Shown here: positions 1-64,000 of the stretch, piece by piece | How the letters are laid out: each line of letters opens with the position of its first letter | Position numbering within the stretch: position 1 is the first letter of the stretch | From: Posidonia oceanica | Lineage: Eukaryota; Streptophyta; Magnoliopsida; Alismatales; Posidoniaceae | Direction of reading: 5' to 3' | Assembly (NCBI GenBank): GCA_037176725.1 | Contig: JAZBRS010000075.1 | Coordinates: 71,364,001-71,428,000, forward strand | Length of the DNA stretch: 64,000 bases | Notes under the pieces: generated by a model | What the model was told of the DNA's origin: nothing | The model's input: the letters and a program-made list of their open reading frames with translations, nothing else | Databases searched by the model: none | Program-made: the position numbers and the translations under genes

Positions 1-648
1 TTCTCCTTGGATGTCTATCATACTGAGTTCTTGATAGGCCTTACTGAGCATTTCTGGCGCTCTCCTTCAGTCGCCATTCTTACTGCCACATATCTTGGCC
101 TGACTAGTGTTTCCACCGGAGGGGATTTTGTAGGCTCTCCTTTCCTTCTTTCCAAGTGGCTGCAGGTCCATTTCCCGAGGCTCGGGCCCGTGAAGACAGA
201 TTTGATTGAGGAAAGGGTTTGCTCTTTGTCCGCTGCCCCTATTGACATTTCCGTGCCTTCCACGTCCCATTCTCATAAGCACCAAGCGCAAGGTTCTTCA
301 GTTGAGTTGGAGCTGATAGGGCCCACCCACTTTGTAGTGTACAACTCCAATCGCTGCTTCGAGATGGTGGGGCAGAAGAAAGGGGTGCTGCCTCGGTTGA
401 GCTTTATTCCTCGTATTCGGGTCCGGGAGCGCAGTCTTCCATCTGATGTAGTAATAGTGTACTACATTCAGGCTCTCTGGTCGTCTCTGGACCGCCATGA
501 TGATTCAGAGGGGCCATCAACTGCTCCTTGCTACCTACCACGGGAGGATGCGCACTGGAAGTGGTATTCAAAGCTACTGCCCAAACCCGAGGAGTGGGTT
601 GAAGCGATGGGCGTGCTGCGCAGGAAAAGGAAGAAGATGGTTAGATAG
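1..648 (+). CDS. Accessory retroelement ORF, plant mobile domain/DUF7745-like (5' end off window)
   Basis: The frame is open from base 1 to a TAG at 646-648, 215 codons without a stop; the true start lies to the left. I recognise the family only weakly. The stretch from about residue 14 to 55 (a proline/alanine-type 'SVAILTATYLGL' segment, then a 'GGDFVG' turn and 'LLSKWLQVHF') lines up with 'PVVLAQTYRRLD...GVLIQIWLAAHL' in the accessory ORF of element A at 17915-18731. That pattern is typical of DUF7745/plant mobile domain proteins carried by plant retroelements. The protein ends in a basic tail (RRKRKKMVR) that could be a nuclear localisation signal. It lies between C's integrase and C's off-window 3' LTR but on the opposite strand, so it is an antisense ORF of C. 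It is intact although C's gag-pol is broken. A host gene fragment is the alternative. Confidence 0.5.
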   Translation, partial: FSLDVYHTEFLIGLTEHFWRSPSVAILTATYLGLTSVSTGGDFVGSPFLLSKWLQVHFPRLGPVKTDLIEERVCSLSAAPIDISVPSTSHSHKHQAQGSSVELELIGPTHFVVYNSNRCFEMVGQKKGVLPRLSFIPRIRVRERSLPSDVVIVYYIQALWSSLDRHDDSEGPSTAPCYLPREDAHWKWYSKLLPKPEEWVEAMGVLRRKRKKMVR

Positions 649-653
649 GCAAT

Positions 654-658
654 CATTG
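654..658. repeat. Target-site duplication of element A, left copy (CATTG)
   Basis: CATTG lies directly before the TG of A's 5' LTR and is repeated at 32579-32583 directly after the CA of its 3' LTR. It marks insertion of A into element C just past the stop of the ORF at 1-648. Confidence 0.9.
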
Positions 659-3600
659 TGTTGACACCCCATTTTGACAGGCTGAATCAATGGAAATCTT
701 CTGGTGGCTTCTGAACCCAAATCTAGGTCCAAACCTACACCTTTCTCTTCATCTTTCTCTTATAATAAAGCCCAAACCTAACCTAGAATCACACCCATTT
801 TCCAAGCCCAAAAATTACCCAAAAACCATAGGAAAACTCACCCTTCCTAACTTAGAAAACCCACCAAAAAGCCCTTAAAATTTCAAACCAAAATCACTCC
901 CAAAAACCCTAGAAAACCTAGGTAAAACTACCCTTTCTTCTACACCTCAAAACCCTTCCAAAACCTTCCAAAATCCAACTCCAAACCCTAGGTCCAACAC
1001 TAGAGACCCTAGGCCACACACTCACCAAATTTCACCTCTTTTCCAAACCTCTAACCCCTTCATTTCTCTAAATTATCCTTTTCTCTCTCCTAAATTATTC
1101 TTTTCTCCCTCCACTCTCTCTCCTTCTTATTCTCCTTCTTTTCACTCCCTTCTCTCTCCTTTCCTTGCCTGGCAGTGGACCCACCTTGTGCATCTCTCTC
1201 TTCTGTAATTTATTTGTATTTTTATTTTATTTTTAGCTTATCCCTAGATTTTCTAATATTTATTTTCCTCCCCTTCCTCTCTTTCTTCTTTCCTCCTCCA
1301 TTTCTTCCTACTCTTCTTCCTTTTCTTTTTCTTTTCCTTTCTTCCATTAAATCTTTAAAAATCTTTAAAAACTCTAATTAAAAAAGGAAAACAAAAGAAG
1401 AAATCAAAACCCTAAAAAGAAATGATTAAAAAACTTAAACAAACAATTAAAAACAAAAACCTAACTAAATCCAACTAAAAAAGGAAACTAAGAATGCAAT
1501 CTAAAAAATACAAAACAAATAAAAAGAAAATGCTATTTAGAAAGTACAAAAACAAAATATAATCAAAACAAACCAAAAGCAAGAACCCTATTAAAAATAA
1601 TCAAAAACAAATCCTAAAAAGAAGAAAACAGTTAAAAACACTAAGACAAGTAATTAAGAAAAAACTTAACTTAACAAATCTAAAAGAAACAACTAGAAAA
1701 CTTTAAGACAATTTAATTAAAAAGAAAAAGGAAAAAACTTAACAAGGAAAACCTAACTAAAAAATAATTAAAAAACTTAACAAACATTTAAAACAAAATC
1801 GAAAAAACAAATTAGAGAAAACTTAAAGAAAACCCTAAAAAATTAAATCAAAGAATAAAACTCTTTCTAAACCTAGTTAATTTAAAAACAATCTTTAAAA
1901 ACCTAATTAAAAATCCTAACTTAAAAACAACCACTTTAAATTGTTTTCAAAACTTTTCATCTTTTTATTTTATTTTTATTTTAATTTTCTTCTTTTTTCT
2001 TCCCTTCCTTCCCCTTCTTTCTTTCTTCTTCCTTTCCTTTTTATTTCTTTTTCTCTTTTGGTCCAGCCCAACTGCTCTTCCCCTCCTTCCTTCTTTCTTT
2101 CTTTTTTTTCCACGGGCAGAAGGCCCAGCCCAGTCCGCTGCCTTCCTCCTCCTTCTCCACCCTTCCCTCCTTCTTCCTCGTCCTCCTTCTTCAGCTTTTT
2201 TCTTCTTTCTTCCCGCAAGCTGCACAGGACTCCCCCCGTTTGAAATCAAATTCTTCCCTCTCCATCAGATCAGCAACAGCTTGCCTCCACTCTCTCTTCT
2301 CTCAGCGGCTTCCCTGGAGGCACTTACTGCCCGTCTCCTCGCCGGCCGCCTCTCACTTCAGCTCCAGTGATTCTCGCACTGGTGGAATTCAAACCGCAGC
2401 GCGCCAGCTCCGTTCCAGCCTTGATAAAACCAGCTCCAATCCCTCTCCTTCACCACCTTTGTCACCTTGAGAGAGAGAGCACCCAGAGAGCGTGAATCCC
2501 AGCCAATTCCACTCCTTTCTCCTCCTCTGAATTCAGCAGATCTCCTCCTCCTCTTCCCCTACAATCCAGACCTTCACAGCCCTCCAATCCACTCAAAATT
2601 CATCCCCCAAACTCCACCATCTTCCAGCAATACATGCCCTCCATTCCACGACCAAACCAACCCAGAATCCACCCTTCATCCACCTGAAACCAAAACATAA
2701 CCCAACATCACCTCCTCCAAATTTCCCAACACCACAGACCCACAAATCTCCCCAAACTCTTCCCAGAACATCACCAGAATCCCAGCTTTCCAACCCACGC
2801 AAGCTTCCCCTCTAACTCTCACCGCAGCACCAACCCCGCACTACAAACAGCTAGCCCCTCTTACGATAAAAAATCCACCCAACTGCAATCTTCCAACCCA
2901 GCACTCCTCAGACCAACCTAAGCGTTCCTACACCATCACCCAGCCTCCAGAAGTTCACCGGCGGCCTCCACTTGAACCAGAGAGCAGCAGACATCCACCC
3001 CCACCTCCGGCAGTCAGCAGTGCACCCAAAAACTGCTTTCTCTCCCACCGACTTCGAAGCTTCATTCCAACCATCCAGCGAGCACCGGAGGACCATACGG
3101 AGTAATTCCAGATGCCCGCAAGCCATCGGCGACGCTTCCAGCAGCCTGACGACCTTCGCCGGTCTCTGCAGAAGCCACCCATGTTGGGGGGACACTCTGG
3201 ACTGCAAACCAGGTACTTCCTTCCACCAGTAGCTTAGTTCTCCCCTTCTCTCGCTTTTCCACCCCTCAGAAAGGGGTTTCGCTCCTTCTCGTGCCGGGTC
3301 AGCACCGCCGCTGACCCGTCTTCTCCGACGAGCTCAGAGCTCGCCTCGTCGCTCCAGTTTGCAGAAAGCCTCGCCGACCTTCGTCTGAGCTGCGCGAAGC
3401 CTCCTGGAGTGCAGCCCTGCCTCTAGAATCCTCTGGCGTCGCTCCAGTCGTTCGGTCGGCTCCCTCCTGTCCTGCAGACCTCCACCGCCCTCTCCGGTCC
3501 GCTCCAGGCCACACCACGGGCCGCCGACGTCGCTCCAGCCTCCGTGCTGCTCCGGCGAAGGTTCCCAGCGGCTCAGCGCCTCTCCAGCAGCCTTCTTCCT

Positions 3601-6346
3601 CCTCTCCGGACACTGGTAGCATTTTGCTATAGTGCCTGGTTTTTCTTCATTTCACTGTGCTCTTATTTTTGCTTAGCATGCTTATTTTGCCATAAATTGC
3701 ATTTCTGGCTTGCGTTTTTATTTATTTGCTTTCGAGTCCTGCCATCGTTTAAGAATCATTTAAATCTGAATTAAAATCATATGGAATTGCATGAAAAACT
3801 TAAAGTTCTGTTTATTTGCTTGTTAATCCAACTGCTGTATATTTCTTTAGTTTTCTTTTAGTTTAAGTCCAGCATGTTTTTTTTTTTACTCATAGGTCCT
3901 CTGTTGTTATAGTTTTTAGTTTTTTCTTTAGTTCCAGTCCAGCTTTTTATTTTATTTGCATGTTAGTCCAGCTCCAGTTCAATTTAAGTTTCTGTCATTT
4001 AATTTCCAGTCCTATTATATATTTTATTTACATAATGGTCCTGCTGTAGTTCAAATTTAGTTTCTGTTCTATATTTTCTAGTCCAGTAACTTTTTATTTT
4101 TGCATTTTAGTCCTGTGGTTGATAAATCTCATTTAATCTTCTGTTTATTCCTTATTAAATTGCATTTTAGTCCTGATCTTTATTTTATTTGCCATTTAGT
4201 CCTCTGATCTGTTGTTAAATCATTTAATTTCTATCTTTTCCTTACTGCATTGCGTTTTTATCCCATATTTTCTGATTTTTGCATTCCAGTCCTTCATTTA
4301 CATGCACAGCATCTTTTTTTCTACATTTTACCTTATAAAATTGCATTTTAGCCCCTGCATGTTTCGAAATTACACATAGGTCCTCTACATGTTTACAGAA
4401 CTTATTTAAAGGCATATTTTTTCATATAAAATTGCATTTTAGCCCCTGCATGTTTCAAAATTGCATGTAAGTCCTCTGCATGTTTATAAAATTCATTTAA
4501 ATGCATGTTTTACCTTATTAAATTGCATTTCAAACCCTGCATTTTATTTTAATTGCATCCAGACCCTCAACTTTTCAAACATTTTGCATATAAGCCCCTA
4601 ACATTTCAAAATCTTTGCATTTAGGTCCTTAACTTTTTCAAAAATTTGCATTTAGGTCCTTAAGTTTTCTGAAACATCATTCTTAGGTCCTTTTCTGCAT
4701 TTTTGCATGCATTGCACCTATGCATCATTGCATTTAGCATCTTTGCACACACCTAAGCACTCCTAGCTCCCATGTACGTGGGAGGACCTGTTTTGCACTC
4801 CCTTAGGACTTCTTTTACACTTAGATCCATTCTTCTCCCCTGTTCTTGGCCTTCTGCCTTGAAGCCTGCATATCTTCTGATCGGGCCACTGGATCTTCAC
4901 AACCAAGCTACCTGGACGACCCCGGTGGACCGCACTTCATTGTAGACCAAGCACTTCTCAGATCAGGCTTCAGATCTCCAAGGTAAGTCCTCCTGAACTC
5001 CTGCACAGCATTTCTGCACATCATTTGCATTGCATGCATTGTTTTCGCCTTGCGTTTTCTCGAGCATGTAAATTAGGACTCTCTCTTCTTGCTTATCAAC
5101 TCTATCTCCCCTTTTCGCGTACTCTCAGTGTTTTGGGTCAAATTTCCCCTAGATAAACTACTAATTGCAATTTTCTTCCCCCTTTTCCACGATCTGATTG
5201 CACCACGAGCTTTTGGCAGCGTGCGAGACACATCGTGGGACGGATTAGTGGGAAACAGTCACAGAACAGTGGTGATCCCTCCACTTGCTTTCTTCCCCTT
5301 TGTAGGTCTTCACACCTACATTGTGTGGCCCATAAACGGTGTTGGTTCTCAAACTCACACTGTTTGCCTCCCCTTTGCTTCTCTTGCTCTTCCTCTTTGC
5401 ATCTGCATCTATATGGCTTTATCGATAGTTTATTTCGCTTGCTTTGGCACCGTTTTACGTGCCCACTTCGCTTTTGGCACCATTGCGCGTGTTGGCTTTG
5501 TTTTCGCACCGTTTCGCGTGCCTGCTTTTTTCTTGCACCGTTTTGCGTGCTTGATTTGTTTTTGCACCGTTTTGCGTGCCTGCATTTTTTTTGCACCATT
5601 TTGCGTACCGACTTCCTTTTCTCGCACCGTTTTGCGTGTTTAACACTGTTTTCTCTTGCATGTTGCTTGCATTGTCTGCTTTTACCGATGTTTTATTTTA
5701 TCACCTGCATTTGCGTATAGGGCAGTGATGCTTACTATCTGGAGTTCTCACGGACCAGGGTTCGCCCGGTACGGAACACAGACAGCGTTGCTGAGCGCTT
5801 AGATTGCACGTTTAATTCCTTGCATTGCATTCCATCACTTAGAGCACACCTATGAGCATCTAATTAGGCATTCATGGCACTTAGGCATTCAAAGTCTGCA
5901 TTTCCCTGCGTATGCGAGCGTAAGCCTAGAAAGACCAATTCTCGGGTGTGTCGGGGGTGCCTAACACCTTCCCCGCGCGTAACAGGAGTCCTTGCCCAGT
6001 CTTTTGGCCCGCAATGATCATATTGCCCTTATCCTAGGCATGAGTCATATCATTTGCATTCATTTGCATCCCTTTTCTCTTGCATTGCATTGCTTTGCAT
6101 CCCTTGCTTGGTTTTGCGTGTTTATTCACGCATTTCCCTGATTTTCCTTGTCTCCCGACTTAATAGACACTGTGGCGACTCTGAATTGTCTTATCTTCTT
6201 CTTTTCTTTCCTTTTTTCCCTATTTTAAGTGTTTCCGAGTCAAGTCTTCCTTCTCGGACACAGCCGCTAATAGTGAACCTGATTCCGATCGTTGCACTCG
6301 AGCTTTGGCAATGTGCATGGACGATCTGAACACCAGGATTACTACA
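659..6346 (+). repeat. 5' LTR of element A
   Basis: It starts TGTTGACACCCC and ends ATTACTACA immediately before the PBS. In order it holds a start rich in AAACCCTAG-like words, a pyrimidine-rich tract (about 1080-1350), an A-rich tract (about 1380-1930), a second pyrimidine tract (about 1960-2220), a CpG-rich segment (about 3290-3600), about 1.1 kb of degenerate repeats of the type TTGCATTTTAGTCC (3640-4740), a splice-donor-like AAGGTAAGTCC (4981), a 30-bp tandem repeat (5441-5640), a block conserved in all the long LTRs here (5922-6030) and a PBS-like word (6173-6183). Small ORFs inside the LTR look like by-products of low complexity and repeats. Confidence 0.93.
5441..5640 (+). repeat. Tandem repeat of about 30 bp in A's 5' LTR
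   Basis: About seven copies of a unit around GCACCGTTTTGCGTGC, itself an inverted repeat (GCAC...GTGC). The unit is a multiple of three, so all frames stay open and give long repetitive hydrophobic ORFs that I do not regard as genes. Related arrays lie in A's 3' LTR, in B and, expanded, in F. Confidence 0.8.
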
Positions 6347-6347
6347 G

Positions 6348-6365
6348 TGGCGACTCTGCTGGGGA
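6348..6365 (+). promoter_or_regulatory. Primer-binding site of element A (tRNA-Arg type)
   Basis: TGGCGACTCTGCTGGGGA lies one base after the LTR's terminal CA. This sequence type is the reported tRNA-Arg primer-binding site of Ogre-like elements. It would prime minus-strand DNA synthesis. Confidence 0.8.
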
Positions 6366-7681
6366 TACTAGACTCCGACTTTCGCTTTGGTTTTTCGCTC
6401 GCCCGCTTTCGCATCTTTGCTTGCCTTTGTCTGCCTCTTTTGCCTATTTTGCTTGCTCTTCTGTGCTGAATCCTAGCGAGTCGCCTTATGGCTACTTTGC
6501 TTGGGTTTTGTGCCTCGTCTGCTTCACTGTGGCTTCTACTTTGTCTTGCTCTGCTCTGTTTAGTTTGCTTGTTTACCTGCTTTATTCTTTACTTCTGCTC
6601 TTATCTGCTTTACTGCTTACCTGTCTTTACTTTCTTTATCTTATTTGCTATTTATTGCTTTATTTCCTGCATAATGCATGTCTACATACTTGTTTGGCAA
6701 CAATGCATGCTTTTTGAATGATGAACGCCTTCTTTTACACACTTGCTATGCCACTACACACGCCCATGCCCTGTATATATGCCTTTTGACATGATGAATG
6801 CTTTTCCTTTCACTATCATGCTCACAAACACCTGCACATGCCATGCACTTGCCTTTTGCAGTGATGTATGTTGTTTGCTTGCCATATTTGGTTGATTTTC
6901 TTCCCTTTTGCACATGCCATGCCTAGGATAGTAGAGACTTATTACTTTCCTTGTGGCTAACTAAAAATGGCAAGTAAAAAGAACTTCTAGGAGCAACTAG
7001 AGACTTCAAACAATCCTGCTCCCCCTTGGGCTAATAAAACGCGCAAGATAAAAAACTCTAAGCATTTGCATAAGCATCATATAGGGCATGCATTCTTCTC
7101 ATCTGAGTCCACCTACTAGTCTGCGAAGGATGGTCCCAACCTCTTGTTCCACTACTTCTGGCGTGGCCTAAGTTAGTCGGTCTATCCCCCCTTGTCCAGG
7201 GGTCGTGTCAGTGCCACTGGAGGGTACTGCCCACGCTTTTGGCGGGATCAGGGCCACCAACACACCACCCTGTTATTTTCTCAACTCTGGCTAGGAGTTC
7301 GACAGAGGACCTGCTTTTTCTGACCTGAGTCGGTGACCCGTACACCTGGGGATACCCGAAGTAGATCACCTACTAGGATACACTAGATAGGTGAGGGGGG
7401 CATGCTAGAAAGCATACAAATCATTCATGCCATCTAACTTAACTCATTTGCATCTGTCTTTCAGTTTCTAATCCTTGTTTCCTTCTGTTTGTGTCAGCAG
7501 TGATCAGTAAGCGAGTTCCCTTGCTGGAGCTTGAGTACTGTCCCCTTCTGACACCCCTGTTACGACCTTTGTTCGCGACCATTCCCTTTCTGAGCTATCC
7601 GCATTTGCAACGATAGCTCCTACTAGGACTCGCCCTCTTCATCCCTGTCGCAGCCCTATTCTCACGCGCTCTAGGTCAGCA
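6366..7681 (+). other. Untranslated leader of element A
   Basis: Between the PBS and the gag start there is no credible coding region. The first 350 bases are T/C-rich, followed by ordinary mixed sequence. It probably contains RNA packaging signals, but I see no motif that proves it. Confidence 0.6.
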
Positions 7682-10239
7682 ATGGCCCAGTACATTAGTG
7701 AGCCTCTCTTTACTCTTGTCACGGAGGGTGTTTCCGCTTCGACCCCTCCGGTTGCTCCTTCAGTACCCTTTGTTCCTCCTTTGATGCCAGGGTTTCCTCC
7801 CCTGACGCCTCTGGTATCTCAGTTTGTCCCGGGAAATTGGCAAGCATCGATCCCTCCGGATCCGGTCACCAAGTCTATCTTGATGACCATTACTCACGTT
7901 CCGGAGATGCCATTGGCCCCTCCTTCCCAGGGATACGTCACTATTGACATCCCTTCTACCGCTGCTGCGACTCTTACTGTAGGACCTGTTCCTCCCAGAC
8001 AATCTGTGTCCGTACCGCTTGCTTCTCAACCCTCGCTGGCACTGCACTTCAATGTTCCTGCTGACGGGACGCTTGAGGCACAGTACCAGCACCTGATGGA
8101 GCTCGCCCAGAGGCTGCAGGGCATGGCTCTATTGGTTCATCCCTCCTTTACTACTGTCGCTTCTGAGGTTCCTTTGAGGCCAGTTCCTGCATATCATGCA
8201 TTTACTGCTACACCTCTGCCTCGACCATCGTCTCAACTGCTCACGGTTCCGACGATGGGGGCCTATTTGCCGCCTCTTTCTGCACAACACATGGCACAGC
8301 ATGCACCTCCGCCCCCTGGTGGCCAGTCCTTTGGGCTGGCTGGAGCCCAGTACCCCACTGGCTTGCTATCTGGCACCCCGCCCGAGCAGCAACTGGTGCT
8401 CCAGCATCCTACCCCTTCCACAGCACAGCATGTCATCTACCCTCCTCCCTTGCATCAGGCGCAGAACCCTGCATACATCCCTGCATACACAATTCCAGCG
8501 CACGGATACGTCAGCCATCCCGTTGCTCCACCAGGCGACGCTATGGTAGATCCGGAGGAGCACTTAGGTGCGACCGATTCGATGTATGTGCTCACTACCC
8601 CTGCCGATCCCTCTCCTATGGCAGCAAATCCAGACCCTATCAATAACCGGATGGACGTCTTGGAGAAGGCACTACGACTGGTGCAGGGTACTGAACACCA
8701 AACCTACCAGTTCCGGGACCTTTGTTGCTTTCCAGAGGCGGTACTCCCTCCGAAGTTTAAAATCCTGGACTTCAACAAATATAATGGTAGGGGCTGTCCT
8801 GTAGCACACTTGAAGGCGTATTGCAGTGATCTCGTTCAGCTCTAGGCTGACGAGAGGTTGCTGATCCACCTGTTCTAGAAGAGCTTGACCGGGCCAGCAC
8901 TCAAGTGGTTCACGTCACTTGATATGTCAGCCATCAAGACTTGGAACGACCTCAGTCAGGCGTTCCTGGAACAATACTCCTTCAACCTCGATCTAGTCCC
9001 AAAGCGGGCGGACTTGATCGCAACCAAACAGAATCCCAGCGAGCCGTTCGGGGAGTACGTCGGCCGCTGGCGCGCCCTTGCTTCATAGGTTCGAGATAGA
9101 CCCTATGACGAGGAGTCTATTGAGATCGTTATCAAGGGGGCGCAGCCATCTCTCGGGGCTCTGCTTAGCATTTAACTTGTCCCTACTTTTGCAGCACTTA
9201 TCCGAGCTGGAGCACGCGTGGAGAGTTCCTTGTGGAGTGGCAACTTCCCTGCTCTCTCTGCGTTCGCTAAGCAGGCCGTGATCAGTAGTAACAGTGCCAA
9301 CAGCAGCACCTCCAACAACAACAGCGATAGCAGCAACAACCGTCCCAAGAAGAAAGACTCGCCGAAGACCGCTGTTGCATTCGTCGATTCTCCTGCTGCG
9401 CCTGTTCACCTGCAATCCCGGCCTGCCCTAGCTTAGATGGTGTATGCTCCTGCACCTAGGAATCCACCCACACCACAGATCACTACCACCGCTAGACCGG
9501 TCTACCCCGCCGCACCGGTTCAGCAAGGCTCATACCAGAGGCAAAGATGGCCACCCACTGAGAAGCGAAAGTTCGCCCCATTGGTGGAACTGCTCACGGC
9601 CATCTTGCCAAAGGTTGCATCGCTCCTGAAGTTCTCGGAGGTTCGCTTGCCCCCAAATCCCTTGCCGCATTGTTTAAGGCGAACCTCTTTTGCAATTTCC
9701 ATTGAAGTGTCGGGCACTCAACGGACAATTGCTACTCCCTGCGGAACACTATTCGGGACTTGATCGAATCGGAAACGATTGTTATCGACACGCACGAGGC
9801 ATCCACTCATGCACACACTCATGCATCTTCTCTTTCTTCTGTTCCCCCTCATTCTGGCATCGTCCGCCAACCTCTACCGGAGCACTCTTATCCGGGAGGG
9901 GCAGGAACCTCAGGCATTCACTCTGTTTTTCCTTCTAGGCCTACTACATCTGTAATAGACCCCTTTGATCTTATCTCTGATATCTCTGAGCCTTTTCCTG
10001 TTGATCTTTATTTGGTGGCTGTTGCCGGCTCCGAGTCAGGAGTTCACATGATCCAACTACGTGCCAGGCCAGAGTGCCCCTTTGCGCCCCCTGCTGTGCT
10101 TCCTCAGGCTCAACCCCCTATACACCTCCTAGCTAGGGCCCAGCCTAGATCCCCTGTCCACCTCTTAGGACGGCCTCAGTTAGGATCCCCTGTACATCTT
10201 TTAGGTAGACCTCAGCCAACCCCTGCCTTACGACCCTAA
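7682..10239 (+). pseudogene. gag: gag pseudogene of element A
   Basis: The ATG at 7682 opens a long proline-rich N-terminal part (to about residue 320). The gag core follows, with 'PPKFKILDFNKYNGRG', 'CPVAHLKAYC', 'LTGPALKWFTSLD' and 'AFLEQYSFNLDLVPKRADL', as in the Retrotrans_gag family that forms the particle and packages element RNA. A degenerate Cys/His knuckle lies at about 9691-9730 (C-x2-H, then GHSTDNC). The reading frame is interrupted by TAG at 8843, 8876, 9086 and 9434, TAA at 9173 and 10237, TGA at 9703 and a frameshift near 9650. Several stops sit where glutamine is usual, which suggests C-to-T decay. Homology beyond the stops is clear, so this is a decayed gag and not a set of separate genes. 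Confidence 0.85.
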
Positions 10240-10290
10240 CAACCTTACCTTTCACCTCAGTATCCAGTAGGCACCCATGTAACCCCTCCT

Positions 10291-12036
10291 GTGCTCGCAG
10301 CACGTACTCCTGTGGTTATTGATTTAACTCAGGACACCCATCGCGTACCTTACAGCTATGCCATAGAAATGTGTGCGGAAGTAACGCGATCGGGGAGGGT
10401 CTACAGACCCCTAGCACCGGTAGTTAGGCCAAACTACCCAAAACCTGCTATGCCCCCACCCTCTAGCCAACGCATAGCAGACCAAGCCTCTAGTCAGCCT
10501 ATAGTAAACCAAATCCCTGCCCAACCTGTAGCAAGCCAGGCCTTTACCCAATCCCCTGTGACTGTCCCTTTAGAGCTTGCCAAAGCTACCCCTCCTGCTG
10601 CCAAGAAAAACCAACCTAAGGCTGACATAACCTCCCAACTTAAGAAGGTCAAAGCCGACATTTCCATTTGGGACCTAATCCACACCTCTGCCGAGCACTG
10701 CGAAGCTTTTCTTCGCGTGTTCCAAGCCGCTCGTGTGTCCCAGTCTATTGAGCCTTCAGCCTTGGAAAGCATGGTAGGGATGATCGCGGAGCCCCAGGTC
10801 AACTCTTTTACAAGTGATGAACTGCCTCCGGCGAGGATTAATCACAATCAACCCATGTTCGTCACGGTTCAGTTCAAAAACTTTCGCATTCCTCTAACGC
10901 TGGTTGATAATGGGTCAGGCCTTAATGTCTGCCCCTTGCGTACTGCAACTAAGCTCGGATTCAAAGCCGAGGATATCACACCAGCCATAAAAGGAATGAC
11001 AGCTTTTGACAACACCCACCATGATGCTCTAGGGATCCTGATTATTCCTCTTGCCATTGGCCCGGTCGTATTCGATGTAGAATTCTATGTCGTCGACTTG
11101 AAACCAAACTTTAACTTTCTGCTTGGGCACCCTTGGCTCCACAAGCATCAGGCCCTTCCCTCGACCCTCCATCGCATGATAAAATACCGTCGTGGCGATG
11201 ATGTCATTGTCGTCATGGTGGAGAACTTTGAGAAGGAGCGGATCGAGGCAGTCTCCCCCGTCTCTTCACAAACCATCCCTTTTGACCCTGAAACTTCCAA
11301 TGCTTTGTATCACGTTAATCGGTGTGAGCCGGTTAACTTCATTCCTGATCTTGAACGTGTCAACTCCTTGGCCGTTCACAACAACCCCTTTCGAATGGTC
11401 GAGAATGTATGTCACAGATGGGGTTATGTAAAGGATACACCGCTCGGGCGTCACGGCCAGGGGATCACAGAGCCAATCGTAGCAGTGGAGCGGAGAAAAT
11501 CTAAAGGCCTCGGTTATGAGCCCAAGCCCAACGAAGATGACTGCTTTCAGCTGAAGGATCAGAAGACAGTCATCCCCAAGGACCTCACTAATTTCACCAG
11601 CGCAGGAATTCTGGGATCAACTGATGGTCAAGCCGCTGTGCCGGCAGAAGATTGGGTCTGCATTGAGGACTACTACTCGGATGAGGAGCAGTCTGGTGCA
11701 GTAGAGGCAGTCCCAACTGATGGCAAAGCTCTGATCATCACAGAGGCACCTCGATCGATTTGTTTGGCCCTACCCTCAACAGATACAGTAGACAACTCAG
11801 TAGACTCTGTGGCAGGACTGACAAGTTTTCACATTTCTACAGCCACATCTGTATCACAAGCACAAGCAGCAGTGGCAGCTCAGAAATCAGGGACACTCCT
11901 TCAGGCACAGTCAAGCAGGCTACCTACGGTCACAGTCGCATCAGTACCGCTGTCACTCTCTCTGGAGGGACAGTCAGTGAGTTCAGTCAGCAGCGCGACT
12001 CAGCCCACTTCAGCAGTCGCATCACAAAGAATGTAG
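10291..12036 (+). pseudogene. pro: Retropepsin (aspartic protease) with G-patch-like motif, element A
   Basis: An open stretch of 581 codons follows the gag remnant in the same frame as the knuckle. A conserved 'ISIWDLIHTSAEHCEAFLRV' segment (about residues 128-147) precedes the protease. The catalytic motif is VDNGSGLNVCPL (D206-N-G-S), a DNGS variant of D-T/S-G seen in this lineage. 'FNFLLGHPWLHKHQALPSTL' marks the C-terminal flap and wall region. At about residues 375-410 a glycine-rich G-patch-like stretch follows (LGRHGQGITEP ... KSKGLGYEP), a known companion of proteases in plant Tat elements. The protease would cleave Gag-Pol inside the particle. It ends at a TAG (12034), after which homology becomes poor. 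Confidence 0.85.
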
Positions 12037-13440
12037 CTGGCGCCGTCCGCTACACATCTTCCTTCCGCAAAACAGCAACTCTCGTGGCAGGCCCCCATGG
12101 CGTCAAAGGCCGCACCCTCACTGTCACAACCAGATGCAGAGGTCCAGTTGAGCAGCATAGTCTCCCAACCCTTGGGCCCTCAGAAGAGCACCTCTGCCTG
12201 CCCTCCAACAGCAATAGTGACCCTGCCAGCGTACCCATCTGCGGTCCCACTGACCAGTCTGTTTGGATCTCCGATGTTGAAGCTGCCGCAATCAGGCGCA
12301 CCCGTGAGCCGAACCATACAAACATCAAGGGCGGTAATCCATCTTGCAGCCGGGCCAGAGCCGTAGGCCCCCGGCGCCTACTACGTCAACTCACCCTCGG
12401 ATGAGGAGGAAGGAGTGGCAGTAGAAGCCCAGGTTGATTCATGGATGGGAGACTTAGAGCTACTATATCAGGAACAGCTCAAGTCGATAGCAGAAGACCT
12501 GGCAGAGCACCAAGCTGCAAAAAGAAAAGGGAAAGTCGTGATTAAGGACCCTCCTCTGCAGGAAGACCATGCCTCTATCATGGTCTTAGAAGAAGACTCA
12601 GCAGCATCGAACTCCCCTAGACCAGATGAGCTCATCACTTTGCAACCAGAAGGCGGGTCTAGGTGGTTTGTACAACACATGCCTCACTCAAGCAGTGTAG
12701 CAAGCGGTAGTGCCCAGATCAGCCACCAGTCTGACTTACCCTCCACAAATACATTAGAAGATTCGAAGGAGGAAGCACTAGCAGTCCAAACATCAGCAGC
12801 AACAGAGCAGAAAGCAGAATCAGTAACAGAGTTGTCAGCAGCCTCAGTAGCTGGGCCATCAGCAGTGCCATTGACAGAATCAGCAGGGCCATCAGCAGAT
12901 CCAGTAACAGAGCACTGAGCAGAATCAGTCAGGCCAGAGCAGATAAAAGAAGTAGCCAGGATGGAGGTCGCGCACTGAGGTTACAAGAACACTCGAGTAA
13001 GCATGACCATCCTAAAGCGTCACCAGGGCCAGGCAGCGGAACATATACACTCTTTCAACATCACAAATCCTTCTTTTGACAAAGAGATCCTCTCAGAACT
13101 TATTGCCTATGGAGAGGAGGATGATACGGGCAAGGATGAGATTGACGAACCATTGCTCGAGTTCTGGCCCTATGACGACGATCCAGAAGGCCCCAACCTC
13201 CATGTTGAAGAAGAAACAGAGGTTGTTAATATCGGCACAACTAAAGAAGTCAGAGAAGTTCGCATCAGTGCCCAGCTCTCCCCCCAGGCTCAAGCAGAGT
13301 TCATCGCATTCCTGAAGGAGTATGCGGATGTCTTCGCCTGGAGTTATGAAGATATGGTCGGCCTGGATGTAGAAATAGTGGTGCACAATCTGCCTTTGAA
13401 TCCAGATGCCAAGCCAGTAAAGTAGAAACTGAGGAGATGG
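12037..13440 (+). pseudogene. Linker between protease and reverse transcriptase, element A
   Basis: From 12037 to 12414 I see no reliable coding signal. From 12415 an acidic, serine/alanine-rich linker is readable (repeats of the type AESVTELSAASVAGPSAV), with a TGA at 12916. From 13003 the conserved segment before the reverse transcriptase is present: an acidic stretch, then 'VRISAQLSPQAQAEFIAFLK', 'YADVFAWSYEDMVGLD' and 'HNLPLNPDAKPVK', ending in TAG at 13423. C has glutamine in the matching 'KPVKQKLRR', so this TAG is best explained as CAG to TAG. Ogre elements are reported to carry an intron between protease and reverse transcriptase; 12037-12414 would be the place to look, but I cannot define splice sites. 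Confidence 0.6.
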
Positions 13441-13878
13441 TGACCGCAGTGGCTGCTTATGATCAAAGAAGAGATCATGAAACAGCACAAAGTCAATTTC
13501 CTGAAGGTCGTCCTTTATCCTGAGTGGTTGGCAAACATTGTACCTGTGCCCAAGAAAGATGGCCGAGTCCAGATCTGTATCGACTATAGGGACCTAAACA
13601 AGGTGAGTTCCAAGGACGACTTCCCATTGCCTTACATTGACGTCCTAGTCGACAATACAGCGGGCCAAAAGATGCTCTCCTTCATGGACAGCTTTTCTGG
13701 TTATAACCAGATCAGAATGGCAGAAGAAGACATAGAAAAGACTTCATTTATCACCCCCTGGGGAGTCTTCTACTACCAAGTTATGCCGTTTGGACTGAAG
13801 AATGCTGGCGCAACCTATCAGAGGGCCATGACTGCGCTGTTCCACGACCTCATGCACCAAGAAGTTGAGGTCTATGTG
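13441..13878 (+). pseudogene. pol: Reverse transcriptase fingers/palm, element A
   Basis: The conserved blocks appear in order: 'WLANIVPVPKKDGRVQICID', 'YRDLN', 'DDFPLPYIDVLVDNTAG', 'FMDSFSGYNQIRM' (first catalytic Asp), 'FITPWGVFYYQVMPFGLKNA' and 'ATYQRAM'. The catalytic YVDD box is destroyed: after Tyr-Val (13873-13878) one base is missing and the Asp-Asp codons lie in the next frame. A TGA at 13441 lies just upstream in frame. The normal role is copying element RNA into DNA in the cytoplasmic particle. This copy cannot encode an active enzyme as it stands. Confidence 0.9.
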
Positions 13879-14588
13879 ATGATATGATTGCAAAAACCAA
13901 AGAGCCTGAAGATCATCTAGCCTGTTTGAAGACGCTCTTTGACCGTCTGCGAAAGTACAAGCTGTGCCTCAACCCTAATAAATGTGTATTCGGGGTGTCT
14001 TCTGGCAAACTGCTGGGCTACATTGTTAGGCAAAGGGGGATTGAAGTGGACCCGATGAAGGCCAAGGCCATCATGGATATGCCACCCCCTCGAACTGGAA
14101 AGGAGGTCAGGGGTCTGCTTGGGCGTTTACAATATATCAGTCGCTTCATTGCACAGCTTACGCCCATCTGTGAGCCAATATTCAAGCTCCTGAAGAAGAA
14201 TGCACAAATTGATTGGAGCGAGGAGTGTCAGGCTGCATTTGCCAAGATCAAGCAGCTATTGATTAAGCCTCCTGTCTTGGTTCCCCCCACACTAGGGAGA
14301 CCTTTACTTCTCTACCTTTCTACTACGCAGCATTCCATGGGCGCCGTCTTGGGCCAACATGATGAATCCGGTAGAAAGGAGCATGCCATTTACTACCTGA
14401 GCAAGAAGTTCAATGAATGCGAAGCCAAGTACAGTACATTAGAGAAGACCTACCTATCTCTTGTCTGGGCTGCACAGAAGTTAAGGCACTACATGATGGC
14501 ATACCCAGTTCAACTCTTATGCCGGCATGATTCCATCAAGTTTCTCTTTCAAAAACCGGCCATGGTAGGCAGATGTGTTAAGTGGTAG
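13879..14588 (+). pseudogene. pol: Reverse transcriptase thumb and first RNase H, element A
   Basis: Downstream of the frameshift the frame gives the end of the palm (DDMIAK), 'LGYIVRQRGIEVDPMKAKAI', 'RGLLGRLQYISRFI' and the Ty3/gypsy RNase H region ('PLLLYLSTTQHSMGAVLGQH', 'AIYYLSKKF', 'YSTLEKTYLSLVWAAQKLRH'). It ends with TAG at 14586 where C has glutamine (ARWQLLL). In Tat elements this first RNase H is usually degenerate and the second domain downstream is thought to take over. The piece continues in frame into the next segment. Confidence 0.88.
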
Positions 14589-15600
14589 GTGCTACTGTCT
14601 CAGTACGATATCACCTTTGTCACTCAAAAGTCTATGAAGGGCCAAGCTATGGCAAACCATCTTGCTGATCTCCCACTACCTGAATATCAGCCACTCCAGA
14701 CGCAGTTCCCAAATGAAGGCATTCTATTTGCAATGGAGGACTCTGAAGAGAAAGACCCTGAAGATCAGGAACAATGGCAGTTATACTTTGATGGTGCTGT
14801 GAACAAGAAAGGCCGAGGCATAGGCGCAGTGCTGACAACGCCTCAGGGACAGATGATTCCCTTTGCCAGGAAGCTGACCTTCAGATGCACCAATAACGAG
14901 GCAGAATATGAGGCATGCATCCTAGGACTGAATGTCACCCTCAAGCATGAGGTGCAGAAGCTGCTGGTGCATGGTGATGCTATGCTGGTGATCTCTCAAG
15001 TCAATGGCGAGTGGAAGACAAAAGATCCAAAGCTACTGCCATATCATGAACACCTGCTGAAGCTGATAGAACAGTTTGCGAGCATCCGCTTCACATACAT
15101 GAACCGAGCAAGGAACGCATATGTAGATGCGTTGGCAATCCTGGCGTCCTGGCTCAGCATACTTGAAGACAGCACAATGGATGTATCTGTTACTCGCATA
15201 GAGCAGCCTGCGCACTGTATGACCATAGAAGAGGCAGATCCAGCAGAGGAGCAGCCCTGGTACCAAGATATAAAAGCTTTCCTGGACTCTGGCAGCTTTC
15301 CACCCGGTACCTCAGCAACAGACAAAAGAACTCTGACGCGTCTGGCGTCAAAATATGTATTAGGGGCGGGGCAGTTGTACAAGAGATCATACAATCAAAT
15401 GCTCTTGCACTGCCTGAACAAATCAAAGGTTGATACGCTGATGCTTCAAGTGCATGCGGGGACCTGCGGCCCGCACATGAACAGTGTCCTCCTGGCCAAG
15501 AAGATAATGCTTCAAGGATACTTTTGGCTAACTATGGAAGCAGACTACTGCCGGTTTGTGCACAGATGCCCCAACAGCCAGTTCATGGCAACTTTATTCT
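14589..15600 (+). pseudogene. pol: Archaeal-type RNase H and integrase zinc-binding region, element A
   Basis: The second RNase H, a hallmark of the Tat lineage, is readable with all four acidic residues: D in 'LYFDGAVNKKG', E in 'NNEAEYEACILG', D in 'LVHGDAMLVIS' and D in 'VDALAILASW'. After a linker comes the HHCC zinc-binding region of integrase: 'HAGTCGPHMNSVLLAKK' and 'GYFWLTMEADYCRFVHRCPN'. The last zinc ligand is lost, because the second Cys of C-x2-C reads as Ser (CPNS). Near 15590 the frame shifts before the integrase core. The RNase H would remove template RNA and the zinc region would help integrase multimerise. Confidence 0.88.
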
Positions 15601-16495
15601 GGCGCCCCCTCAAGAATTGCATAGCATGTCGTCACCATGGCCCTTCTCCACCTGAGGGATTGATGTCATTGGCGCCATCCACCCTGCAGCTTCCAATGGT
15701 CATCGTTACATTCTGGTAGCGATTGATTACTTTACCAAGTGGGTGGAAGTGACCTCTTACAAAACAGTAACTGCCGTGGCTACGAAAAAGTTCATCAGAA
15801 ATAATATCATAGCCCGGTATGGGGTCCCGCATGCAATCATCTCTGACAATGGCACAAATTTCATTACTAAGAGGATTGAAGACTATCTGCAGAGCTTCAG
15901 CATCAAACACCACAGATCCTCGCCTTATCGGCCGTAGATGAACGGTGCAGTAGAGTCCGCCAACAAAAACCTGGTTAAAATTCTGAAGAAGATGGCGGAA
16001 ACTCATAAGGACTGGCACGACAAGCTTCCTTACGCACTCTGGGCGTATAGGACATCTGTCCGGACTTCAACAGGTGCCACCCCATACTCTCTAGTGTATG
16101 GCATGGAGGCGGTGTTGCCTATCGAGGTAGAGATCCCGTCGCTGCGAATCTTACGGGAAGTTGAGTTGGAAGAAGCAGAATGGGTCGAAGACCGCTGCGT
16201 CCAACTGAATCTGATTGATGATTACAGACTGCAAGCTATGCATAAGGCTCACTACTACCAAAAGAGAATAGCCAGGTCATACTTAAAAAAGGTTCAGCCA
16301 AGAGGCTTCCAGTCAAGGGACCTTGTTCTATGCGCCATTCACTTGCCTGATGGTCGGGGGAAATTCCGACCTAACTGGCGTGGCTCCTTTGTGGTCAAAC
16401 AAGTCTTTTCGGGCGGCGCTGTAACCTTGGATATGGATCAGGTCGAGCAGTCTAAGCCCGTCAACCTATGCTACCTCAAGAAGTACTATCAGTAG
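15601..16495 (+). pseudogene. pol: Integrase core and C-terminal region, element A
   Basis: The core starts with 'GIDVIGAIHPAASNGHRYIL' (first Asp) and 'AIDYFTKWVEV', then 'GVPHAIISDNGTNF' (second Asp) and 'NGAVESANKNLVKIL' (Glu), so the D,D-35-E set can be traced. It is broken by a TGA at about 15653, a frameshift near 15720 and a TAG at 15935 where C has glutamine (SPYYPQGNG). The C-terminal part ('LPYALWAYRTSVRTSTGATP', 'GKFRPNWRGSFVVKQVF', 'YLKKYYQ') is intact and ends at TAG 16493. There is no chromodomain. The closest relative in the window is the integrase end of D at 51115. Confidence 0.9.
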
Positions 16496-17914
16496 CCGGG
16501 GCAGCCCCATTGCATTCTCATCCTACCTGCATCTCCTATTTTGCTTCTTGCATCTCTATTCTTGTACACTTGCTTATGCTTCTTCTATCCTTCTCATACA
16601 CTTCCATCGCATTTCGTCCTTTCCAAACATCATCTCTTTTCAAATCATCATCGTCATCCTCACAAATCATGCATTGCATTTTCTACTCGGTGATGAAAAT
16701 CGGAAGTGCTTGCCTGCTCTGGAAAGAGTCCACCTTGCCTCACCCGGCACTACTCAGATGTCTTAGCTAGTGAGGGAGCCACCACCAATCAGGACAGGCG
16801 AACTACCCAAACTCATAGGACATACACTTCTAAGGGAGAAAAAATGCTAGGATGTGAGTTCAAAGAAGAGAGAATAGACATCTAGGCTTGGGCATATCAA
16901 AAGAAACTGAAGGCGAAGACAGAAGCCGGCCCTAGAGATAGGGGTGTGCAGTCTAACCTTGCTTCTTCAGCTCATCTCAAAGGAGACCCAAAGCCCACAT
17001 CCATTACAACCTAAACACCCTTCCTTTTTGCCTCCAAAATTGGGATAGCATAAGCTAAAAAAAAAGGAGAAAAAGAAGTCAAACAAGCAAAAAAGAAGAG
17101 AAAAAGAAAAGCAAGCAAAAAAAAAGGAAGAAAAAAAAAGAGAAAAAGAAAGGGGTTGGACAAAAATCAGCCCAAAAATACAGGCAATATCATCCCCCCA
17201 TACCTTAGAAGAAAACCAAGGGTGTAAGCCTAAACAGTTCATAACTACCCACCTCAAAAGCAGACACTTACCATCTCCTAGCTAGGGGCAGAGAAAGCCT
17301 GCACACCCATGAGGGAGAAAACAAAAAAAGAGGGTAGAAAAAGTAGGTGTAGGTTCTGAGAGTTTGGCAGTAACCTATCCTAACCACACCACCAGCTGAA
17401 TACTGCCAACACCCGTTCCGGAGTGCCACCAGCAAGCGAAGAGTCCAAGTAGGGCCCAGTGAGTCAAGAACCACTCCCTTCCTATGCAGTAGGTACCAAA
17501 GCACTCCGTATGCTGAGGGCAAAGCATACTAATCATATCTTAAGCATGTCAACTTGCATCATACATACCTACATCTCCAATCATCCCATTTTCTTTCCAG
17601 TCTTTCCGCTCTGCAACTTGCCTCGGTTCTGAGACAATACTTCTTGCCAAGCACGCGTTGACGCCGCTCGAGCTGCGCTGGTCCAGAACTCCTGCCAGTC
17701 CTCACCCCCATGTCAATAGAATCACCCCTGCTTATGTGTGCTTAGCTGCTTTGTTCTGATATTAACTACTAAATATATTGAATTGCTTTACCAGCTTCAG
17801 ATTCTGCTTTCAGTTAGCGATTATATGCCTGTGTGATCTGACTATCTACAGCATTGATAATAGGTACCTTGGAGAATCTGCAGCATCTGTCTGTTTCACC
17901 CTACGGCCTGCGTC
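16496..17914 (+). other. Non-coding 3' region of A, collinear with D
   Basis: No gene is supported. It contains an A-rich tract (about 17040-17160). Several stretches also occur downstream of D's integrase in the same order: 'GTGAGGGAGCCACCA' (about 16770; D 52005), 'GGCCCTAGAGA' (about 16930; D 52183), 'AGTAGGTGTAGGT' (about 17342; D 52410) and 'ATGCTGAGGGCAA' (about 17511; D 52588). Conservation between divergent copies suggests a structural or packaging role, but this is inference. Confidence 0.6.
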
Positions 17915-18731
17915 ATGGCTTATCCCACTCTTGAAACCCCAGTGCACTGTTCCGAAACCCTGTGGGTTGGATTGGCAAGCTTACCCAGGAAGACTACAAA
18001 AAGCTGCACCTCTAGGGCATACCAACAAAACTGCTGAAGGCGGCTGATGTCGAAGTAAGCCGACACCTTCTGTGCGCTACCGCAAGATTCTGGGAGCCGA
18101 CGCACCATGTCTTCCGCTTCGGAAGGACAGAGCTAACACCAACATTGGAAGAGGTGCGCCACATCTGTGGCTTCTCCCGACTGATGGGACCGCCCATCTT
18201 CATGAGGCGTGACAAGTACATAGCGGTCCTTTGCAAACTATCTAGGCTATCTACTGACCGATGCCAACAAAGACTAATCTGCACCAGCGGCCTCACGCCC
18301 ATGCTATGCCTGCATTACTTTGACGAGATCATAGACAAGCGTGCTGAGCTCGAAGATGATCTGTGGCTTCGGGGATTTGTCACCCGATTTCTAGGCGAGC
18401 TGATATTCACTCACGGCCGGATGACAGTTGCGATAGAAATTGCTGAAATCGCACTAGCTGTGGTGACTAGGCAGATAGACCTGGCACCAGTTGTCTTGGC
18501 TCAAACATACCGCAGGCTGGATCGCATCTCCCACCGCCGCCGCCACTTCCACAGCTGCGGAGTGCTAATACAGATCTGGCTGGCTGCACATCTTGAACTG
18601 GACTTACTGCGCCCCCGGGCAATGCCATCGAGACTTATTGCAACAGTGGCCATGCTAGAACAATCAAGAGCATCCCAAAAGAATACAATAAGCTATCAGA
18701 ACTGACGGACGACACTGTAGCATGGCGCATC
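17915..18731 (+). pseudogene. Accessory ORF of A, plant mobile domain/DUF7745-like, N-terminal part
   Basis: Starting at the ATG at 17915, after an early frameshift and a TAG at about 18013, the sequence reads 'FWEPTHHVFRFGRTELTPTL', 'EEVRHICGF', 'YFDEIIDKRAELEDDLWLRG', 'EIALAVVTRQIDLAPVVLAQ' and 'GVLIQIWLAAHLELD'. This is the recognisable pattern of DUF7745/plant mobile domain proteins that accompany plant gypsy elements; their biochemical role is unknown. A further one-base frameshift lies in the CCCCCGGG run near 18610. Solo LTR B interrupts the gene at 18731, and the rest lies at 24666-25054. It is in the same direction as gag-pol, unlike the related ORF at 1-648, which is antisense to its element. 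Confidence 0.72.
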
Positions 18732-21700
18732 TGTAGCGATCCCGATCGGAATCAGGCTCGCTGAATATAGCGGCGATTGAGGTCCGAGGAAGAGGCTCAA
18801 CTCGAAAAACACTTAAAATCGAGGAGAAAAAGGGAAGATAAGACAAATCAGAGTCGCCACCACGTCTATTAACGGAAGACGAGGAAAACCGGGGTAATGC
18901 GTGAATAAACGCGCAAAACCGAGCAAGGGATGCAAAGCAAAGCAATGCAAAGGAAAACAAGTGCAAGCAAATGCAAATTAGATGACTCTAGCCTAGGATA
19001 AGGGCAGTACGGTCATTGCGGGCCAAAAGACAGGGTAAGGACTCCTGTTACGTGCGGGGAAGGTGTTAGGCACCCCCGACACGCCCGAAAATCGGTCTTT
19101 CTAGGCTTACGCTCGCATACGCAGAGAAATACAGGATTGAATGCCTATGTGCCTATAAATGCCTGAATGAATGCTCAAGGTGTGCTCTAAGTGGGAAGAA
19201 GCAAAGCAAGGAAGTAAACGTGCTCTCTAAGCGCTCAGCTACGCTGTCTGTGTTCCGAACCAGGCGAAACCTAGCTCGTGAGAACTCCAGGCAGTAAGCA
19301 TCACAGCCCTATATGCAAATGCAAGCGAGAAAACAAAACAGCGAGAAAACCATGTAATGCGACCGACATGCAAGGGAAAACGGCGCAAAACACGCAAAAC
19401 GAGACGAGAAAACAGAATGGCACGCAAAACAGAGCAAAGGAATAAAAATGGCATGTAAAACGAGCGAGAAAGCAAGGCAGCGCGCAAAACAAGGCAAGAA
19501 AACAGAAGGGCACGCAAAACGGTGCCAAACGAGGACGGGCACACAAAACGGTGCCAAAACATCGAAGCAAAACCTCGGAAAAGCCGTGCAAATGCAAGAA
19601 TGCAGAAAGAGATTAGAAGAGGCCAAAGGGGAGTCAAAACAACGTGTGTGTAAGAACAGACGTTGTTTAGGACCACTCGGAGTAGGCGTGAAGACCTACT
19701 GAGGGGAGAGGGGGCAAACGGAAGGATTACCACCTCTTTGCGACTGTTTCCCACTAAACCGTTCCACAGTGTGTCTCACATGCTGCCCAAAGCTCGCGAT
19801 GCGATCGGATCGTGGAAAAGGGGGAAGAAAGTCACATAAAGTGGCAAATCCAGGGAGAACGCAACACAAAATGCACAGGGGAACGCGAAACGAGGATCTG
19901 AATAGACAAGCGGAAAGGGGAAGTCCTATTCTACATGCTCAAAGAGACAGAAAGCGAAAACAAGGAAAACTGTGCAAATGGCATGCAAATGAATGCGATG
20001 CAGGGGTTCAGGAGGTCGTACCTGGAGATCCGGGAGCCTGATCTGAAATCTGTCTGGTCCATGCTGAAGAGCGCCTCGCCGCGGTCGCCTGGGCAGCTTA
20101 CTTGAGAAGATCCAACGGCCGGATCAGAAGATATCGCAGCTTCAAGACAGAAGGGCCAGAACAGGGGAGAAGAACAGATCTAGGTGTTCAGGAGGTCCTA
20201 GGGATGTGTAAAAGGTCCTCCCAAGTGAAAGGGAGCTAAAAGTGCCTAGTGTATGCAGAAAGATGCTAGAATGCAAGACTAGATGAATGCAACACCACTC
20301 TGAGCCTAGTCTTGCATTCAAAAGCAAGAAAAAGAAAGAGAAGTGACTTGGGAAAAACCAGGAGTTCAGAAGGCATTTTGAAAAAGAAAAGAGGTTAAAA
20401 ATGCAAATTTCCCAGAAAACAGGGTTCCGTGGGAAAGGATTTTGAAAATAGGGGAAGATAGAGGTCTATTTGGCAAAAGACTAGGCTCAGAGTGGTGTTT
20501 TAAAAGGAGGGCATGCTTTAAAAGAGGATTTGAAAGCAAAAAGGGATCAGAAAGCAATTTTGGAAAAACTGGGGTCTAGAATGCAAATTTTCCAGAAAAC
20601 TAGGTTCTGGGGAGTCTGGGAATACTAGTGGAGGGTCCATATGAAATTTGGTAAGCATAGGAGCTAAGATGCAACCTAGGGGCAAAATGGTCTTTTCACA
20701 TGATTTTTTTTAAAGGTGCGGGGACCTATGTGTGATTTTGAAACCATGCAGGGGCTAAAAATGCAATTTAGTATGGAAAATATGCTCTGAAAATCAAATA
20801 ACAGGACTGCAGTGTGATTTTTGGAAAATACAGGGTTAAAAATGCAATATAATAAGCTAAAATGCATGCAGCACAGTTACTGTCCATTTAAAATGGACCT
20901 ATCTGCAAATGTGCAAAAACAGAGGGTAAAATATGCAATGCAGTATGCAAAATAAAAAAATAAATCCTAAGTTCTACAGTGCATGGGACTTAAATGCAAA
21001 AATAAAAACATGCAGGGGGCCAGACTGCAATACAGTATGGTAAAGTTAATGCATTTAAATGAAATGATTTAGTGCAGGACTTACATGCAAAATACGGAAA
21101 CAGAGGGGCTAAAATGCAAAATATTACAACAACACAGCATAGTAAATGGACCTACTTGCAAATACTGAAAACCATAAACAGATCATGCAATTTAGCATAG
21201 CATTTAATTAAAACCAAGCAGAATAAATAGAATAAGGACTGGAATGTAAAAATGAAAAAACTTAGGACAGATATGCAATATTTACTTAAAAACTTTATAA
21301 ACAGAAAAATAAGTAAACAGTAAACGGCCGACGGCCGTGAGCACTGTAGCAGCAAGCTGCCAGTGCTCGCGACCGCTGGCACAGGGCTGCTGGAGACGTG
21401 CTGTCCGGCGGAGGCGCTGCTCCTGGGGTCGACGGAGGCAGGGAGACGATCGGCGAGGGACGACGATGCCTGGAACGCGCCGGAATGCTCGCCGGAGGTC
21501 TGCAGGACTTCTGGGACTCGGTCCGGCCACTCGACGCAGCGGAACTGCGTTCTGAGGACCGGAGGAGTCTCCTGCCGTCTGTGCGGAGCTCCGGGGATCA
21601 CGGGGGTCGCGTTCCACTGGTCGAATCGTCGCGAAGACCGGAGAACGTCGCCGGAGAAGACGACCGGACCGGCGAGTCGAAACGGAACAGGGGGGCCAGA

Positions 21701-24665
21701 AAACCTATTCTAAAGGCCGGGGAAGCAAGAGAAGAGGAAGAGGAGGCTAAGGGAAGGAAGATTTACCATTGTGCGTGTCTGAGATGTCCTCCCGACGTCG
21801 GTGGCTTCAGCAGTCGCCGGTGGAGGCCGTCCGGTTGCTGCGGGCGTCGTCTGTCGCTCGCAAAGGTTGGAGTGGCTTCAGAACGTCTCTCCGGAGCTTC
21901 CCAAGTGGTCAAACGGAAGCTTCGCAGCTCAGGTGGTGATTCGGGTGGTTTGGGTTCACAGGTGACAGCCGGAGGCCGGGGGAGGTGTCTGCTGCTCGTC
22001 GGCTTGGATGGAGTGTTCTGGGAGATTGCTGGAGGTGCGGGGAGTGATTCTGGGTGCTTGGATTGCAGTTCTGGAGGCTGCGGAGAGGATTTAGGAATTG
22101 GTCGGATTTTTGGTCAGCGGTTGATGCAGGTGTTTGTAATGGAGTTTGCAGTCTGAGGTGAACGGTTGGGTTCAAGGTAGGGGGCTCTGGAAAGGTGGTG
22201 GTTCGGGGATTGTTTGGGTGGATTTTGGGAGGCAATGGCGGACTGTGGTGAGGAGAATTATGTAATGGGTTGCACTGGGTTGCAGGTGGCTTTAGGTGGT
22301 GTTTCAGAGGGTGATTAGGTGGTGATATGGTGAGGAATTGTGCTGGGAAATGGCTGGGTTTTGGGTGAACTTTGGGGGAGGAATTGGGAGAAGGTTGAAG
22401 GCTTTGACGGGGCTTGGTTCGCTGGATAAGAAAGAGGATAATCTGCTGAACTTAAAGAAGAAAAAAAAGGATGTTTCTGGTGTGGGAATGCTCTAGGATT
22501 CAGGCCCTTCTCCGGGATGCCAAGGACTCTCGAACTCTACTCTCACTGCCCTCTTCTTTCTAGAATTGGAAGGATGAAGAGAAAGGAGAACGGTCTCTCA
22601 GGTGGAGGAAGTTGTAATGGAAATGTTTTTTTCTGGCTTGCTAACTGCTGGCTCTCTCTCTGATTGCCTCTCTTGCTCGCTCTCTCTGCCAACTGAAGGT
22701 CGACTCTCCTGGATTGAAGGAAGGACGGAGACTTATATGAGGAGGAGCTGCCGGTACGCGCGCTGGAAATTCGAAATCAACGGCGTCGCACTGCAGCTGA
22801 AAGGGGATGGATGCCGGCGAGACGACGGGCATTGAATGCCTCCCGGAATCGGCGTTGAGACAGAAGAGAGGCGGCGAGCTGCTGTAGACCGAAGTGACGG
22901 AGGCTTGAATTTAAATCGAAGGAGGGAAGACTGTTGGCAGCAGCTCGCGGGAAGGAAAAGCCGGTGGAAACGTTGAAGAAGAAGAAGGAAGAAGAAGGAG
23001 AGAGCGGGCCGGACTGCTGCGGGCCGAGAAAGAAAAAAAAAAAAAAGAAAAAAAGAAAAAAGAAGAAACGGGCCGGATTGAGCCCAGTAAGGAGAGAAAG
23101 AAAGAAAGCAAGAAAGAAGGAAGAAAGAAAGAGAGGGTAGAATGGGGAAATAAAATAGGTAAAAATAAACTAAAAATAAGTAAAAATATTAGAAGAGTTG
23201 TGCTGTAGATTAGGATTTTAATTAAGATTTTTAATGACTTCTTTTGGTTAATTAGTGTGGTTTGAATGGGTTTTGGGCTTGATTAGGGTTTTAGGGTTTT
23301 AGTTTTGCCTTTAATTAGTTTTCACTTGATTAAATGTTTGTTAAACCTTTTTTAAATTATTTTAAAAAATTGTGTTTCCCTTGTTGGACACTTAGGATAT
23401 TGATTAGGATTTTTTAGGATTTATTTTCCCATTAACCAGGATGTTTTTTAGATTTTTAAGTTGTAGTCTTGTTAAGGTTTTTCTTTCTTAAGTCTTTTAA
23501 ATTATGTCTTGATTTTTTGTTTATTGATTTTTCTTGAAGTTTTTGGTTGGATTTTTCTGGTTTGATAGGGTGTTTTTTAGGTCTTTCAGATGTGTTTTTC
23601 TTTTCTTTTTTAGTTAAGTTTTTTACTTGTTTTTCTTATGTTTATTAGGTTAAGTCTTTTGCCTTCCTTAATTACTTGTTTTAGTATTTGATTTTTTAAT
23701 TCTTCTTTTTGGGTTTGTTTTTTAATTCCTCTGATGGGTTTTTACCTTTGGTGGGTTTTGATATTATTTTAGCTTTTTCCTTGATTTTTCAGCATTTTCT
23801 TTTGATTTTTTTTGCATTTTTTAGTTTGCATGCTTGGTTTTCTTTTTAGCTTGCTTAAGTTAAGTTTAAGTTGTTAATTGCTTGTTTAACATTTTTTAAT
23901 TGTTTTTCTTAGTGTACTGATTTGTTTGTTTTATGTTTTGAGATTTTACAGATTTTTATGGGTTTTTGTGGATTTTTGCAGAAGGGAGAAAAGGAAAAGA
24001 GAAGGAGGAAAGAAATGGAAAAAGAGGGAGATAAAAGGAAAAAGGATAGATTGGAGGAAAACGATTTTTAAAAAATTCAGAAAAAGTGTTAAAAATAAAG
24101 TAAAAATAGGGATAAGATAGAGGAAGGATAGAAGCACAGAGGGGGCCCACAGCCAGACCAGAAAAAGGATAAGAAGGGGATGAAAAGAGAGGTGATAATC
24201 AGGAGAGAGAGAGGAGAGAGAAAATGATAATCCCGGAGAGAGAAAAGGATAATTTGGGTGAAAGAGGGTCCTAATGGTCTTGGAATGGGGTAAAAGTTGG
24301 TGAGCGGGTAGTCTAGGGTTTGAAGTGTTGGGTCTAAGGTTTTGGTTTGATTTTAAGGAGGTTTTGGAGGGGTTTCAAGGTGTAGGAGAAGGGTAGTTTC
24401 ACCTAGGTTTTCTAGGGTTTTTGGGAATGGGTTAGGCTTGGAAATTCCTAGGTTTTTGGGTAGGTTCGTTGAGTGGGTAGTGGTGGGTTTTCCTATGGAT
24501 TTTGGTTTGGTTTTGAGGTTGGGAAGGGGGGTAAGGGTTTAGGTCAAAATGGGCTGTTTTTGAAGGGTAGAGAGGAGGATTAGGGTTAGGGTTTGGTTGA
24601 GGTTTGATCCAGCAATCACCAGGAGGGCTCCAAGGGTCCAGGCCTGCCAAGATGGGGTGTCAACA
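18732..24665 (-). mobile_element. Solo LTR B (5934 bp) with TSD GCATC
   Basis: On the minus strand it begins TGTTGACACCCC (at 24665) and ends ...GATCGCTACA (at 18732). GCATC precedes it (18727-18731) and follows it (24666-24670). No PBS, gag or pol lies between the termini, so it is a solo LTR, the usual product of recombination between the two LTRs of one element. It shows the same internal order as A's LTR on the opposite strand: CpG-rich part about 21320-21720, 30-33-bp repeats about 19380-19565, conserved block about 19011-19115, PBS-like word 18849-18859. It splits A's accessory ORF, so it is younger than A. ORFs inside it, including a 252-codon one over the CpG-rich part, are not supported as genes. 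Confidence 0.92.
22732..22738 (-). promoter_or_regulatory. Possible TATA box in solo LTR B
   Basis: On the minus strand the sequence reads CATATAAGTCTCC, about 1.9 kb into the LTR, at the edge of a GC-richer untranslated-like segment. Position and sequence suit a pol II promoter, but no start site can be proven. Confidence 0.4.
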
Positions 24666-25054
24666 GCATCATTCCATCTGCAGCTGAGCCTTTCACTATT
24701 TTCTTCGACACCCGCGATGTGCGACATGTGGTGCTGCCCGGATTCACCGGAGGCGTGGAGTATCATCCCATCCGGGTCATGCGGCAGTTCGGCCTCCAGC
24801 AGGGCGCCTTCATAGACAGCACCGCCCCTAGACTTCTCCAGACATATCCATTCGGCTCAACATCTGCTACAACTAAGCTGGCTGATCTTATGCAGCACGG
24901 AGTGCGGTCTACTGACTTAGCATCTGCACAAGGCTCGGGATGCACTCCTGAGTATCTAACGGAGGTACAAGCATTCTGGCCCATCAGTGAGATACCTCCT
25001 GCCGCTCCCCAATTCCCTGACTCCAGAAAGGCAAAGAAAGCACGGACCGACTAG
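24666..25054 (+). pseudogene. Accessory ORF of A, C-terminal part
   Basis: This is the continuation of the accessory ORF after solo LTR B. With one TSD copy removed, the frame before and after the insertion agrees. Readable parts are 'EPFTIFFDTRDVRHVVLPGF', 'YHPIRVMRQFGLQQGAF', 'QTYPFGSTSATTKLADLMQH' and a basic end (RKAKKARTD) that could be a nuclear localisation signal, comparable to the basic tail of the ORF at 1-648. The stop is at 25052-25054. Confidence 0.7.
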
Positions 25055-25550
25055 AGCATCTATGTAGCTATCTGCCTGTTTTGTCTTATGCTGTATCTTT
25101 TGGCCTGCCACAGGTATGTAATCAAGTTCTATCAATACAAAGGCGTTCTGAGCCACCTATTTGCATTCCAAATCTGCTTCAAGTACATGCATGCATCGCA
25201 TCAATCATATCTGCAGGGCCCCTGGCCAGACTTGCTGCCAAACACCGCAGGAAAGTCCTCCTCAATCAATCCAAGTGCTGACCCATGCCATCCAAACAAG
25301 CAAAGCCGTCGAGCACCGTCATCTGGATCTTCTTCAGCGGGATGGTACCCCAAACTACTCGTCTGGCAAACACATCAGTTTTGTCTTCACCCCCTGCTTT
25401 TGATGCCAAGGACGCACTCGCCAACCCCTGGCATCATCCTGATACCAGGGGCATATTTTGATCGCCTCTTGGTATCATTCCCCCTCTCTTTCCCCCGTGA
25501 TATTCCTGGTATCTTGGGATGATCCGCTCTCGCAAAACCTGTTCATTTGT
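25055..25550 (+). other. Non-coding spacer before the hairpin arrays, element A
   Basis: No coding signal is supported. 'GGTACCCCAAACTACTCGT' (about 25345) and 'GATACCAGGGGCAT' (about 25440) also occur in D at about 52981 and 53099, so the part just before the arrays is conserved between A and D. Confidence 0.5.
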
Positions 25551-25966
25551 CGGCTGATAAGTCCAATATCTTATCACCCATTCATTTGCCGGCCGATAAG
25601 TCTGATATCTTATCATCCATTCTTTTGCCGGCCGATAAGTCCGATATCTTATCATCCATTCTTTTGCCGGCCAATAAGTTCGATATCTTATCACCCATTC
25701 TTTTGTCGGTCGATAAGTCCGATATCTTATCACCCATTCATTTGCTGGCCGATAAGTCCGATATCTTATCATCTCATTCTTTTGTCGGCTGATAAGTCCG
25801 ATATCTTATCATCTCATTCTTTTGCCGGTCGATAAGTCCGATATCTTATCATCCTCTCTTTGCCGGTCGATAGGTCCGATATCTTATCATCTATTCTTTT
25901 GCCGGTCGATAAGTCCGATATCTTATCATCCTCTCTTTGCCGGCCGATAAGTCCGATATCTTATCA
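25551..25966 (+). repeat. Hairpin tandem array 1 of element A (about 39-bp unit, 11 copies)
   Basis: Each unit contains GATAAGTCCGATATCTTATC, an inverted repeat with arms GATAAG and CTTATC, followed by a pyrimidine-rich spacer ending TTTTGCCGG. Copies are near identical. Tandem repeats just upstream of the 3' LTR are typical of Tat/Ogre elements. Confidence 0.9.
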
Positions 25967-26012
25967 CTCAATCAATCACTCAATCAATCAATCAATCAAT
26001 CAATCACCCCTC
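25967..26012 (+). repeat. AATC microsatellite
   Basis: A short run of CAATCAAT-type tetranucleotide repeats separates the two hairpin arrays. Confidence 0.8.
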
Positions 26013-26016
26013 TTTC

Positions 26017-26434
26017 CAGTTGATAGGACCGTAAACTATCATCTCTGGCTGATATCCAAAACTATCGTGGGCATTTGCGTTATACGGCTGATAACCAGTA
26101 ACTATCACTCATGGATTGTGCTTCTGGTTGATAGGACCGTAAACTATCCCTTCCGGTTGATAGGCCCGTAAACTATCGCTTCCGGTTGATAGGCCCGTAA
26201 ACTATCGCTTTCGGCTGATACCCGAAACTATCCTGCATAATCATGTTTTACGGCTGATACCCAGTAACTATCACTCACAACTGCACCCTCTGGTTGATAG
26301 GACTGTAAACTATCGCCTCCGGTTGATAGGACCGTAAACTATCGCTTCCGGTTGATAGGACCGTAAACTATCGCTTCCGGTTGATAGGACCGTAAACTAT
26401 CACCCTCCGGCCGATAAGTCCGATATCTTATCAC
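26017..26434 (+). repeat. Hairpin tandem array 2 of element A (about 28-bp unit)
   Basis: About fourteen units of the type GATAGGACCGTAAACTATC, with arms GATAG and CTATC, plus variants GATAcccgaaaCTATC and GATAaccagtaaCTATC. The last unit reverts to the array 1 type. The arms differ from array 1, but the hairpin form is kept. Confidence 0.88.
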
Positions 26435-26917
26435 CTTCTTCACGCGACTTTGTTCCAGGAAGACAAAGTTCCGCATCCCCCCGTGACAGGAGAGTTTGCC
26501 CCTCTCCATTCGCGCTTCTTTTTTTGCTTGCTTGCTCCCCCAGGCGGGCACAGGCTATCTTTTTTCTTCTCGCCTTGTTGCACAAGTTTGGACTAGCTGC
26601 CAAGTTTTGCGCTACATCGCGGTTTCTTTTAGCATTCTTTTCGCATCCATTCTGCACTTCTTTTTTTAGCATTGCATGCAAATCTAACATCATTAGCATC
26701 ATTTGTACTGCATCAGCATTCTCATCTGTACTAACTTTTGCACTAACATCTGCATTGCATCAGCATTAGCATGCATTGCATACATTGCATCCCATCCATC
26801 TGCACCTGCATTTTGCATTGCGGCAACGAGCTACGACGTTCGGTGCATCCACCAAATAAGTAACTCACACCAATAGCAAACTTCTGCTCCTGTCAATCAG
26901 ATGGAGTGTCTTGTCAA
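26435..26917 (+). other. Non-coding 3' end of element A interior
   Basis: It contains many GCATTGCATC-type words (about 26640-26820) and 'TTCGGTGCATCCAC' (about 26840), the latter shared with D at about 59163. No gene was seen. Confidence 0.5.
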
Positions 26918-26962
26918 CCCTGAGCAGTGGCCTCGCTTCGCTTAACCTCGCTCAGGGAGGGG
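26918..26962 (+). promoter_or_regulatory. Polypurine tract of A with overlapping hairpin
   Basis: AGGGAGGGG (26954-26962) lies four bases before the 3' LTR and is the plus-strand primer. CCCTGAGC (26918-26925) is the exact reverse complement of GCTCAGGG (26950-26957), which runs into the tract. D has the same arrangement at 59243-59287. Confidence 0.8.
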
Positions 26963-26966
26963 CATC

Positions 26967-29900
26967 TATTGACACCCCATTTTGACAGGCTGAGTCAATG
27001 GAAATCTTCTAGTAGCTTCGGAACCCAAATCTAGGTCCAAACCTACACCTTTCTCTTCATCTTTCTCTAAAAATAAAACCCAAACCTAACCTTGAATCAC
27101 ACCCATTTCCCAAACCCAAAAACTACCCAAAAACCATAGGAAAACTCACCCTTCCTAACTTAGAAAACCCACCAAAAAGCCCTTAAAATTTCAAACCAAA
27201 ATCACTCCCAAAAACCCTAGAAAACCTAGGTAAAACTACCCTTTCTTCTACACCTCAAAACCCTTCCAAAACCTTCCAAAATCCAACTCCAAACCCTAGG
27301 TCCAACACTAGAGACCCTAGGCCACACACTCACCAAATTTCACCTCTTTTCCAAACCTCTAACCCCTTCATTTCTCTAAATTATCCTTTTCTCTCTCCTA
27401 AATTATTCTTTTCTCTCTCCTCTCTCTCTCCTTCTTATTCTCCTTCTTTTCACTCCCTTCTCTCTCCTTTCCTTGCCTGGCAGTGGACCCACCTTGTGCA
27501 TCTCTCTCTTCTGTATTTTATTTGTATTTTTATTTTATTTTAAGCTTATCCCTTGATTTTCTAATATTTATTTTTCTCCCCTTCCTCTCTTTCTTCTTTC
27601 CTCCTCCATTTCTTCCTACTCTTCTTCCTTTTCTTTTTCTTTTCCTTTCTTCCATTAAATCTTTAAAAATCTTTAAAAACTCTAATTAAAAAAGGAAAAC
27701 AAAAGAAGAAATCAAAACCCTAAAAAGAAATGATTAAAAAACTTAAACAAACAATTAAAAACAAAAACCTAACTAAATCCAACTAAAAAAGGAAACTAAG
27801 AATGCAATCTAAAAAATACAAAACAAATAAAAAGAAAATGCTATTTAGAAACAAACAAAAACAAAATATAATCAAAACAAACCAAAAGCAAGAACCCTAT
27901 TAAAAATAATCAAAAACAAATCCTAAAAAGAAGAAAACAGTTAAAAACACTAAGACAAGTAATTAAGAAAAAACTTAACTTAACAAATCTAAAAGAAACA
28001 ATTAGAAAACTTTAAGACAATTTAATTAAAAATAAAAAGGAAAAAACTTAACAAGGAAAACCTAACTAAAAAATAATTAAAAAACTTAACAAACATTTAA
28101 AACAAAATCGAAAAAACAAATTAAAGAAAACCCTAAAAAATTAAATCAAAGACTAAAACTCTTTCTAAACCTAGTTAATTTAAAAACAATCTTTAAAAAC
28201 CTAATTAAAAATCCTAACTTAAAAACAACCACTTTAAATTGTTTTCAAAACTTTTCATCTTTTTATTCTATTTCTATTTTAATTTTCTTCTTTTTTCTTC
28301 CCTTCCTTCCCCTTCTTTCTTTCTTCTTCCTTTCCTTTTTATTTCTTTTTCGCTTTAGTTCCGGCCCAACTGCTCTTCCCCTCCTTCCTTCTTTCTTTCT
28401 TTTTTTTCCACAGGCAGAAGGCCCGGCCCAGTCCGCTGCCTTCCTCCTCCTTCTCCACCCTTCCCTCCTTCTTCCTCTTCCTCCTTCTTCAGCTTTTTTC
28501 TTCTTTCTTCCCTCGAGCTGCACAGGACTCCCCCCGTTTGAAATCAAATTCTTCCCTCTCCATCAAATCAGCGACAGCTCGCCTCCACTCTCTCTTCTCT
28601 CAGCGGCTTGTCCGGAGGCACTTATTGCCCGTCTCCTTGCCAGCCGCCTCTCACTTCAGCTCCAGTGATTCTCGTGCCGGTGGAATTCAAACCGCAGTGC
28701 GCCAGCTCCGTTCCAGCCTTGATAAAACCAGCTCCAATCCCTCTCCTTCACCACCTTCGTCACCCTGAGAGAGAGAGCACCCAAAGAGCGTGAATCCCAG
28801 CCAATTCCACTCCTTTCTCCTCCTCTGAATTCAGCAGATCTCCTCCTCCACTTCCCCTGCAATCCAGACCTTCACAGCCCTCCAATCCACTCAAAATTCA
28901 TCCCCCAAACTCCACCATCTTCCAGCAATACATGCCCTCCATTCCACAACCAAACCAACCCAGAATCCACCCCTCATCCACCTGAAACCAAAACAGAACC
29001 CAACATCACCTCCTCCAAATTTTCCAACACCACAGACCCACAAATCTCCCCAAACTCCTCCCAGAACATCACCAGAATCCCAGCTTCCAACCCACGCAAG
29101 CTTCCCCTCTAACTCTCACCGCAGCACCAACCCCGCACTACAAACAGCTAGCCCCTCTTATGATAAAAAATCCACCCAACTACAATCTTCCAACCCAGCA
29201 CTCCTCAGACCAACCTAAGCATTCCTACACCATCACCCAGCCTCCAGAAGTTCACCGGCGGCCTCCACTTGAACTAGAGAGCAGCAGACATCCACCCCCA
29301 CCTCCGGCAGTCAGCAATGCACCCAAAAACCGCTTTCTCTCCCATCGACTTTGAAGCCATCGACGACGCTTCCAGCAGCTTGACGACCTTCGTCGGTCTC
29401 TGCAGAAGCCACCCATGTCGGGGGGACACTCCGGACAGCAAACCAGGTACTTCCTTCCACCAGTAGCTTAGTTCTCCCTTTCTCTCGCTTTTCCACCCCT
29501 CAGAAAGGGGTTTCACTCCTTCTCGCGCCGGGTCAGCACCGCCGCTGACCCGTCTTCTCCGACGAGCTCAGAGCTCGCCTCGTCGCTCCGGTTTGCAGAA
29601 AGCCCCGTCGACCTTCGTCTGAGCTCCGCGAAGCCTCCTAGAGTGCAGCCCTGCCTCTAGAATCCTCTGGCGTCGCTCTAGTCGTTCGGTCGGCTCCCTC
29701 CTGTCCTGCAGACCTCCGCCGCCCTCTCCGGTCCGCTCCAGGCCACACCACGGCCCGCCGACGTCACTCCAGCCTCCGTGCTGCTCCGGCGAAGGTTCCC
29801 AGCGGCTCAGTGCCTCTCCAGCAGCCTTCTTCCTCCTCTCCGGACACTGGTAGCATTTTGCTATAGTGCCTGGTTTTTCTTCATTTCACTGTGCTCTTAT

Positions 29901-32578
29901 TTTTGTTTAGCATGCTTATTTTGCCATAAATTGCATTTCTGGCTTGCGTTTTTATTTATTTGCTTTCCAGTCCTGCCATCGTTTAAGAATCATTTAAATC
30001 TGAATTAAAATCATATGGAATTGCATGAAAAACTTAAAGTTCTATTTATTTGCTTGTTAATCCAACTGCTGTATATTTCTTTAGTTTTCTTTTAGTTTAA
30101 GTCCAGCATGTTTTTTTTTACTCATAGGTCCTCTGTTGTTATAGTTTTTAGTTTTTTCTTTAGTTCCAGTCCAGCTTTTTATTTTATTTGCATGTTAGTC
30201 CAGCTCCAGTTCAATTTAAGTTTCTGTCATTTAATTTCCAGTCCTATTATATATTTTATTTACATAATGGTCCTGCTGTAGTTCAAATTTAGTTTCTGTT
30301 CTATATTTTCTAGTCCAGTAACTTTTTATTTTTGCATTTTAGTCCTGTGGTTGATAAATCTCATTTAATCTTCTATTTTTTCCTTATTAACTTGCATTTT
30401 AGTCCTGATCTTTATTTTATTTGCCATTTAGTCCTCTGATCTGTTGTTAAATCATTTAATTTCTATCTTTTCCTTACTGCATTGCGTTTTTATCCCATAT
30501 TTTCTGATTTTTGCATTCCAGTCCTTCATTTGCTTGCACAGCATCTTTTTTTCTACATTTTACCTTATAAAATTGCATTTTAGCCCCTGCATGTTTCGAA
30601 ATTACACATAGGTCCTCTACATGTTTACAGAACTTATTTAAAGGCATATTTTTTCATATAAAATTGCATTTTAGCCCCTGCATGTTTCAAAATTGCATGT
30701 AAGTCCTCTGCATGTTTATAAAATTCATTTAAATGCATGTTTTACCTTATTAAATTGCATTTCAAACCCTGCATTTTATTTTAATTGCATCCAGACCCTC
30801 AACTTTTCAAACATTTTGCATATAAGCCCCTAACATTTCAAAATCTTTGCATTTAGGTCCTTAACTTTTTCAAAAATTTGCATTTAGGTCCTTAAGTTTT
30901 CTGAAACATCATTCTTAGGTCCTTTTCTGCATTTTTGCATGCATTGCACCTATGCATCATTGCATTTAGCATCTTTGCACACACCTAAGCACTCCTAGCT
31001 CCCATGTACGTGGGAGGACCTGTTTTGCACTCCCCTAGGACTTCTTTTACACTTAGATCCATTCTTCTCCCCTGTTCTTTGCCTTTTGCCTTGAAGCCTG
31101 CATATCTTCTGATCGGGCCATTGGATCTTCACAACCAAGCTACCTAGACGATCCCGGTGGACCGCACTTCATTGCAGACCAAGCACTTCTCAGATCAGGC
31201 TTCAGATCTCCAAGGTAAGTCCTCCTGAACTCCTGCACAGCATTTCTGCACATCATTTGCATTGCATGTATTGTTTTTGCCTTGCGTTTTCTCGAGCATG
31301 TAAATTAGGACTCTCTCTTCTTGCTTATCAACTCTATCTCCCCTTTTCGCGTACTCTCAGTGTTTTGGGTCGAATTTCCCCTAGATAAACTACTAATTGC
31401 AATTTTCTTCCCCCTTTTCCACGATCTGATTGCACCACGAGCTTTTGGCAGCGTGCGAGACACATCGTGGGACGGATTAGTGGGAAACAGTCACAGAACA
31501 GTGGTGATCCCTCCACTTGCTTTCTTCCCCTTTGTAGGTCTTCACACCTACATTGTGTGGCCCATAAACGGTGTTGGTTCTCAAACTCACACTGTTTGCC
31601 TCCCCTTTGCTTCTCTTGCTCTTCCTCTTTGCATCTGCATCTATATGGCTTTATCGATAGTTTATTTTGCTTGCTTTGGCACCGTTTTACGTGCCCACTT
31701 CGCTTTTGGCACCATTGCGCGTGTTGGCTTTGTTTTCGCACCGTTTCGCGTGCCTGCTTTTTTCTTGCACCGTTTTGCGTGCTTGATTTGTTTTTGCACC
31801 GTTTTGCGTGCCTGCATTTTTTTTGCACCGTTTTGCGTACCGACTTCCTTTTCTCGCACCGTTTTGCGTGTTTAACGCTGTTTTCTCTTGCATGTCGCTT
31901 GCATTGTCTGCTTTTACCGATGTTTTATTTTATCACCTGCATTTGCGTATAGGGCAGTGATGCTTACCGCCTGGAGTTCTCACGGACCAGGGTTCGCCCG
32001 GTACGGAACACAGACAACGTTGCTGAGCGCTTAGATTGCACGTTTAATTCCTTGCATTGCATTCCATCACTTAGAGCACACCTATGAGCATCTATTTAGG
32101 CATTCATGGCACTTAGGCATTCAAAGTCTGCATTTCCCTACGTTTGCGAGCGTAAGCCTAGAAAGACCAATTCTCAGGTGTGTCGGGGGTGCCTAACACC
32201 TTCCCCGCGCGTAACAGGAGTCCTTGCCCAGTCTTTTGGCCCGCAATGATCATATTGCCCTTATCCTAGGCATGAGTCATATCATTTGCTTTCATTTGCA
32301 TCCCTTTTCTCTTGCATTGCATTGCTTTACATCCCTTGCTTGGTTTTGCGTGTTTATTCACGCATTTCCCCGATTTTCCTTGTCTCCCGACTTAATAGAT
32401 ACGGTGGCGACTCTGAATTGTCTTATCTTCTTCTTTTCTTTCCTTTTTTCCCTATTTTAAGTGTTTTCGAGTCAAGTCTTCCTTCTCGGACATAGCCGTT
32501 AATAGTGAACCTGATTCTGATCAGTGCACGCGAGCTTTGGCAGTGTGTTTGGATGATCTAAACACCGGGATTACTACA
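26967..32578 (+). repeat. 3' LTR of element A
   Basis: It starts TATTGACACCCC (TG changed to TA) and ends ATTACTACA. It is collinear with the 5' LTR throughout. Between about 31081 and 31220 and the matching stretch of the 5' LTR I count four differences, all transitions. It lacks 63 bp present at about 3061-3123 of the 5' LTR. The 30-bp repeats are at 31673-31872, the conserved block at about 32152-32262 and the PBS-like word at 32405-32415. Confidence 0.93.
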
Positions 32579-32583
32579 CATTG
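32579..32583. repeat. Target-site duplication of element A, right copy (CATTG)
   Basis: Matches 654-658; sequence of element C resumes after it. Confidence 0.9.
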
Positions 32584-32759
32584 TAATTTTTATTTTTAGG
32601 GACCTTGTGTCTTTTCAAAGGAATTAATATATATATTTCATTTTTCATCCATGTTCATGTGTTTTGGATTGTTCTGAGTTTAGAAATACTCCCTGGTGGC
32701 TTTGATATTTCACCAAGGGCCCTCTGTCCAAAATCTGCAATTTAAGTCATAGTTAAAAC

Positions 32760-32815
32760 GTAAGACGCTCAAACTGGCACTTATAACGTAAGACGTAGAA
32801 AATCAGGCGTCCAAC
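32760..32815. repeat. Twin-hairpin cassette C1
   Basis: Arms GTAAGACGC, ACTTATAAC, GTAAGACGT, GCGTCCAAC with spacers of 10, 0 and 10. Confidence 0.85.
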
Positions 32816-32830
32816 ATCCCTCTGTTGATC

Positions 32831-32885
32831 GTTATATGCTTCAGATAACGCGTCCAACATTGGACGCTGATTTTGCCCGTTTAAC
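32831..32885. repeat. Twin-hairpin cassette C2
   Basis: Arms GTTATATGC, GCGTCCAAC, ATTGGACGC and a degenerate CCGTTTAAC, with spacers of 10, 0 and about 9. Confidence 0.75.
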
Positions 32886-33339
32886 GCCCCTGAACTGTTT
32901 TCCTGTATTACCTTAGCAAATTTGTTAGTTCATCTAGGGGTATGATTGCCCCTAATCCAAAGTGACTTCTGCAAGCTCAGAAACATCCTTAACTTTGCGA
33001 AATCAACCTGGTCACAAAACACTTGGTAACAACCTATATACAATGCATACTTTAAGCAAACCTAATGCTATGAATGGGAAAGAAGTCTTGATGCAATGGA
33101 GAAACTTAGGTTTTGAATAACAAGTATTGGCCTCAGCTTTGTTGTCTAAAGATGATATGCCAAACGAGGGACTGTCTCTTCTTGAGATCCCAGTCTTAGC
33201 TCGTAGGCGAATACCAAGCGACCGTCCTGAATAGGAGGGGTCGAGTACGACGCAGAGTCGTAAAATGTCCTAGATTTCGCATCACTAGCCTTTACTTGTT
33301 ATCAGTTTCATGAGATGATGTTGGTTGGGTAAATTTTAT

Positions 33340-33556
33340 CCTTTTCACTATTTTCGGATTTTTTATTTTATCATTTTTTTGGATTTTTGACTTTATCATT
33401 TTTTGGATTTTTGACTTTATCATTTTGTTGGATTTTTGACTTTATCATTTTTTGGATTTTTTTTATTTTTGATTTTTTTTGATTTTATCATTCTTTTGAT
33501 TTTATCATTTTTTTTTATTTTTGACTTTATATTTTTTTGGAATTTTGATTTTATGG
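33340..33556. repeat. T-rich tandem repeat (about 25 bp)
   Basis: Degenerate copies of GGATTTTTGACTTTATCATTTT. Low complexity; small ORFs here are not supported. Confidence 0.75.
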
Positions 33557-34319
33557 GAGATGAAGAATCCTCCGGGAAGTTGGGAAACTGGAGACCTCAT
33601 GGTTGGAAAACCTTGGCAGTTTGGTCCCTTGTGCATCCTAGAGTCAGAAAATACCACGGGCTTGCTTTGGCACCTAACTGCCCTTAGACCTAGGCCTCTG
33701 CCCCTTGCCTCTTAGTGTACAGTGCAGGATGTGGGTAGAAGGAAAGTCCATGCCCTATCCTAAGATGTTGGCTGAAGATTTGAAGCCTAAACCCCTCCTA
33801 GTTCAAGGTTGATTCTTACTACGCTTAGTATTCCCCAGTTTTTCAGTTTTGACTCTCGGACAGCTTCTTTGCTACCGTCTTTTCCACTCTCTTTCTTTTT
33901 CCTTGCACATGGACAGCTTCTTTGCAGCCTTGTTTTCTGACCCTTTTTTGCTTTCTTTTCTGGGTACTTTGGTAAGTAGTCTCACCCCTTCTGAGTGTTC
34001 GGTCAATAGATACTTGTTCTTTGACGAACCGAGACACTCTTTCATTTGATACACTCCCCTCTTTTCTGTGCTTCTAGGTTTTAGCCTTAGATGCCTACCC
34101 AATTTGTACTAGGGTAACGCGTTTGACTCGAGGGATGTGTGTGGACTTGTTATTCATGAACTGGGAGGGGGCTCCTTATTTTTTGCCTCTATCTCAGTGT
34201 CGGACCATTTCCTTTCCTTCTCCCACAAGGAGTTTGTGGGGTGAGGCTAAGGCAAGATTCCTAGGCTTCAACAGCAGTAGGCCCTTAAACATGGGTAGTC
34301 TAATGGCTCAGTGTGCATA

Positions 34320-34933
34320 TCAAGGGTTGTACCTTTTGAGGTGCAGTGCATTCCAAGGGTATTCAAGCCTAGTGCCATTCTCCCTGGCCAAACAATAGGC
34401 ATTGCCTGGATATGCCTCAACCACCAAGTATGGTCCTTCCCAATTTGGTCTCAGTTTCCCATGCTTTCGAGGAAGGATTTCTTTAAGCACCCATTCACCA
34501 ATATTGAATTTACGTTCAATTACTTTCTTCTTATATGCTCTTGCAAGTCGTTCTTGGTAGAGGCGTGCATGCTCAGCTGCTTGCAACCACTTCTCATCTA
34601 GCAAATCCAACTGTAGACTTAATAATTGCTTCTTATCGTCGGCAATTATCTCGTTGTCGAGTTGTATCCTGGATGAGGGGACCATGACCTCAAATGGGAC
34701 TACCGTCTCCATACCATAAGTAAGCGCAAACGGGGTTTGGCCCGTAGGCGTTCTTATGAAGGTTCGATAGGCCCACAAGGTATCAATTAGCTTATCTGTC
34801 CAGTCATGTTCCTTGGCTCCTTCTAACTTTTTCTTAAGGATTCGTATTAATGTTTTATTAGTAGCTTCAGCTTGTCCATTACCTTGGGGGTAATATGGCG
34901 ATGAATGATGCAAATCGATCTTGCACTTCTTCC
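34320..34933 (-). pseudogene. pol: Integrase, end of core and C-terminal region, element C
   Basis: Reads 'KIDLHHSSPYYPQGNGQAEA' (with the catalytic Glu), 'TLWAYRTFIRTPTGQTPFAL', 'YGMETVVPFEVMVPSSRI' and 'GKLRPNWEGPYLVVEAYPG', ending 'LHLKRYNP' with TAA at 34320-34322. This half is free of stops. It joins directly to the first part of the core at about 34930 in another frame. The segment that should carry the second catalytic Asp (SDNGT-type) is missing, so the integrase is dead. Confidence 0.88.
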
Positions 34934-35553
34934 GCTTCAGCCCATTTGGTGAAGTACTCAGTGGCTGTGAGGATGAAACTATTCTGCTTTTCAGTGTCGA
35001 ATGGTCCCACAACATCAAATGCCCACATGGAGAAAGGCCACACTGCTTGAGTCGGATTCAACTCTGATGCTGGCGCTTGTATTCTATCTGCATGGATCTG
35101 GCACTGCTTGCACCTTCTCACTTTGTTTGCGCAATCTGCCTCCATTGTGGGCCAGTAGTACCCTCTACGCAATATCATTTTTGCCATGAATTGAGAACTG
35201 ATGTGTCCTCCACATATGCCTTCATGCATTTCTCCGATGATAACTTCAACCTCCTCATAAGTGACACAGCGCAGCTCTATTCCGTTGAAGGACCTTTTGA
35301 AATGGACCCCGACTCTCATGAAGTATCTTGTAGCCATCCTTCGAACTGCCTCCTTGTCCTGTGAAGTTGCGTAGTTGGGGAAGATCCCATCTTGAATGTA
35401 GTTCTGGATGTCAAAGAACCATGGGTTCCCATCATCCTCTATGTTGTAGCAAACTTCAAACATGCCTACTCTTGATCCCCCAAGTTTTTGTCTAAGCTCC
35501 ACGGCCCATGGCTCAGTTGAGTCAATGGCAGGTATCCCGTGTTGCTGAACCAT
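34934..35553 (-). pseudogene. pol: Integrase zinc-binding region and first part of core, element C
   Basis: Begins 'MVQQHGIPAIDSTEPW'. The zinc region is complete, with 'HEGICGGHISSQFMAKMILR' (two His) and 'RRCKQCQIHADRI' (C-x2-C). The core starts with 'PFSMWAFDVVGPFDTEKQ' (first Asp) and 'FILTATEYFTKWAEAEE', then meets the deletion at about 34930 and shifts frame. The normal role is joining element DNA to the chromosome. Unlike A, the zinc ligands are preserved. Confidence 0.88.
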
Positions 35554-36651
35554 TATTGTTTGCTCCCGAATATTGATGGGGAACTCGATTGAGGAAGCCA
35601 GCGAAGCGAGAGCATCTGCTAGTAGGTTATGACTCTAGAGGGTGTGGACGTACACCACTTGCTGAAACCATGCTAGTAGGAGGCGTGCAATGCCCTTGTA
35701 TTCTTCTAGCCTTGGGTTGAGGGTTCTATACTTGTTCAGAATATGTCTTAGAACCAATTGGGAGTCTCCGATGAGTTTCAACCGCTTTGCCCCTAGCTCC
35801 AGTGCTTGGCGTAGTCCGAGGATCAAGGCCTTGTATTTTGCGACATTATTGGTATTTGCAGTGAAGTTTAGCAGTACGGCTCGAGGAATGAGAACTCCTT
35901 CCAGAGTGAGAAGTGCTACTCCTATGCCTGCCCCTTGTCTGTTGAGTGCTCCATCAAAGTAGAGAGTCCATTGTTGAGTGCGAGACTCGGTGGCTTGTAT
36001 TTCCAGTATCTCCTCATCGGGGAAGTCTGTTCGGACTGGTTGATAATCTTCTATTGGTAGTTCTGCCAGGTGATCTGCAATGGCCTGCCTCTTGACTGCC
36101 TTCTGAGACACATATTGCAAGTTGAATTCAGTGAGGAGGAGTTGCCATCTTGCCAACCTTCCAGAGAGGGCAAGCTTCTCGAACATATATTTGATTGGGT
36201 CCATTTTGGCAATGTAACAGACTTTATGGGCTAGGAAGTAGTGTCTCAACTTTTGAGATGCCCATACCAAGGCCAAGCAGTGCTTTTCTATGGCCGTATA
36301 CTTCTCGTCATAACCCAGGAAAGTTCTACTCAGATAGTAGATAGCCTTTTCCTTCTTCCCATCCTCATCATGTTGAGCTAGTACTACCCCTATTGACGAT
36401 GCAGTGGCTGCCACATAGAGTAGCAAAGGCTTCCCTGGCACAGGTACTGACAAGACTGGGGGAGTCATGAGATATGCTTTGAGTTCATCAAAAGCTTTCT
36501 GGCATTTCTCATCCCAGGTGAATTCCCTTCCTCCTTTCAGTAACTCATAAAATGGCTTACATCGATCTGCATGCTGTGAGATGAATCTCCTGATGAATTG
36601 TAAGCAGCCAATGAGTCCTCTAAGTTCCTTGATGTTTCGGGGCGGAGGCAT
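35554..36651 (-). pseudogene. pol: RNase H and archaeal-type RNase H, element C
   Basis: From the 5' side: 'MPPPRNIKELRGLIGCLQFI', the Ty3/gypsy RNase H ('PLLLYVAATASSIGVVLAQH', 'AIYYLSRTFLGYDEKYTAIE'), then the second RNase H ('TLYFDGALNRQGAGIG', 'NNVAKYKALILGLRQAL', 'IGDSQLVLRHI', 'ADALASLAS'). The catalytic Glu is replaced: where A has NNEAEYEA, C reads NNVAKYKA, and both Lys codons fit G-to-A changes of Glu codons. One stop (35635-35637) precedes the last Asp motif. The frame otherwise continues into integrase. Confidence 0.88.
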
Positions 36652-37223
36652 CTATGCTATTGCTCTGGCCTTCTGTGGGTCCACCTCGATTCCTCTTTTG
36701 CTGATGATGAAGCCCAGTAGCTTCCCGGCCATTACCCCAAACACACATTTCTTTGGTTTCATTTTCAGCTGATATTGCCTTGCTCTGCTCAGTACCCTTC
36801 TTAGCGCCTCAAGTGTGCCTCCCTTGTTCTTGATTTGACCAAGATATCGTCAACATACACTTCCATGCAGTCGTGCATCATGTCGTGGAAGATGGCCATC
36901 ATCGCTCTCTGATATGTTGCACTGGCGTTCTTGAGACCGAATGGCATGACTACGTAGCAGTACGTCCCCCATGGTGTGATAAACGACGTCTTCTCTTAGT
37001 CCTCCTCTGCTAGCTTGATCTGGTTGTAACCGGAGAAACCATCCATGAAAGATAGCATCTCAAATCCTGCTGTATTGTCCACTAGTAAGTCAATATGTGG
37101 CAAAGGGAAGTCATCCTTGGAACAGGCGGTGTTGAGGTTGCGATAGTCAATGCAAACCCGAACCTTCCCGTCCTTTTTGGCCACTGGTACTATATTTGAG
37201 ACCCAACTAGGGTACACAACCAC
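36652..37223 (-). pseudogene. pol: Reverse transcriptase, element C
   Basis: Starts 'YPSWVSNIVPVAKKDGKVRV' and 'CIDYRNLN', then 'DDFPLPHIDLLVDNTAGFEM' and 'FMDGFSGYNQIKLAEED'. A TAA follows near 36996, where A continues with Ile. Beyond it 'TPWGTYCYVVMPFGLKNASA' and an intact YVDD box (36846-36857) are readable. Near 36820 the frame shifts before the thumb, which is followed by 'KCVFGVMAGKLLGF'. The polymerase motifs are better preserved than in A. Confidence 0.87.
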
Positions 37224-38006
37224 TCAGATGAATTTTGCTTTGTGGAGCTTGTCAATTTCTTCTTTGACTTTGAGGGCGAGTTCCAACCTTAGTCGCCTCA
37301 ACTTCTGCTTGACGGGCTTGGTTCCAGAGTTTAGTGGAAGTAGGTGTTCCACTAGTGCTGATTGCTGTCCAAGCATATCCTCGTATTTGAAGGCCAGCAC
37401 ATCCACAAATTCTTTCAAGATTTGGACCATTTCCTCCTGCTCTTCTGGGCTCAGGCTTGCACTTATGAGTATTGGTTTCGGCTCTTCGATGGTTCCCAGG
37501 TTGACCTCCATGGTCTCCTCTTCAGCTGCCTTGGTTTGCTCATCATATTTGTCCATGAGGTGCTTAAGGAGGTCTGAGTCGGCCTCTTGATCTTCTTCCT
37601 CATCACTGCAGCTAACCAGCTCATACGCCTCTATTCCTGCATACTTCCCAAACCGATCAAATTCTTCTACTAGGAAGACCATGTTAGCAGTAGGCAGCTC
37701 CTGAGGCAATGCCTTCGTGTATTGACACACGCGCACAGTTTTGGAAGCAGTGGTCGAAGTTGACCGCGAGCTGCTAGAACTAACATGGTGATCCTCTCCC
37801 TTATTGAAAATAGAAAGCAAATTACCTTTATTCCTAGGAAATGAAAACAATGCGGAATTAAACAAAGTTTTATTTACAGCATCTAGGGGGATGTCCCTAG
37901 AGTTACCTCCATCAGTAGAGGTAGGAGCCTCTCTAGGCGGGATTGTCAGGATTGACGTTCCCATCATCTTCGAGAAGCTCATAGTCGGCCCCTGGATCGG
38001 GATCAA
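37224..38006 (-). pseudogene. Conserved segment before the reverse transcriptase, element C
   Basis: An open frame of about 260 codons: a serine-rich part, 'VFLVEEFDRFGKYAGIEAYE', an acidic patch (SDEEEDQEADSD), 'ISASLSPEEQEEMVQILKEF', 'VDVLAFKYEDMLGQ' and 'GTKPVKQKLRRLRLELALKV', ending in a stop (TGA, 37224-37226) directly before the polymerase, in the same frame. It matches A's 13003-13425 block by block. The role is an inter-domain linker of Pol. The glutamine in 'KPVKQKLRR' is where A has a stop. Confidence 0.75.
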
Positions 38007-38616
38007 CTTCAGGTCTCTGAGGTTGCAGACCTTCAGAGAGATCGGCCGTGAGGTGGCGGACCTTGTCTACGAGTCGTTGTAACTTGCGTAGAATTTGCCT
38101 CGGCCTTTGCTCCAATGAGGAAAAGATGTCCGGAGCTGGAGGAGGCGGAGGCTTGGAAGCGGCGGTGCCGGAAGAAGAGGGAGAAGAAGGAAGAGGTAGC
38201 CGATCCGGAGGTTCGGGAGCCGCAGAGCCGAAAGAAGAGGGCAAAGAAGAAAGAGGTGGCCAATCCAGAGGTTCAAGGGCCGGTGCGCCTAACAGTGGTG
38301 GTGGCGATGTTGCAGTCTGACCTTCGTGAGGTTTTGCTGGCAACTCTTTTGCAGTCTGACCTTCTTGAGGTTTTACTGCTATAGTCTGGCCTTTATGTGG
38401 CTCTGCTATCAACTCCCTTGCAGTCTAACCTTCGTGAGGCTCTGCTGGCAATTCAAGTGTTTGGAATAAGCCGGAAATGTTTACGTCGGCTGTGTCCTCT
38501 GCACTTTGGAGAGTGTGTTTGGTTGACTGCGCCAAAATAATATTTGCCAGGGGGGACGAATTCGGATCGAATATCCCTACGCTGGTAAAATGTCCTTGTA
38601 GATTCCATTGTAATGG
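37933..38616 (-). pseudogene. Proline-rich linker with short peptide repeats, element C
   Basis: In the frame of the second protease, after a stop at 38617-38619, the sequence encodes about four imperfect copies of a 14-15-residue unit around EPHEGQT/KPQEGQT (about 38290-38440), one of them interrupted by a stop at about 38425. A proline/serine-rich stretch follows ('PSSFGSAAPEPPDRLPLP' type), then 'LEQRPRQILRKLQRLVDKVR', a likely helix. It ends in a stop at 37933-37935 and overlaps the next segment in another frame, so a frameshift lies about here. Confidence 0.6.
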
Positions 38617-39348
38617 TCATCCGTCGGGGAACTGGTTGAAACCGAGTCCTCCCCTTCCTTCTCTATCACAGGCCTTTACTGGCTCCTTCATTCCCTTTCC
38701 TTCTGAGCCTAAGCCCTGGCCTTTCTTGTAGCCAATTCTCCTCATGATTTCCCATCCCACATTCATGGATGGTCCTTTGCTTTTGGAGGGTTCCCTCTTC
38801 TTGTGAAATAGCCTGGGCCTGGCCCACATGTCCCTCAGCTCGACCACAGACACTACATTCTTGCCTTTTTCGGCCCGAGTCAGCTTTTCTCGCACACTGA
38901 ACTGGTGCAGCAGGTATATTACATTCGCCTCTGCTTCTTGGCCTGGTATGTCTCCTGCTATCTTGATGATTTTCCCATCGTGTGGGAATTTCAGGCATTG
39001 GTGCCGAGGAGATGATACTCCTTTTAAACTGTCCAGCCATTGTCTCCCCAGGATGATCTGATATGGAACATTGACATCTATGATGATTAGTTGGGTTAGA
39101 ATCTGAGCTGGTCCTATCCCTATCTTTGTGGTCCACTTGCCGTGCGCTTTTCTTTTGCTGTCATCATACCTGGCAATCGTCATATCAATGCGGGTTAAGG
39201 AAGCCTCATTCACGCCCAAGGCTCGTATTGTATTCAACGAGCAAATGTTCATTGATGCACCAGTATCTATGAGCACTTCAAAAATTAAGTGATTGTTTAT
39301 AGAAATGGTTACATTCAATGGAGCCTTTCTCCTCTCTATTGGTGCCAA
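38617..39348 (-). CDS. pro: Second retropepsin (AP2) with G-patch, element C
   Basis: Open for 243 codons. 'IFEVLIDTGASMNICSL' gives an intact D-T-G-A catalytic motif (D28 counted from the first Met, 39253-39267). 'YQIILGRQWLDSLKGVSSPR' is the flap-to-C-terminal signature, followed by 'HQCLKFPHDGKIIKIAGD'. At about residues 200-240 a clear G-patch follows (GWEIMRRIGYKKGQGLG, GRGGLGF), a domain linked to nucleic-acid binding. It occupies the same place as A's protease, downstream of an 'ISIYDLISSSNEHRKALLEV' segment at about 39400-39500. It is a fragment of a longer polyprotein. A different protease domain (AP1) lies upstream at 45609-45884. Confidence 0.85.
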   Translation of the reverse strand: MAPIERRKAPLNVTISINNHLIFEVLIDTGASMNICSLNTIRALGVNEASLTRIDMTIARYDDSKRKAHGKWTTKIGIGPAQILTQLIIIDVNVPYQIILGRQWLDSLKGVSSPRHQCLKFPHDGKIIKIAGDIPGQEAEANVIYLLHQFSVREKLTRAEKGKNVVSVVELRDMWARPRLFHKKREPSKSKGPSMNVGWEIMRRIGYKKGQGLGSEGKGMKEPVKACDREGRGGLGFNQFPDG

Positions 39349-39713
39349 CTCGCTACAGCAAAAGTAATGATTGGTTCTACAAAGACCGCTGTAGCTGTGA
39401 TATGGAGTTCCTCCGTTGGCAAGTCTGGGGCAACTTGAGCCTTCTCTAGCACTTCTAGTAGAGCTTTCCGGTGTTCATTTGAGCTGCTTATGAGGTCATA
39501 GATCGAGATCTTGGCCTACGTCTTCTTTAATTGCTCTAGGATGTCATATTCTGCCGACCCAGGTCCTACCTCAGGTCTGACCGGCTCTGCCTGCTCTGCT
39601 GGTGGCATGATTCGATTTGACAGCCTCCCTCCTCTGGTGATGGGCGCAGCAGCCTCATTTCCTTTAGATGCTCCCTTCTTGAGCGGCCAGGCGAAGATGG
39701 ACACCTTCCGTAT
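39349..39713 (-). pseudogene. Linker upstream of AP2, element C
   Basis: After the insertion site of F the frame continues with 'VSIFAWPLKKGASKGNEAAA', 'PITRGGRLSNRIMPP' and 'GSAEYDILEQLKKT', a stop at 39516-39518, then 'AKISIYDLISSSNEHRKALL', which matches 'ISIWDLIHTSAEHCEAFL' of A. A frameshift lies between it and AP2. Confidence 0.65.
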
Positions 39714-42700
39714 TGTAGTAATCTCGGTGTTCAGATCGTCCACACACACTACCAGAAGCTCGCATGCACCGATCGGAATTAGGCTCACTATAAGCGGCTA
39801 TGTCCGAGGAGGAAGGCTCAACTCGAAAACACTTAAAACAAAGGAGAAAAGATAAGAAAAGAAGAAGATAAGACAATTCAGAGTCGCCACCATGTCTATT
39901 ATCGGGAGACAACGAAAATCGGGGGAAATGCGCGAGTTAACACGCAAAACCAAGTAAAGGATGCAATGTAAAGCAATGCAAAGGAAAACAAATGCAAATG
40001 ATATGAGTCATGCCTAGGATAAAGGCAATATGGTCATTACGGGCCAAAAGGCAGGGCAAGGACTCCTGTTACGTGCGGGGAAGGTGTTAGGCACCCCCGA
40101 CACGCCCGAGAATCGGTCTTTCTAGGCTTACACTCGCATATGCAGGAGAATGCAGGTTTGAATGCCTAAATGCCAATGAATGCCGGAATGAATGCTCAAA
40201 GGTGTGCTCTAAGTGATGGAATGCAATGCAGGAAAGCAAACGCGCAGTCTAAGTGCTCAGCAACGCTGTCTATGTTCCGAACCGGTCGAAACCAGGCTCG
40301 TGAGAACTCCAGGCAGTAAGCATCACTGCCCTATATGCAAATGCAAGCGAAAAAGCAAAACGGCGGTAAAACCAAGCAGTGCAGGCGACATGCAAGAGAA
40401 AACGACGTAAAACGCGCGAAACGATGTGAGAAACAGAAGCGGCATGCGAAATGGTGCAAGAAAACGAGATCGGCATGCAAAACAGCGCAAAAGACAGAGC
40501 AGCATGCAAAACAGTGCGAAAAAGCAAAGCCAGCACGCAAAAAGGTGCAAGAAACAAAAGCAGCACGCAAAACGGTGCCAAAAGCTAAGCAGGCACGCAA
40601 AATGGTGCCAAAAGCGAAGCGGGCACGCAAAACGGTGCCAAAAGGAAAGCAGGCACGCAAAACGGTGCCAAAACCAAAGCAGGCACGCAAAATGGTGCCA
40701 AAAGGGAAAGTGGGCACGCAAAACAGTGCCAAAGCAGGCGAAATAAAACATCGAAAAAGTCATGTAAATGCAGATGCAAAGAGGAGAGCAAGAGAAGCAA
40801 AGGGGAGGCAAACGATGCAAGTGTAAGAACAAGCACCGCTTAAAGACCATGCAATGTAGGTGTGAAGACCTACAAAGGGAAAGAGAAGCAAGTGGGAGGA
40901 TTACCACTGTCCTACGACTATTTCCCACCAAAGTGTCCCACGATGTGTCTCGCACGCTGCCAAATGCTGGCGATGCGATCGGATCGTGGAAAAGGGGGAA
41001 GAAAGTCGCAATTAGTAGTGAATCCAGGGAAAACACAACACAAGGCACTGAGAGTACGCAAAAAGGGGAAACAGAGTTGATAGATAGGAAGAGGGAGTCC
41101 TAATCTATATGCTCGAGAAATCAGAAAGCAAAAACAATGCTTGCAATGCAAATGGGGTGCAAATGAATGCTGTGCAGGACTTCATAAGGACTTACCTTGG
41201 AAACCTGAAGCCTGATCTGAGAATTGCTTGGTCCATGTTGAAGAGCGCTCCGCCGGGGTCGTCCAGGTAGCTTGGTTGTGAAGATCTGACGGCCAGATCA
41301 AAAGATATCCCAGCTTCAAGGCAGAGGGGCCAGAACAGGGGAGAAGAATGGATCTAGGTGTTCAGGAGGTCCTAAGGGTGTGCAAAACAGGTCCTCCCAT
41401 GTAAATGGGAGCTAAGTGTGCTCAAGTGTGTGCAAGAATGCCAAATGCAAAGATGCATGAGTGCAATGCATGCAGGAATGCAAGAAAAGGACCTAAGAAT
41501 GACTTTTCAGAAAACTTGGGAGCTTATGTGCAAGTTTTGAAAAAGTGGGACCTAAATGCAAAGATTTTGAAAAATTATGGGCTTATATGCAAGATTTTTG
41601 AAAGCTGGAGGGTCTGAGTGCAATTTTGCAAAATACAGGGTTTAAAATGCAATTTTATAAGGTAAACATGCATTAGAATAGGTTTTGAAATTATGTGGAG
41701 GATTAACATGCAATTTTGAAACATGCAGGGGTTGAAATGCAATTTTATAAGCAAAAATGTGGTCTTAAATGGTCTGTGAATGCAAACAGAGGGCCTATGT
41801 GCAATTTTTAAACATGCAGGGTCTAAAATGCAATTTTATTAGCAAAAATATGCGTTTAAATGAGTTTTATAAACATGTAGAGGACCTATGTGTAATTTTA
41901 AAACATGTAGGGTCTAAAATGCAATTTTATAAGCAAAAATGTGATTTTTGAATGGTCTGTGCATTAACAGTGGACCTACGTGCAATTTTTAAATATGCAG
42001 GGTCTAAAATGCAATTTTATAAGGAAAAAATGCATTTAACAGATGCTGTGCATGAATATGGAGGACCTATATGCAAAAATTAAAATGCATGGGTGGAATA
42101 ATGCAATGCAGTAAGAAAAGATGAGAAATGAATGCATAATCAACAGATCAGAGGACTAAAATGTAAATAGAGGAAAGGACAGGGTTCACAAATGCAATTT
42201 ACTTAGGTAAACCTAAAGCATTAAATCAGATTATTAATTAAAGGACTAACATGCAATAATAAAAAGCTGCAGGGCCTGAACTAAAATAAACTTAAAAGAA
42301 AAACACAGCAGAATGACTAACATGCAATTAGACAGTTTTTTAAGTTTGTCATGCAATTTAATAAGATTTAAATTCAGAATTAAATGAATGATAAACGATG
42401 GCTGGACTGGAATGTAATAAACTAAAAACAGAAGCTAAAAATGCAATTAATGGCAAAGTAGCTAAGCAAAGCAAAAATAAGGCTACAGTGAAAACACAGA
42501 ACGACGACCACTGTAGCAGTTGCTACCAACGGCCGTCGAGGGAGGCAGAGGGATGCTGGGGCGGCGCAGAAGGGCGGGCGGTGTTCACCGGAGCTTGACG
42601 GAGATCGGAGCAGCGTTGGGGAGTCATGGCACGATCTGGAGATGACCGGAGACGACGACGGAGCACTGTGGAAGGTTTTAAAGCAGGCCGGAGAACTAGA

Positions 42701-45267
42701 GCGGCGAGAGGGCGTTCTGAAAGCACGGCTGCGCTCCCGGAGACCGTGCGGTACTAGGACGACGATCGGCGAGACGTTCTGGTGCTGGAATGGCGATTCG
42801 AGCTCAGAGCTCGCCGGAGAAGAAGAGGTCAACGACGATGCTGACTTCGGCGCAGAGGCGGCAAAACCCTAATCTAATGGGTGGAAAAGCTAGAGGGGAG
42901 AAGAACTAGGCTACAGGGAAAGAAAATTACCTGTTTGCTGGCTGAGACGCTCCCCCGACGTGAGCTGTTTCAGAGGTTGCCGGCGAGGTTGGATCGGGGG
43001 TTGTAGGTGCTGTCGACGGCTCGGGGGCGTCTGGATCTCCTCAGTGATGTGCTCTGGTGCTTCCCGGATGTCTGGAACGAAGCTGCGATGACCGGCGCGA
43101 GATTTGGCTTCTGTGGGTGCACAGAAGACAGCAGGAGGTGGAGGTGGCTGTCCTCTGCTCTCTGGCTCAATTGGAGGATGCTGGTGACTCGCTGGAGGTT
43201 TGGGGGTGGATTCTGGATGCTCAGGTCAGGTCGTGGTTTGCTGGAGAAGGAGCTGGTGGTCGATCAGATTTTCTGGCAGAATTGGGTGCAGGTGTTTGCT
43301 GTGGTGGGTTCGGTCTTTGGTGAGGGTTGAAGGTGAAGCTTAGGGGGGATGGGAAGGTGATGTTTCAGGGAGTATGATGGTGGAGTTTAGGAAGGTTTAG
43401 TGGGTTGCAGTGCTGGGAATTTTGGAGGAAATGGTGATGGGTTGCTGTGGGTGTTTTCAGGTGGTTCGGGGGCGATTTCAGGGGTGTATTGGCTGTGGAA
43501 TGGTGGGCTGAAGTGGTGGTTGTCTGGGTGAGATTGGGGACAGAATTGGGAGTGGTTTTACTGAGGATGGAGGCTCTAGTTCAGGTGGAAAGGAAGAGGA
43601 GGAAGAGGGTTGTTCTGGCTAAGGGAGAAGGAGAGGGATTCAGTGCTCTCTGCTGCTCTGGATGCTCTCTCTCTCTCGGACGACAAAAGGGCAGTGAAGG
43701 AGGAGCAGAATGGAGGATTTAAGTAGCTAGAGTGGAGTGAAGCGCGGGCTGTGGATTTGAATCCACCGACACGGGCTGCAGCTGCTGCAGAGCGAGGACG
43801 ACGAAGGCGACGGGCATTAATGCCCCCCCGAAGATCCTGCTGAGAGCTGAGAGAGGAGGGATGAGTTGGATGCTGAGGTTAACGGAAGGGAAGAAGAAAT
43901 CAAATTTTGAAGAGGAGTGGGAGAGCTGGCGGGAGAGAAGACTGTGGAGGAAGAAGAAGAAGAAGGAGAAGGAGGGAAGAAGAGGAGGCTGGCTAACAGG
44001 CTGTGGGCCGGGCTGTGCGGAAAAGAAAGAAAAAAAGAAAGAAGAAAGGAGGGGAAGAGGTGGAATGGGCCGGACTGGGCCCAAAAAAAGAGAAAGAAAA
44101 ATAGAAAGGAAGGAAGAAAGGAAGAAAGGGAAAAGAAGAAGGGAAAGAAGAAGGAAATAATAAAAAATAAAAATAAAATAAAAATAGAAAAGGATGATAA
44201 AAGTTTTTTAGAATAGTTGTGTTTTAAGTTAGGACTTTGATTAGGTTTTTTAATGATTGTTTTTGATTAGTTAATAAGGATTAAAGAGTTTTAGTTTTGA
44301 TTAGGGTTTTTAGGGTTTTCTTTTCTTTAAATTGTTTTTGATTTTGTTTAAATGTTTGTTAAGCTTTTTAAATTGTTTTTTAATTATGTTTCTCTTGTTA
44401 AGTATTTGGGATGTTAATTACAATTCTTTAAAGTTTGTTTTTAAAACAATTAGGGTGGATTTTAGATTTTTTGATTTTAGTCTTTTTTTTTCCTTAAGTC
44501 TTTTTTGATTTGTTTTTTAATTTTGTTTGTTAAATTCTTTTAATATTTTTTAGTTAAGTTTTCTTGTTAAGTTTTTAATTAAATGCTTTTGGATTTTTGG
44601 TTGTTTACATTTTCTTTTTAATTAGGTTTTCAAATTGTTGTTTTTTTTAGGATTGTTAAGTTAAGTTTTTTTTTTCTTCAATTACTTGCCTTAGCATTTT
44701 TAATTGTTTTCTTTCCTTTTAGGATTTGTTTTTTGATTGTTTTTAGTAGGTTTTTTTCTTTTGCTTGTTTTGATTACATTTTGGTTTTTTCCTTAATTTT
44801 GCAGCATTTTCTTTTTGTTTGTTTTGCATTTTTTAAGTTGCATTCTTAGTTTTTAGTTTTAGTTAGATTTAGTTAGGTTTAGAAAAGAGGTGAAGATTGG
44901 GGAGTGTGTGGCCTAGGGTCTCTAGTGTTAGACCTAGGGTTTGGGTTTGGTTTTGGGAAAGTTCTGGAAGGGTTTTGAGGTGTAGAAAAAGGATAGTTTT
45001 ACCTAGGTTTTCTTGGATTTTTTGGGAGTGGTTTTGGTTTTAAAATTTGAGGGTTTTTGGGTAGGTTTGCTAAGTTGGGAATGGTGAGTTTTCCTATGGT
45101 TTTTGGGTAGGTTTTGGGCTTGGGAAAGAGGTGTAATTCTAGGTTAAGTTTGGGCTAGTTTTGGAGAGAAGGATGAAAGGGAATGTTTAGGTTTGGACCT
45201 AGATTTGGATCCAGAAGTCACTAGGAGATTCCAATTGATTCAAGCCTGTCAAAATGGGGTCTCAACA
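39714..45267 (-). mobile_element. Solo LTR F (5554 bp) with TSD CGTAT
   Basis: On the minus strand it begins TGTTGAGACCCC (at 45267) and ends ...GAGATTACTACA (at 39714). CGTAT flanks it on both sides (39709-39713 and 45268-45272). There is no internal coding region. It has the same layout as the A and B LTRs: CpG-rich part about 42510-42850, an expanded 30-bp repeat (40430-40735), conserved block about 40030-40130 and PBS-like word 39879-39889. With one TSD copy removed, C's reading frame is continuous across the site, so F landed in a coding linker between C's two protease domains. Confidence 0.92.
40430..40735 (-). repeat. 30-bp tandem repeat in solo LTR F (about ten copies)
   Basis: Units of the type GCACGCAAAACGGTGCCAAA on the plus strand, homologous to the A LTR array at 5441-5640 but longer. 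A 241-codon minus-strand ORF across it reflects the triplet-multiple unit and is not taken as a gene. Confidence 0.85.
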
Positions 45268-45272
45268 CGTAT

Positions 45273-45608
45273 AGATCCGCCGAGCTCTGTTGGCTTTGTG
45301 GCTTTAGCCCACTGCTCTGTTGGTACTCGAAAGATTGGGGATGATGGAGTAGTAGTGCTTCGAAGTACCGAAGTGCTGTGTGCTGGCAATTGACTTGATG
45401 GTGGCCTTACCACCCTGAAGATTGGGGAGACTGGCGGGGACAGCAACTTGGGCTCCCATAGTGGTGTTTTTCTCCATGGCAGACGTTGTGACACCTCCTT
45501 TTCCCGAAAGGTTGCAATCTGTGGCTCTGGCATCTTGAATGTGCATAGAATCCCTGGTCGATTGGTTGGAATGCTAACAACCGCTCCTTGATATTTGAAT
45601 TTTAGCAT
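45273..45608 (-). pseudogene. Linker after AP1, element C
   Basis: Continues the AP1 frame after a TAA: 'MLKFKYQGAVVSIPTNRPGI' (the usual strand after the protease), then a proline/serine/threonine-rich linker up to the F insertion. Confidence 0.6.
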
Positions 45609-45884
45609 TTAATGAACTGAAGATGCTACAACCCCGACCTCTGCTAGCCAAGACCTCCCTAGGTTGAGTGGCTCCAGGACTTCCTCCTTCATAATGATCA
45701 CCGAAGTGATACTGGTCAAAGGACCGACTGTGATTTCCATAGGTATGGTCCCTAGTGCCAACTTCTCTTTCTGTTCAAACCCAGTGCACATAAAGGGAGT
45801 CCTATCCTGCTCGCCCTCATTTAGCCCCAAGCTTCGGAGTGTGGAGAGAGAACTGAGGCTTCGGCTTGCTCCAGTGTCAACCAA
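45609..45884 (-). pseudogene. pro: First retropepsin (AP1), element C
   Basis: 'VLVDTGASRSLSSLSTLRSL' gives an intact D-T-G-A-S motif (45864-45878). 'GTIPMEITVGPLTSITSVII' and 'LGRSWLAEVGVVASSVH' follow, the last resembling the LGHPWL...LPSTLH signature of A's protease. Stops bracket it: TAA between Gln and Gly just upstream (45891-45893) and TAA after Val-His (45609-45611). It is in the same frame as the zinc knuckle before it and the linker after it. This domain is additional to AP2 at 38617-39348, and the two differ clearly in sequence. Whether both worked in the ancestral element cannot be told. Confidence 0.8.
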
Positions 45885-45890
45885 TACTCC

Positions 45891-46590
45891 TTACTGCACA
45901 TTATGATTGATGCCCACTGTGATGACGAGTGGCAGCTCTTGCTTATGTGGGGGTGGAAGCTCTGAATCTTTGAAGACTATATTTTCCCGTTCAAATTGCT
46001 GATTGGCTTTTTGAACTTGGCTTTCTTCCTCTATGTCTTCTTGTGGCTCCTCCACTACTGCGGTGAAGTTGAACTGGCTAAGGAGCTCCTTCACTGTCAG
46101 TTCCTCGTCTGCCTCACTGTCCCAATCATCATCTGAGATTATTCCCCAGTGCTCAGCTTGACTATCCCAATCCTCTTCCAGTATGACATGGTTGTCCCAG
46201 TCCTTTGATGGATTAGGGAGCTGCTCATCCTGGAATGCCATGACTTGGTGCTTGGGGAGAGGGTCGCTGTAGACCTGTTGAAACGTCCCTGTCTGTTTTC
46301 TCCGTTTGGCTCTTTTGACCAGGACATCCCATTCAGACACGTCTACCTCCACCATGTCATAGACTATGTCCCTGAAAGTCCAGCAGTCATTGATATTGTG
46401 GCCATGCATTCTATGGAATGGGCAGTAATTGTTTCGGTCACAATTCGGCAATTCAGGCCTAGCTGGCGGGAATTCGAGTGCTTTTGCTTCCTCTAGTTCT
46501 ATGAACATGTCAGCCAGCGTGACTGGTAGAGGAGGGTAATGGTCTCTTCTTCCCTTTTTGTGTGGCAGTGGAGGGGGAACATTATGATAA
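45891..46590 (-). pseudogene. gag: gag C-terminal part with zinc knuckle, element C
   Basis: 'MFIELEEAKALEFPP' leads to a Cys/His motif 'YCPFHRMHGHNINDCWTFRD', the counterpart of A's 'FCNFH...GHSTDNC'. A long acidic stretch follows ('DDDWDSEADEELTVKELL'), ending 'VITVGINHNVQ' and a stop before AP1. A frameshift near 46600 separates it from the gag core. The knuckle binds element RNA. Confidence 0.78.
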
Positions 46591-48127
46591 CCGCTCCCCT
46601 TCCAGTGTTGTTGGGGGGATTCCGATTGTTGGTTTGGCCATTCTGATTACCCCTAGTCCATTGTGGCCGGGGAGCATTCCACATAGGGCGAATCTGTTGC
46701 TGAGGGGGAGGGTTGTTCCATGCCTGCTGCTGCTGAGGAGGGCGGCTCCATGCTTGTTGTTGCTGGGGAGGAGGGTGGCTCCATGTTGGCTGTTGCTGAG
46801 GAGGAGGGTGGCTCCATGGTGGTTGCTGTGAAGCCAATATAGCCCTTTGTTCGAATGGTCGGGGGGCGGGGCTCATCTTGTTGACGACTCCGATCACTCC
46901 CTCTACCACCTGTGCTTTCCGGCTTTTCTTTGGCTCCTCCATGAATTCATGCAAGTTTTCTTTAACGAAAGCCGCCACTTCATACAAAGCCGTTACATTG
47001 GGGCAATAAGCATTCACTAGCCCCTTCTTCATTGGTCCAGTCGTGTTTGCAATGAGGGTCTAGACCACTTGTCTCTCCGGAATGGTCAGCCCTGATCTGG
47101 CCGCCATTTCCGGCCATCTGTTGGCGAATGTTACCCAACTTTCACCTTGCTTCATGACCTCCTTGCTTAGGTCGTGGAAGGTTGGCTTTGGGTCTATCTT
47201 GTGCTGGTACTTTGTAAGGAAGCTCGCTTTGATCTTATCAAAGCTGCTGAGGTCTTCCTTGGAGAGAGTGAGAAACCAATCCATTGGCTCTCCTTCGAGT
47301 GAGTAGAAGAGCAGGTGTAACACAAACCCCAAATCATGGAAATTGGGGGCTGACTCCATTTGGAACCGCACTAGGTGACTGTGTGGGTTGGTGGTTCCAA
47401 TGAACTTGGGAGTCTTCGGGTACTTGAAACCTGGAGGTAATCTGAATGGGGGAAACCGGCTCATGTCAATGTTTGCTAGAGCCTTGGTATGTACCCCTAA
47501 TGCATTGAGCATTTTTCTCATCTCATCCAAATTTGTTATCCCGGCTGATGGGGTCGAGACATGTGAATTGAAGGACGGATGGTTCTGCTGCTGATAGAGG
47601 TAGCTGTTGCAGAATTGTTGAGGTGCGACATGCTCGTATCGCGGGGGAGATGCCTGGTGGTAATGATGATCTGGCCAAGGCTGATTGCCTGCCAGAGGTG
47701 GTTGGGGATGTCTTGGATAGACTCCTTCCTTGTATTCGCCATGTGGCATGTAGTTGTGTTCCTGAATCAAGGGGTTGGCCCTTGAGTTATAAGCTCCATT
47801 GAGCACTGTGCCCTGACCTGGGTGGTTTGTGTCCGGCGGTGGGTTGCCATTTAGTCCCTGGTATAGATCTTCAGGGGTATGGTCCGCAACTAGCCTTCGT
47901 TGTCCTTCACCGAGGTGGGGTGGCTGCTGGAGGTTGTTTAGATATGGCCTCGTTTGGGCTGATGTCTCTTCGTTTAAGAACTGGTACATGGCTCTGTACT
48001 GGATTGAGTCTGGATCTAAGACTTCTCCGATGATTGGGTGGTAGATTGTACGCTCCTCTCCCAAGGTACTTGCTGAGTCTGACCTCTCTCTTTCTGGCTG
48101 ATCAGCTTCACGGATTTGATTCATCAT
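46591..48127 (-). pseudogene. gag: gag N-terminal and core part, element C
   Basis: The ATG at 48127 opens 355 codons: a hydrophilic N-terminal region, 'FPPFRLPPGFKYPKTPKFIG', 'LHLLFYSLEGEPMDWFLTLS', 'FDKIKASFLTKYQHK' and 'GESWVTFANRWPEMAARSG', typical of plant Retrotrans_gag. A TAG at 47060-47062 interrupts it. The same frame continues with 'MKKGLVNAYCPNVTALYEVA' and a glutamine/proline/tryptophan repeat region (HPPPQQQ, WSRPPQQQQ units, about 46680-46850). A twin-hairpin cassette lies 36 bases upstream of the ATG. Confidence 0.83.
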
Positions 48128-48162
48128 TGCTGCAGCTTTTGAGATGGAATTGGCTTCAAGGC

Positions 48163-48219
48163 GTAATACGCCTCAGTATAAGGCGTATAACGTTGGACGC
48201 ACAATATCAGGCGTTCAAC
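48163..48219. repeat. Twin-hairpin cassette C3
   Basis: Arms GTAATACGC, GCGTATAAC, GTTGGACGC, GCGTTCAAC with spacers of 11, 0 and 10. Within each hairpin the arms share their own core (TATA-type in the first, TTG-type in the second). Confidence 0.85.
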
Positions 48220-48589
48220 GTCCCCAGTTGTATTTCCTCCAACTCTTTTCCTGTCTTCTCTTTTCTTCTCAGCCTTTCACTCTCCTTCTTTTTGGCTTTT
48301 CTGATTTATTTTTTTTGATGATTTCTTTTCTTTTTTTTGTTCTTTTTCTGCTTTTTCTCTTTTTTTGCTTTTCTTCTTTTTCTTTTTCTTTTTCTTTTTT
48401 TTTTTGAAGGATTACAAGTGCGAAGAAAGGGAAATTACAAGAACTTTAATACAGATTCCTAAAAAAGGAGTAAAAATAAACAGAGTTGCCCCTAACTGAT
48501 ACTATCACTGTTTTGGATTTTTCAATGTCTTCCCCTGCCAAACAAATCACACAAAGGAGCTATAGATATAACAGCCACACAGAGAATAC

Positions 48590-48645
48590 ATTAGACGCTA
48601 ACTCTGCTGCGTATAACATTATACGCAGGAATCTCAGCGGCTAAC
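48590..48645. repeat. Twin-hairpin cassette C4
   Basis: Arms ATTAGACGC, GCGTATAAC, ATTATACGC, GCGGCTAAC with spacers of 10, 0 and 10. Here the two central arms match each other and the two outer arms match each other. Confidence 0.85.
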
Positions 48646-49358
48646 GCCCTGTTTCAGAGAACTGCACAGCAACACTTTCAATCAGCGATTTAAGGTTTTA
48701 ATTTTTGTTTTCGCTTCGAGATTAGTGTTTTAAACCTACTGTAGCTCTCTGGGTTCCTTAAGGCTTAGGTATGGCTTTTTTTTTTTGGATCTTCTAAGGC
48801 TCCTCACAAGATGGGTGAATATGAATGGTACTACCCCCTACCTCAACTCCTGAGGATGCTAGGGGGAGCCTAAATACACTTAGGTCCCTACACCGTAGAG
48901 ATAGAGCCCAGCGTACTCAGGATTGATCGGGTCACTCACGTATGCATACACAGAAGAAATAAACAAACCACCGAAAGGGGGAGGGAGGAATACAAGTCAA
49001 GGCTTGAGGTTCTAATTATCTTTCACAAAAGGCCAAGGAAGAAGGAGGGCCCCTAGTAAAAGACAATGACAATACAAGTACCTTTTCTAAGCCCCTTGCA
49101 ACAGAGGTGCTTGGGACCTAGATGGTTACTTATATAACCCAAGAAATGACACAAGCAATTTAGTTCCCAATGAGGGCCATGCAAGTCATATAAAATATTG
49201 TGATTTTTTTTTGTTAATTTTTTTGCAAAGCACCCAAAGAAACTGAAGTTCCGGTCCCTACAGCAGAGCTGATCATCTCACACCTCAATTCTTCGTGCTA
49301 GTTATAACAAGGAAAACTAAAAGAAATTTTAAAACAGAAGGGTTTCTGTTCAATAGTC

Positions 49359-49414
49359 GTTAGATGCGGACATTGCAGCGTCCAATGTTAGATGCGCCAA
49401 ATCATGCGTATAAC
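49359..49414. repeat. Twin-hairpin cassette C5
   Basis: Arms GTTAGATGC, GCGTCCAAT, GTTAGATGC, GCGTATAAC with spacers of 10, 0 and 10. Confidence 0.85.
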
Positions 49415-49863
49415 GTACTGACAGTATTTTTCAGAAAAAACTGTAATTTTTACAGATCACCCCCACGCCCGATAATCCAGAGAGAAGGGGGAGGTGATTT
49501 CAATTATTGACACGAAGAAAACAAACGAAAAAAAAAATCACGACGCCTCAAAACAACAAGAGGAATTTCGCCGTTTCTTTAAAACATACAAGAAAATAAG
49601 AAACTAAAACTAAACTAAGAATGTCAACAATGAAGGAGGAAGAAGAAAGTAAGGGTTTACTTACCTTGCACGGGGGCACTTTTAGCCATCCCACCGTGAT
49701 CGCCAGACTGTGGATATGGGGTTTTTGGAAGTGCGAGAGGAAGAAGATGATGAGGGGGAGGTTTGGGGAAGAAGAGACTTCTTTTGGCTCCCTCTTACTC
49801 GCTCTATCTTCTCTTTCTCGTGGTCCCCTTTTTGTATCCGACTCCGTCACTCCACGTGTGATG

Positions 49864-49881
49864 GAATCGGTGTGATCGCCA
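49864..49881 (-). promoter_or_regulatory. Probable primer-binding site of element C
   Basis: On the minus strand TGGCGATCACACCGATTC starts one base after the presumed LTR end (...CTGACA), the same spacing as in A. Only the first six bases agree with A's PBS, and I cannot name the tRNA. Confidence 0.55.
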
Positions 49882-50520
49882 CTGTCAGTTCGCTTTCGCC
49901 GGGCCTCGAGACACCTTTGGGGAGATGTAGTGTGGTTGCGGGTTCAGCTACCTTGGGACAACGCCAACGTTGCCCAAGGGTGCCCGTGCTTGGTAAGCTC
50001 TTTCTTCCTTCTTCCTCCTTGTATGACAAACGTTAGCAAAGCAAAACAAACCAAACAATATAAAGATGGATCAATATGTGTAGTAATCTATCCAGAGTTA
50101 GTAGAAAAGAAAATAAAGAAAGCGTAGTGAGATACGTACCCGAGGGGTTTGATCCCCCCCGGTTGCAACTAAAAGAGATGTATGCCTAGTTAAAAATATA
50201 TGAACTTGAAATAAAAATGCTTGATTATACTACGGAGTTAAACATGTAATATCAAAAATAAAAAAAGAAATGAATGAAATAGAGTCTCCTCTGTCTATGC
50301 ACAAGGTGCAAACTGTGTTGGCATGAAGCCAACAACAACAAAAGGATCCTCAAGCTTTTTCTAAGACTCTCCTTCTTTCAAAAACTCTCTTCTCTCTTTC
50401 AATTCTTAAGGACCTCACTTCTCTAAGATTTTCAATCTCAAGAGCATGTGAGTTCCAAAAGTTTCTTCACTCCTTTTCTCTCTCAAAATTCCGACCATGA
50501 ACCCTGTGGGGGTACCCTTG

Positions 50521-50528
50521 CTTTTATA
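50521..50528 (-). promoter_or_regulatory. TATA box of element C's LTR
   Basis: TATAAAAG on the minus strand, about 590 bases into the LTR. Cassettes C6 and C7 lie 65 and about 295 bases upstream. Confidence 0.6.
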
Positions 50529-50592
50529 GAAGCAAGGGAGGAACAAAAAAGGACACAAATGCCAAGTCAGCAGAGTTTCCTGTTTCAGAAGT

Positions 50593-50648
50593 GTTATACA
50601 CTGGAAAACCAGCGTATAACGTTATAAGCGAGAGAACTCGTGTATAGC
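50593..50648. repeat. Twin-hairpin cassette C6
   Basis: Arms GTTATACAC, GCGTATAAC, GTTATAAGC, GTGTATAGC with spacers of 10, 0 and 10. All arms carry TATA-type cores in place of TTAGA, but the layout is unchanged. Confidence 0.88.
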
Positions 50649-50821
50649 GACCTCCGAGGCATAACTGCCAGGATCAAAGAAGATTCTCCAATTAAGGAGT
50701 CTTTAAGTGTGATTAAACTCGACTTTGATGGCTTTGACCAGTCAACAGGTTCCAAAGAAGGTAAAAACATGATTTCTGTATTAGGCCAAATAAGGAAAGC
50801 TTTGGCTTACTGGGTTGCCAC

Positions 50822-50905
50822 ATTGGACGTTGGAAAAGCAGCGGCCAACATTAGCCGCTGGAGATCCAGCGACCAATGTTGTACGCTGAGAAGCCAACGG
50901 ACAAC
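50822..50905. repeat. Triple-hairpin cassette C7
   Basis: Six arms: ATTGGACGT, GCGGCCAAC, ATTAGCCGC, GCGACCAAT, GTTGTACGC, ACGGACAAC, with spacers of 10, 0, 10, 0 and 10. All three spacers begin TG and end CA. Confidence 0.88.
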
Positions 50906-51114
50906 ACCCTTAATCAGTTTGACTTCCAAATTTGGTCAGGACGTGAAGAACACTCAGGTTGCCAACACTTGGGGCTTAGAAAGGTATAGCATTTTGGACT
51001 TGAGAGGAACATTTGGCTCAAGTGAGATTCAGAAATGGGTGGAGGGCTTCTAAGAACGACCTAATGCAAGAGACTATCCTAAGGTAAAGAGAGTGCCAAA
51101 ACAGGGTTTCTACA

Positions 51115-51657
51115 TCAGCCAACAAAAATCTTGTGAAGATCCTGAAGAAAATGGTTGAGACACATAAGAACTGGCATGACAAGCTTCCATATGCCCTTTG
51201 GGCGTACAGAACGTCGGTCCGGACATCAACAGGGGCAACTCCATATTCACTTGTGTATGGCATGGAGGCTGTTTTGCCCATTGAGGTAGAGATCCTATCA
51301 CTCCGGATCCTACGAGAAGTTGAGTTGGAGGAGGCAGAAAGGATTGAAGATCGCCGCATCTAGCTGAATCTGATCAATGAGCAAAGATTGCAGGCCATGC
51401 ATCATACCCAATGCTATCAGCGGCGCATGGCTAGAGCTTATCAGAAGAAGGTCAGACCCCAACATCTCGCGCCCGGTGACCTAGTCTTGCGAGCTATTCA
51501 TCTGCCTAACACCCGTGGCAAATTCAGGCCCAATTGGCATGGCCCTTTCAATGTCAAGCAAATTTTCTCCGGTGGTGCGGTGATCCTTGAGGACATGGAC
51601 CAAGTTGAGCAATTAGGACCGATCAATTCTTGCTACCTCAAGAAGTACTACCAATGA
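51115..51657 (+). pseudogene. pol: Integrase C-terminal part, element D
   Basis: Begins within the integrase core right after the catalytic Glu position ('SANKNLVKILKKMVETHKNW' against A's 'SANKNLVKILKKMAETHKDW'). It continues 'LPYALWAYRTSVRTSTGATP', 'YGMEAVLPIEVEILSLRILR', 'GKFRPNWHGPFNVKQIFSGG' and ends 'YLKKYYQ' with TGA at 51655. A TAG at 51361 stands where A has glutamine (CAA), which fits C-to-T decay. The 5' part was separated by insertion of C. Confidence 0.9.
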
Positions 51658-53190
51658 ACTGAGGCATGTATTCTTGCCATGCGGAGTTTTCTTCTTTTCT
51701 GTTTTATTCCATGCATTCATTGCTTCACAGTCATGCATTTGGAAACTGCATTTGTATACATTCTTGGCATTGCACACCTTTCTTTTTAGCATTTCGGTAG
51801 CATACAAAATCAATATGCATTAGTCAAAAAAAATCAATCAAAATCAAAATCAATCATACTCATTGATGATGTACAAAAATCCTCATTCATGATAATCTTG
51901 CCCAATGACGAAAATCGGAATAGCTAGCCTGCTTGGAAAGAGTTTGTTCCTCCTCAATCAACACTACCTAGATGTCCTAGCAAGTGAGGGAGCCACCATC
52001 CAATAGAGAACAGAGCGAAATGTCCAAACTCCTCATAGGACCTATACCTCCAGAGGGAGAGAAAATGATAGGCTAAGAGTGAGAGTAAAAAAAAGAAAAA
52101 AAAGAAAAAGAAAAAACAAGCAATCAAAAAAAAATCAATCAATAAAAGGGCATAAAAAAAGGACAGAAGTTGAAGATAGAAGTTGGCCCTAGAGAGAGAG
52201 GTGAGCAAAATAGCCCTATCCCTACGACCATCTTGGAGAGGAGTCGGAGCATACGCCTGGAAAGCCAACAAATCCTCCAGGGACTAGCCACCCCTGTCTT
52301 GCAGCAGCTCCCCAGCATCAAACCAGGTGTTTTTTTACCTCCAAGCCAGGGATAGAGTAAACCTACAAACCTATGAGGGAGTAAAAAAAAATGAAAATGA
52401 AAATAAAAGAGTAGGTGTAGGTCCTAGAGAGTTTAACATGGAGCTTTTTCTCACCACACCATCAGAAACACCATCCTATGAGACATCGTCCATTCCAGAG
52501 AGCCACCTACAGTCTAGGAGTCCAGGTAGAGTCTCGTGAGTTGAGGACTACTCTTTCCTATATAGCAGGCATTCCTAGCATTCCAAATGCTGAGGGCAAC
52601 AAACTATGCATAAAGCATGCATCTATAAACAACAAATTTGCATAAATCATGCATCTACAAACAAAATTGCATAAATCATGTATTTACAAACAATAAAAAT
52701 TTGCATAAATCATGCATCTACAAACAATAAAGTTGCATAAATCATGTATCTTCAACAGAAATTGCATAAATCATGCATATTCAACACAATAAATCAATCA
52801 TGCGCCAAATTTTGCGTAAATCATGCATGCATCAATCACTTCTCTACTCCCCCTCCCGACTTTGCAAGGCAGCGAACAGTTCTCAACCAGAGGCAGGTCA
52901 ACTGCTTTCTGGATGAACTAGTTGGGACAGTACTTCTACCAGGGGTGTCTCTCCTTGTTTCTATCCTCTAGCACCGGGCTGGTACCCCAAACTACTCGTT
53001 TGACATCCGTCATATTGTCTAACTTTCTGGCAGACAAATTTGATGATTTGTCGCCATTCCACTTGACCGATAGACTCGCAGGTCTGTCATATTTCTCTTG
53101 ATACCAGGGGCATCAGTGTCGCCCATTGGTATAGTCTTATCCTGTGCCTCGGGCTGACACCCCAAACTGTCAATGGGCCTTGGTATTTCC
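51658..53190 (+). other. Non-coding 3' region of element D
   Basis: No gene. It is collinear with A's 16496-17525 and 25340-25540. At 52614-52840 there are about six copies of a unit of roughly 30 bp containing TTGCATAAATCATGCATC. The accessory ORF found in A at this place is absent. Confidence 0.65.
52614..52840 (+). repeat. TTGCATAAATCATG tandem repeat
   Basis: About six imperfect copies, AT-rich, followed by CAATAAA-type spacers. Confidence 0.8.
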
Positions 53191-53191
53191 G

Positions 53192-53603
53192 TTATCTATT
53201 CTCTTTTCCGGCTGATAAGTCCGAAACTTATCTATCTTTTTTCCCGGCTGATAAGTCTGAAACTTATCATATCCTCCTTTTGCGGCTGATAAGTCCGAAA
53301 CTTATCTATTTCGGGTAATAAGTCCGAAACATCTCTATTCTGGCTGATAAGTCCGAAACTTATCTATTTCGGGTGATAAGTCCAAAACTTATCTATTCTG
53401 GCTAAGAAGTCCGAAACTTATCTATTTCAGGTGATAAGTCCGAAACTTATCTATTCCGGCTGATGAGTCCGAAACTTATCTATTCTCTTTTCCGGCTGAT
53501 AAGTCCGAAACTTATCTATCTTCTTTTCTAGCTGATAAGTCCGAAACTTATCTATCTTCTTTTCAAGTGATAAGTCTGAAACTTATCTATTTCGGGTGAT
53601 AAG
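53192..53603 (+). repeat. GATAAG hairpin array of D, first part
   Basis: About a dozen units containing GATAAGTCCGAAACTTATC (arms GATAAGT and ACTTATC), 28-39 bp apart with variable pyrimidine spacers. Interrupted by solo LTR G at 53603/57678; the broken unit resumes at 57678. Confidence 0.9.
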
Positions 53604-56600
53604 TGTAGACACCCCATTTTGACAGCTAAATTGGTGGTTCTCTCTGAAACCCTAGGTCAAACCCTAGGTTAGCACACACCTAAACCCTAGGTCAAACTCT
53701 AGATTAGCACACACCTAAACCCTAGGTCAAACCCTAGGTTAGCACACACCTAAACCCTAGGTCAAATCCTAGGTTAGCACACCTAAACCCTAGGTCAAAC
53801 CCTAGGTTAGCACACCTAAACCCTAGGTTAGCACTTCCTAAACCCTAGGTTAGCACTTTCTAAACCCTAGCAAAATCCCAGAAACCCTAGGTCACACCCA
53901 TGCATGCATAAGCCCAAGCCCAAGCCTTCTTTTTTTTTCTTCTTCTTTCTTTTCCTCTTCTTCTTCTTCTTCTTTTTCTCTTTTCTTCTTTATCCCTTTA
54001 TTTCTCAAGTCCAGCCCAGCCCAATTTCTTTCTCCCCTTCTTTTTTCTTTTTCCACTCCTTTTCTCCTCACAGCTTCAGCCCGGCCCATCTCCTCCTCTT
54101 CTCTTTTCCTTTCTTTTTTCTTTCTTTTTTCCATGGCCTAGCCTACTCTCCTCCTTCTTCCTTTTTTTTCTTTCTTTCTTCCTTTTTCCGCCCATGCACA
54201 GCCATCTACCACCTCCTCCTTCTTCTTCCTTCTTCTTCCTTCTTATCCTTCCTCCCCCACCACCACTTACTTCCCACTCATCCACACTTACTCTTCTCCT
54301 CCACCACTAACTCCCTCTCCCATCCACCATTAACTCTTCTCCTCATTTCCCGCTCTCCCAGCCAATCCACAGCTCCCAATCCCTCTGCCAATTCTCTGCA
54401 AAACACACCCTTTGCACCCTTATCTTTTTGGCTTTTCATCCAACAAGCAGATCCCTTCCCATCTAGATCCAATCACCACAGCAAGGCAGAGCAACTCATT
54501 TGCCAATCCCACGCATAACAGGAGCAGCACCACCCACCAGCAGCACCCATTTTCCTCCATAGCAACCTCCCTTTTTCTCCCAACTAGCACAGCATCCCCA
54601 CGCATCCACTTAGGCTCCCTCCACCTTCCTTAGCCCTCCACGCAGCCCAGAGAGAGCCACCATGTCCCTGAGAGAGCTACATCTGCAAAAGAGAAGAAAA
54701 GTCACCAGTTGGACCCATTTCTTCAAAATAGCAGCAGAGAGGGAGGGAGAGCAATTAACTTGCTCCAGACCTTCCTCAGAGCTCCAACAACTTGCGCCGA
54801 TCGTCCCCAGCAGCCGCAGCTCACCGCAGCGCCGCCGTGACCCTCCACCGAACAGCCGCACCCACTAGAGGTCGGCAGCATGCTCCGGCCATCTCCGTAG
54901 GTAATGGATGCCATATTTGGGTTCCTTGCATGCTTCTTTAGCTTCCTAGATAGTTAGAAATTAGTTTAGAGCTTCAGCGTCCGATTCGAGCTCCGTCGCT
55001 ACAGTCGTCTTCTCCAGCGACGCTCCACAGCTCCATCGCACTCCCAGCCAGCTTCGACCTTCCGAATCGGTCCCCAAGCACCGCCGGACCTCCAGCAACT
55101 CGGTCCTGCTCTGTCCTTGCATCGCCGTTGCCCCCAGCATCCGCACAGTCTTCGACCTCCTCTGCAGCAACCAGCCGACGTCGACAGCACGCTTCGATCA
55201 CCGTCACGCGCCGCTGAACCCACCGGGGCATCCTGATGGACCACCTCCAGCCTCCGCGCGCCTCAGCACCGCTGCCCGCCTGCCGGACCGCCGCTGCAGT
55301 AGCCTCCTCCAACGCCAGCGGCTGAGCTCGAAGGGCACTGTAGCTACTATAGCACACTTAAGTTTAAAAGTTTTAATTTAATTTCGTTACATGCATTGCA
55401 ATAAAGCCCTTAAGTTTACCTTATTTACTTTGCAATCCAGCTCTGGTTTATAAATCATTTAATTCATGATTTAAACTATATTGCATTGAAATAAAGTACT
55501 GCAGGTTATTATATTTGCGTTTCAGTCCAGCTTTAATTCAAGTTATTTAAAATTCTTTGCTGCATTGCATTTAGGCCCTTATGTTTCTTTATGTTTGTAT
55601 TTAGGTCCTTTTTCAATTGAAAAGCATTTAATCTGCATTTATAACTATATTGCATTGCATTAAATATCTGTATGTTTTAAGAATTGCATTTGGGTCCAGT
55701 CACATGTCATCTGTGATTTAAATGTTATTTTTAACCTTATTGCATTGTAATAAAGCCCTCTGAGTTTTAATTTTTGCATTTGGGTCCTGTTTACTTTAAA
55801 TTGTGATTTAAATGTGAATTTTAAACTTTATTACATTGCAATAAAGCCCAACAAGTTCCAATTATTGCATTTAGGTCCTATTTACTTTAAACTGTGATTT
55901 AAAATGCAATTTCAAACCTTATTGCATTGTAATAAAGACCAGCAAGTTTGCATTATTGCATTTAGGTTCAGTTTGCTTCCAACTGCCATTTAAATGCAAT
56001 TTTAAACTTTATTACATTGCAATAAAGTCCTGTGACTTGTGTTTATTACATTTAAGTCCTTTTGCATGCATGCATCATTTAATTTGCAATTTTGATCATA
56101 TTGCATTGCTTTAAATGCCCAACAGTTTTCCAAATTGCATTTCAATCCTTGTTTTTAACTGTTGCCTGTTTAGCTTTGCATTTTAAACCTTGCATGTTTT
56201 CAAAATTACATGTAGGTCCTCATGCCTAGTTTCTTCATGCTTGCATCCTGCTTTGCATTTTAAATTCAACGGTTAGGTCTAATTGCATGTTAGTCCTAAA
56301 ACCTACTGTTGTCTGCTTTCCTGTATTGCATTGCACTTAGGTCTAGCATGTTTTCAAAACTGCATGTAGGTCCATTTCTTGCATTATTGCATGCATCTTT
56401 TAATTAATATTGCATTCTGCCATCCCTTGCCTATTGCATTGCTGCATTACATTTTGCATGCATTTATCCTGTTGCATTGCATTTTGCCATGTTTTTGCAT
56501 TTAGGCTCTTGGATTTACTTTTAATTGCACTTAGGTCCCTGCATTTGCATTCTTGCATGCATTGCATCCCCATATCATTGCATATAGCTCCCTTGCATAC

Positions 56601-57677
56601 TTCTGAGCATCCTTAGCCTCATTGCATGTAGGACACCCTGCATTGCACACACTTAGGGGCATTTTGCACTTAAACCCCTACTTAGACCACTTTTATGGCC
56701 CTTGAGCCATCTGACTTGATCCTTGAATAACTTTTGATCGGATCGTTGGATCTTCACGATCTAACTATCCTGGTCTTCCTGGTTGAATGATCTTTCATTC
56801 TAACCAAAGTTATTTCAGGTCAGGCCTCAGATCTTCAGGATAAGCCCATCTGAATCACTGCATAGCACTCATTGCCTTATCATTTGCATTGCATGCATCG
56901 TTTTCGAGATCTGTTTTCTCGCACATGTAGATTAGGCTTTGTCGCCCCTGCTTTGCTTCCTTTGCATGTCGCATGCTTGCATAGCATGGTTTTCCGCCCC
57001 TGCTTTCACTTTCCTTTGCATGTCGCTTGCATTGCCTGGTTTTCATCGCTGTTTTGTTTTATCGCCTGCATTTGCATTTAGGGCAATGATGCTTACTGCC
57101 TAGGAGTTCTCACGAACCAGGGCTTGCCCGTTCGGAACACTAGCAACGCTGCTGAGCACATAGATTGCACGTTTAATTCCCTGCACGCATCTTAGCACTT
57201 AGAGCATACATTTGAGCATGCAATTAAGCATTCATGGCATTTAGGCATTCAAGGCATGCATCTTCCTGCATATGCAAGCGAGAAGCCTAGAAAGAACGAT
57301 TCTCAGACGTATCGGGGGTGCCTAACACCTTCCCCGTACGTAACAGGAGTCCTTGCCCTTTCTCTTGGCCCACAATAACCATTATGCCTTCATCCTAGGC
57401 ACGAGTCATAGCATTGCATAGCATCGCATCCCTTTGCATCCTTTTTGCATGGTTTTGCAGGTCTTTCATGCATTTCCCCAGTTTTCCTTGTCTCCCGACT
57501 TAATAGACATGGTGGCAACTCTGATTTTTCTTATCTTTCTTTTTTTCCTCTTTTGCCAGTGTTTCCGAGTAGAGTTTCCTTCCTCGGATCCCACCGCTAA
57601 TAGTGAACCTAATGTCGATTGGTGCACGCGAGCTTTGGTATCGTGCATGGACGATTCGATATTTCAGGATTACTACA
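53604..57677 (+). mobile_element. Solo LTR G (4074 bp) with TSD ATAAG
   Basis: Begins TGTAGACACCCC and ends GGATTACTACA. ATAAG lies before (53599-53603) and after (57678-57682). No PBS or coding region is inside. It holds about a dozen AAACCCTAG words at the start (53647-53900), pyrimidine-rich tracts (53925-54260), a CpG-rich part (about 54780-55330), degenerate TTGCATTTAGGTCC repeats (about 55390-56600), the conserved block (about 57286-57395) and a PBS-like word TGGCAACTCTG (57513-57523). It lacks the 30-bp array of A and F. Confidence 0.92.
53647..53900 (+). repeat. Telo-box-like AAACCCTAG repeats in G
   Basis: Twelve AAACCCTAG words in about 250 bp, arranged as CTAAACCCTAGGTCAAACCC units with GTTAGCACACAC spacers. 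The core matches the plant telo-box AAACCCTA, but spacing and spacers rule out a telomere. Confidence 0.85.
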
Positions 57678-58916
57678 ATAAGTCTGAAACTTATCTATTT
57701 CGGGTGATAAGTCCGAAACTTATCTATTCCGGCTGATAAGTCCAAAACTTATCTATTCTCTTTTTCGATTGATGAATCCGAAACTTATCTATTCTCTTTT
57801 CCGACTGATAAGTCCGAAACTTATCTATCTTCTTTCCCGATTGATAAGTCCGAAACTTATCATATCCTCCTTTTGCGGCTGATAAGTCCAAAACTTATCT
57901 ATTTCGAGTGATAAGTTCGAAACTTATCTATTCCAGCTGATGAGTTTGAAACTTATCATTCTCTTTTCTGGCTGATAAGTCCAAAACTTATCTATCTTCT
58001 TTTTGGGTAATAAGTCCGAAACTTATCTATTTCCGGTGATAAGTCCGAAACTTATCTATTCCGACTGATGAGTCCGAAACTTATCTATTCCTCTTTTCCG
58101 GCTGATAAGTCTGGAACTTATCTATCCCCTTGTCCGGCTGATAAGTCTGAAACTTATCTATTCCCTTTTCCGACTAATAAGTCCGAAACTTATCTATCCT
58201 CTTTTGCGGTTTATAAGTCCAAAACTTATCTATTCCCTTTTCCGGCTGATAAGTCCGAAACTTATCTATCCCTTTTTGCGGTTGGTAAGTCCGAAACCTA
58301 TCATATCCTTTTCCGACTGATAAGTCCGAAACTTATCTATCCTCTTTGCGATTGATAAGTCTGAAACTTATCATATCCTTTTCCGGCTGATAAGTCTAAA
58401 ACTTATCTATCCTCTTTCCCGGCTGATAAGTCCAAAACTTATCATATCCTCCTTTTGCGGCAGATAAGTCCGAAACTTATCTATCCGCTTTTCCGATTGA
58501 TAAGTTCGAAACTTATCTATTCCCTTTTCTGGCTGATAAGTCCGAAACTTATCTATCCACTTTTCCGGCTGATAAGTCCAAAACTTAGCATATCCCCCTT
58601 TTACAGCTAATAAGTCCGAAACTTATCTATCTCCTTTTGCGGCTGATAAGTCTGAAACTTATCTATTCACCTTTTCTGGCTGATAACTCCAAAACTTATC
58701 ACATCATCCCCTTTTCGGTCGATAAGTCTGAAACTTATCTATTCCGATTGATGAGTCTGAAACATATCTATTTCGGGTGATAAGTCCGAAACTTATCTAT
58801 TTCGGTTGATGAGTCCGAAACTTATCTATTTCGGTCGATAAGTCCGAAACTTATCTATTTCTGTTGATGAGTCTGAAACTTATCTATTTCGGTCAATAAG
58901 TCCGAAGCTTATCATA
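57678..58916 (+). repeat. GATAAG hairpin array of D, second part
   Basis: Roughly forty further units of the same type as 53192-53603. Spacers vary (CTATTC, CTATCCTCTTTTGCGG, CATATCC) more than the arms. Confidence 0.9.
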
Positions 58917-59242
58917 TCATCATTTTGCATGACATGCTAGGTAGTTGCATCCACATTTCGATCGCTTAGAGCGATAGAGCTCAGCGATCCGCAACATCAC
59001 ATCATCCACATTAACATTACATACACATGCATTGCTCGCGCACCCCCAGCGGACTTTAGCACTTATGAGCACCAGCATGCCATCAGCATTGCAGGATTAG
59101 CATCAGCATTGCATCCTAGCATCTACATTTAGCATTTGCATTGTGGCAATGTGTCACGATTTTCGGTGCATCCACTGGATAAGTGACTCGCGCCAACAGC
59201 AACACTGCTTCCCCACTGACTACAGTCATGGTGTCTTGTCAA
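58917..59242 (+). other. Non-coding end of element D interior
   Basis: TGCATT/CAGCATT-rich sequence with 'TTCGGTGCATCCAC' (59163) as in A. No gene was seen. Confidence 0.5.
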
Positions 59243-59287
59243 CCCTGAGCAGCGGCCTTGGTTCCCTCGACCTCGCTCAGGGAGGGG
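59243..59287 (+). promoter_or_regulatory. Polypurine tract of D with overlapping hairpin
   Basis: CCCTGAGC (59243-59250) pairs with GCTCAGGG (59275-59282), and AGGGAGGGG (59279-59287) precedes the LTR by four bases, exactly as in A. Confidence 0.75.
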
Positions 59288-59387
59288 CATCTGTAGACAC
59301 CCCGATTTTGTAGTCCTTCGTCGGCGATTTTCTCCCAAGAATGTGCTCGGTTATGGCGGCCCCCACCTATTCACCAATCCAAAAACC

Positions 59388-59560
59388 AAGCCTAGACCTA
59401 AGCCTTGTCCTAAACCAAGCCTAAAACTAAGCCTTGTCCAAAACCTAGCCTAGACCTAAGCCTTGTCCTAAACCAAGCCTAGACCTAAGCCTTGTCCTAA
59501 ACCTAGCCTAGACCTAAGCCTTGTCCTAAACCAAGCCTAAACCCAAGTCCAATCAAAAGT
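59388..59560 (+). repeat. Tandem repeat at start of D's LTR
   Basis: About five copies of a 33-34-bp unit of the type AAGCCTTGTCCTAAACCAAG followed by CCTAGACCT. Confidence 0.85.
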
Positions 59561-59603
59561 CCAACCAAAAACACCCAAAATATCCAAAAATACTCTCTGG
59601 ATC

Positions 59604-59661
59604 GTTGGACGCTGGACATACCTGCATCTTATGTAAGACACAAGGGAACCCAGTGTCTAAC
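59604..59661. repeat. Twin-hairpin cassette D1
   Basis: Arms GTTGGACGC, GCATCTTAT, GTAAGACAC, GTGTCTAAC with spacers of 11, 0 and 11. Confidence 0.85.
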
Positions 59662-59681
59662 ATCTCTCAGCTCTTTGGGGT

Positions 59682-59739
59682 GTTAGACGCTACCTGAGGC
59701 AGCGTCCTATGTTGGACCCAGCTCAAATACGCGTCGAAC
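59682..59739. repeat. Twin-hairpin cassette D2
   Basis: Arms GTTAGACGC, GCGTCCTAT, GTTGGACCC, GCGTCGAAC with spacers of 11, 0 and 11. Confidence 0.85.
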
Positions 59740-60736
59740 ACACCGGGACTGATGGAGAATGGTTTTGGATTCCAATCGACTCCCAAAGTGCAAATACCAT
59801 TGTACCCTCCGTCCATAACCTTATCCCAGCCATGTCCGAGACACCTCATTTCCAATTCCCACGTTACAAGCCATGCAAACCAAATAAAACCATTTTTTGC
59901 TTCTTCATTGTGGAGGCGGCACCCATTTTTCTACGAGAAACCAGAGCAAACCGGAGCAAACCACAGCCCAATTACACCCAAGTTCTCACACCTCCGGTCA
60001 CCTCGAACCTTCCCGAAGCCTTGCCAAACGACCCCGGCCACCACAGTAGCCGTCCGAGCCATTGCAAGCCAGAGAAAGTCGCCGGCGTCGAGGAAGCAAC
60101 ACCAAACTCATACACAGGTAAGTCTCCTCCTCTCTTAGCTTAGAATCCTTACTTCAACATCGTGGATGCTTGTTTCGATGTGACCTATTCAAGTTTACTT
60201 ACATATGGTCTCTGTTTTGCCGCCACTTCTTAGCTCCAGCGATGGGTTTTCCCGCACTAGGCCGACGACCCACGAGTGTGCGGTGACCCACCCCTGAGTA
60301 TGAGTTTTCTCACGTCGCATGGCCAAGCCTCGACCTCCCTCCAACCCTCTGATGCACCCTCAGTGTGAGACTTGGGTTAACGGCCTCTCCCATGGCCGGT
60401 CCACCCGAGTTCACCGGCACAGTCCCATGGAGGACGGGGAGGAGTGGCCACTAGACGTTTTTCCATTCCATTTGCATCCTTGACATCCTCTTGACCTTCC
60501 CGAGCCTCCACCATAAGCCCAGGCCGCACACCATGGGTTCCCGGCCCTCCAATGGCCGAAGAACCCATAGGATTCCGGCAAGAGGCAAGTGGAGGTGGTT
60601 GGAACGATCCACACCATCGTTTTCCATAATTTTTGCATGTTTATGATGGTGGTTGCATGCTCTTGCTTAATCAGAAGCTATTTACAAGATTTGAATCGAT
60701 TTGGATGTCTGATTATGCCATGAGATCAGTCGAGCT

Positions 60737-60793
60737 GTAGGAAGTTGTATCTGGTGCGTCCTACATAGGACGCAGCCAGAGCATGCATCCAAC
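60737..60793. repeat. Twin-hairpin cassette D3
   Basis: Arms GTAGGAAGT (degenerate), GCGTCCTAC, ATAGGACGC, GCATCCAAC with spacers of 10, 0 and 11. The inner spacer ends extend the central palindrome (CTGG...CCAG). Confidence 0.8.
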
Positions 60794-60963
60794 ACCACTG
60801 AGTGTTTTTACACCTTTTCAGTTTCAGAAATATCTTGATTATTTTTTATGTTTGATTCATGCCTGCCTGCAAAGATTTTAATTTATTCTTATCATGCTTC
60901 TTCCTTGTAAAACATTTTTAATATCTTAAAATAATTTTTCTCAATTCAAATCTCTATCAGTGC

Positions 60964-61020
60964 GTAGGGCGCTATGCATGTTGCATCGTATGTATGATGC
61001 AGCTAATGCTAGCATCCTAC
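60964..61020. repeat. Twin-hairpin cassette D4
   Basis: Arms GTAGGGCGC, GCATCGTAT, GTATGATGC, GCATCCTAC with spacers of 10, 0 and 11. The central pair shares a private core (CGTAT/GTATG). Confidence 0.82.
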
Positions 61021-61201
61021 ACCTCTGATATGAATTTCACTTGTTATCCTTCATAGAAATGTTAAGATTATTTCTTAATGCTCAATACATGTCATGTACA
61101 GTCTATTTTGATTTAACCTTATCATGATTCTATTGTAGAAGCATCTGATTTGAAAATATGCATTTTTCTCTGAATATTATCCTAGAAACTGTTTTTGGAG
61201 T

Positions 61202-61259
61202 GTAGGACGTCTTACTGATCTGTGTCCTACATAGGACGCAGACATAGATTACGTCCTAC
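61202..61259. repeat. Twin-hairpin cassette D5
   Basis: Arms GTAGGACGT, GTGTCCTAC, ATAGGACGC, ACGTCCTAC with spacers of 11, 0 and 11. Confidence 0.86.
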
Positions 61260-61444
61260 AACTCTGTCCATATTTACAAATTTTCTTCAGTTCCTTTAAT
61301 GAGTTTTTTTGTCAATATCTGAGGTTTGATGTTTGATGTCAAGGTATGTTTGATCTTATTACTCACCATATTTGTTTCATGGGATTATTTGATAAGAATT
61401 TAAATTACCTGCCTTGCTCCTGCTTGAGCATCTATATTTTTTGT

Positions 61445-61502
61445 GTTCAACGCTGCAGTATATTGCGTCTTACATAGGACGCTAGAATTCCCAGCATCCA
61501 AC
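61445..61502. repeat. Twin-hairpin cassette D6
   Basis: Arms GTTCAACGC, GCGTCTTAC, ATAGGACGC, GCATCCAAC with spacers of 11, 0 and 11. Confidence 0.83.
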
Positions 61503-62044
61503 ACTTTCAGTAAACTAAATTGCATTTTGTAGTTTTACAACATTGGTTTGGGTCCGTTTGCCTTGATTTTAATCATCCAACATGATTTGCATGTCTACAG
61601 TGTTTTGAGGCATTTAACTTTCATTTTTGGCATATTTCAAAGATATTTAACATATTTTCAAATGGCATATAGCATATTTCATTTGGCATGGCGTATCGCT
61701 TTTGGGCGTATAGCAAATGGCATCATTGCCTACATTAGCCACAAATGAGCAGAATAGCCCAGAAAGACCGACTCTCTCGGGCGCATGGGGGTGCCTAACA
61801 CCTTCCCCATGCGTAACAGGAGTCCTTGCCCGATCTCTGGCCCGCAATGACCTTGTGTCATATCCTTTACATTTTTTTATCATTTTACATGCTTTCCGGT
61901 TTTCCTCATCTTTCCGGATTCCAAAATATACTAGGTGGCGACTCCAAGTTTTTGTTTTCTTTTCTTCAGCCTTCGCCATTTTTTACATCATTTTGCCGTG
62001 ACCCACGATTCCATTCGTTCAAGCTGTTCGGTCAAATGGTTACA

Positions 62045-62395
62045 GTGGTTTCTGGCCATATTGGGCCTAGAGCTTTCCCGCTTATTACAGCATAGTGTTT
62101 TCTGTCTTGTTTTGGACCAGCGGGCCGAGCTTTGATAAATAAGAATTGTTTTACATTTGATTTTCCTGGTTTGGCTTATTGGACTTCGGGAAAGATGTTT
62201 TATTATTATATAATGATTATGTCGACCCGGATTTGGGGTTTTGACCGGTTTACGCCTTATTGTTGTTTTATGCCAGTTTTCTCGTGGTTTTTGCGAGGTG
62301 TGTGCTGGGTGACAATTTCTGGTCACTCACATGTGTTTTATTGTAGTTTTTGTTGTAGGACAGATGATTAGCTGGTGTTGGTTCGTAATGCATAT
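62045..62395. other. Unassigned sequence between D and H
   Basis: I see no gene, repeat or element end that I can support in this 350-bp stretch. Confidence 0.5.
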
Positions 62396-62456
62396 TGTAG
62401 CGACCCAGATTTTTGGTGGCATTTTAGACTAGATATTTAATCTGGAATCTGAGGGC

Positions 62457-62512
62457 GTTAGACACTGCGAATGCTACGTCTTATGTTAAATGCAAGAAAT
62501 CCCGCATCCAAC
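62457..62512. repeat. Twin-hairpin cassette H1
   Basis: Arms GTTAGACAC, ACGTCTTAT, GTTAAATGC, GCATCCAAC with spacers of 10, 0 and 10. Confidence 0.83.
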
Positions 62513-62543
62513 AGCTGGAATGCGGATTTTCTAGCCTCAGGGT

Positions 62544-62599
62544 GTTAGACGCTAGAGGGCTTGCATCTTATATTAGACGCAAGGAACCCCGTGTTCAAC
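62544..62599. repeat. Twin-hairpin cassette H2
   Basis: Arms GTTAGACGC, GCATCTTAT, ATTAGACGC, GTGTTCAAC with spacers of 10, 0 and 10. It starts 87 bases after H1. Confidence 0.86.
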
Positions 62600-62631
62600 A
62601 CCTGTATGTCGGTGCTCCTAGATTTATGAGT

Positions 62632-62688
62632 GTAAGACGCAGAATGTGGTGCGTCTTATGTAAGACGCATGGACAGATAGCGTGTAAC
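62632..62688. repeat. Twin-hairpin cassette H3
   Basis: Arms GTAAGACGC, GCGTCTTAT, GTAAGACGC, GCGTGTAAC with spacers of 10, 0 and 11. It starts 88 bases after H2 and ends 22 bases before the TATA box. Confidence 0.86.
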
Positions 62689-62710
62689 GCTCTGAGTTGC
62701 ACCAGCTACC

Positions 62711-62718
62711 TATATAAG
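62711..62718 (+). promoter_or_regulatory. TATA box downstream of cassettes H1-H3
   Basis: TATATAAG in the context CTACCTATATAAGGAG. A transcription start about 30 bases downstream is expected but not shown. Confidence 0.6.
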
Positions 62719-63218
62719 GAGTAAGTCTGTGGCTTCTTGGGGGTGTTTTCTTTCCCCTCTTCCTCTCCTTCTCTCCTGGCGATATGAGGGTGCTGCCGGT
62801 GGTTTCTGGGTGCTTTTGGATGCTTGGAAAGATAGGATGAAAGAGGTGAGGCTGGGTTCTTGGATTCAAGTCTCTCTCTCTCTCTTTCTCTTCCCTATCC
62901 CTTGATGGCACCCACAGACCCTCGAGGTTTTTGCTGTGCATGGGTTGTTGCAGGCTTGGTGGATGACCAGAGGATGCTCGAGGTGTGGTCAGAAGCTTGT
63001 GGGGAGCATTGGATCGTGATGGAGATTGCTGTGTTGGCTCGCCTCTTGGGTGCAAGGTACACACCCTGTTAGAAGATAATTGCATGCTTTGGTAGTGTGT
63101 TTTTATTACTTGCATGCCTTGAATATGTGGGTGTGGGTGTGCTTTTGCTTGGCATGAGGTTAGGAGGATTTTGGCATGCCTGTGAGGGAGGTTCTAGTTG
63201 AACCTCCTGATTCAGGGC

Positions 63219-63274
63219 GTTGGATGCACACCTTGGTGCGTCCAACGTTAGACGCTAGCTGAGTTGCGTCTAAC
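63219..63274. repeat. Twin-hairpin cassette H4
   Basis: Arms GTTGGATGC, GCGTCCAAC, GTTAGACGC, GCGTCTAAC with spacers of 10, 0 and 10. The second hairpin is perfectly paired; the first has a single T/G position. Confidence 0.92.
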
Positions 63275-63446
63275 ATCCTTGGTAATGCATGTTTCCCCTT
63301 TTTGAGTTAATTTGTATAGTTTTGGGAGTTGGAGTGTGGTTTGCATGTTTGTTTGTAGTTCCTTGTGGTATATGGTTGTTCTTTACTCAAGATGAGTAGA
63401 ATGTATATAGTTTTAGGAGATTTCAGTAAAGGTGTGAGCCTAGGGT

Positions 63447-63502
63447 GTTAGACGCACAAAGTGCTGCGTCTAACGTAAGACGCAGCACAGTGTGCGTCTT
63501 AC
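63447..63502. repeat. Twin-hairpin cassette H5
   Basis: Arms GTTAGACGC, GCGTCTAAC, GTAAGACGC, GCGTCTTAC with spacers of 10, 0 and 10. Both hairpins are perfectly paired although their cores differ (TTAGA against TAAGA). Confidence 0.93.
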
Positions 63503-64000
63503 ACTTCAGGACTGATTTTCCAGCCCTTTTCCCAAGGGAGTGGCTTTGGTGTTGTGTTAATCTGGTAGGTAATATTATGGCACAATAATGATTAGGATAA
63601 TCATTAGAATGATATAAGGAATGCCTAAAATGCAATTAGCAAGATTCCTCGAGAACTATGTTTAGTATAAAAGCCTATAGAACTTAGAAATGTTAAGTTC
63701 GCCCTTAAATGGTTTAGTTGGACTTTAGAGTTGATATTTAACTCTAGGTTTAGTTATGACTAAGTGTTTGGTTGGTGTCCGGCCTTGTAAGTCAAACGGG
63801 ACTTCGAGACTGTTGTTCCGCCTTGAGTGCGGTGTTCCGTGCAATGTTTGGCGCGATGTCCTGTGGTGTTTTGATATATGATGTTTAATGGCTTTTAAAA
63901 GTATTTTTAAAAGGAAAGATGGATAAGGTTTTCAAATGATATTTAAAGGATTTCGAATGGTTTTCCAAAGGATGTTTTGGAAAGAAAATGCATTGGTTTT

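What the first reader, a model, noticed from the sequence alone, without database searches (positions are those of the whole stretch)
32760..63502. A dispersed cassette made of two abutting 9-bp hairpins, 18 copies in three elements
Seen: at 18 places (32760, 32831, 48163, 48590, 49359, 50593, 50822, 59604, 59682, 60737, 60964, 61202, 61445, 62457, 62544, 62632, 63219, 63447) the same plan recurs. A 9-bp arm like GTTRGACGC, 10 or 11 free bases, its inverted form, at once the arm again, 10 or 11 free bases, and the inverted form. The whole is 56-58 bp with dyad symmetry. Spacer sequence is free while length is fixed. The cassette occurs in C, D's LTR and H and was not seen in A, B, F or G. I know of no described plant repeat with this layout. 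Inference: a binding platform for a dimeric or tetrameric protein, or a cruciform/RNA structure.
Basis: partly seen in the sequence, partly recalled or inferred. Interest (0 to 1): 0.88.

Follow-up and report, generated by a model that had tools for sequence, protein, structure and literature searches.

The report
Twin-palindrome cassettes in plant retroelement LTRs
A plant genome carries a very large number of copies of a rigidly built 57-base double palindrome inside the non-coding control regions of its retrotransposons, often one nucleosome length apart, which looks like a docking site for a paired DNA-binding protein that has not been identified.

Summary
All 18 reported cassettes fit arm-N(9-11)-arm'|arm-N(9-11)-arm', the two palindromes abutting exactly in 18 of 18. 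The window lies in a 2.96 Gb genome, where a hairpin pattern allowing any spacer of 0-30 gives 11,862 + 11,926 matches against 1 + 1 for the reversed control; the 100 places listed all have spacers of 9-11. A systematic sample of 24 x 10 kb holds 43 cassettes, about 5 x 10^5 genome-wide. In the window they lie in non-coding parts of Tat-clade Ty3/gypsy elements; 0 of 96 overlap a detected coding stretch. At 23 homologous places, non-CpG arm positions are 88% identical, flanks 76%, spacers 62%, so the arms look constrained. RNA hairpins are disfavoured: mutually exclusive pairings are equally supported, one direct-repeat arm pair co-varies too, and there is no G-U bias. New here: spacing between neighbouring cassettes is quantised (0-64, 160-207, 304-401 bp; step about 176 bp), across unlike sequences, which suggests nucleosome-phased sites. 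Best reading: a DNA platform for a dimer-of-dimers protein (activator or anti-silencing factor) that opens these LTRs. The protein is unknown; nothing was tested at the bench.

The parts
32760..32815 (.). cassette, element C, region downstream of pol
32831..32885 (.). cassette, element C, region downstream of pol
48163..48219 (.). cassette just upstream of the C gag frame (minus strand)
48590..48645 (.). cassette, C LTR/leader
49359..49414 (.). cassette, C LTR, downstream of splice-donor-like site at 49667 (-)
50593..50648 (.). cassette, C LTR, 64 bp upstream of TATA at 50528 (-)
50822..50905 (.). cassette with third abutting hairpin, C LTR
59604..59661 (.). cassette, D LTR
59682..59739 (.). 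cassette, D LTR
60737..60793 (.). cassette, D LTR, first of a 4-member series with 170-185 bp between members
60964..61020 (.). cassette, D LTR series
61202..61259 (.). cassette, D LTR series
61445..61502 (.). cassette, D LTR series
62457..62512 (.). cassette, H LTR, 198 bp upstream of TATA
62544..62599 (.). cassette, H LTR, 111 bp upstream of TATA
62632..62688 (.). cassette, H LTR, 22 bp upstream of TATA
63219..63274 (.). cassette, H LTR
63447..63502 (.). cassette, H LTR, 172 bp after the previous one
62711..62718 (+). TATA-box-like site of H LTR (TATATAAG)
   Evidence: same place in copy L026
50521..50528 (-). TATA-box-like site of C LTR (TATAAAAG)
   Evidence: same context in L005, L024, L036, L037
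59292..62395 (+). D LTR from its start (TGTAGACACCCC) to the H LTR start; its own end was not fixed (similarity to A's LTR runs to about 62076)
62396..64000 (+). H LTR, from a start inferred from TGTAGCGACCC, to the window end
48240..51114 (-). C 5' LTR/leader, from a start inferred from TGTAGAAACCC at 51114; inner limit approximate
1..645 (+). 3' part of an extra ORF of element C, antisense to its pol
   Evidence: PMD-like N-terminal half seen in copy L013

Best explanation
Each cassette is a double-stranded DNA site made of four half-sites (about YGTTRGACGCTGGA), arranged as two abutting inverted repeats, and bound by two dimers (or one tetramer) of a sequence-specific protein. The sites sit in non-coding control regions of several Tat-clade LTR retrotransposon families: upstream of TATA boxes, further along the LTR and leader, and, in one copy looked at, ahead of an antisense extra gene. 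Neighbouring sites are either close together or separated by about whole nucleosome lengths (176 bp), so a bound array would sit in the linkers of a phased nucleosome array and keep the LTR open: an activator or anti-silencing platform. Shown: anatomy, copy number, conservation of the arms, location, spacing classes. Inferred: protein binding, dimer-of-dimers, nucleosome phasing, activation. Not known: whether the protein is encoded by the host or by the elements.
For: Geometry: junction 0 bp in 96 of 96 cassettes, -1 and +1 being allowed at a 4-bit cost; an unconstrained arm correlogram in 28 loci has its large peaks at 19-20 and 47-49 (facing; 82 and 42 of 143 pairs), 9 (back to back; 41 of 62) and 28-29 (direct; 44 of 67 and 38 of 56), all cassette distances, against 7 pairs of any kind in reversed sequence; genome-wide N{0,30} search 23,788 matches against 2 in control, with spacers of 9-11 in all 100 places listed. 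Constraint: at 23 homologous places defined by alignment and not by the arm profile, non-CpG arm positions are 87.8% identical, flanks 76.1%, spacers 62.0%; arms exceed flanks in 20 and fall below in 3; a called cassette lies at 22. In 63 homologous pairs of called cassettes the figures are 92.1, 75.9 and 69.5%. Between the three window elements arms are 71% identical, spacer ends 33%, flanks beyond 6 bp 26%, random 26-30%. DNA rather than RNA. Non-coding: 0 of 96 cassettes overlap tblastn-defined coding stretches, which make up 13.8% of the sequence. Promoters: TATA-like boxes 22, 111 and 198 bp after three H cassettes, 64 and 293 bp after two C cassettes, and 111 and 187 bp after a doublet ahead of the C antisense ORF in copy L013. 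Spacing: 29 of 29 unique interval types between 65 and 430 bp fall in 160-207 or 304-401; best step 176 bp, none of 4,000 jittered sets as good; the larger intervals alone also fit 176 (p 0.0016-0.0034).
Against: TATA boxes are not significantly enriched: facing outward, 17 within 150 bp (10.8 expected, p 0.24) and 15 at 150-300 (10.1, p 0.25); facing inward, 11 and 24 (cassettes were counted once but random places once per box, and AT repeats inflate all counts). No binding protein was identified; a structure model of a relative of the C extra ORF was poor (mean pLDDT 40.8). Spacer ends are more self-complementary than expected (z up to 3.9 for all distinct spacers, up to 2.4 after removing similar ones), which a pure half-site model does not require, and spacers diverge faster than flanks, which it does not explain. 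Homologous pairs and places are not independent, one search used called cassettes only, and 14 of the 23 places lie in loci fetched because they hold a strict match. Of 269 strong arms in 28 loci 81 lie outside called cassettes (109 arms in reversed sequence). Some 170-185 bp intervals are alike in sequence, so part of the spacing comes from tandem duplication. Unique interval types depend on the cut-off: at 0.5, 18 of 19 fit; the odd one, 291, is a median, not an observed spacing. No MNase or methylation data were available.
Confidence: 0.66

Rival explanations
1. The cassette acts as RNA: two tandem hairpins (or one long hairpin) in the LTR or leader RNA, for packaging, dimerisation, stability or splicing control.
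For: Cassettes fold better than shuffled sequence (mean z -4.2); arm pairs keep pairing with both-side changes; spacer ends are partly self-complementary.
Against: Two incompatible foldings are about equally supported; direct-repeat arms 1 and 3, which cannot pair, co-vary as strongly as hairpin arms (z 4.18; arms 2 and 4 only 1.34); G-U 25 and A-C 28 in transcript sense; sense and antisense energies about equal (-21.5 and -22.0); only 4 of 18 fold as two hairpins; some cassettes lie upstream of TATA boxes.
Confidence: 0.12
2. Tiny mobile or duplicated elements (MITE-like foldback units) spread into these LTRs, with the arms as terminal repeats and no regulatory role.
For: Dispersed copies in unlike LTR contexts with dyad symmetry; outer flanks have a weak GGY consensus.
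Against: Spacers and flanks between elements are near random while arms stay 71% alike, and arms evolve more slowly than spacers and flanks at homologous places; in the 200-kb sample 80 of 90 half-hairpins lie in called cassettes; I saw no target-site duplication in the 18 flanks printed, by eye only.
Confidence: 0.07
3. The 230-bp series and the cassette number come from tandem duplication of one 230-bp unit, only the arms being still recognisable; the nucleosome fit is a coincidence.
For: Some intervals within one LTR are alike (score 48 for 60793 against 61020 in the window; 6 of 34 within-locus pairs above the 99.5% null).
Against: Intervals of 100-420 bp fall into 10 sequence clusters (single linkage, one cluster mixing one-step and two-step intervals), nine of them with a median of 170-189 bp; C and H intervals of 173 and 172 bp fall in other clusters than D's; larger intervals also fit 176 bp.
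Confidence: 0.25
4. A host silencing or insulator protein, not an activator, uses the sites, and the elements keep them because the protein limits damage or because it also helps integration or chromosome organisation.
For: Very high copy number; 20 of 24 departures from CG at arm positions 7-8 are CpG transitions, as expected of DNA that is methylated at times.
Against: A site that only silences the element should decay; instead arms are conserved between families and sit near TATA boxes in three cases.
Confidence: 0.15

Closest known systems
VANC target motifs of Arabidopsis VANDAL transposons (PMC5735166 passages, PMC10398659 abstract)
   Same: Short sequence-specific motif (9 bases for VANC21), many copies in non-coding parts of the element, differing between element families; the element-encoded protein removes silencing.
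   Different: VANDALs are DNA transposons; their motifs form tandem repeats and the passages that I saw do not describe a fixed double palindrome ('palindrom' does not occur in PMC5735166); no VANC-like protein was found here.
Retand-lineage elements with antisense ORFs and tandem arrays (PMC11963269, passages)
   Same: Tat clade, long pol-to-3'LTR region, antisense ORFs that may bind DNA, arrays of family-specific repeats.
   Different: Those LTRs are 315-1,194 bp and the usual domain is TRP28; here the D LTR is at least 2.7 kb and the C antisense ORF is PMD-like. The passages describe no double palindrome in the LTR (no 'hairpin' or 'inverted' in the text).
[quoted passage not shown]
   Same: LTR motif with cryptic inverted repeat linked to strict nucleosome placement around a promoter.
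   Different: One 162-bp motif placed on a nucleosome; here a 57-bp motif repeated so that a nucleosome-sized gap lies between copies.
TnpA sites of maize Spm/En and the three 21-bp Tax-response repeats of HTLV-1 LTRs (recalled, no paper seen)
   Same: Clustered sites for an element-encoded regulator near its promoter.
   Different: Different site sequence and layout; no such protein shown here.

Membership tests
VANC-type sequence-specific anti-silencing system | short conserved motif repeated in non-coding parts of the element | tested here: met
VANC-type sequence-specific anti-silencing system | element encodes a VANC-family protein that binds the motif | tested here: inconclusive
   the ORFs scanned with Pfam gave gag/pol domains, G-patch and PMD/DUF7745 or nothing; no VANC query was run and binding cannot be tested
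VANC-type sequence-specific anti-silencing system | loss of DNA methylation on binding | not testable with these tools
   no methylation data
Tat-clade (Ogre/Retand) LTR retrotransposon as host of the cassette | second RNase H between RH and INT | tested here: met
   C: RT_RNaseH, then RVT_3, then Integrase_H2C2; cassette-free A: the same order; criterion from PMC6317226 passages. Not tested for D and H
Tat-clade (Ogre/Retand) LTR retrotransposon as host of the cassette | element limits with target duplication | tested here: inconclusive
   met for the cassette-free neighbours A (CATTG), E (ATAAG) and G (ATACG); C, D and H are incomplete in the window and could not be checked
Functional RNA hairpin pair | pair-specific covariation and G-U tolerance on the transcribed strand | tested here: not met
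   spacer-end pairing leaves a residue
Known Rfam RNA family | match at gathering score | tested here: not met
   0 matches in the window
Nucleosome-phased regulatory array | spacing in whole nucleosome repeats | tested here: met
   with the tandem-duplication caveat
Nucleosome-phased regulatory array | measured nucleosomes between sites | not testable with these tools
   no MNase data

The most novel reading that the evidence does not exclude
Several retrotransposon families of one plant share a code: about half a million four-half-site cassettes placed in linker positions one or more nucleosomes apart, recognised by one rapidly evolving factor encoded by the elements themselves (a candidate is the PMD-like antisense protein, whose own promoter carries a cassette doublet in the copy looked at), which builds phased, open chromatin over LTRs and lets these elements escape silencing together.
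Probability: 0.2. Interest if true: 0.95.

Novelty: new variant of a known kind. Interest (0 to 1): 0.82.

Why it matters
TE-encoded anti-silencing through short repeated motifs is described for plant VANDAL DNA transposons. A rigid double-palindrome site shared by several LTR retrotransposon families, present in about 5 x 10^5 copies (bootstrap 2.6-8.3 x 10^5) and spaced in nucleosome-like steps, would extend the idea to LTR elements, offer a ready probe to pull out the binding protein, and make the question of how giant Tat elements escape silencing directly testable with MNase-seq, methylation data and DAP-seq.

Tried and rejected
Rejected: known RNA family; chance palindromes; one recent duplication; bacterial or viral origin (0 exact matches of a longer, strict pattern in viral contigs and genome contigs; the three 18-mer matches are about what I would expect by chance, my own estimate). 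A search for relatives of the C RNase H in viral contigs found none; in the protein collection 467 relatives, the best 57% identical, many named ones from plants, did not name the host species. The eORF structure model was too poor to search. The overall TATA test was not significant. Because cassettes are called by their arms, arm conservation could be an artefact; one search repeats the test on aligned places without the caller and agrees. Literature: searches (0 papers) showed no description of this layout in their listings; only open-licence papers are searched. One search counted 291 papers holding one of four arm 9-mers; 12 were listed, none on plant repeats by title, and the rest were not seen. 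My note says 11 of 20 regions; the right figure is 10 of 20, or 10 of 24.
Full report
Observation. Fitting four 9-bp arms with spacers of 9-12 and junctions of -1 to +1 gave junction 0 in 18 of 18 and spacers of 10 (23), 11 (12) or 9 (1) bases. A profile of the arms scores the 18 at 27.5-57.8 bits when each is left out of its own profile, against a best of 13.1 in 100 shuffled windows. Facing arm pairs with spacer 10-11 are confined to cassettes in the window: one weak one lies outside. The site at 50822 continues into a third hairpin.

Surroundings. The window is a nest of Tat-clade Ty3/gypsy elements: protease with G-patch, RNase H, a second RNase H, integrase zinc finger in A and C. A (659-32578, TSD CATTG), solo LTR E (53604-57677, TSD ATAAG) and solo LTR G (39714 to about 45267, minus, TSD ATACG) carry no cassette. 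C (minus strand, LTR start 51114), D (LTR start 59292) and H (LTR start 62396) do: 7, 6 and 5 in the window. The limits of C, D and H are inferred from LTR-start sequences. Copy L013 of C lacks the A insertion, which shows that 1-658 and 32580 onwards are one stretch. In L013 a doublet of cassettes (2952, 3028) precedes a TATA-like box at 3195 and an ATG at 3299 of an ORF antisense to pol; the ORF is interrupted there, and its first piece has a PMD-like stretch (26.8 bits, below the curated cut-off of 34.9). A's extra ORF passes that cut-off (56.5 bits). The window's part of the C extra ORF has no Pfam match and ten relatives in the protein collection, none with a name.

Genome. The genome search answered twice. 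The pattern GTTAGACGC-N10/11-GCGTCYAAC-GTTRGACGC has 2,423 + 2,421 matches, reversed control 0 + 0. The facing pair with any spacer 0-30 has 11,862 + 11,926, control 1 + 1; the 100 places listed, all on contig 1, have spacers of 9-11. I read 65 distinct spacer strings from them: 11 (43), 10 (21), 9 (1). A systematic sample of 24 stretches of 10 kb from contigs 1, 2 and 74 holds 43 cassettes in 10 stretches; five block shuffles of the first 20 stretches, and those 20 read backwards, held none. This gives about 5.3 x 10^5 per genome, bootstrap 2.6-8.3 x 10^5. Of the 16 loci with cassettes among L004-L031, 14 share DNA of at least 120 bp with the window's elements; L009 and L023 do not. With the window and the loci around strict matches I had 97 cassettes, 96 above 25 bits, all 96 with junction 0; they fall into 49 groups by flank and spacer similarity. 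An arm correlogram without the cassette model shows the same distances. Nine of 75 have a third abutting hairpin.

Constraint. Between window elements arms are 71% identical, spacer ends 33%, flanks beyond 6 bp 26% (random: 30, 26, 26). In 63 homologous pairs of called cassettes from different loci, chosen on outer flank identity, non-CpG arm positions are 92.1% identical, spacers 69.5%, flanks 75.9%; arms exceed spacers in 54 and fall below in 9. As cassettes are called by their arms, I repeated this at 23 places where a BLAST alignment of 250 bp or more spans a window cassette: non-CpG arms 87.8%, flanks 76.1%, spacers 62.0%; arms exceed flanks in 20 of 23, all arm positions exceed spacers in 18 of 23, and a cassette is called at 22. 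The exceptions against arms over flanks include two copies of 50593 (L036, L037). Places in one locus are not independent, and 14 of 23 are in loci fetched for a strict match. Twenty of 24 departures at arm positions 7-8 in the window are CpG transitions. The half-site extends weakly into the spacer (TGGA) and outward (GGY).

RNA or DNA. RNAalifold prefers the central dyad, not two hairpins. Counted on the same alignment, two hairpins give covariation 0.254 and the long dyad 0.280. Identity above permuted partners, over 49 representatives, is z 2.3 and 4.2 for hairpin pairs, 4.2 and 2.8 for the other dyads, and 4.2 and 1.3 for direct pairs. G-U and A-C mispairs in transcript sense are 25 and 28. 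Sense and antisense energies are about equal. This points to arm subtypes shared within a cassette, as for a DNA-binding site. Against it, spacer ends are somewhat self-complementary, and in the 4-nt extension test over 49 representatives the hairpin pairs (z 3.4, 3.5), the inner pair 2-3 (4.3) and one direct pair (3.0) rise, the other two not; over 11 looser groups only 1-2 (2.2) and 2-3 (1.9) do.

Spacing. End-to-start distances below 430 bp fall in 0-64, 160-207 and 304-401, with none between. Collapsed to unique types at 0.55 similarity, 29 of 29 between 65 and 430 fit; the first class has mean 176, sd 8.7. The best common step is 176 bp and none of 4,000 jittered sets does as well; the larger spacings alone fit at p 0.0016-0.0034. 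At the looser cut-off 18 of 19 fit. Intervals of 100-420 bp form 10 sequence clusters, so the step recurs in unlike sequences, though some intervals are tandem duplicates. The class limits were read from the data, so the 29 of 29 figure is descriptive; the step test is the formal one.

Location. 0 of 96 overlap tblastn-defined coding stretches (13.8% of the sequence); coding was defined only by eleven window proteins, so other coding may be missed. TATA-like boxes follow cassettes in H, C and the C antisense promoter, with the H and C contexts repeated in other copies, but enrichment over all cassettes is not significant, and inward-facing boxes are as common.

Reading. The simplest account is a dimer-of-dimers DNA site in LTR control regions, placed in linkers of a phased array. 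VANC systems are the nearest working analogy (PMC5735166 passages, PMC10398659 abstract); QuinCent (PMC11302176 passages) is the nearest LTR case with nucleosome placement. Neither has this layout in what I saw. The protein, the effect on chromatin and the species are unknown here.

Noticed in passing
25542-26401, 53192-53604, 57678-58913: Arrays with period 29, 36 or 39 in the 3' region of A and D containing GATAAGT...ACTTATC-like inverted arms; tandem repeats in this region are described for Retand elements (PMC11963269 passages).
   Followed up: partly
5439-5638, 19391-19521, 31675-31870, 40431-40737: Arrays of period 29-30 with GCACCGTTTTGCGTGC-like units in LTRs that lack cassettes; the period is close to the 28-29 bp of the cassette, but whole-unit dyad symmetry is not above shuffled.
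   Followed up: partly
659-32578: Tat element A with 5.7-kb LTRs about 97-98% alike, holding a minus-strand relative of its own LTR at 18742-24673; its insertion site in C is seen empty in L013.
   Followed up: partly
18016-18702 and 1-645; L013 3299-4643: Extra ORFs with plant mobile domain or a PMD-like stretch: sense in A, antisense in C, the latter with its own TATA-like box and a cassette doublet ahead of it in L013.
   Followed up: partly
L023 9623-9738: Two cassettes directly abutting, giving four hairpins in a row.
   Followed up: no
49667 (-), 60116 (+), 63055 (+): Splice-donor-like sites in the C, D and H LTRs, followed by stretches that hold further cassettes.
   Followed up: no
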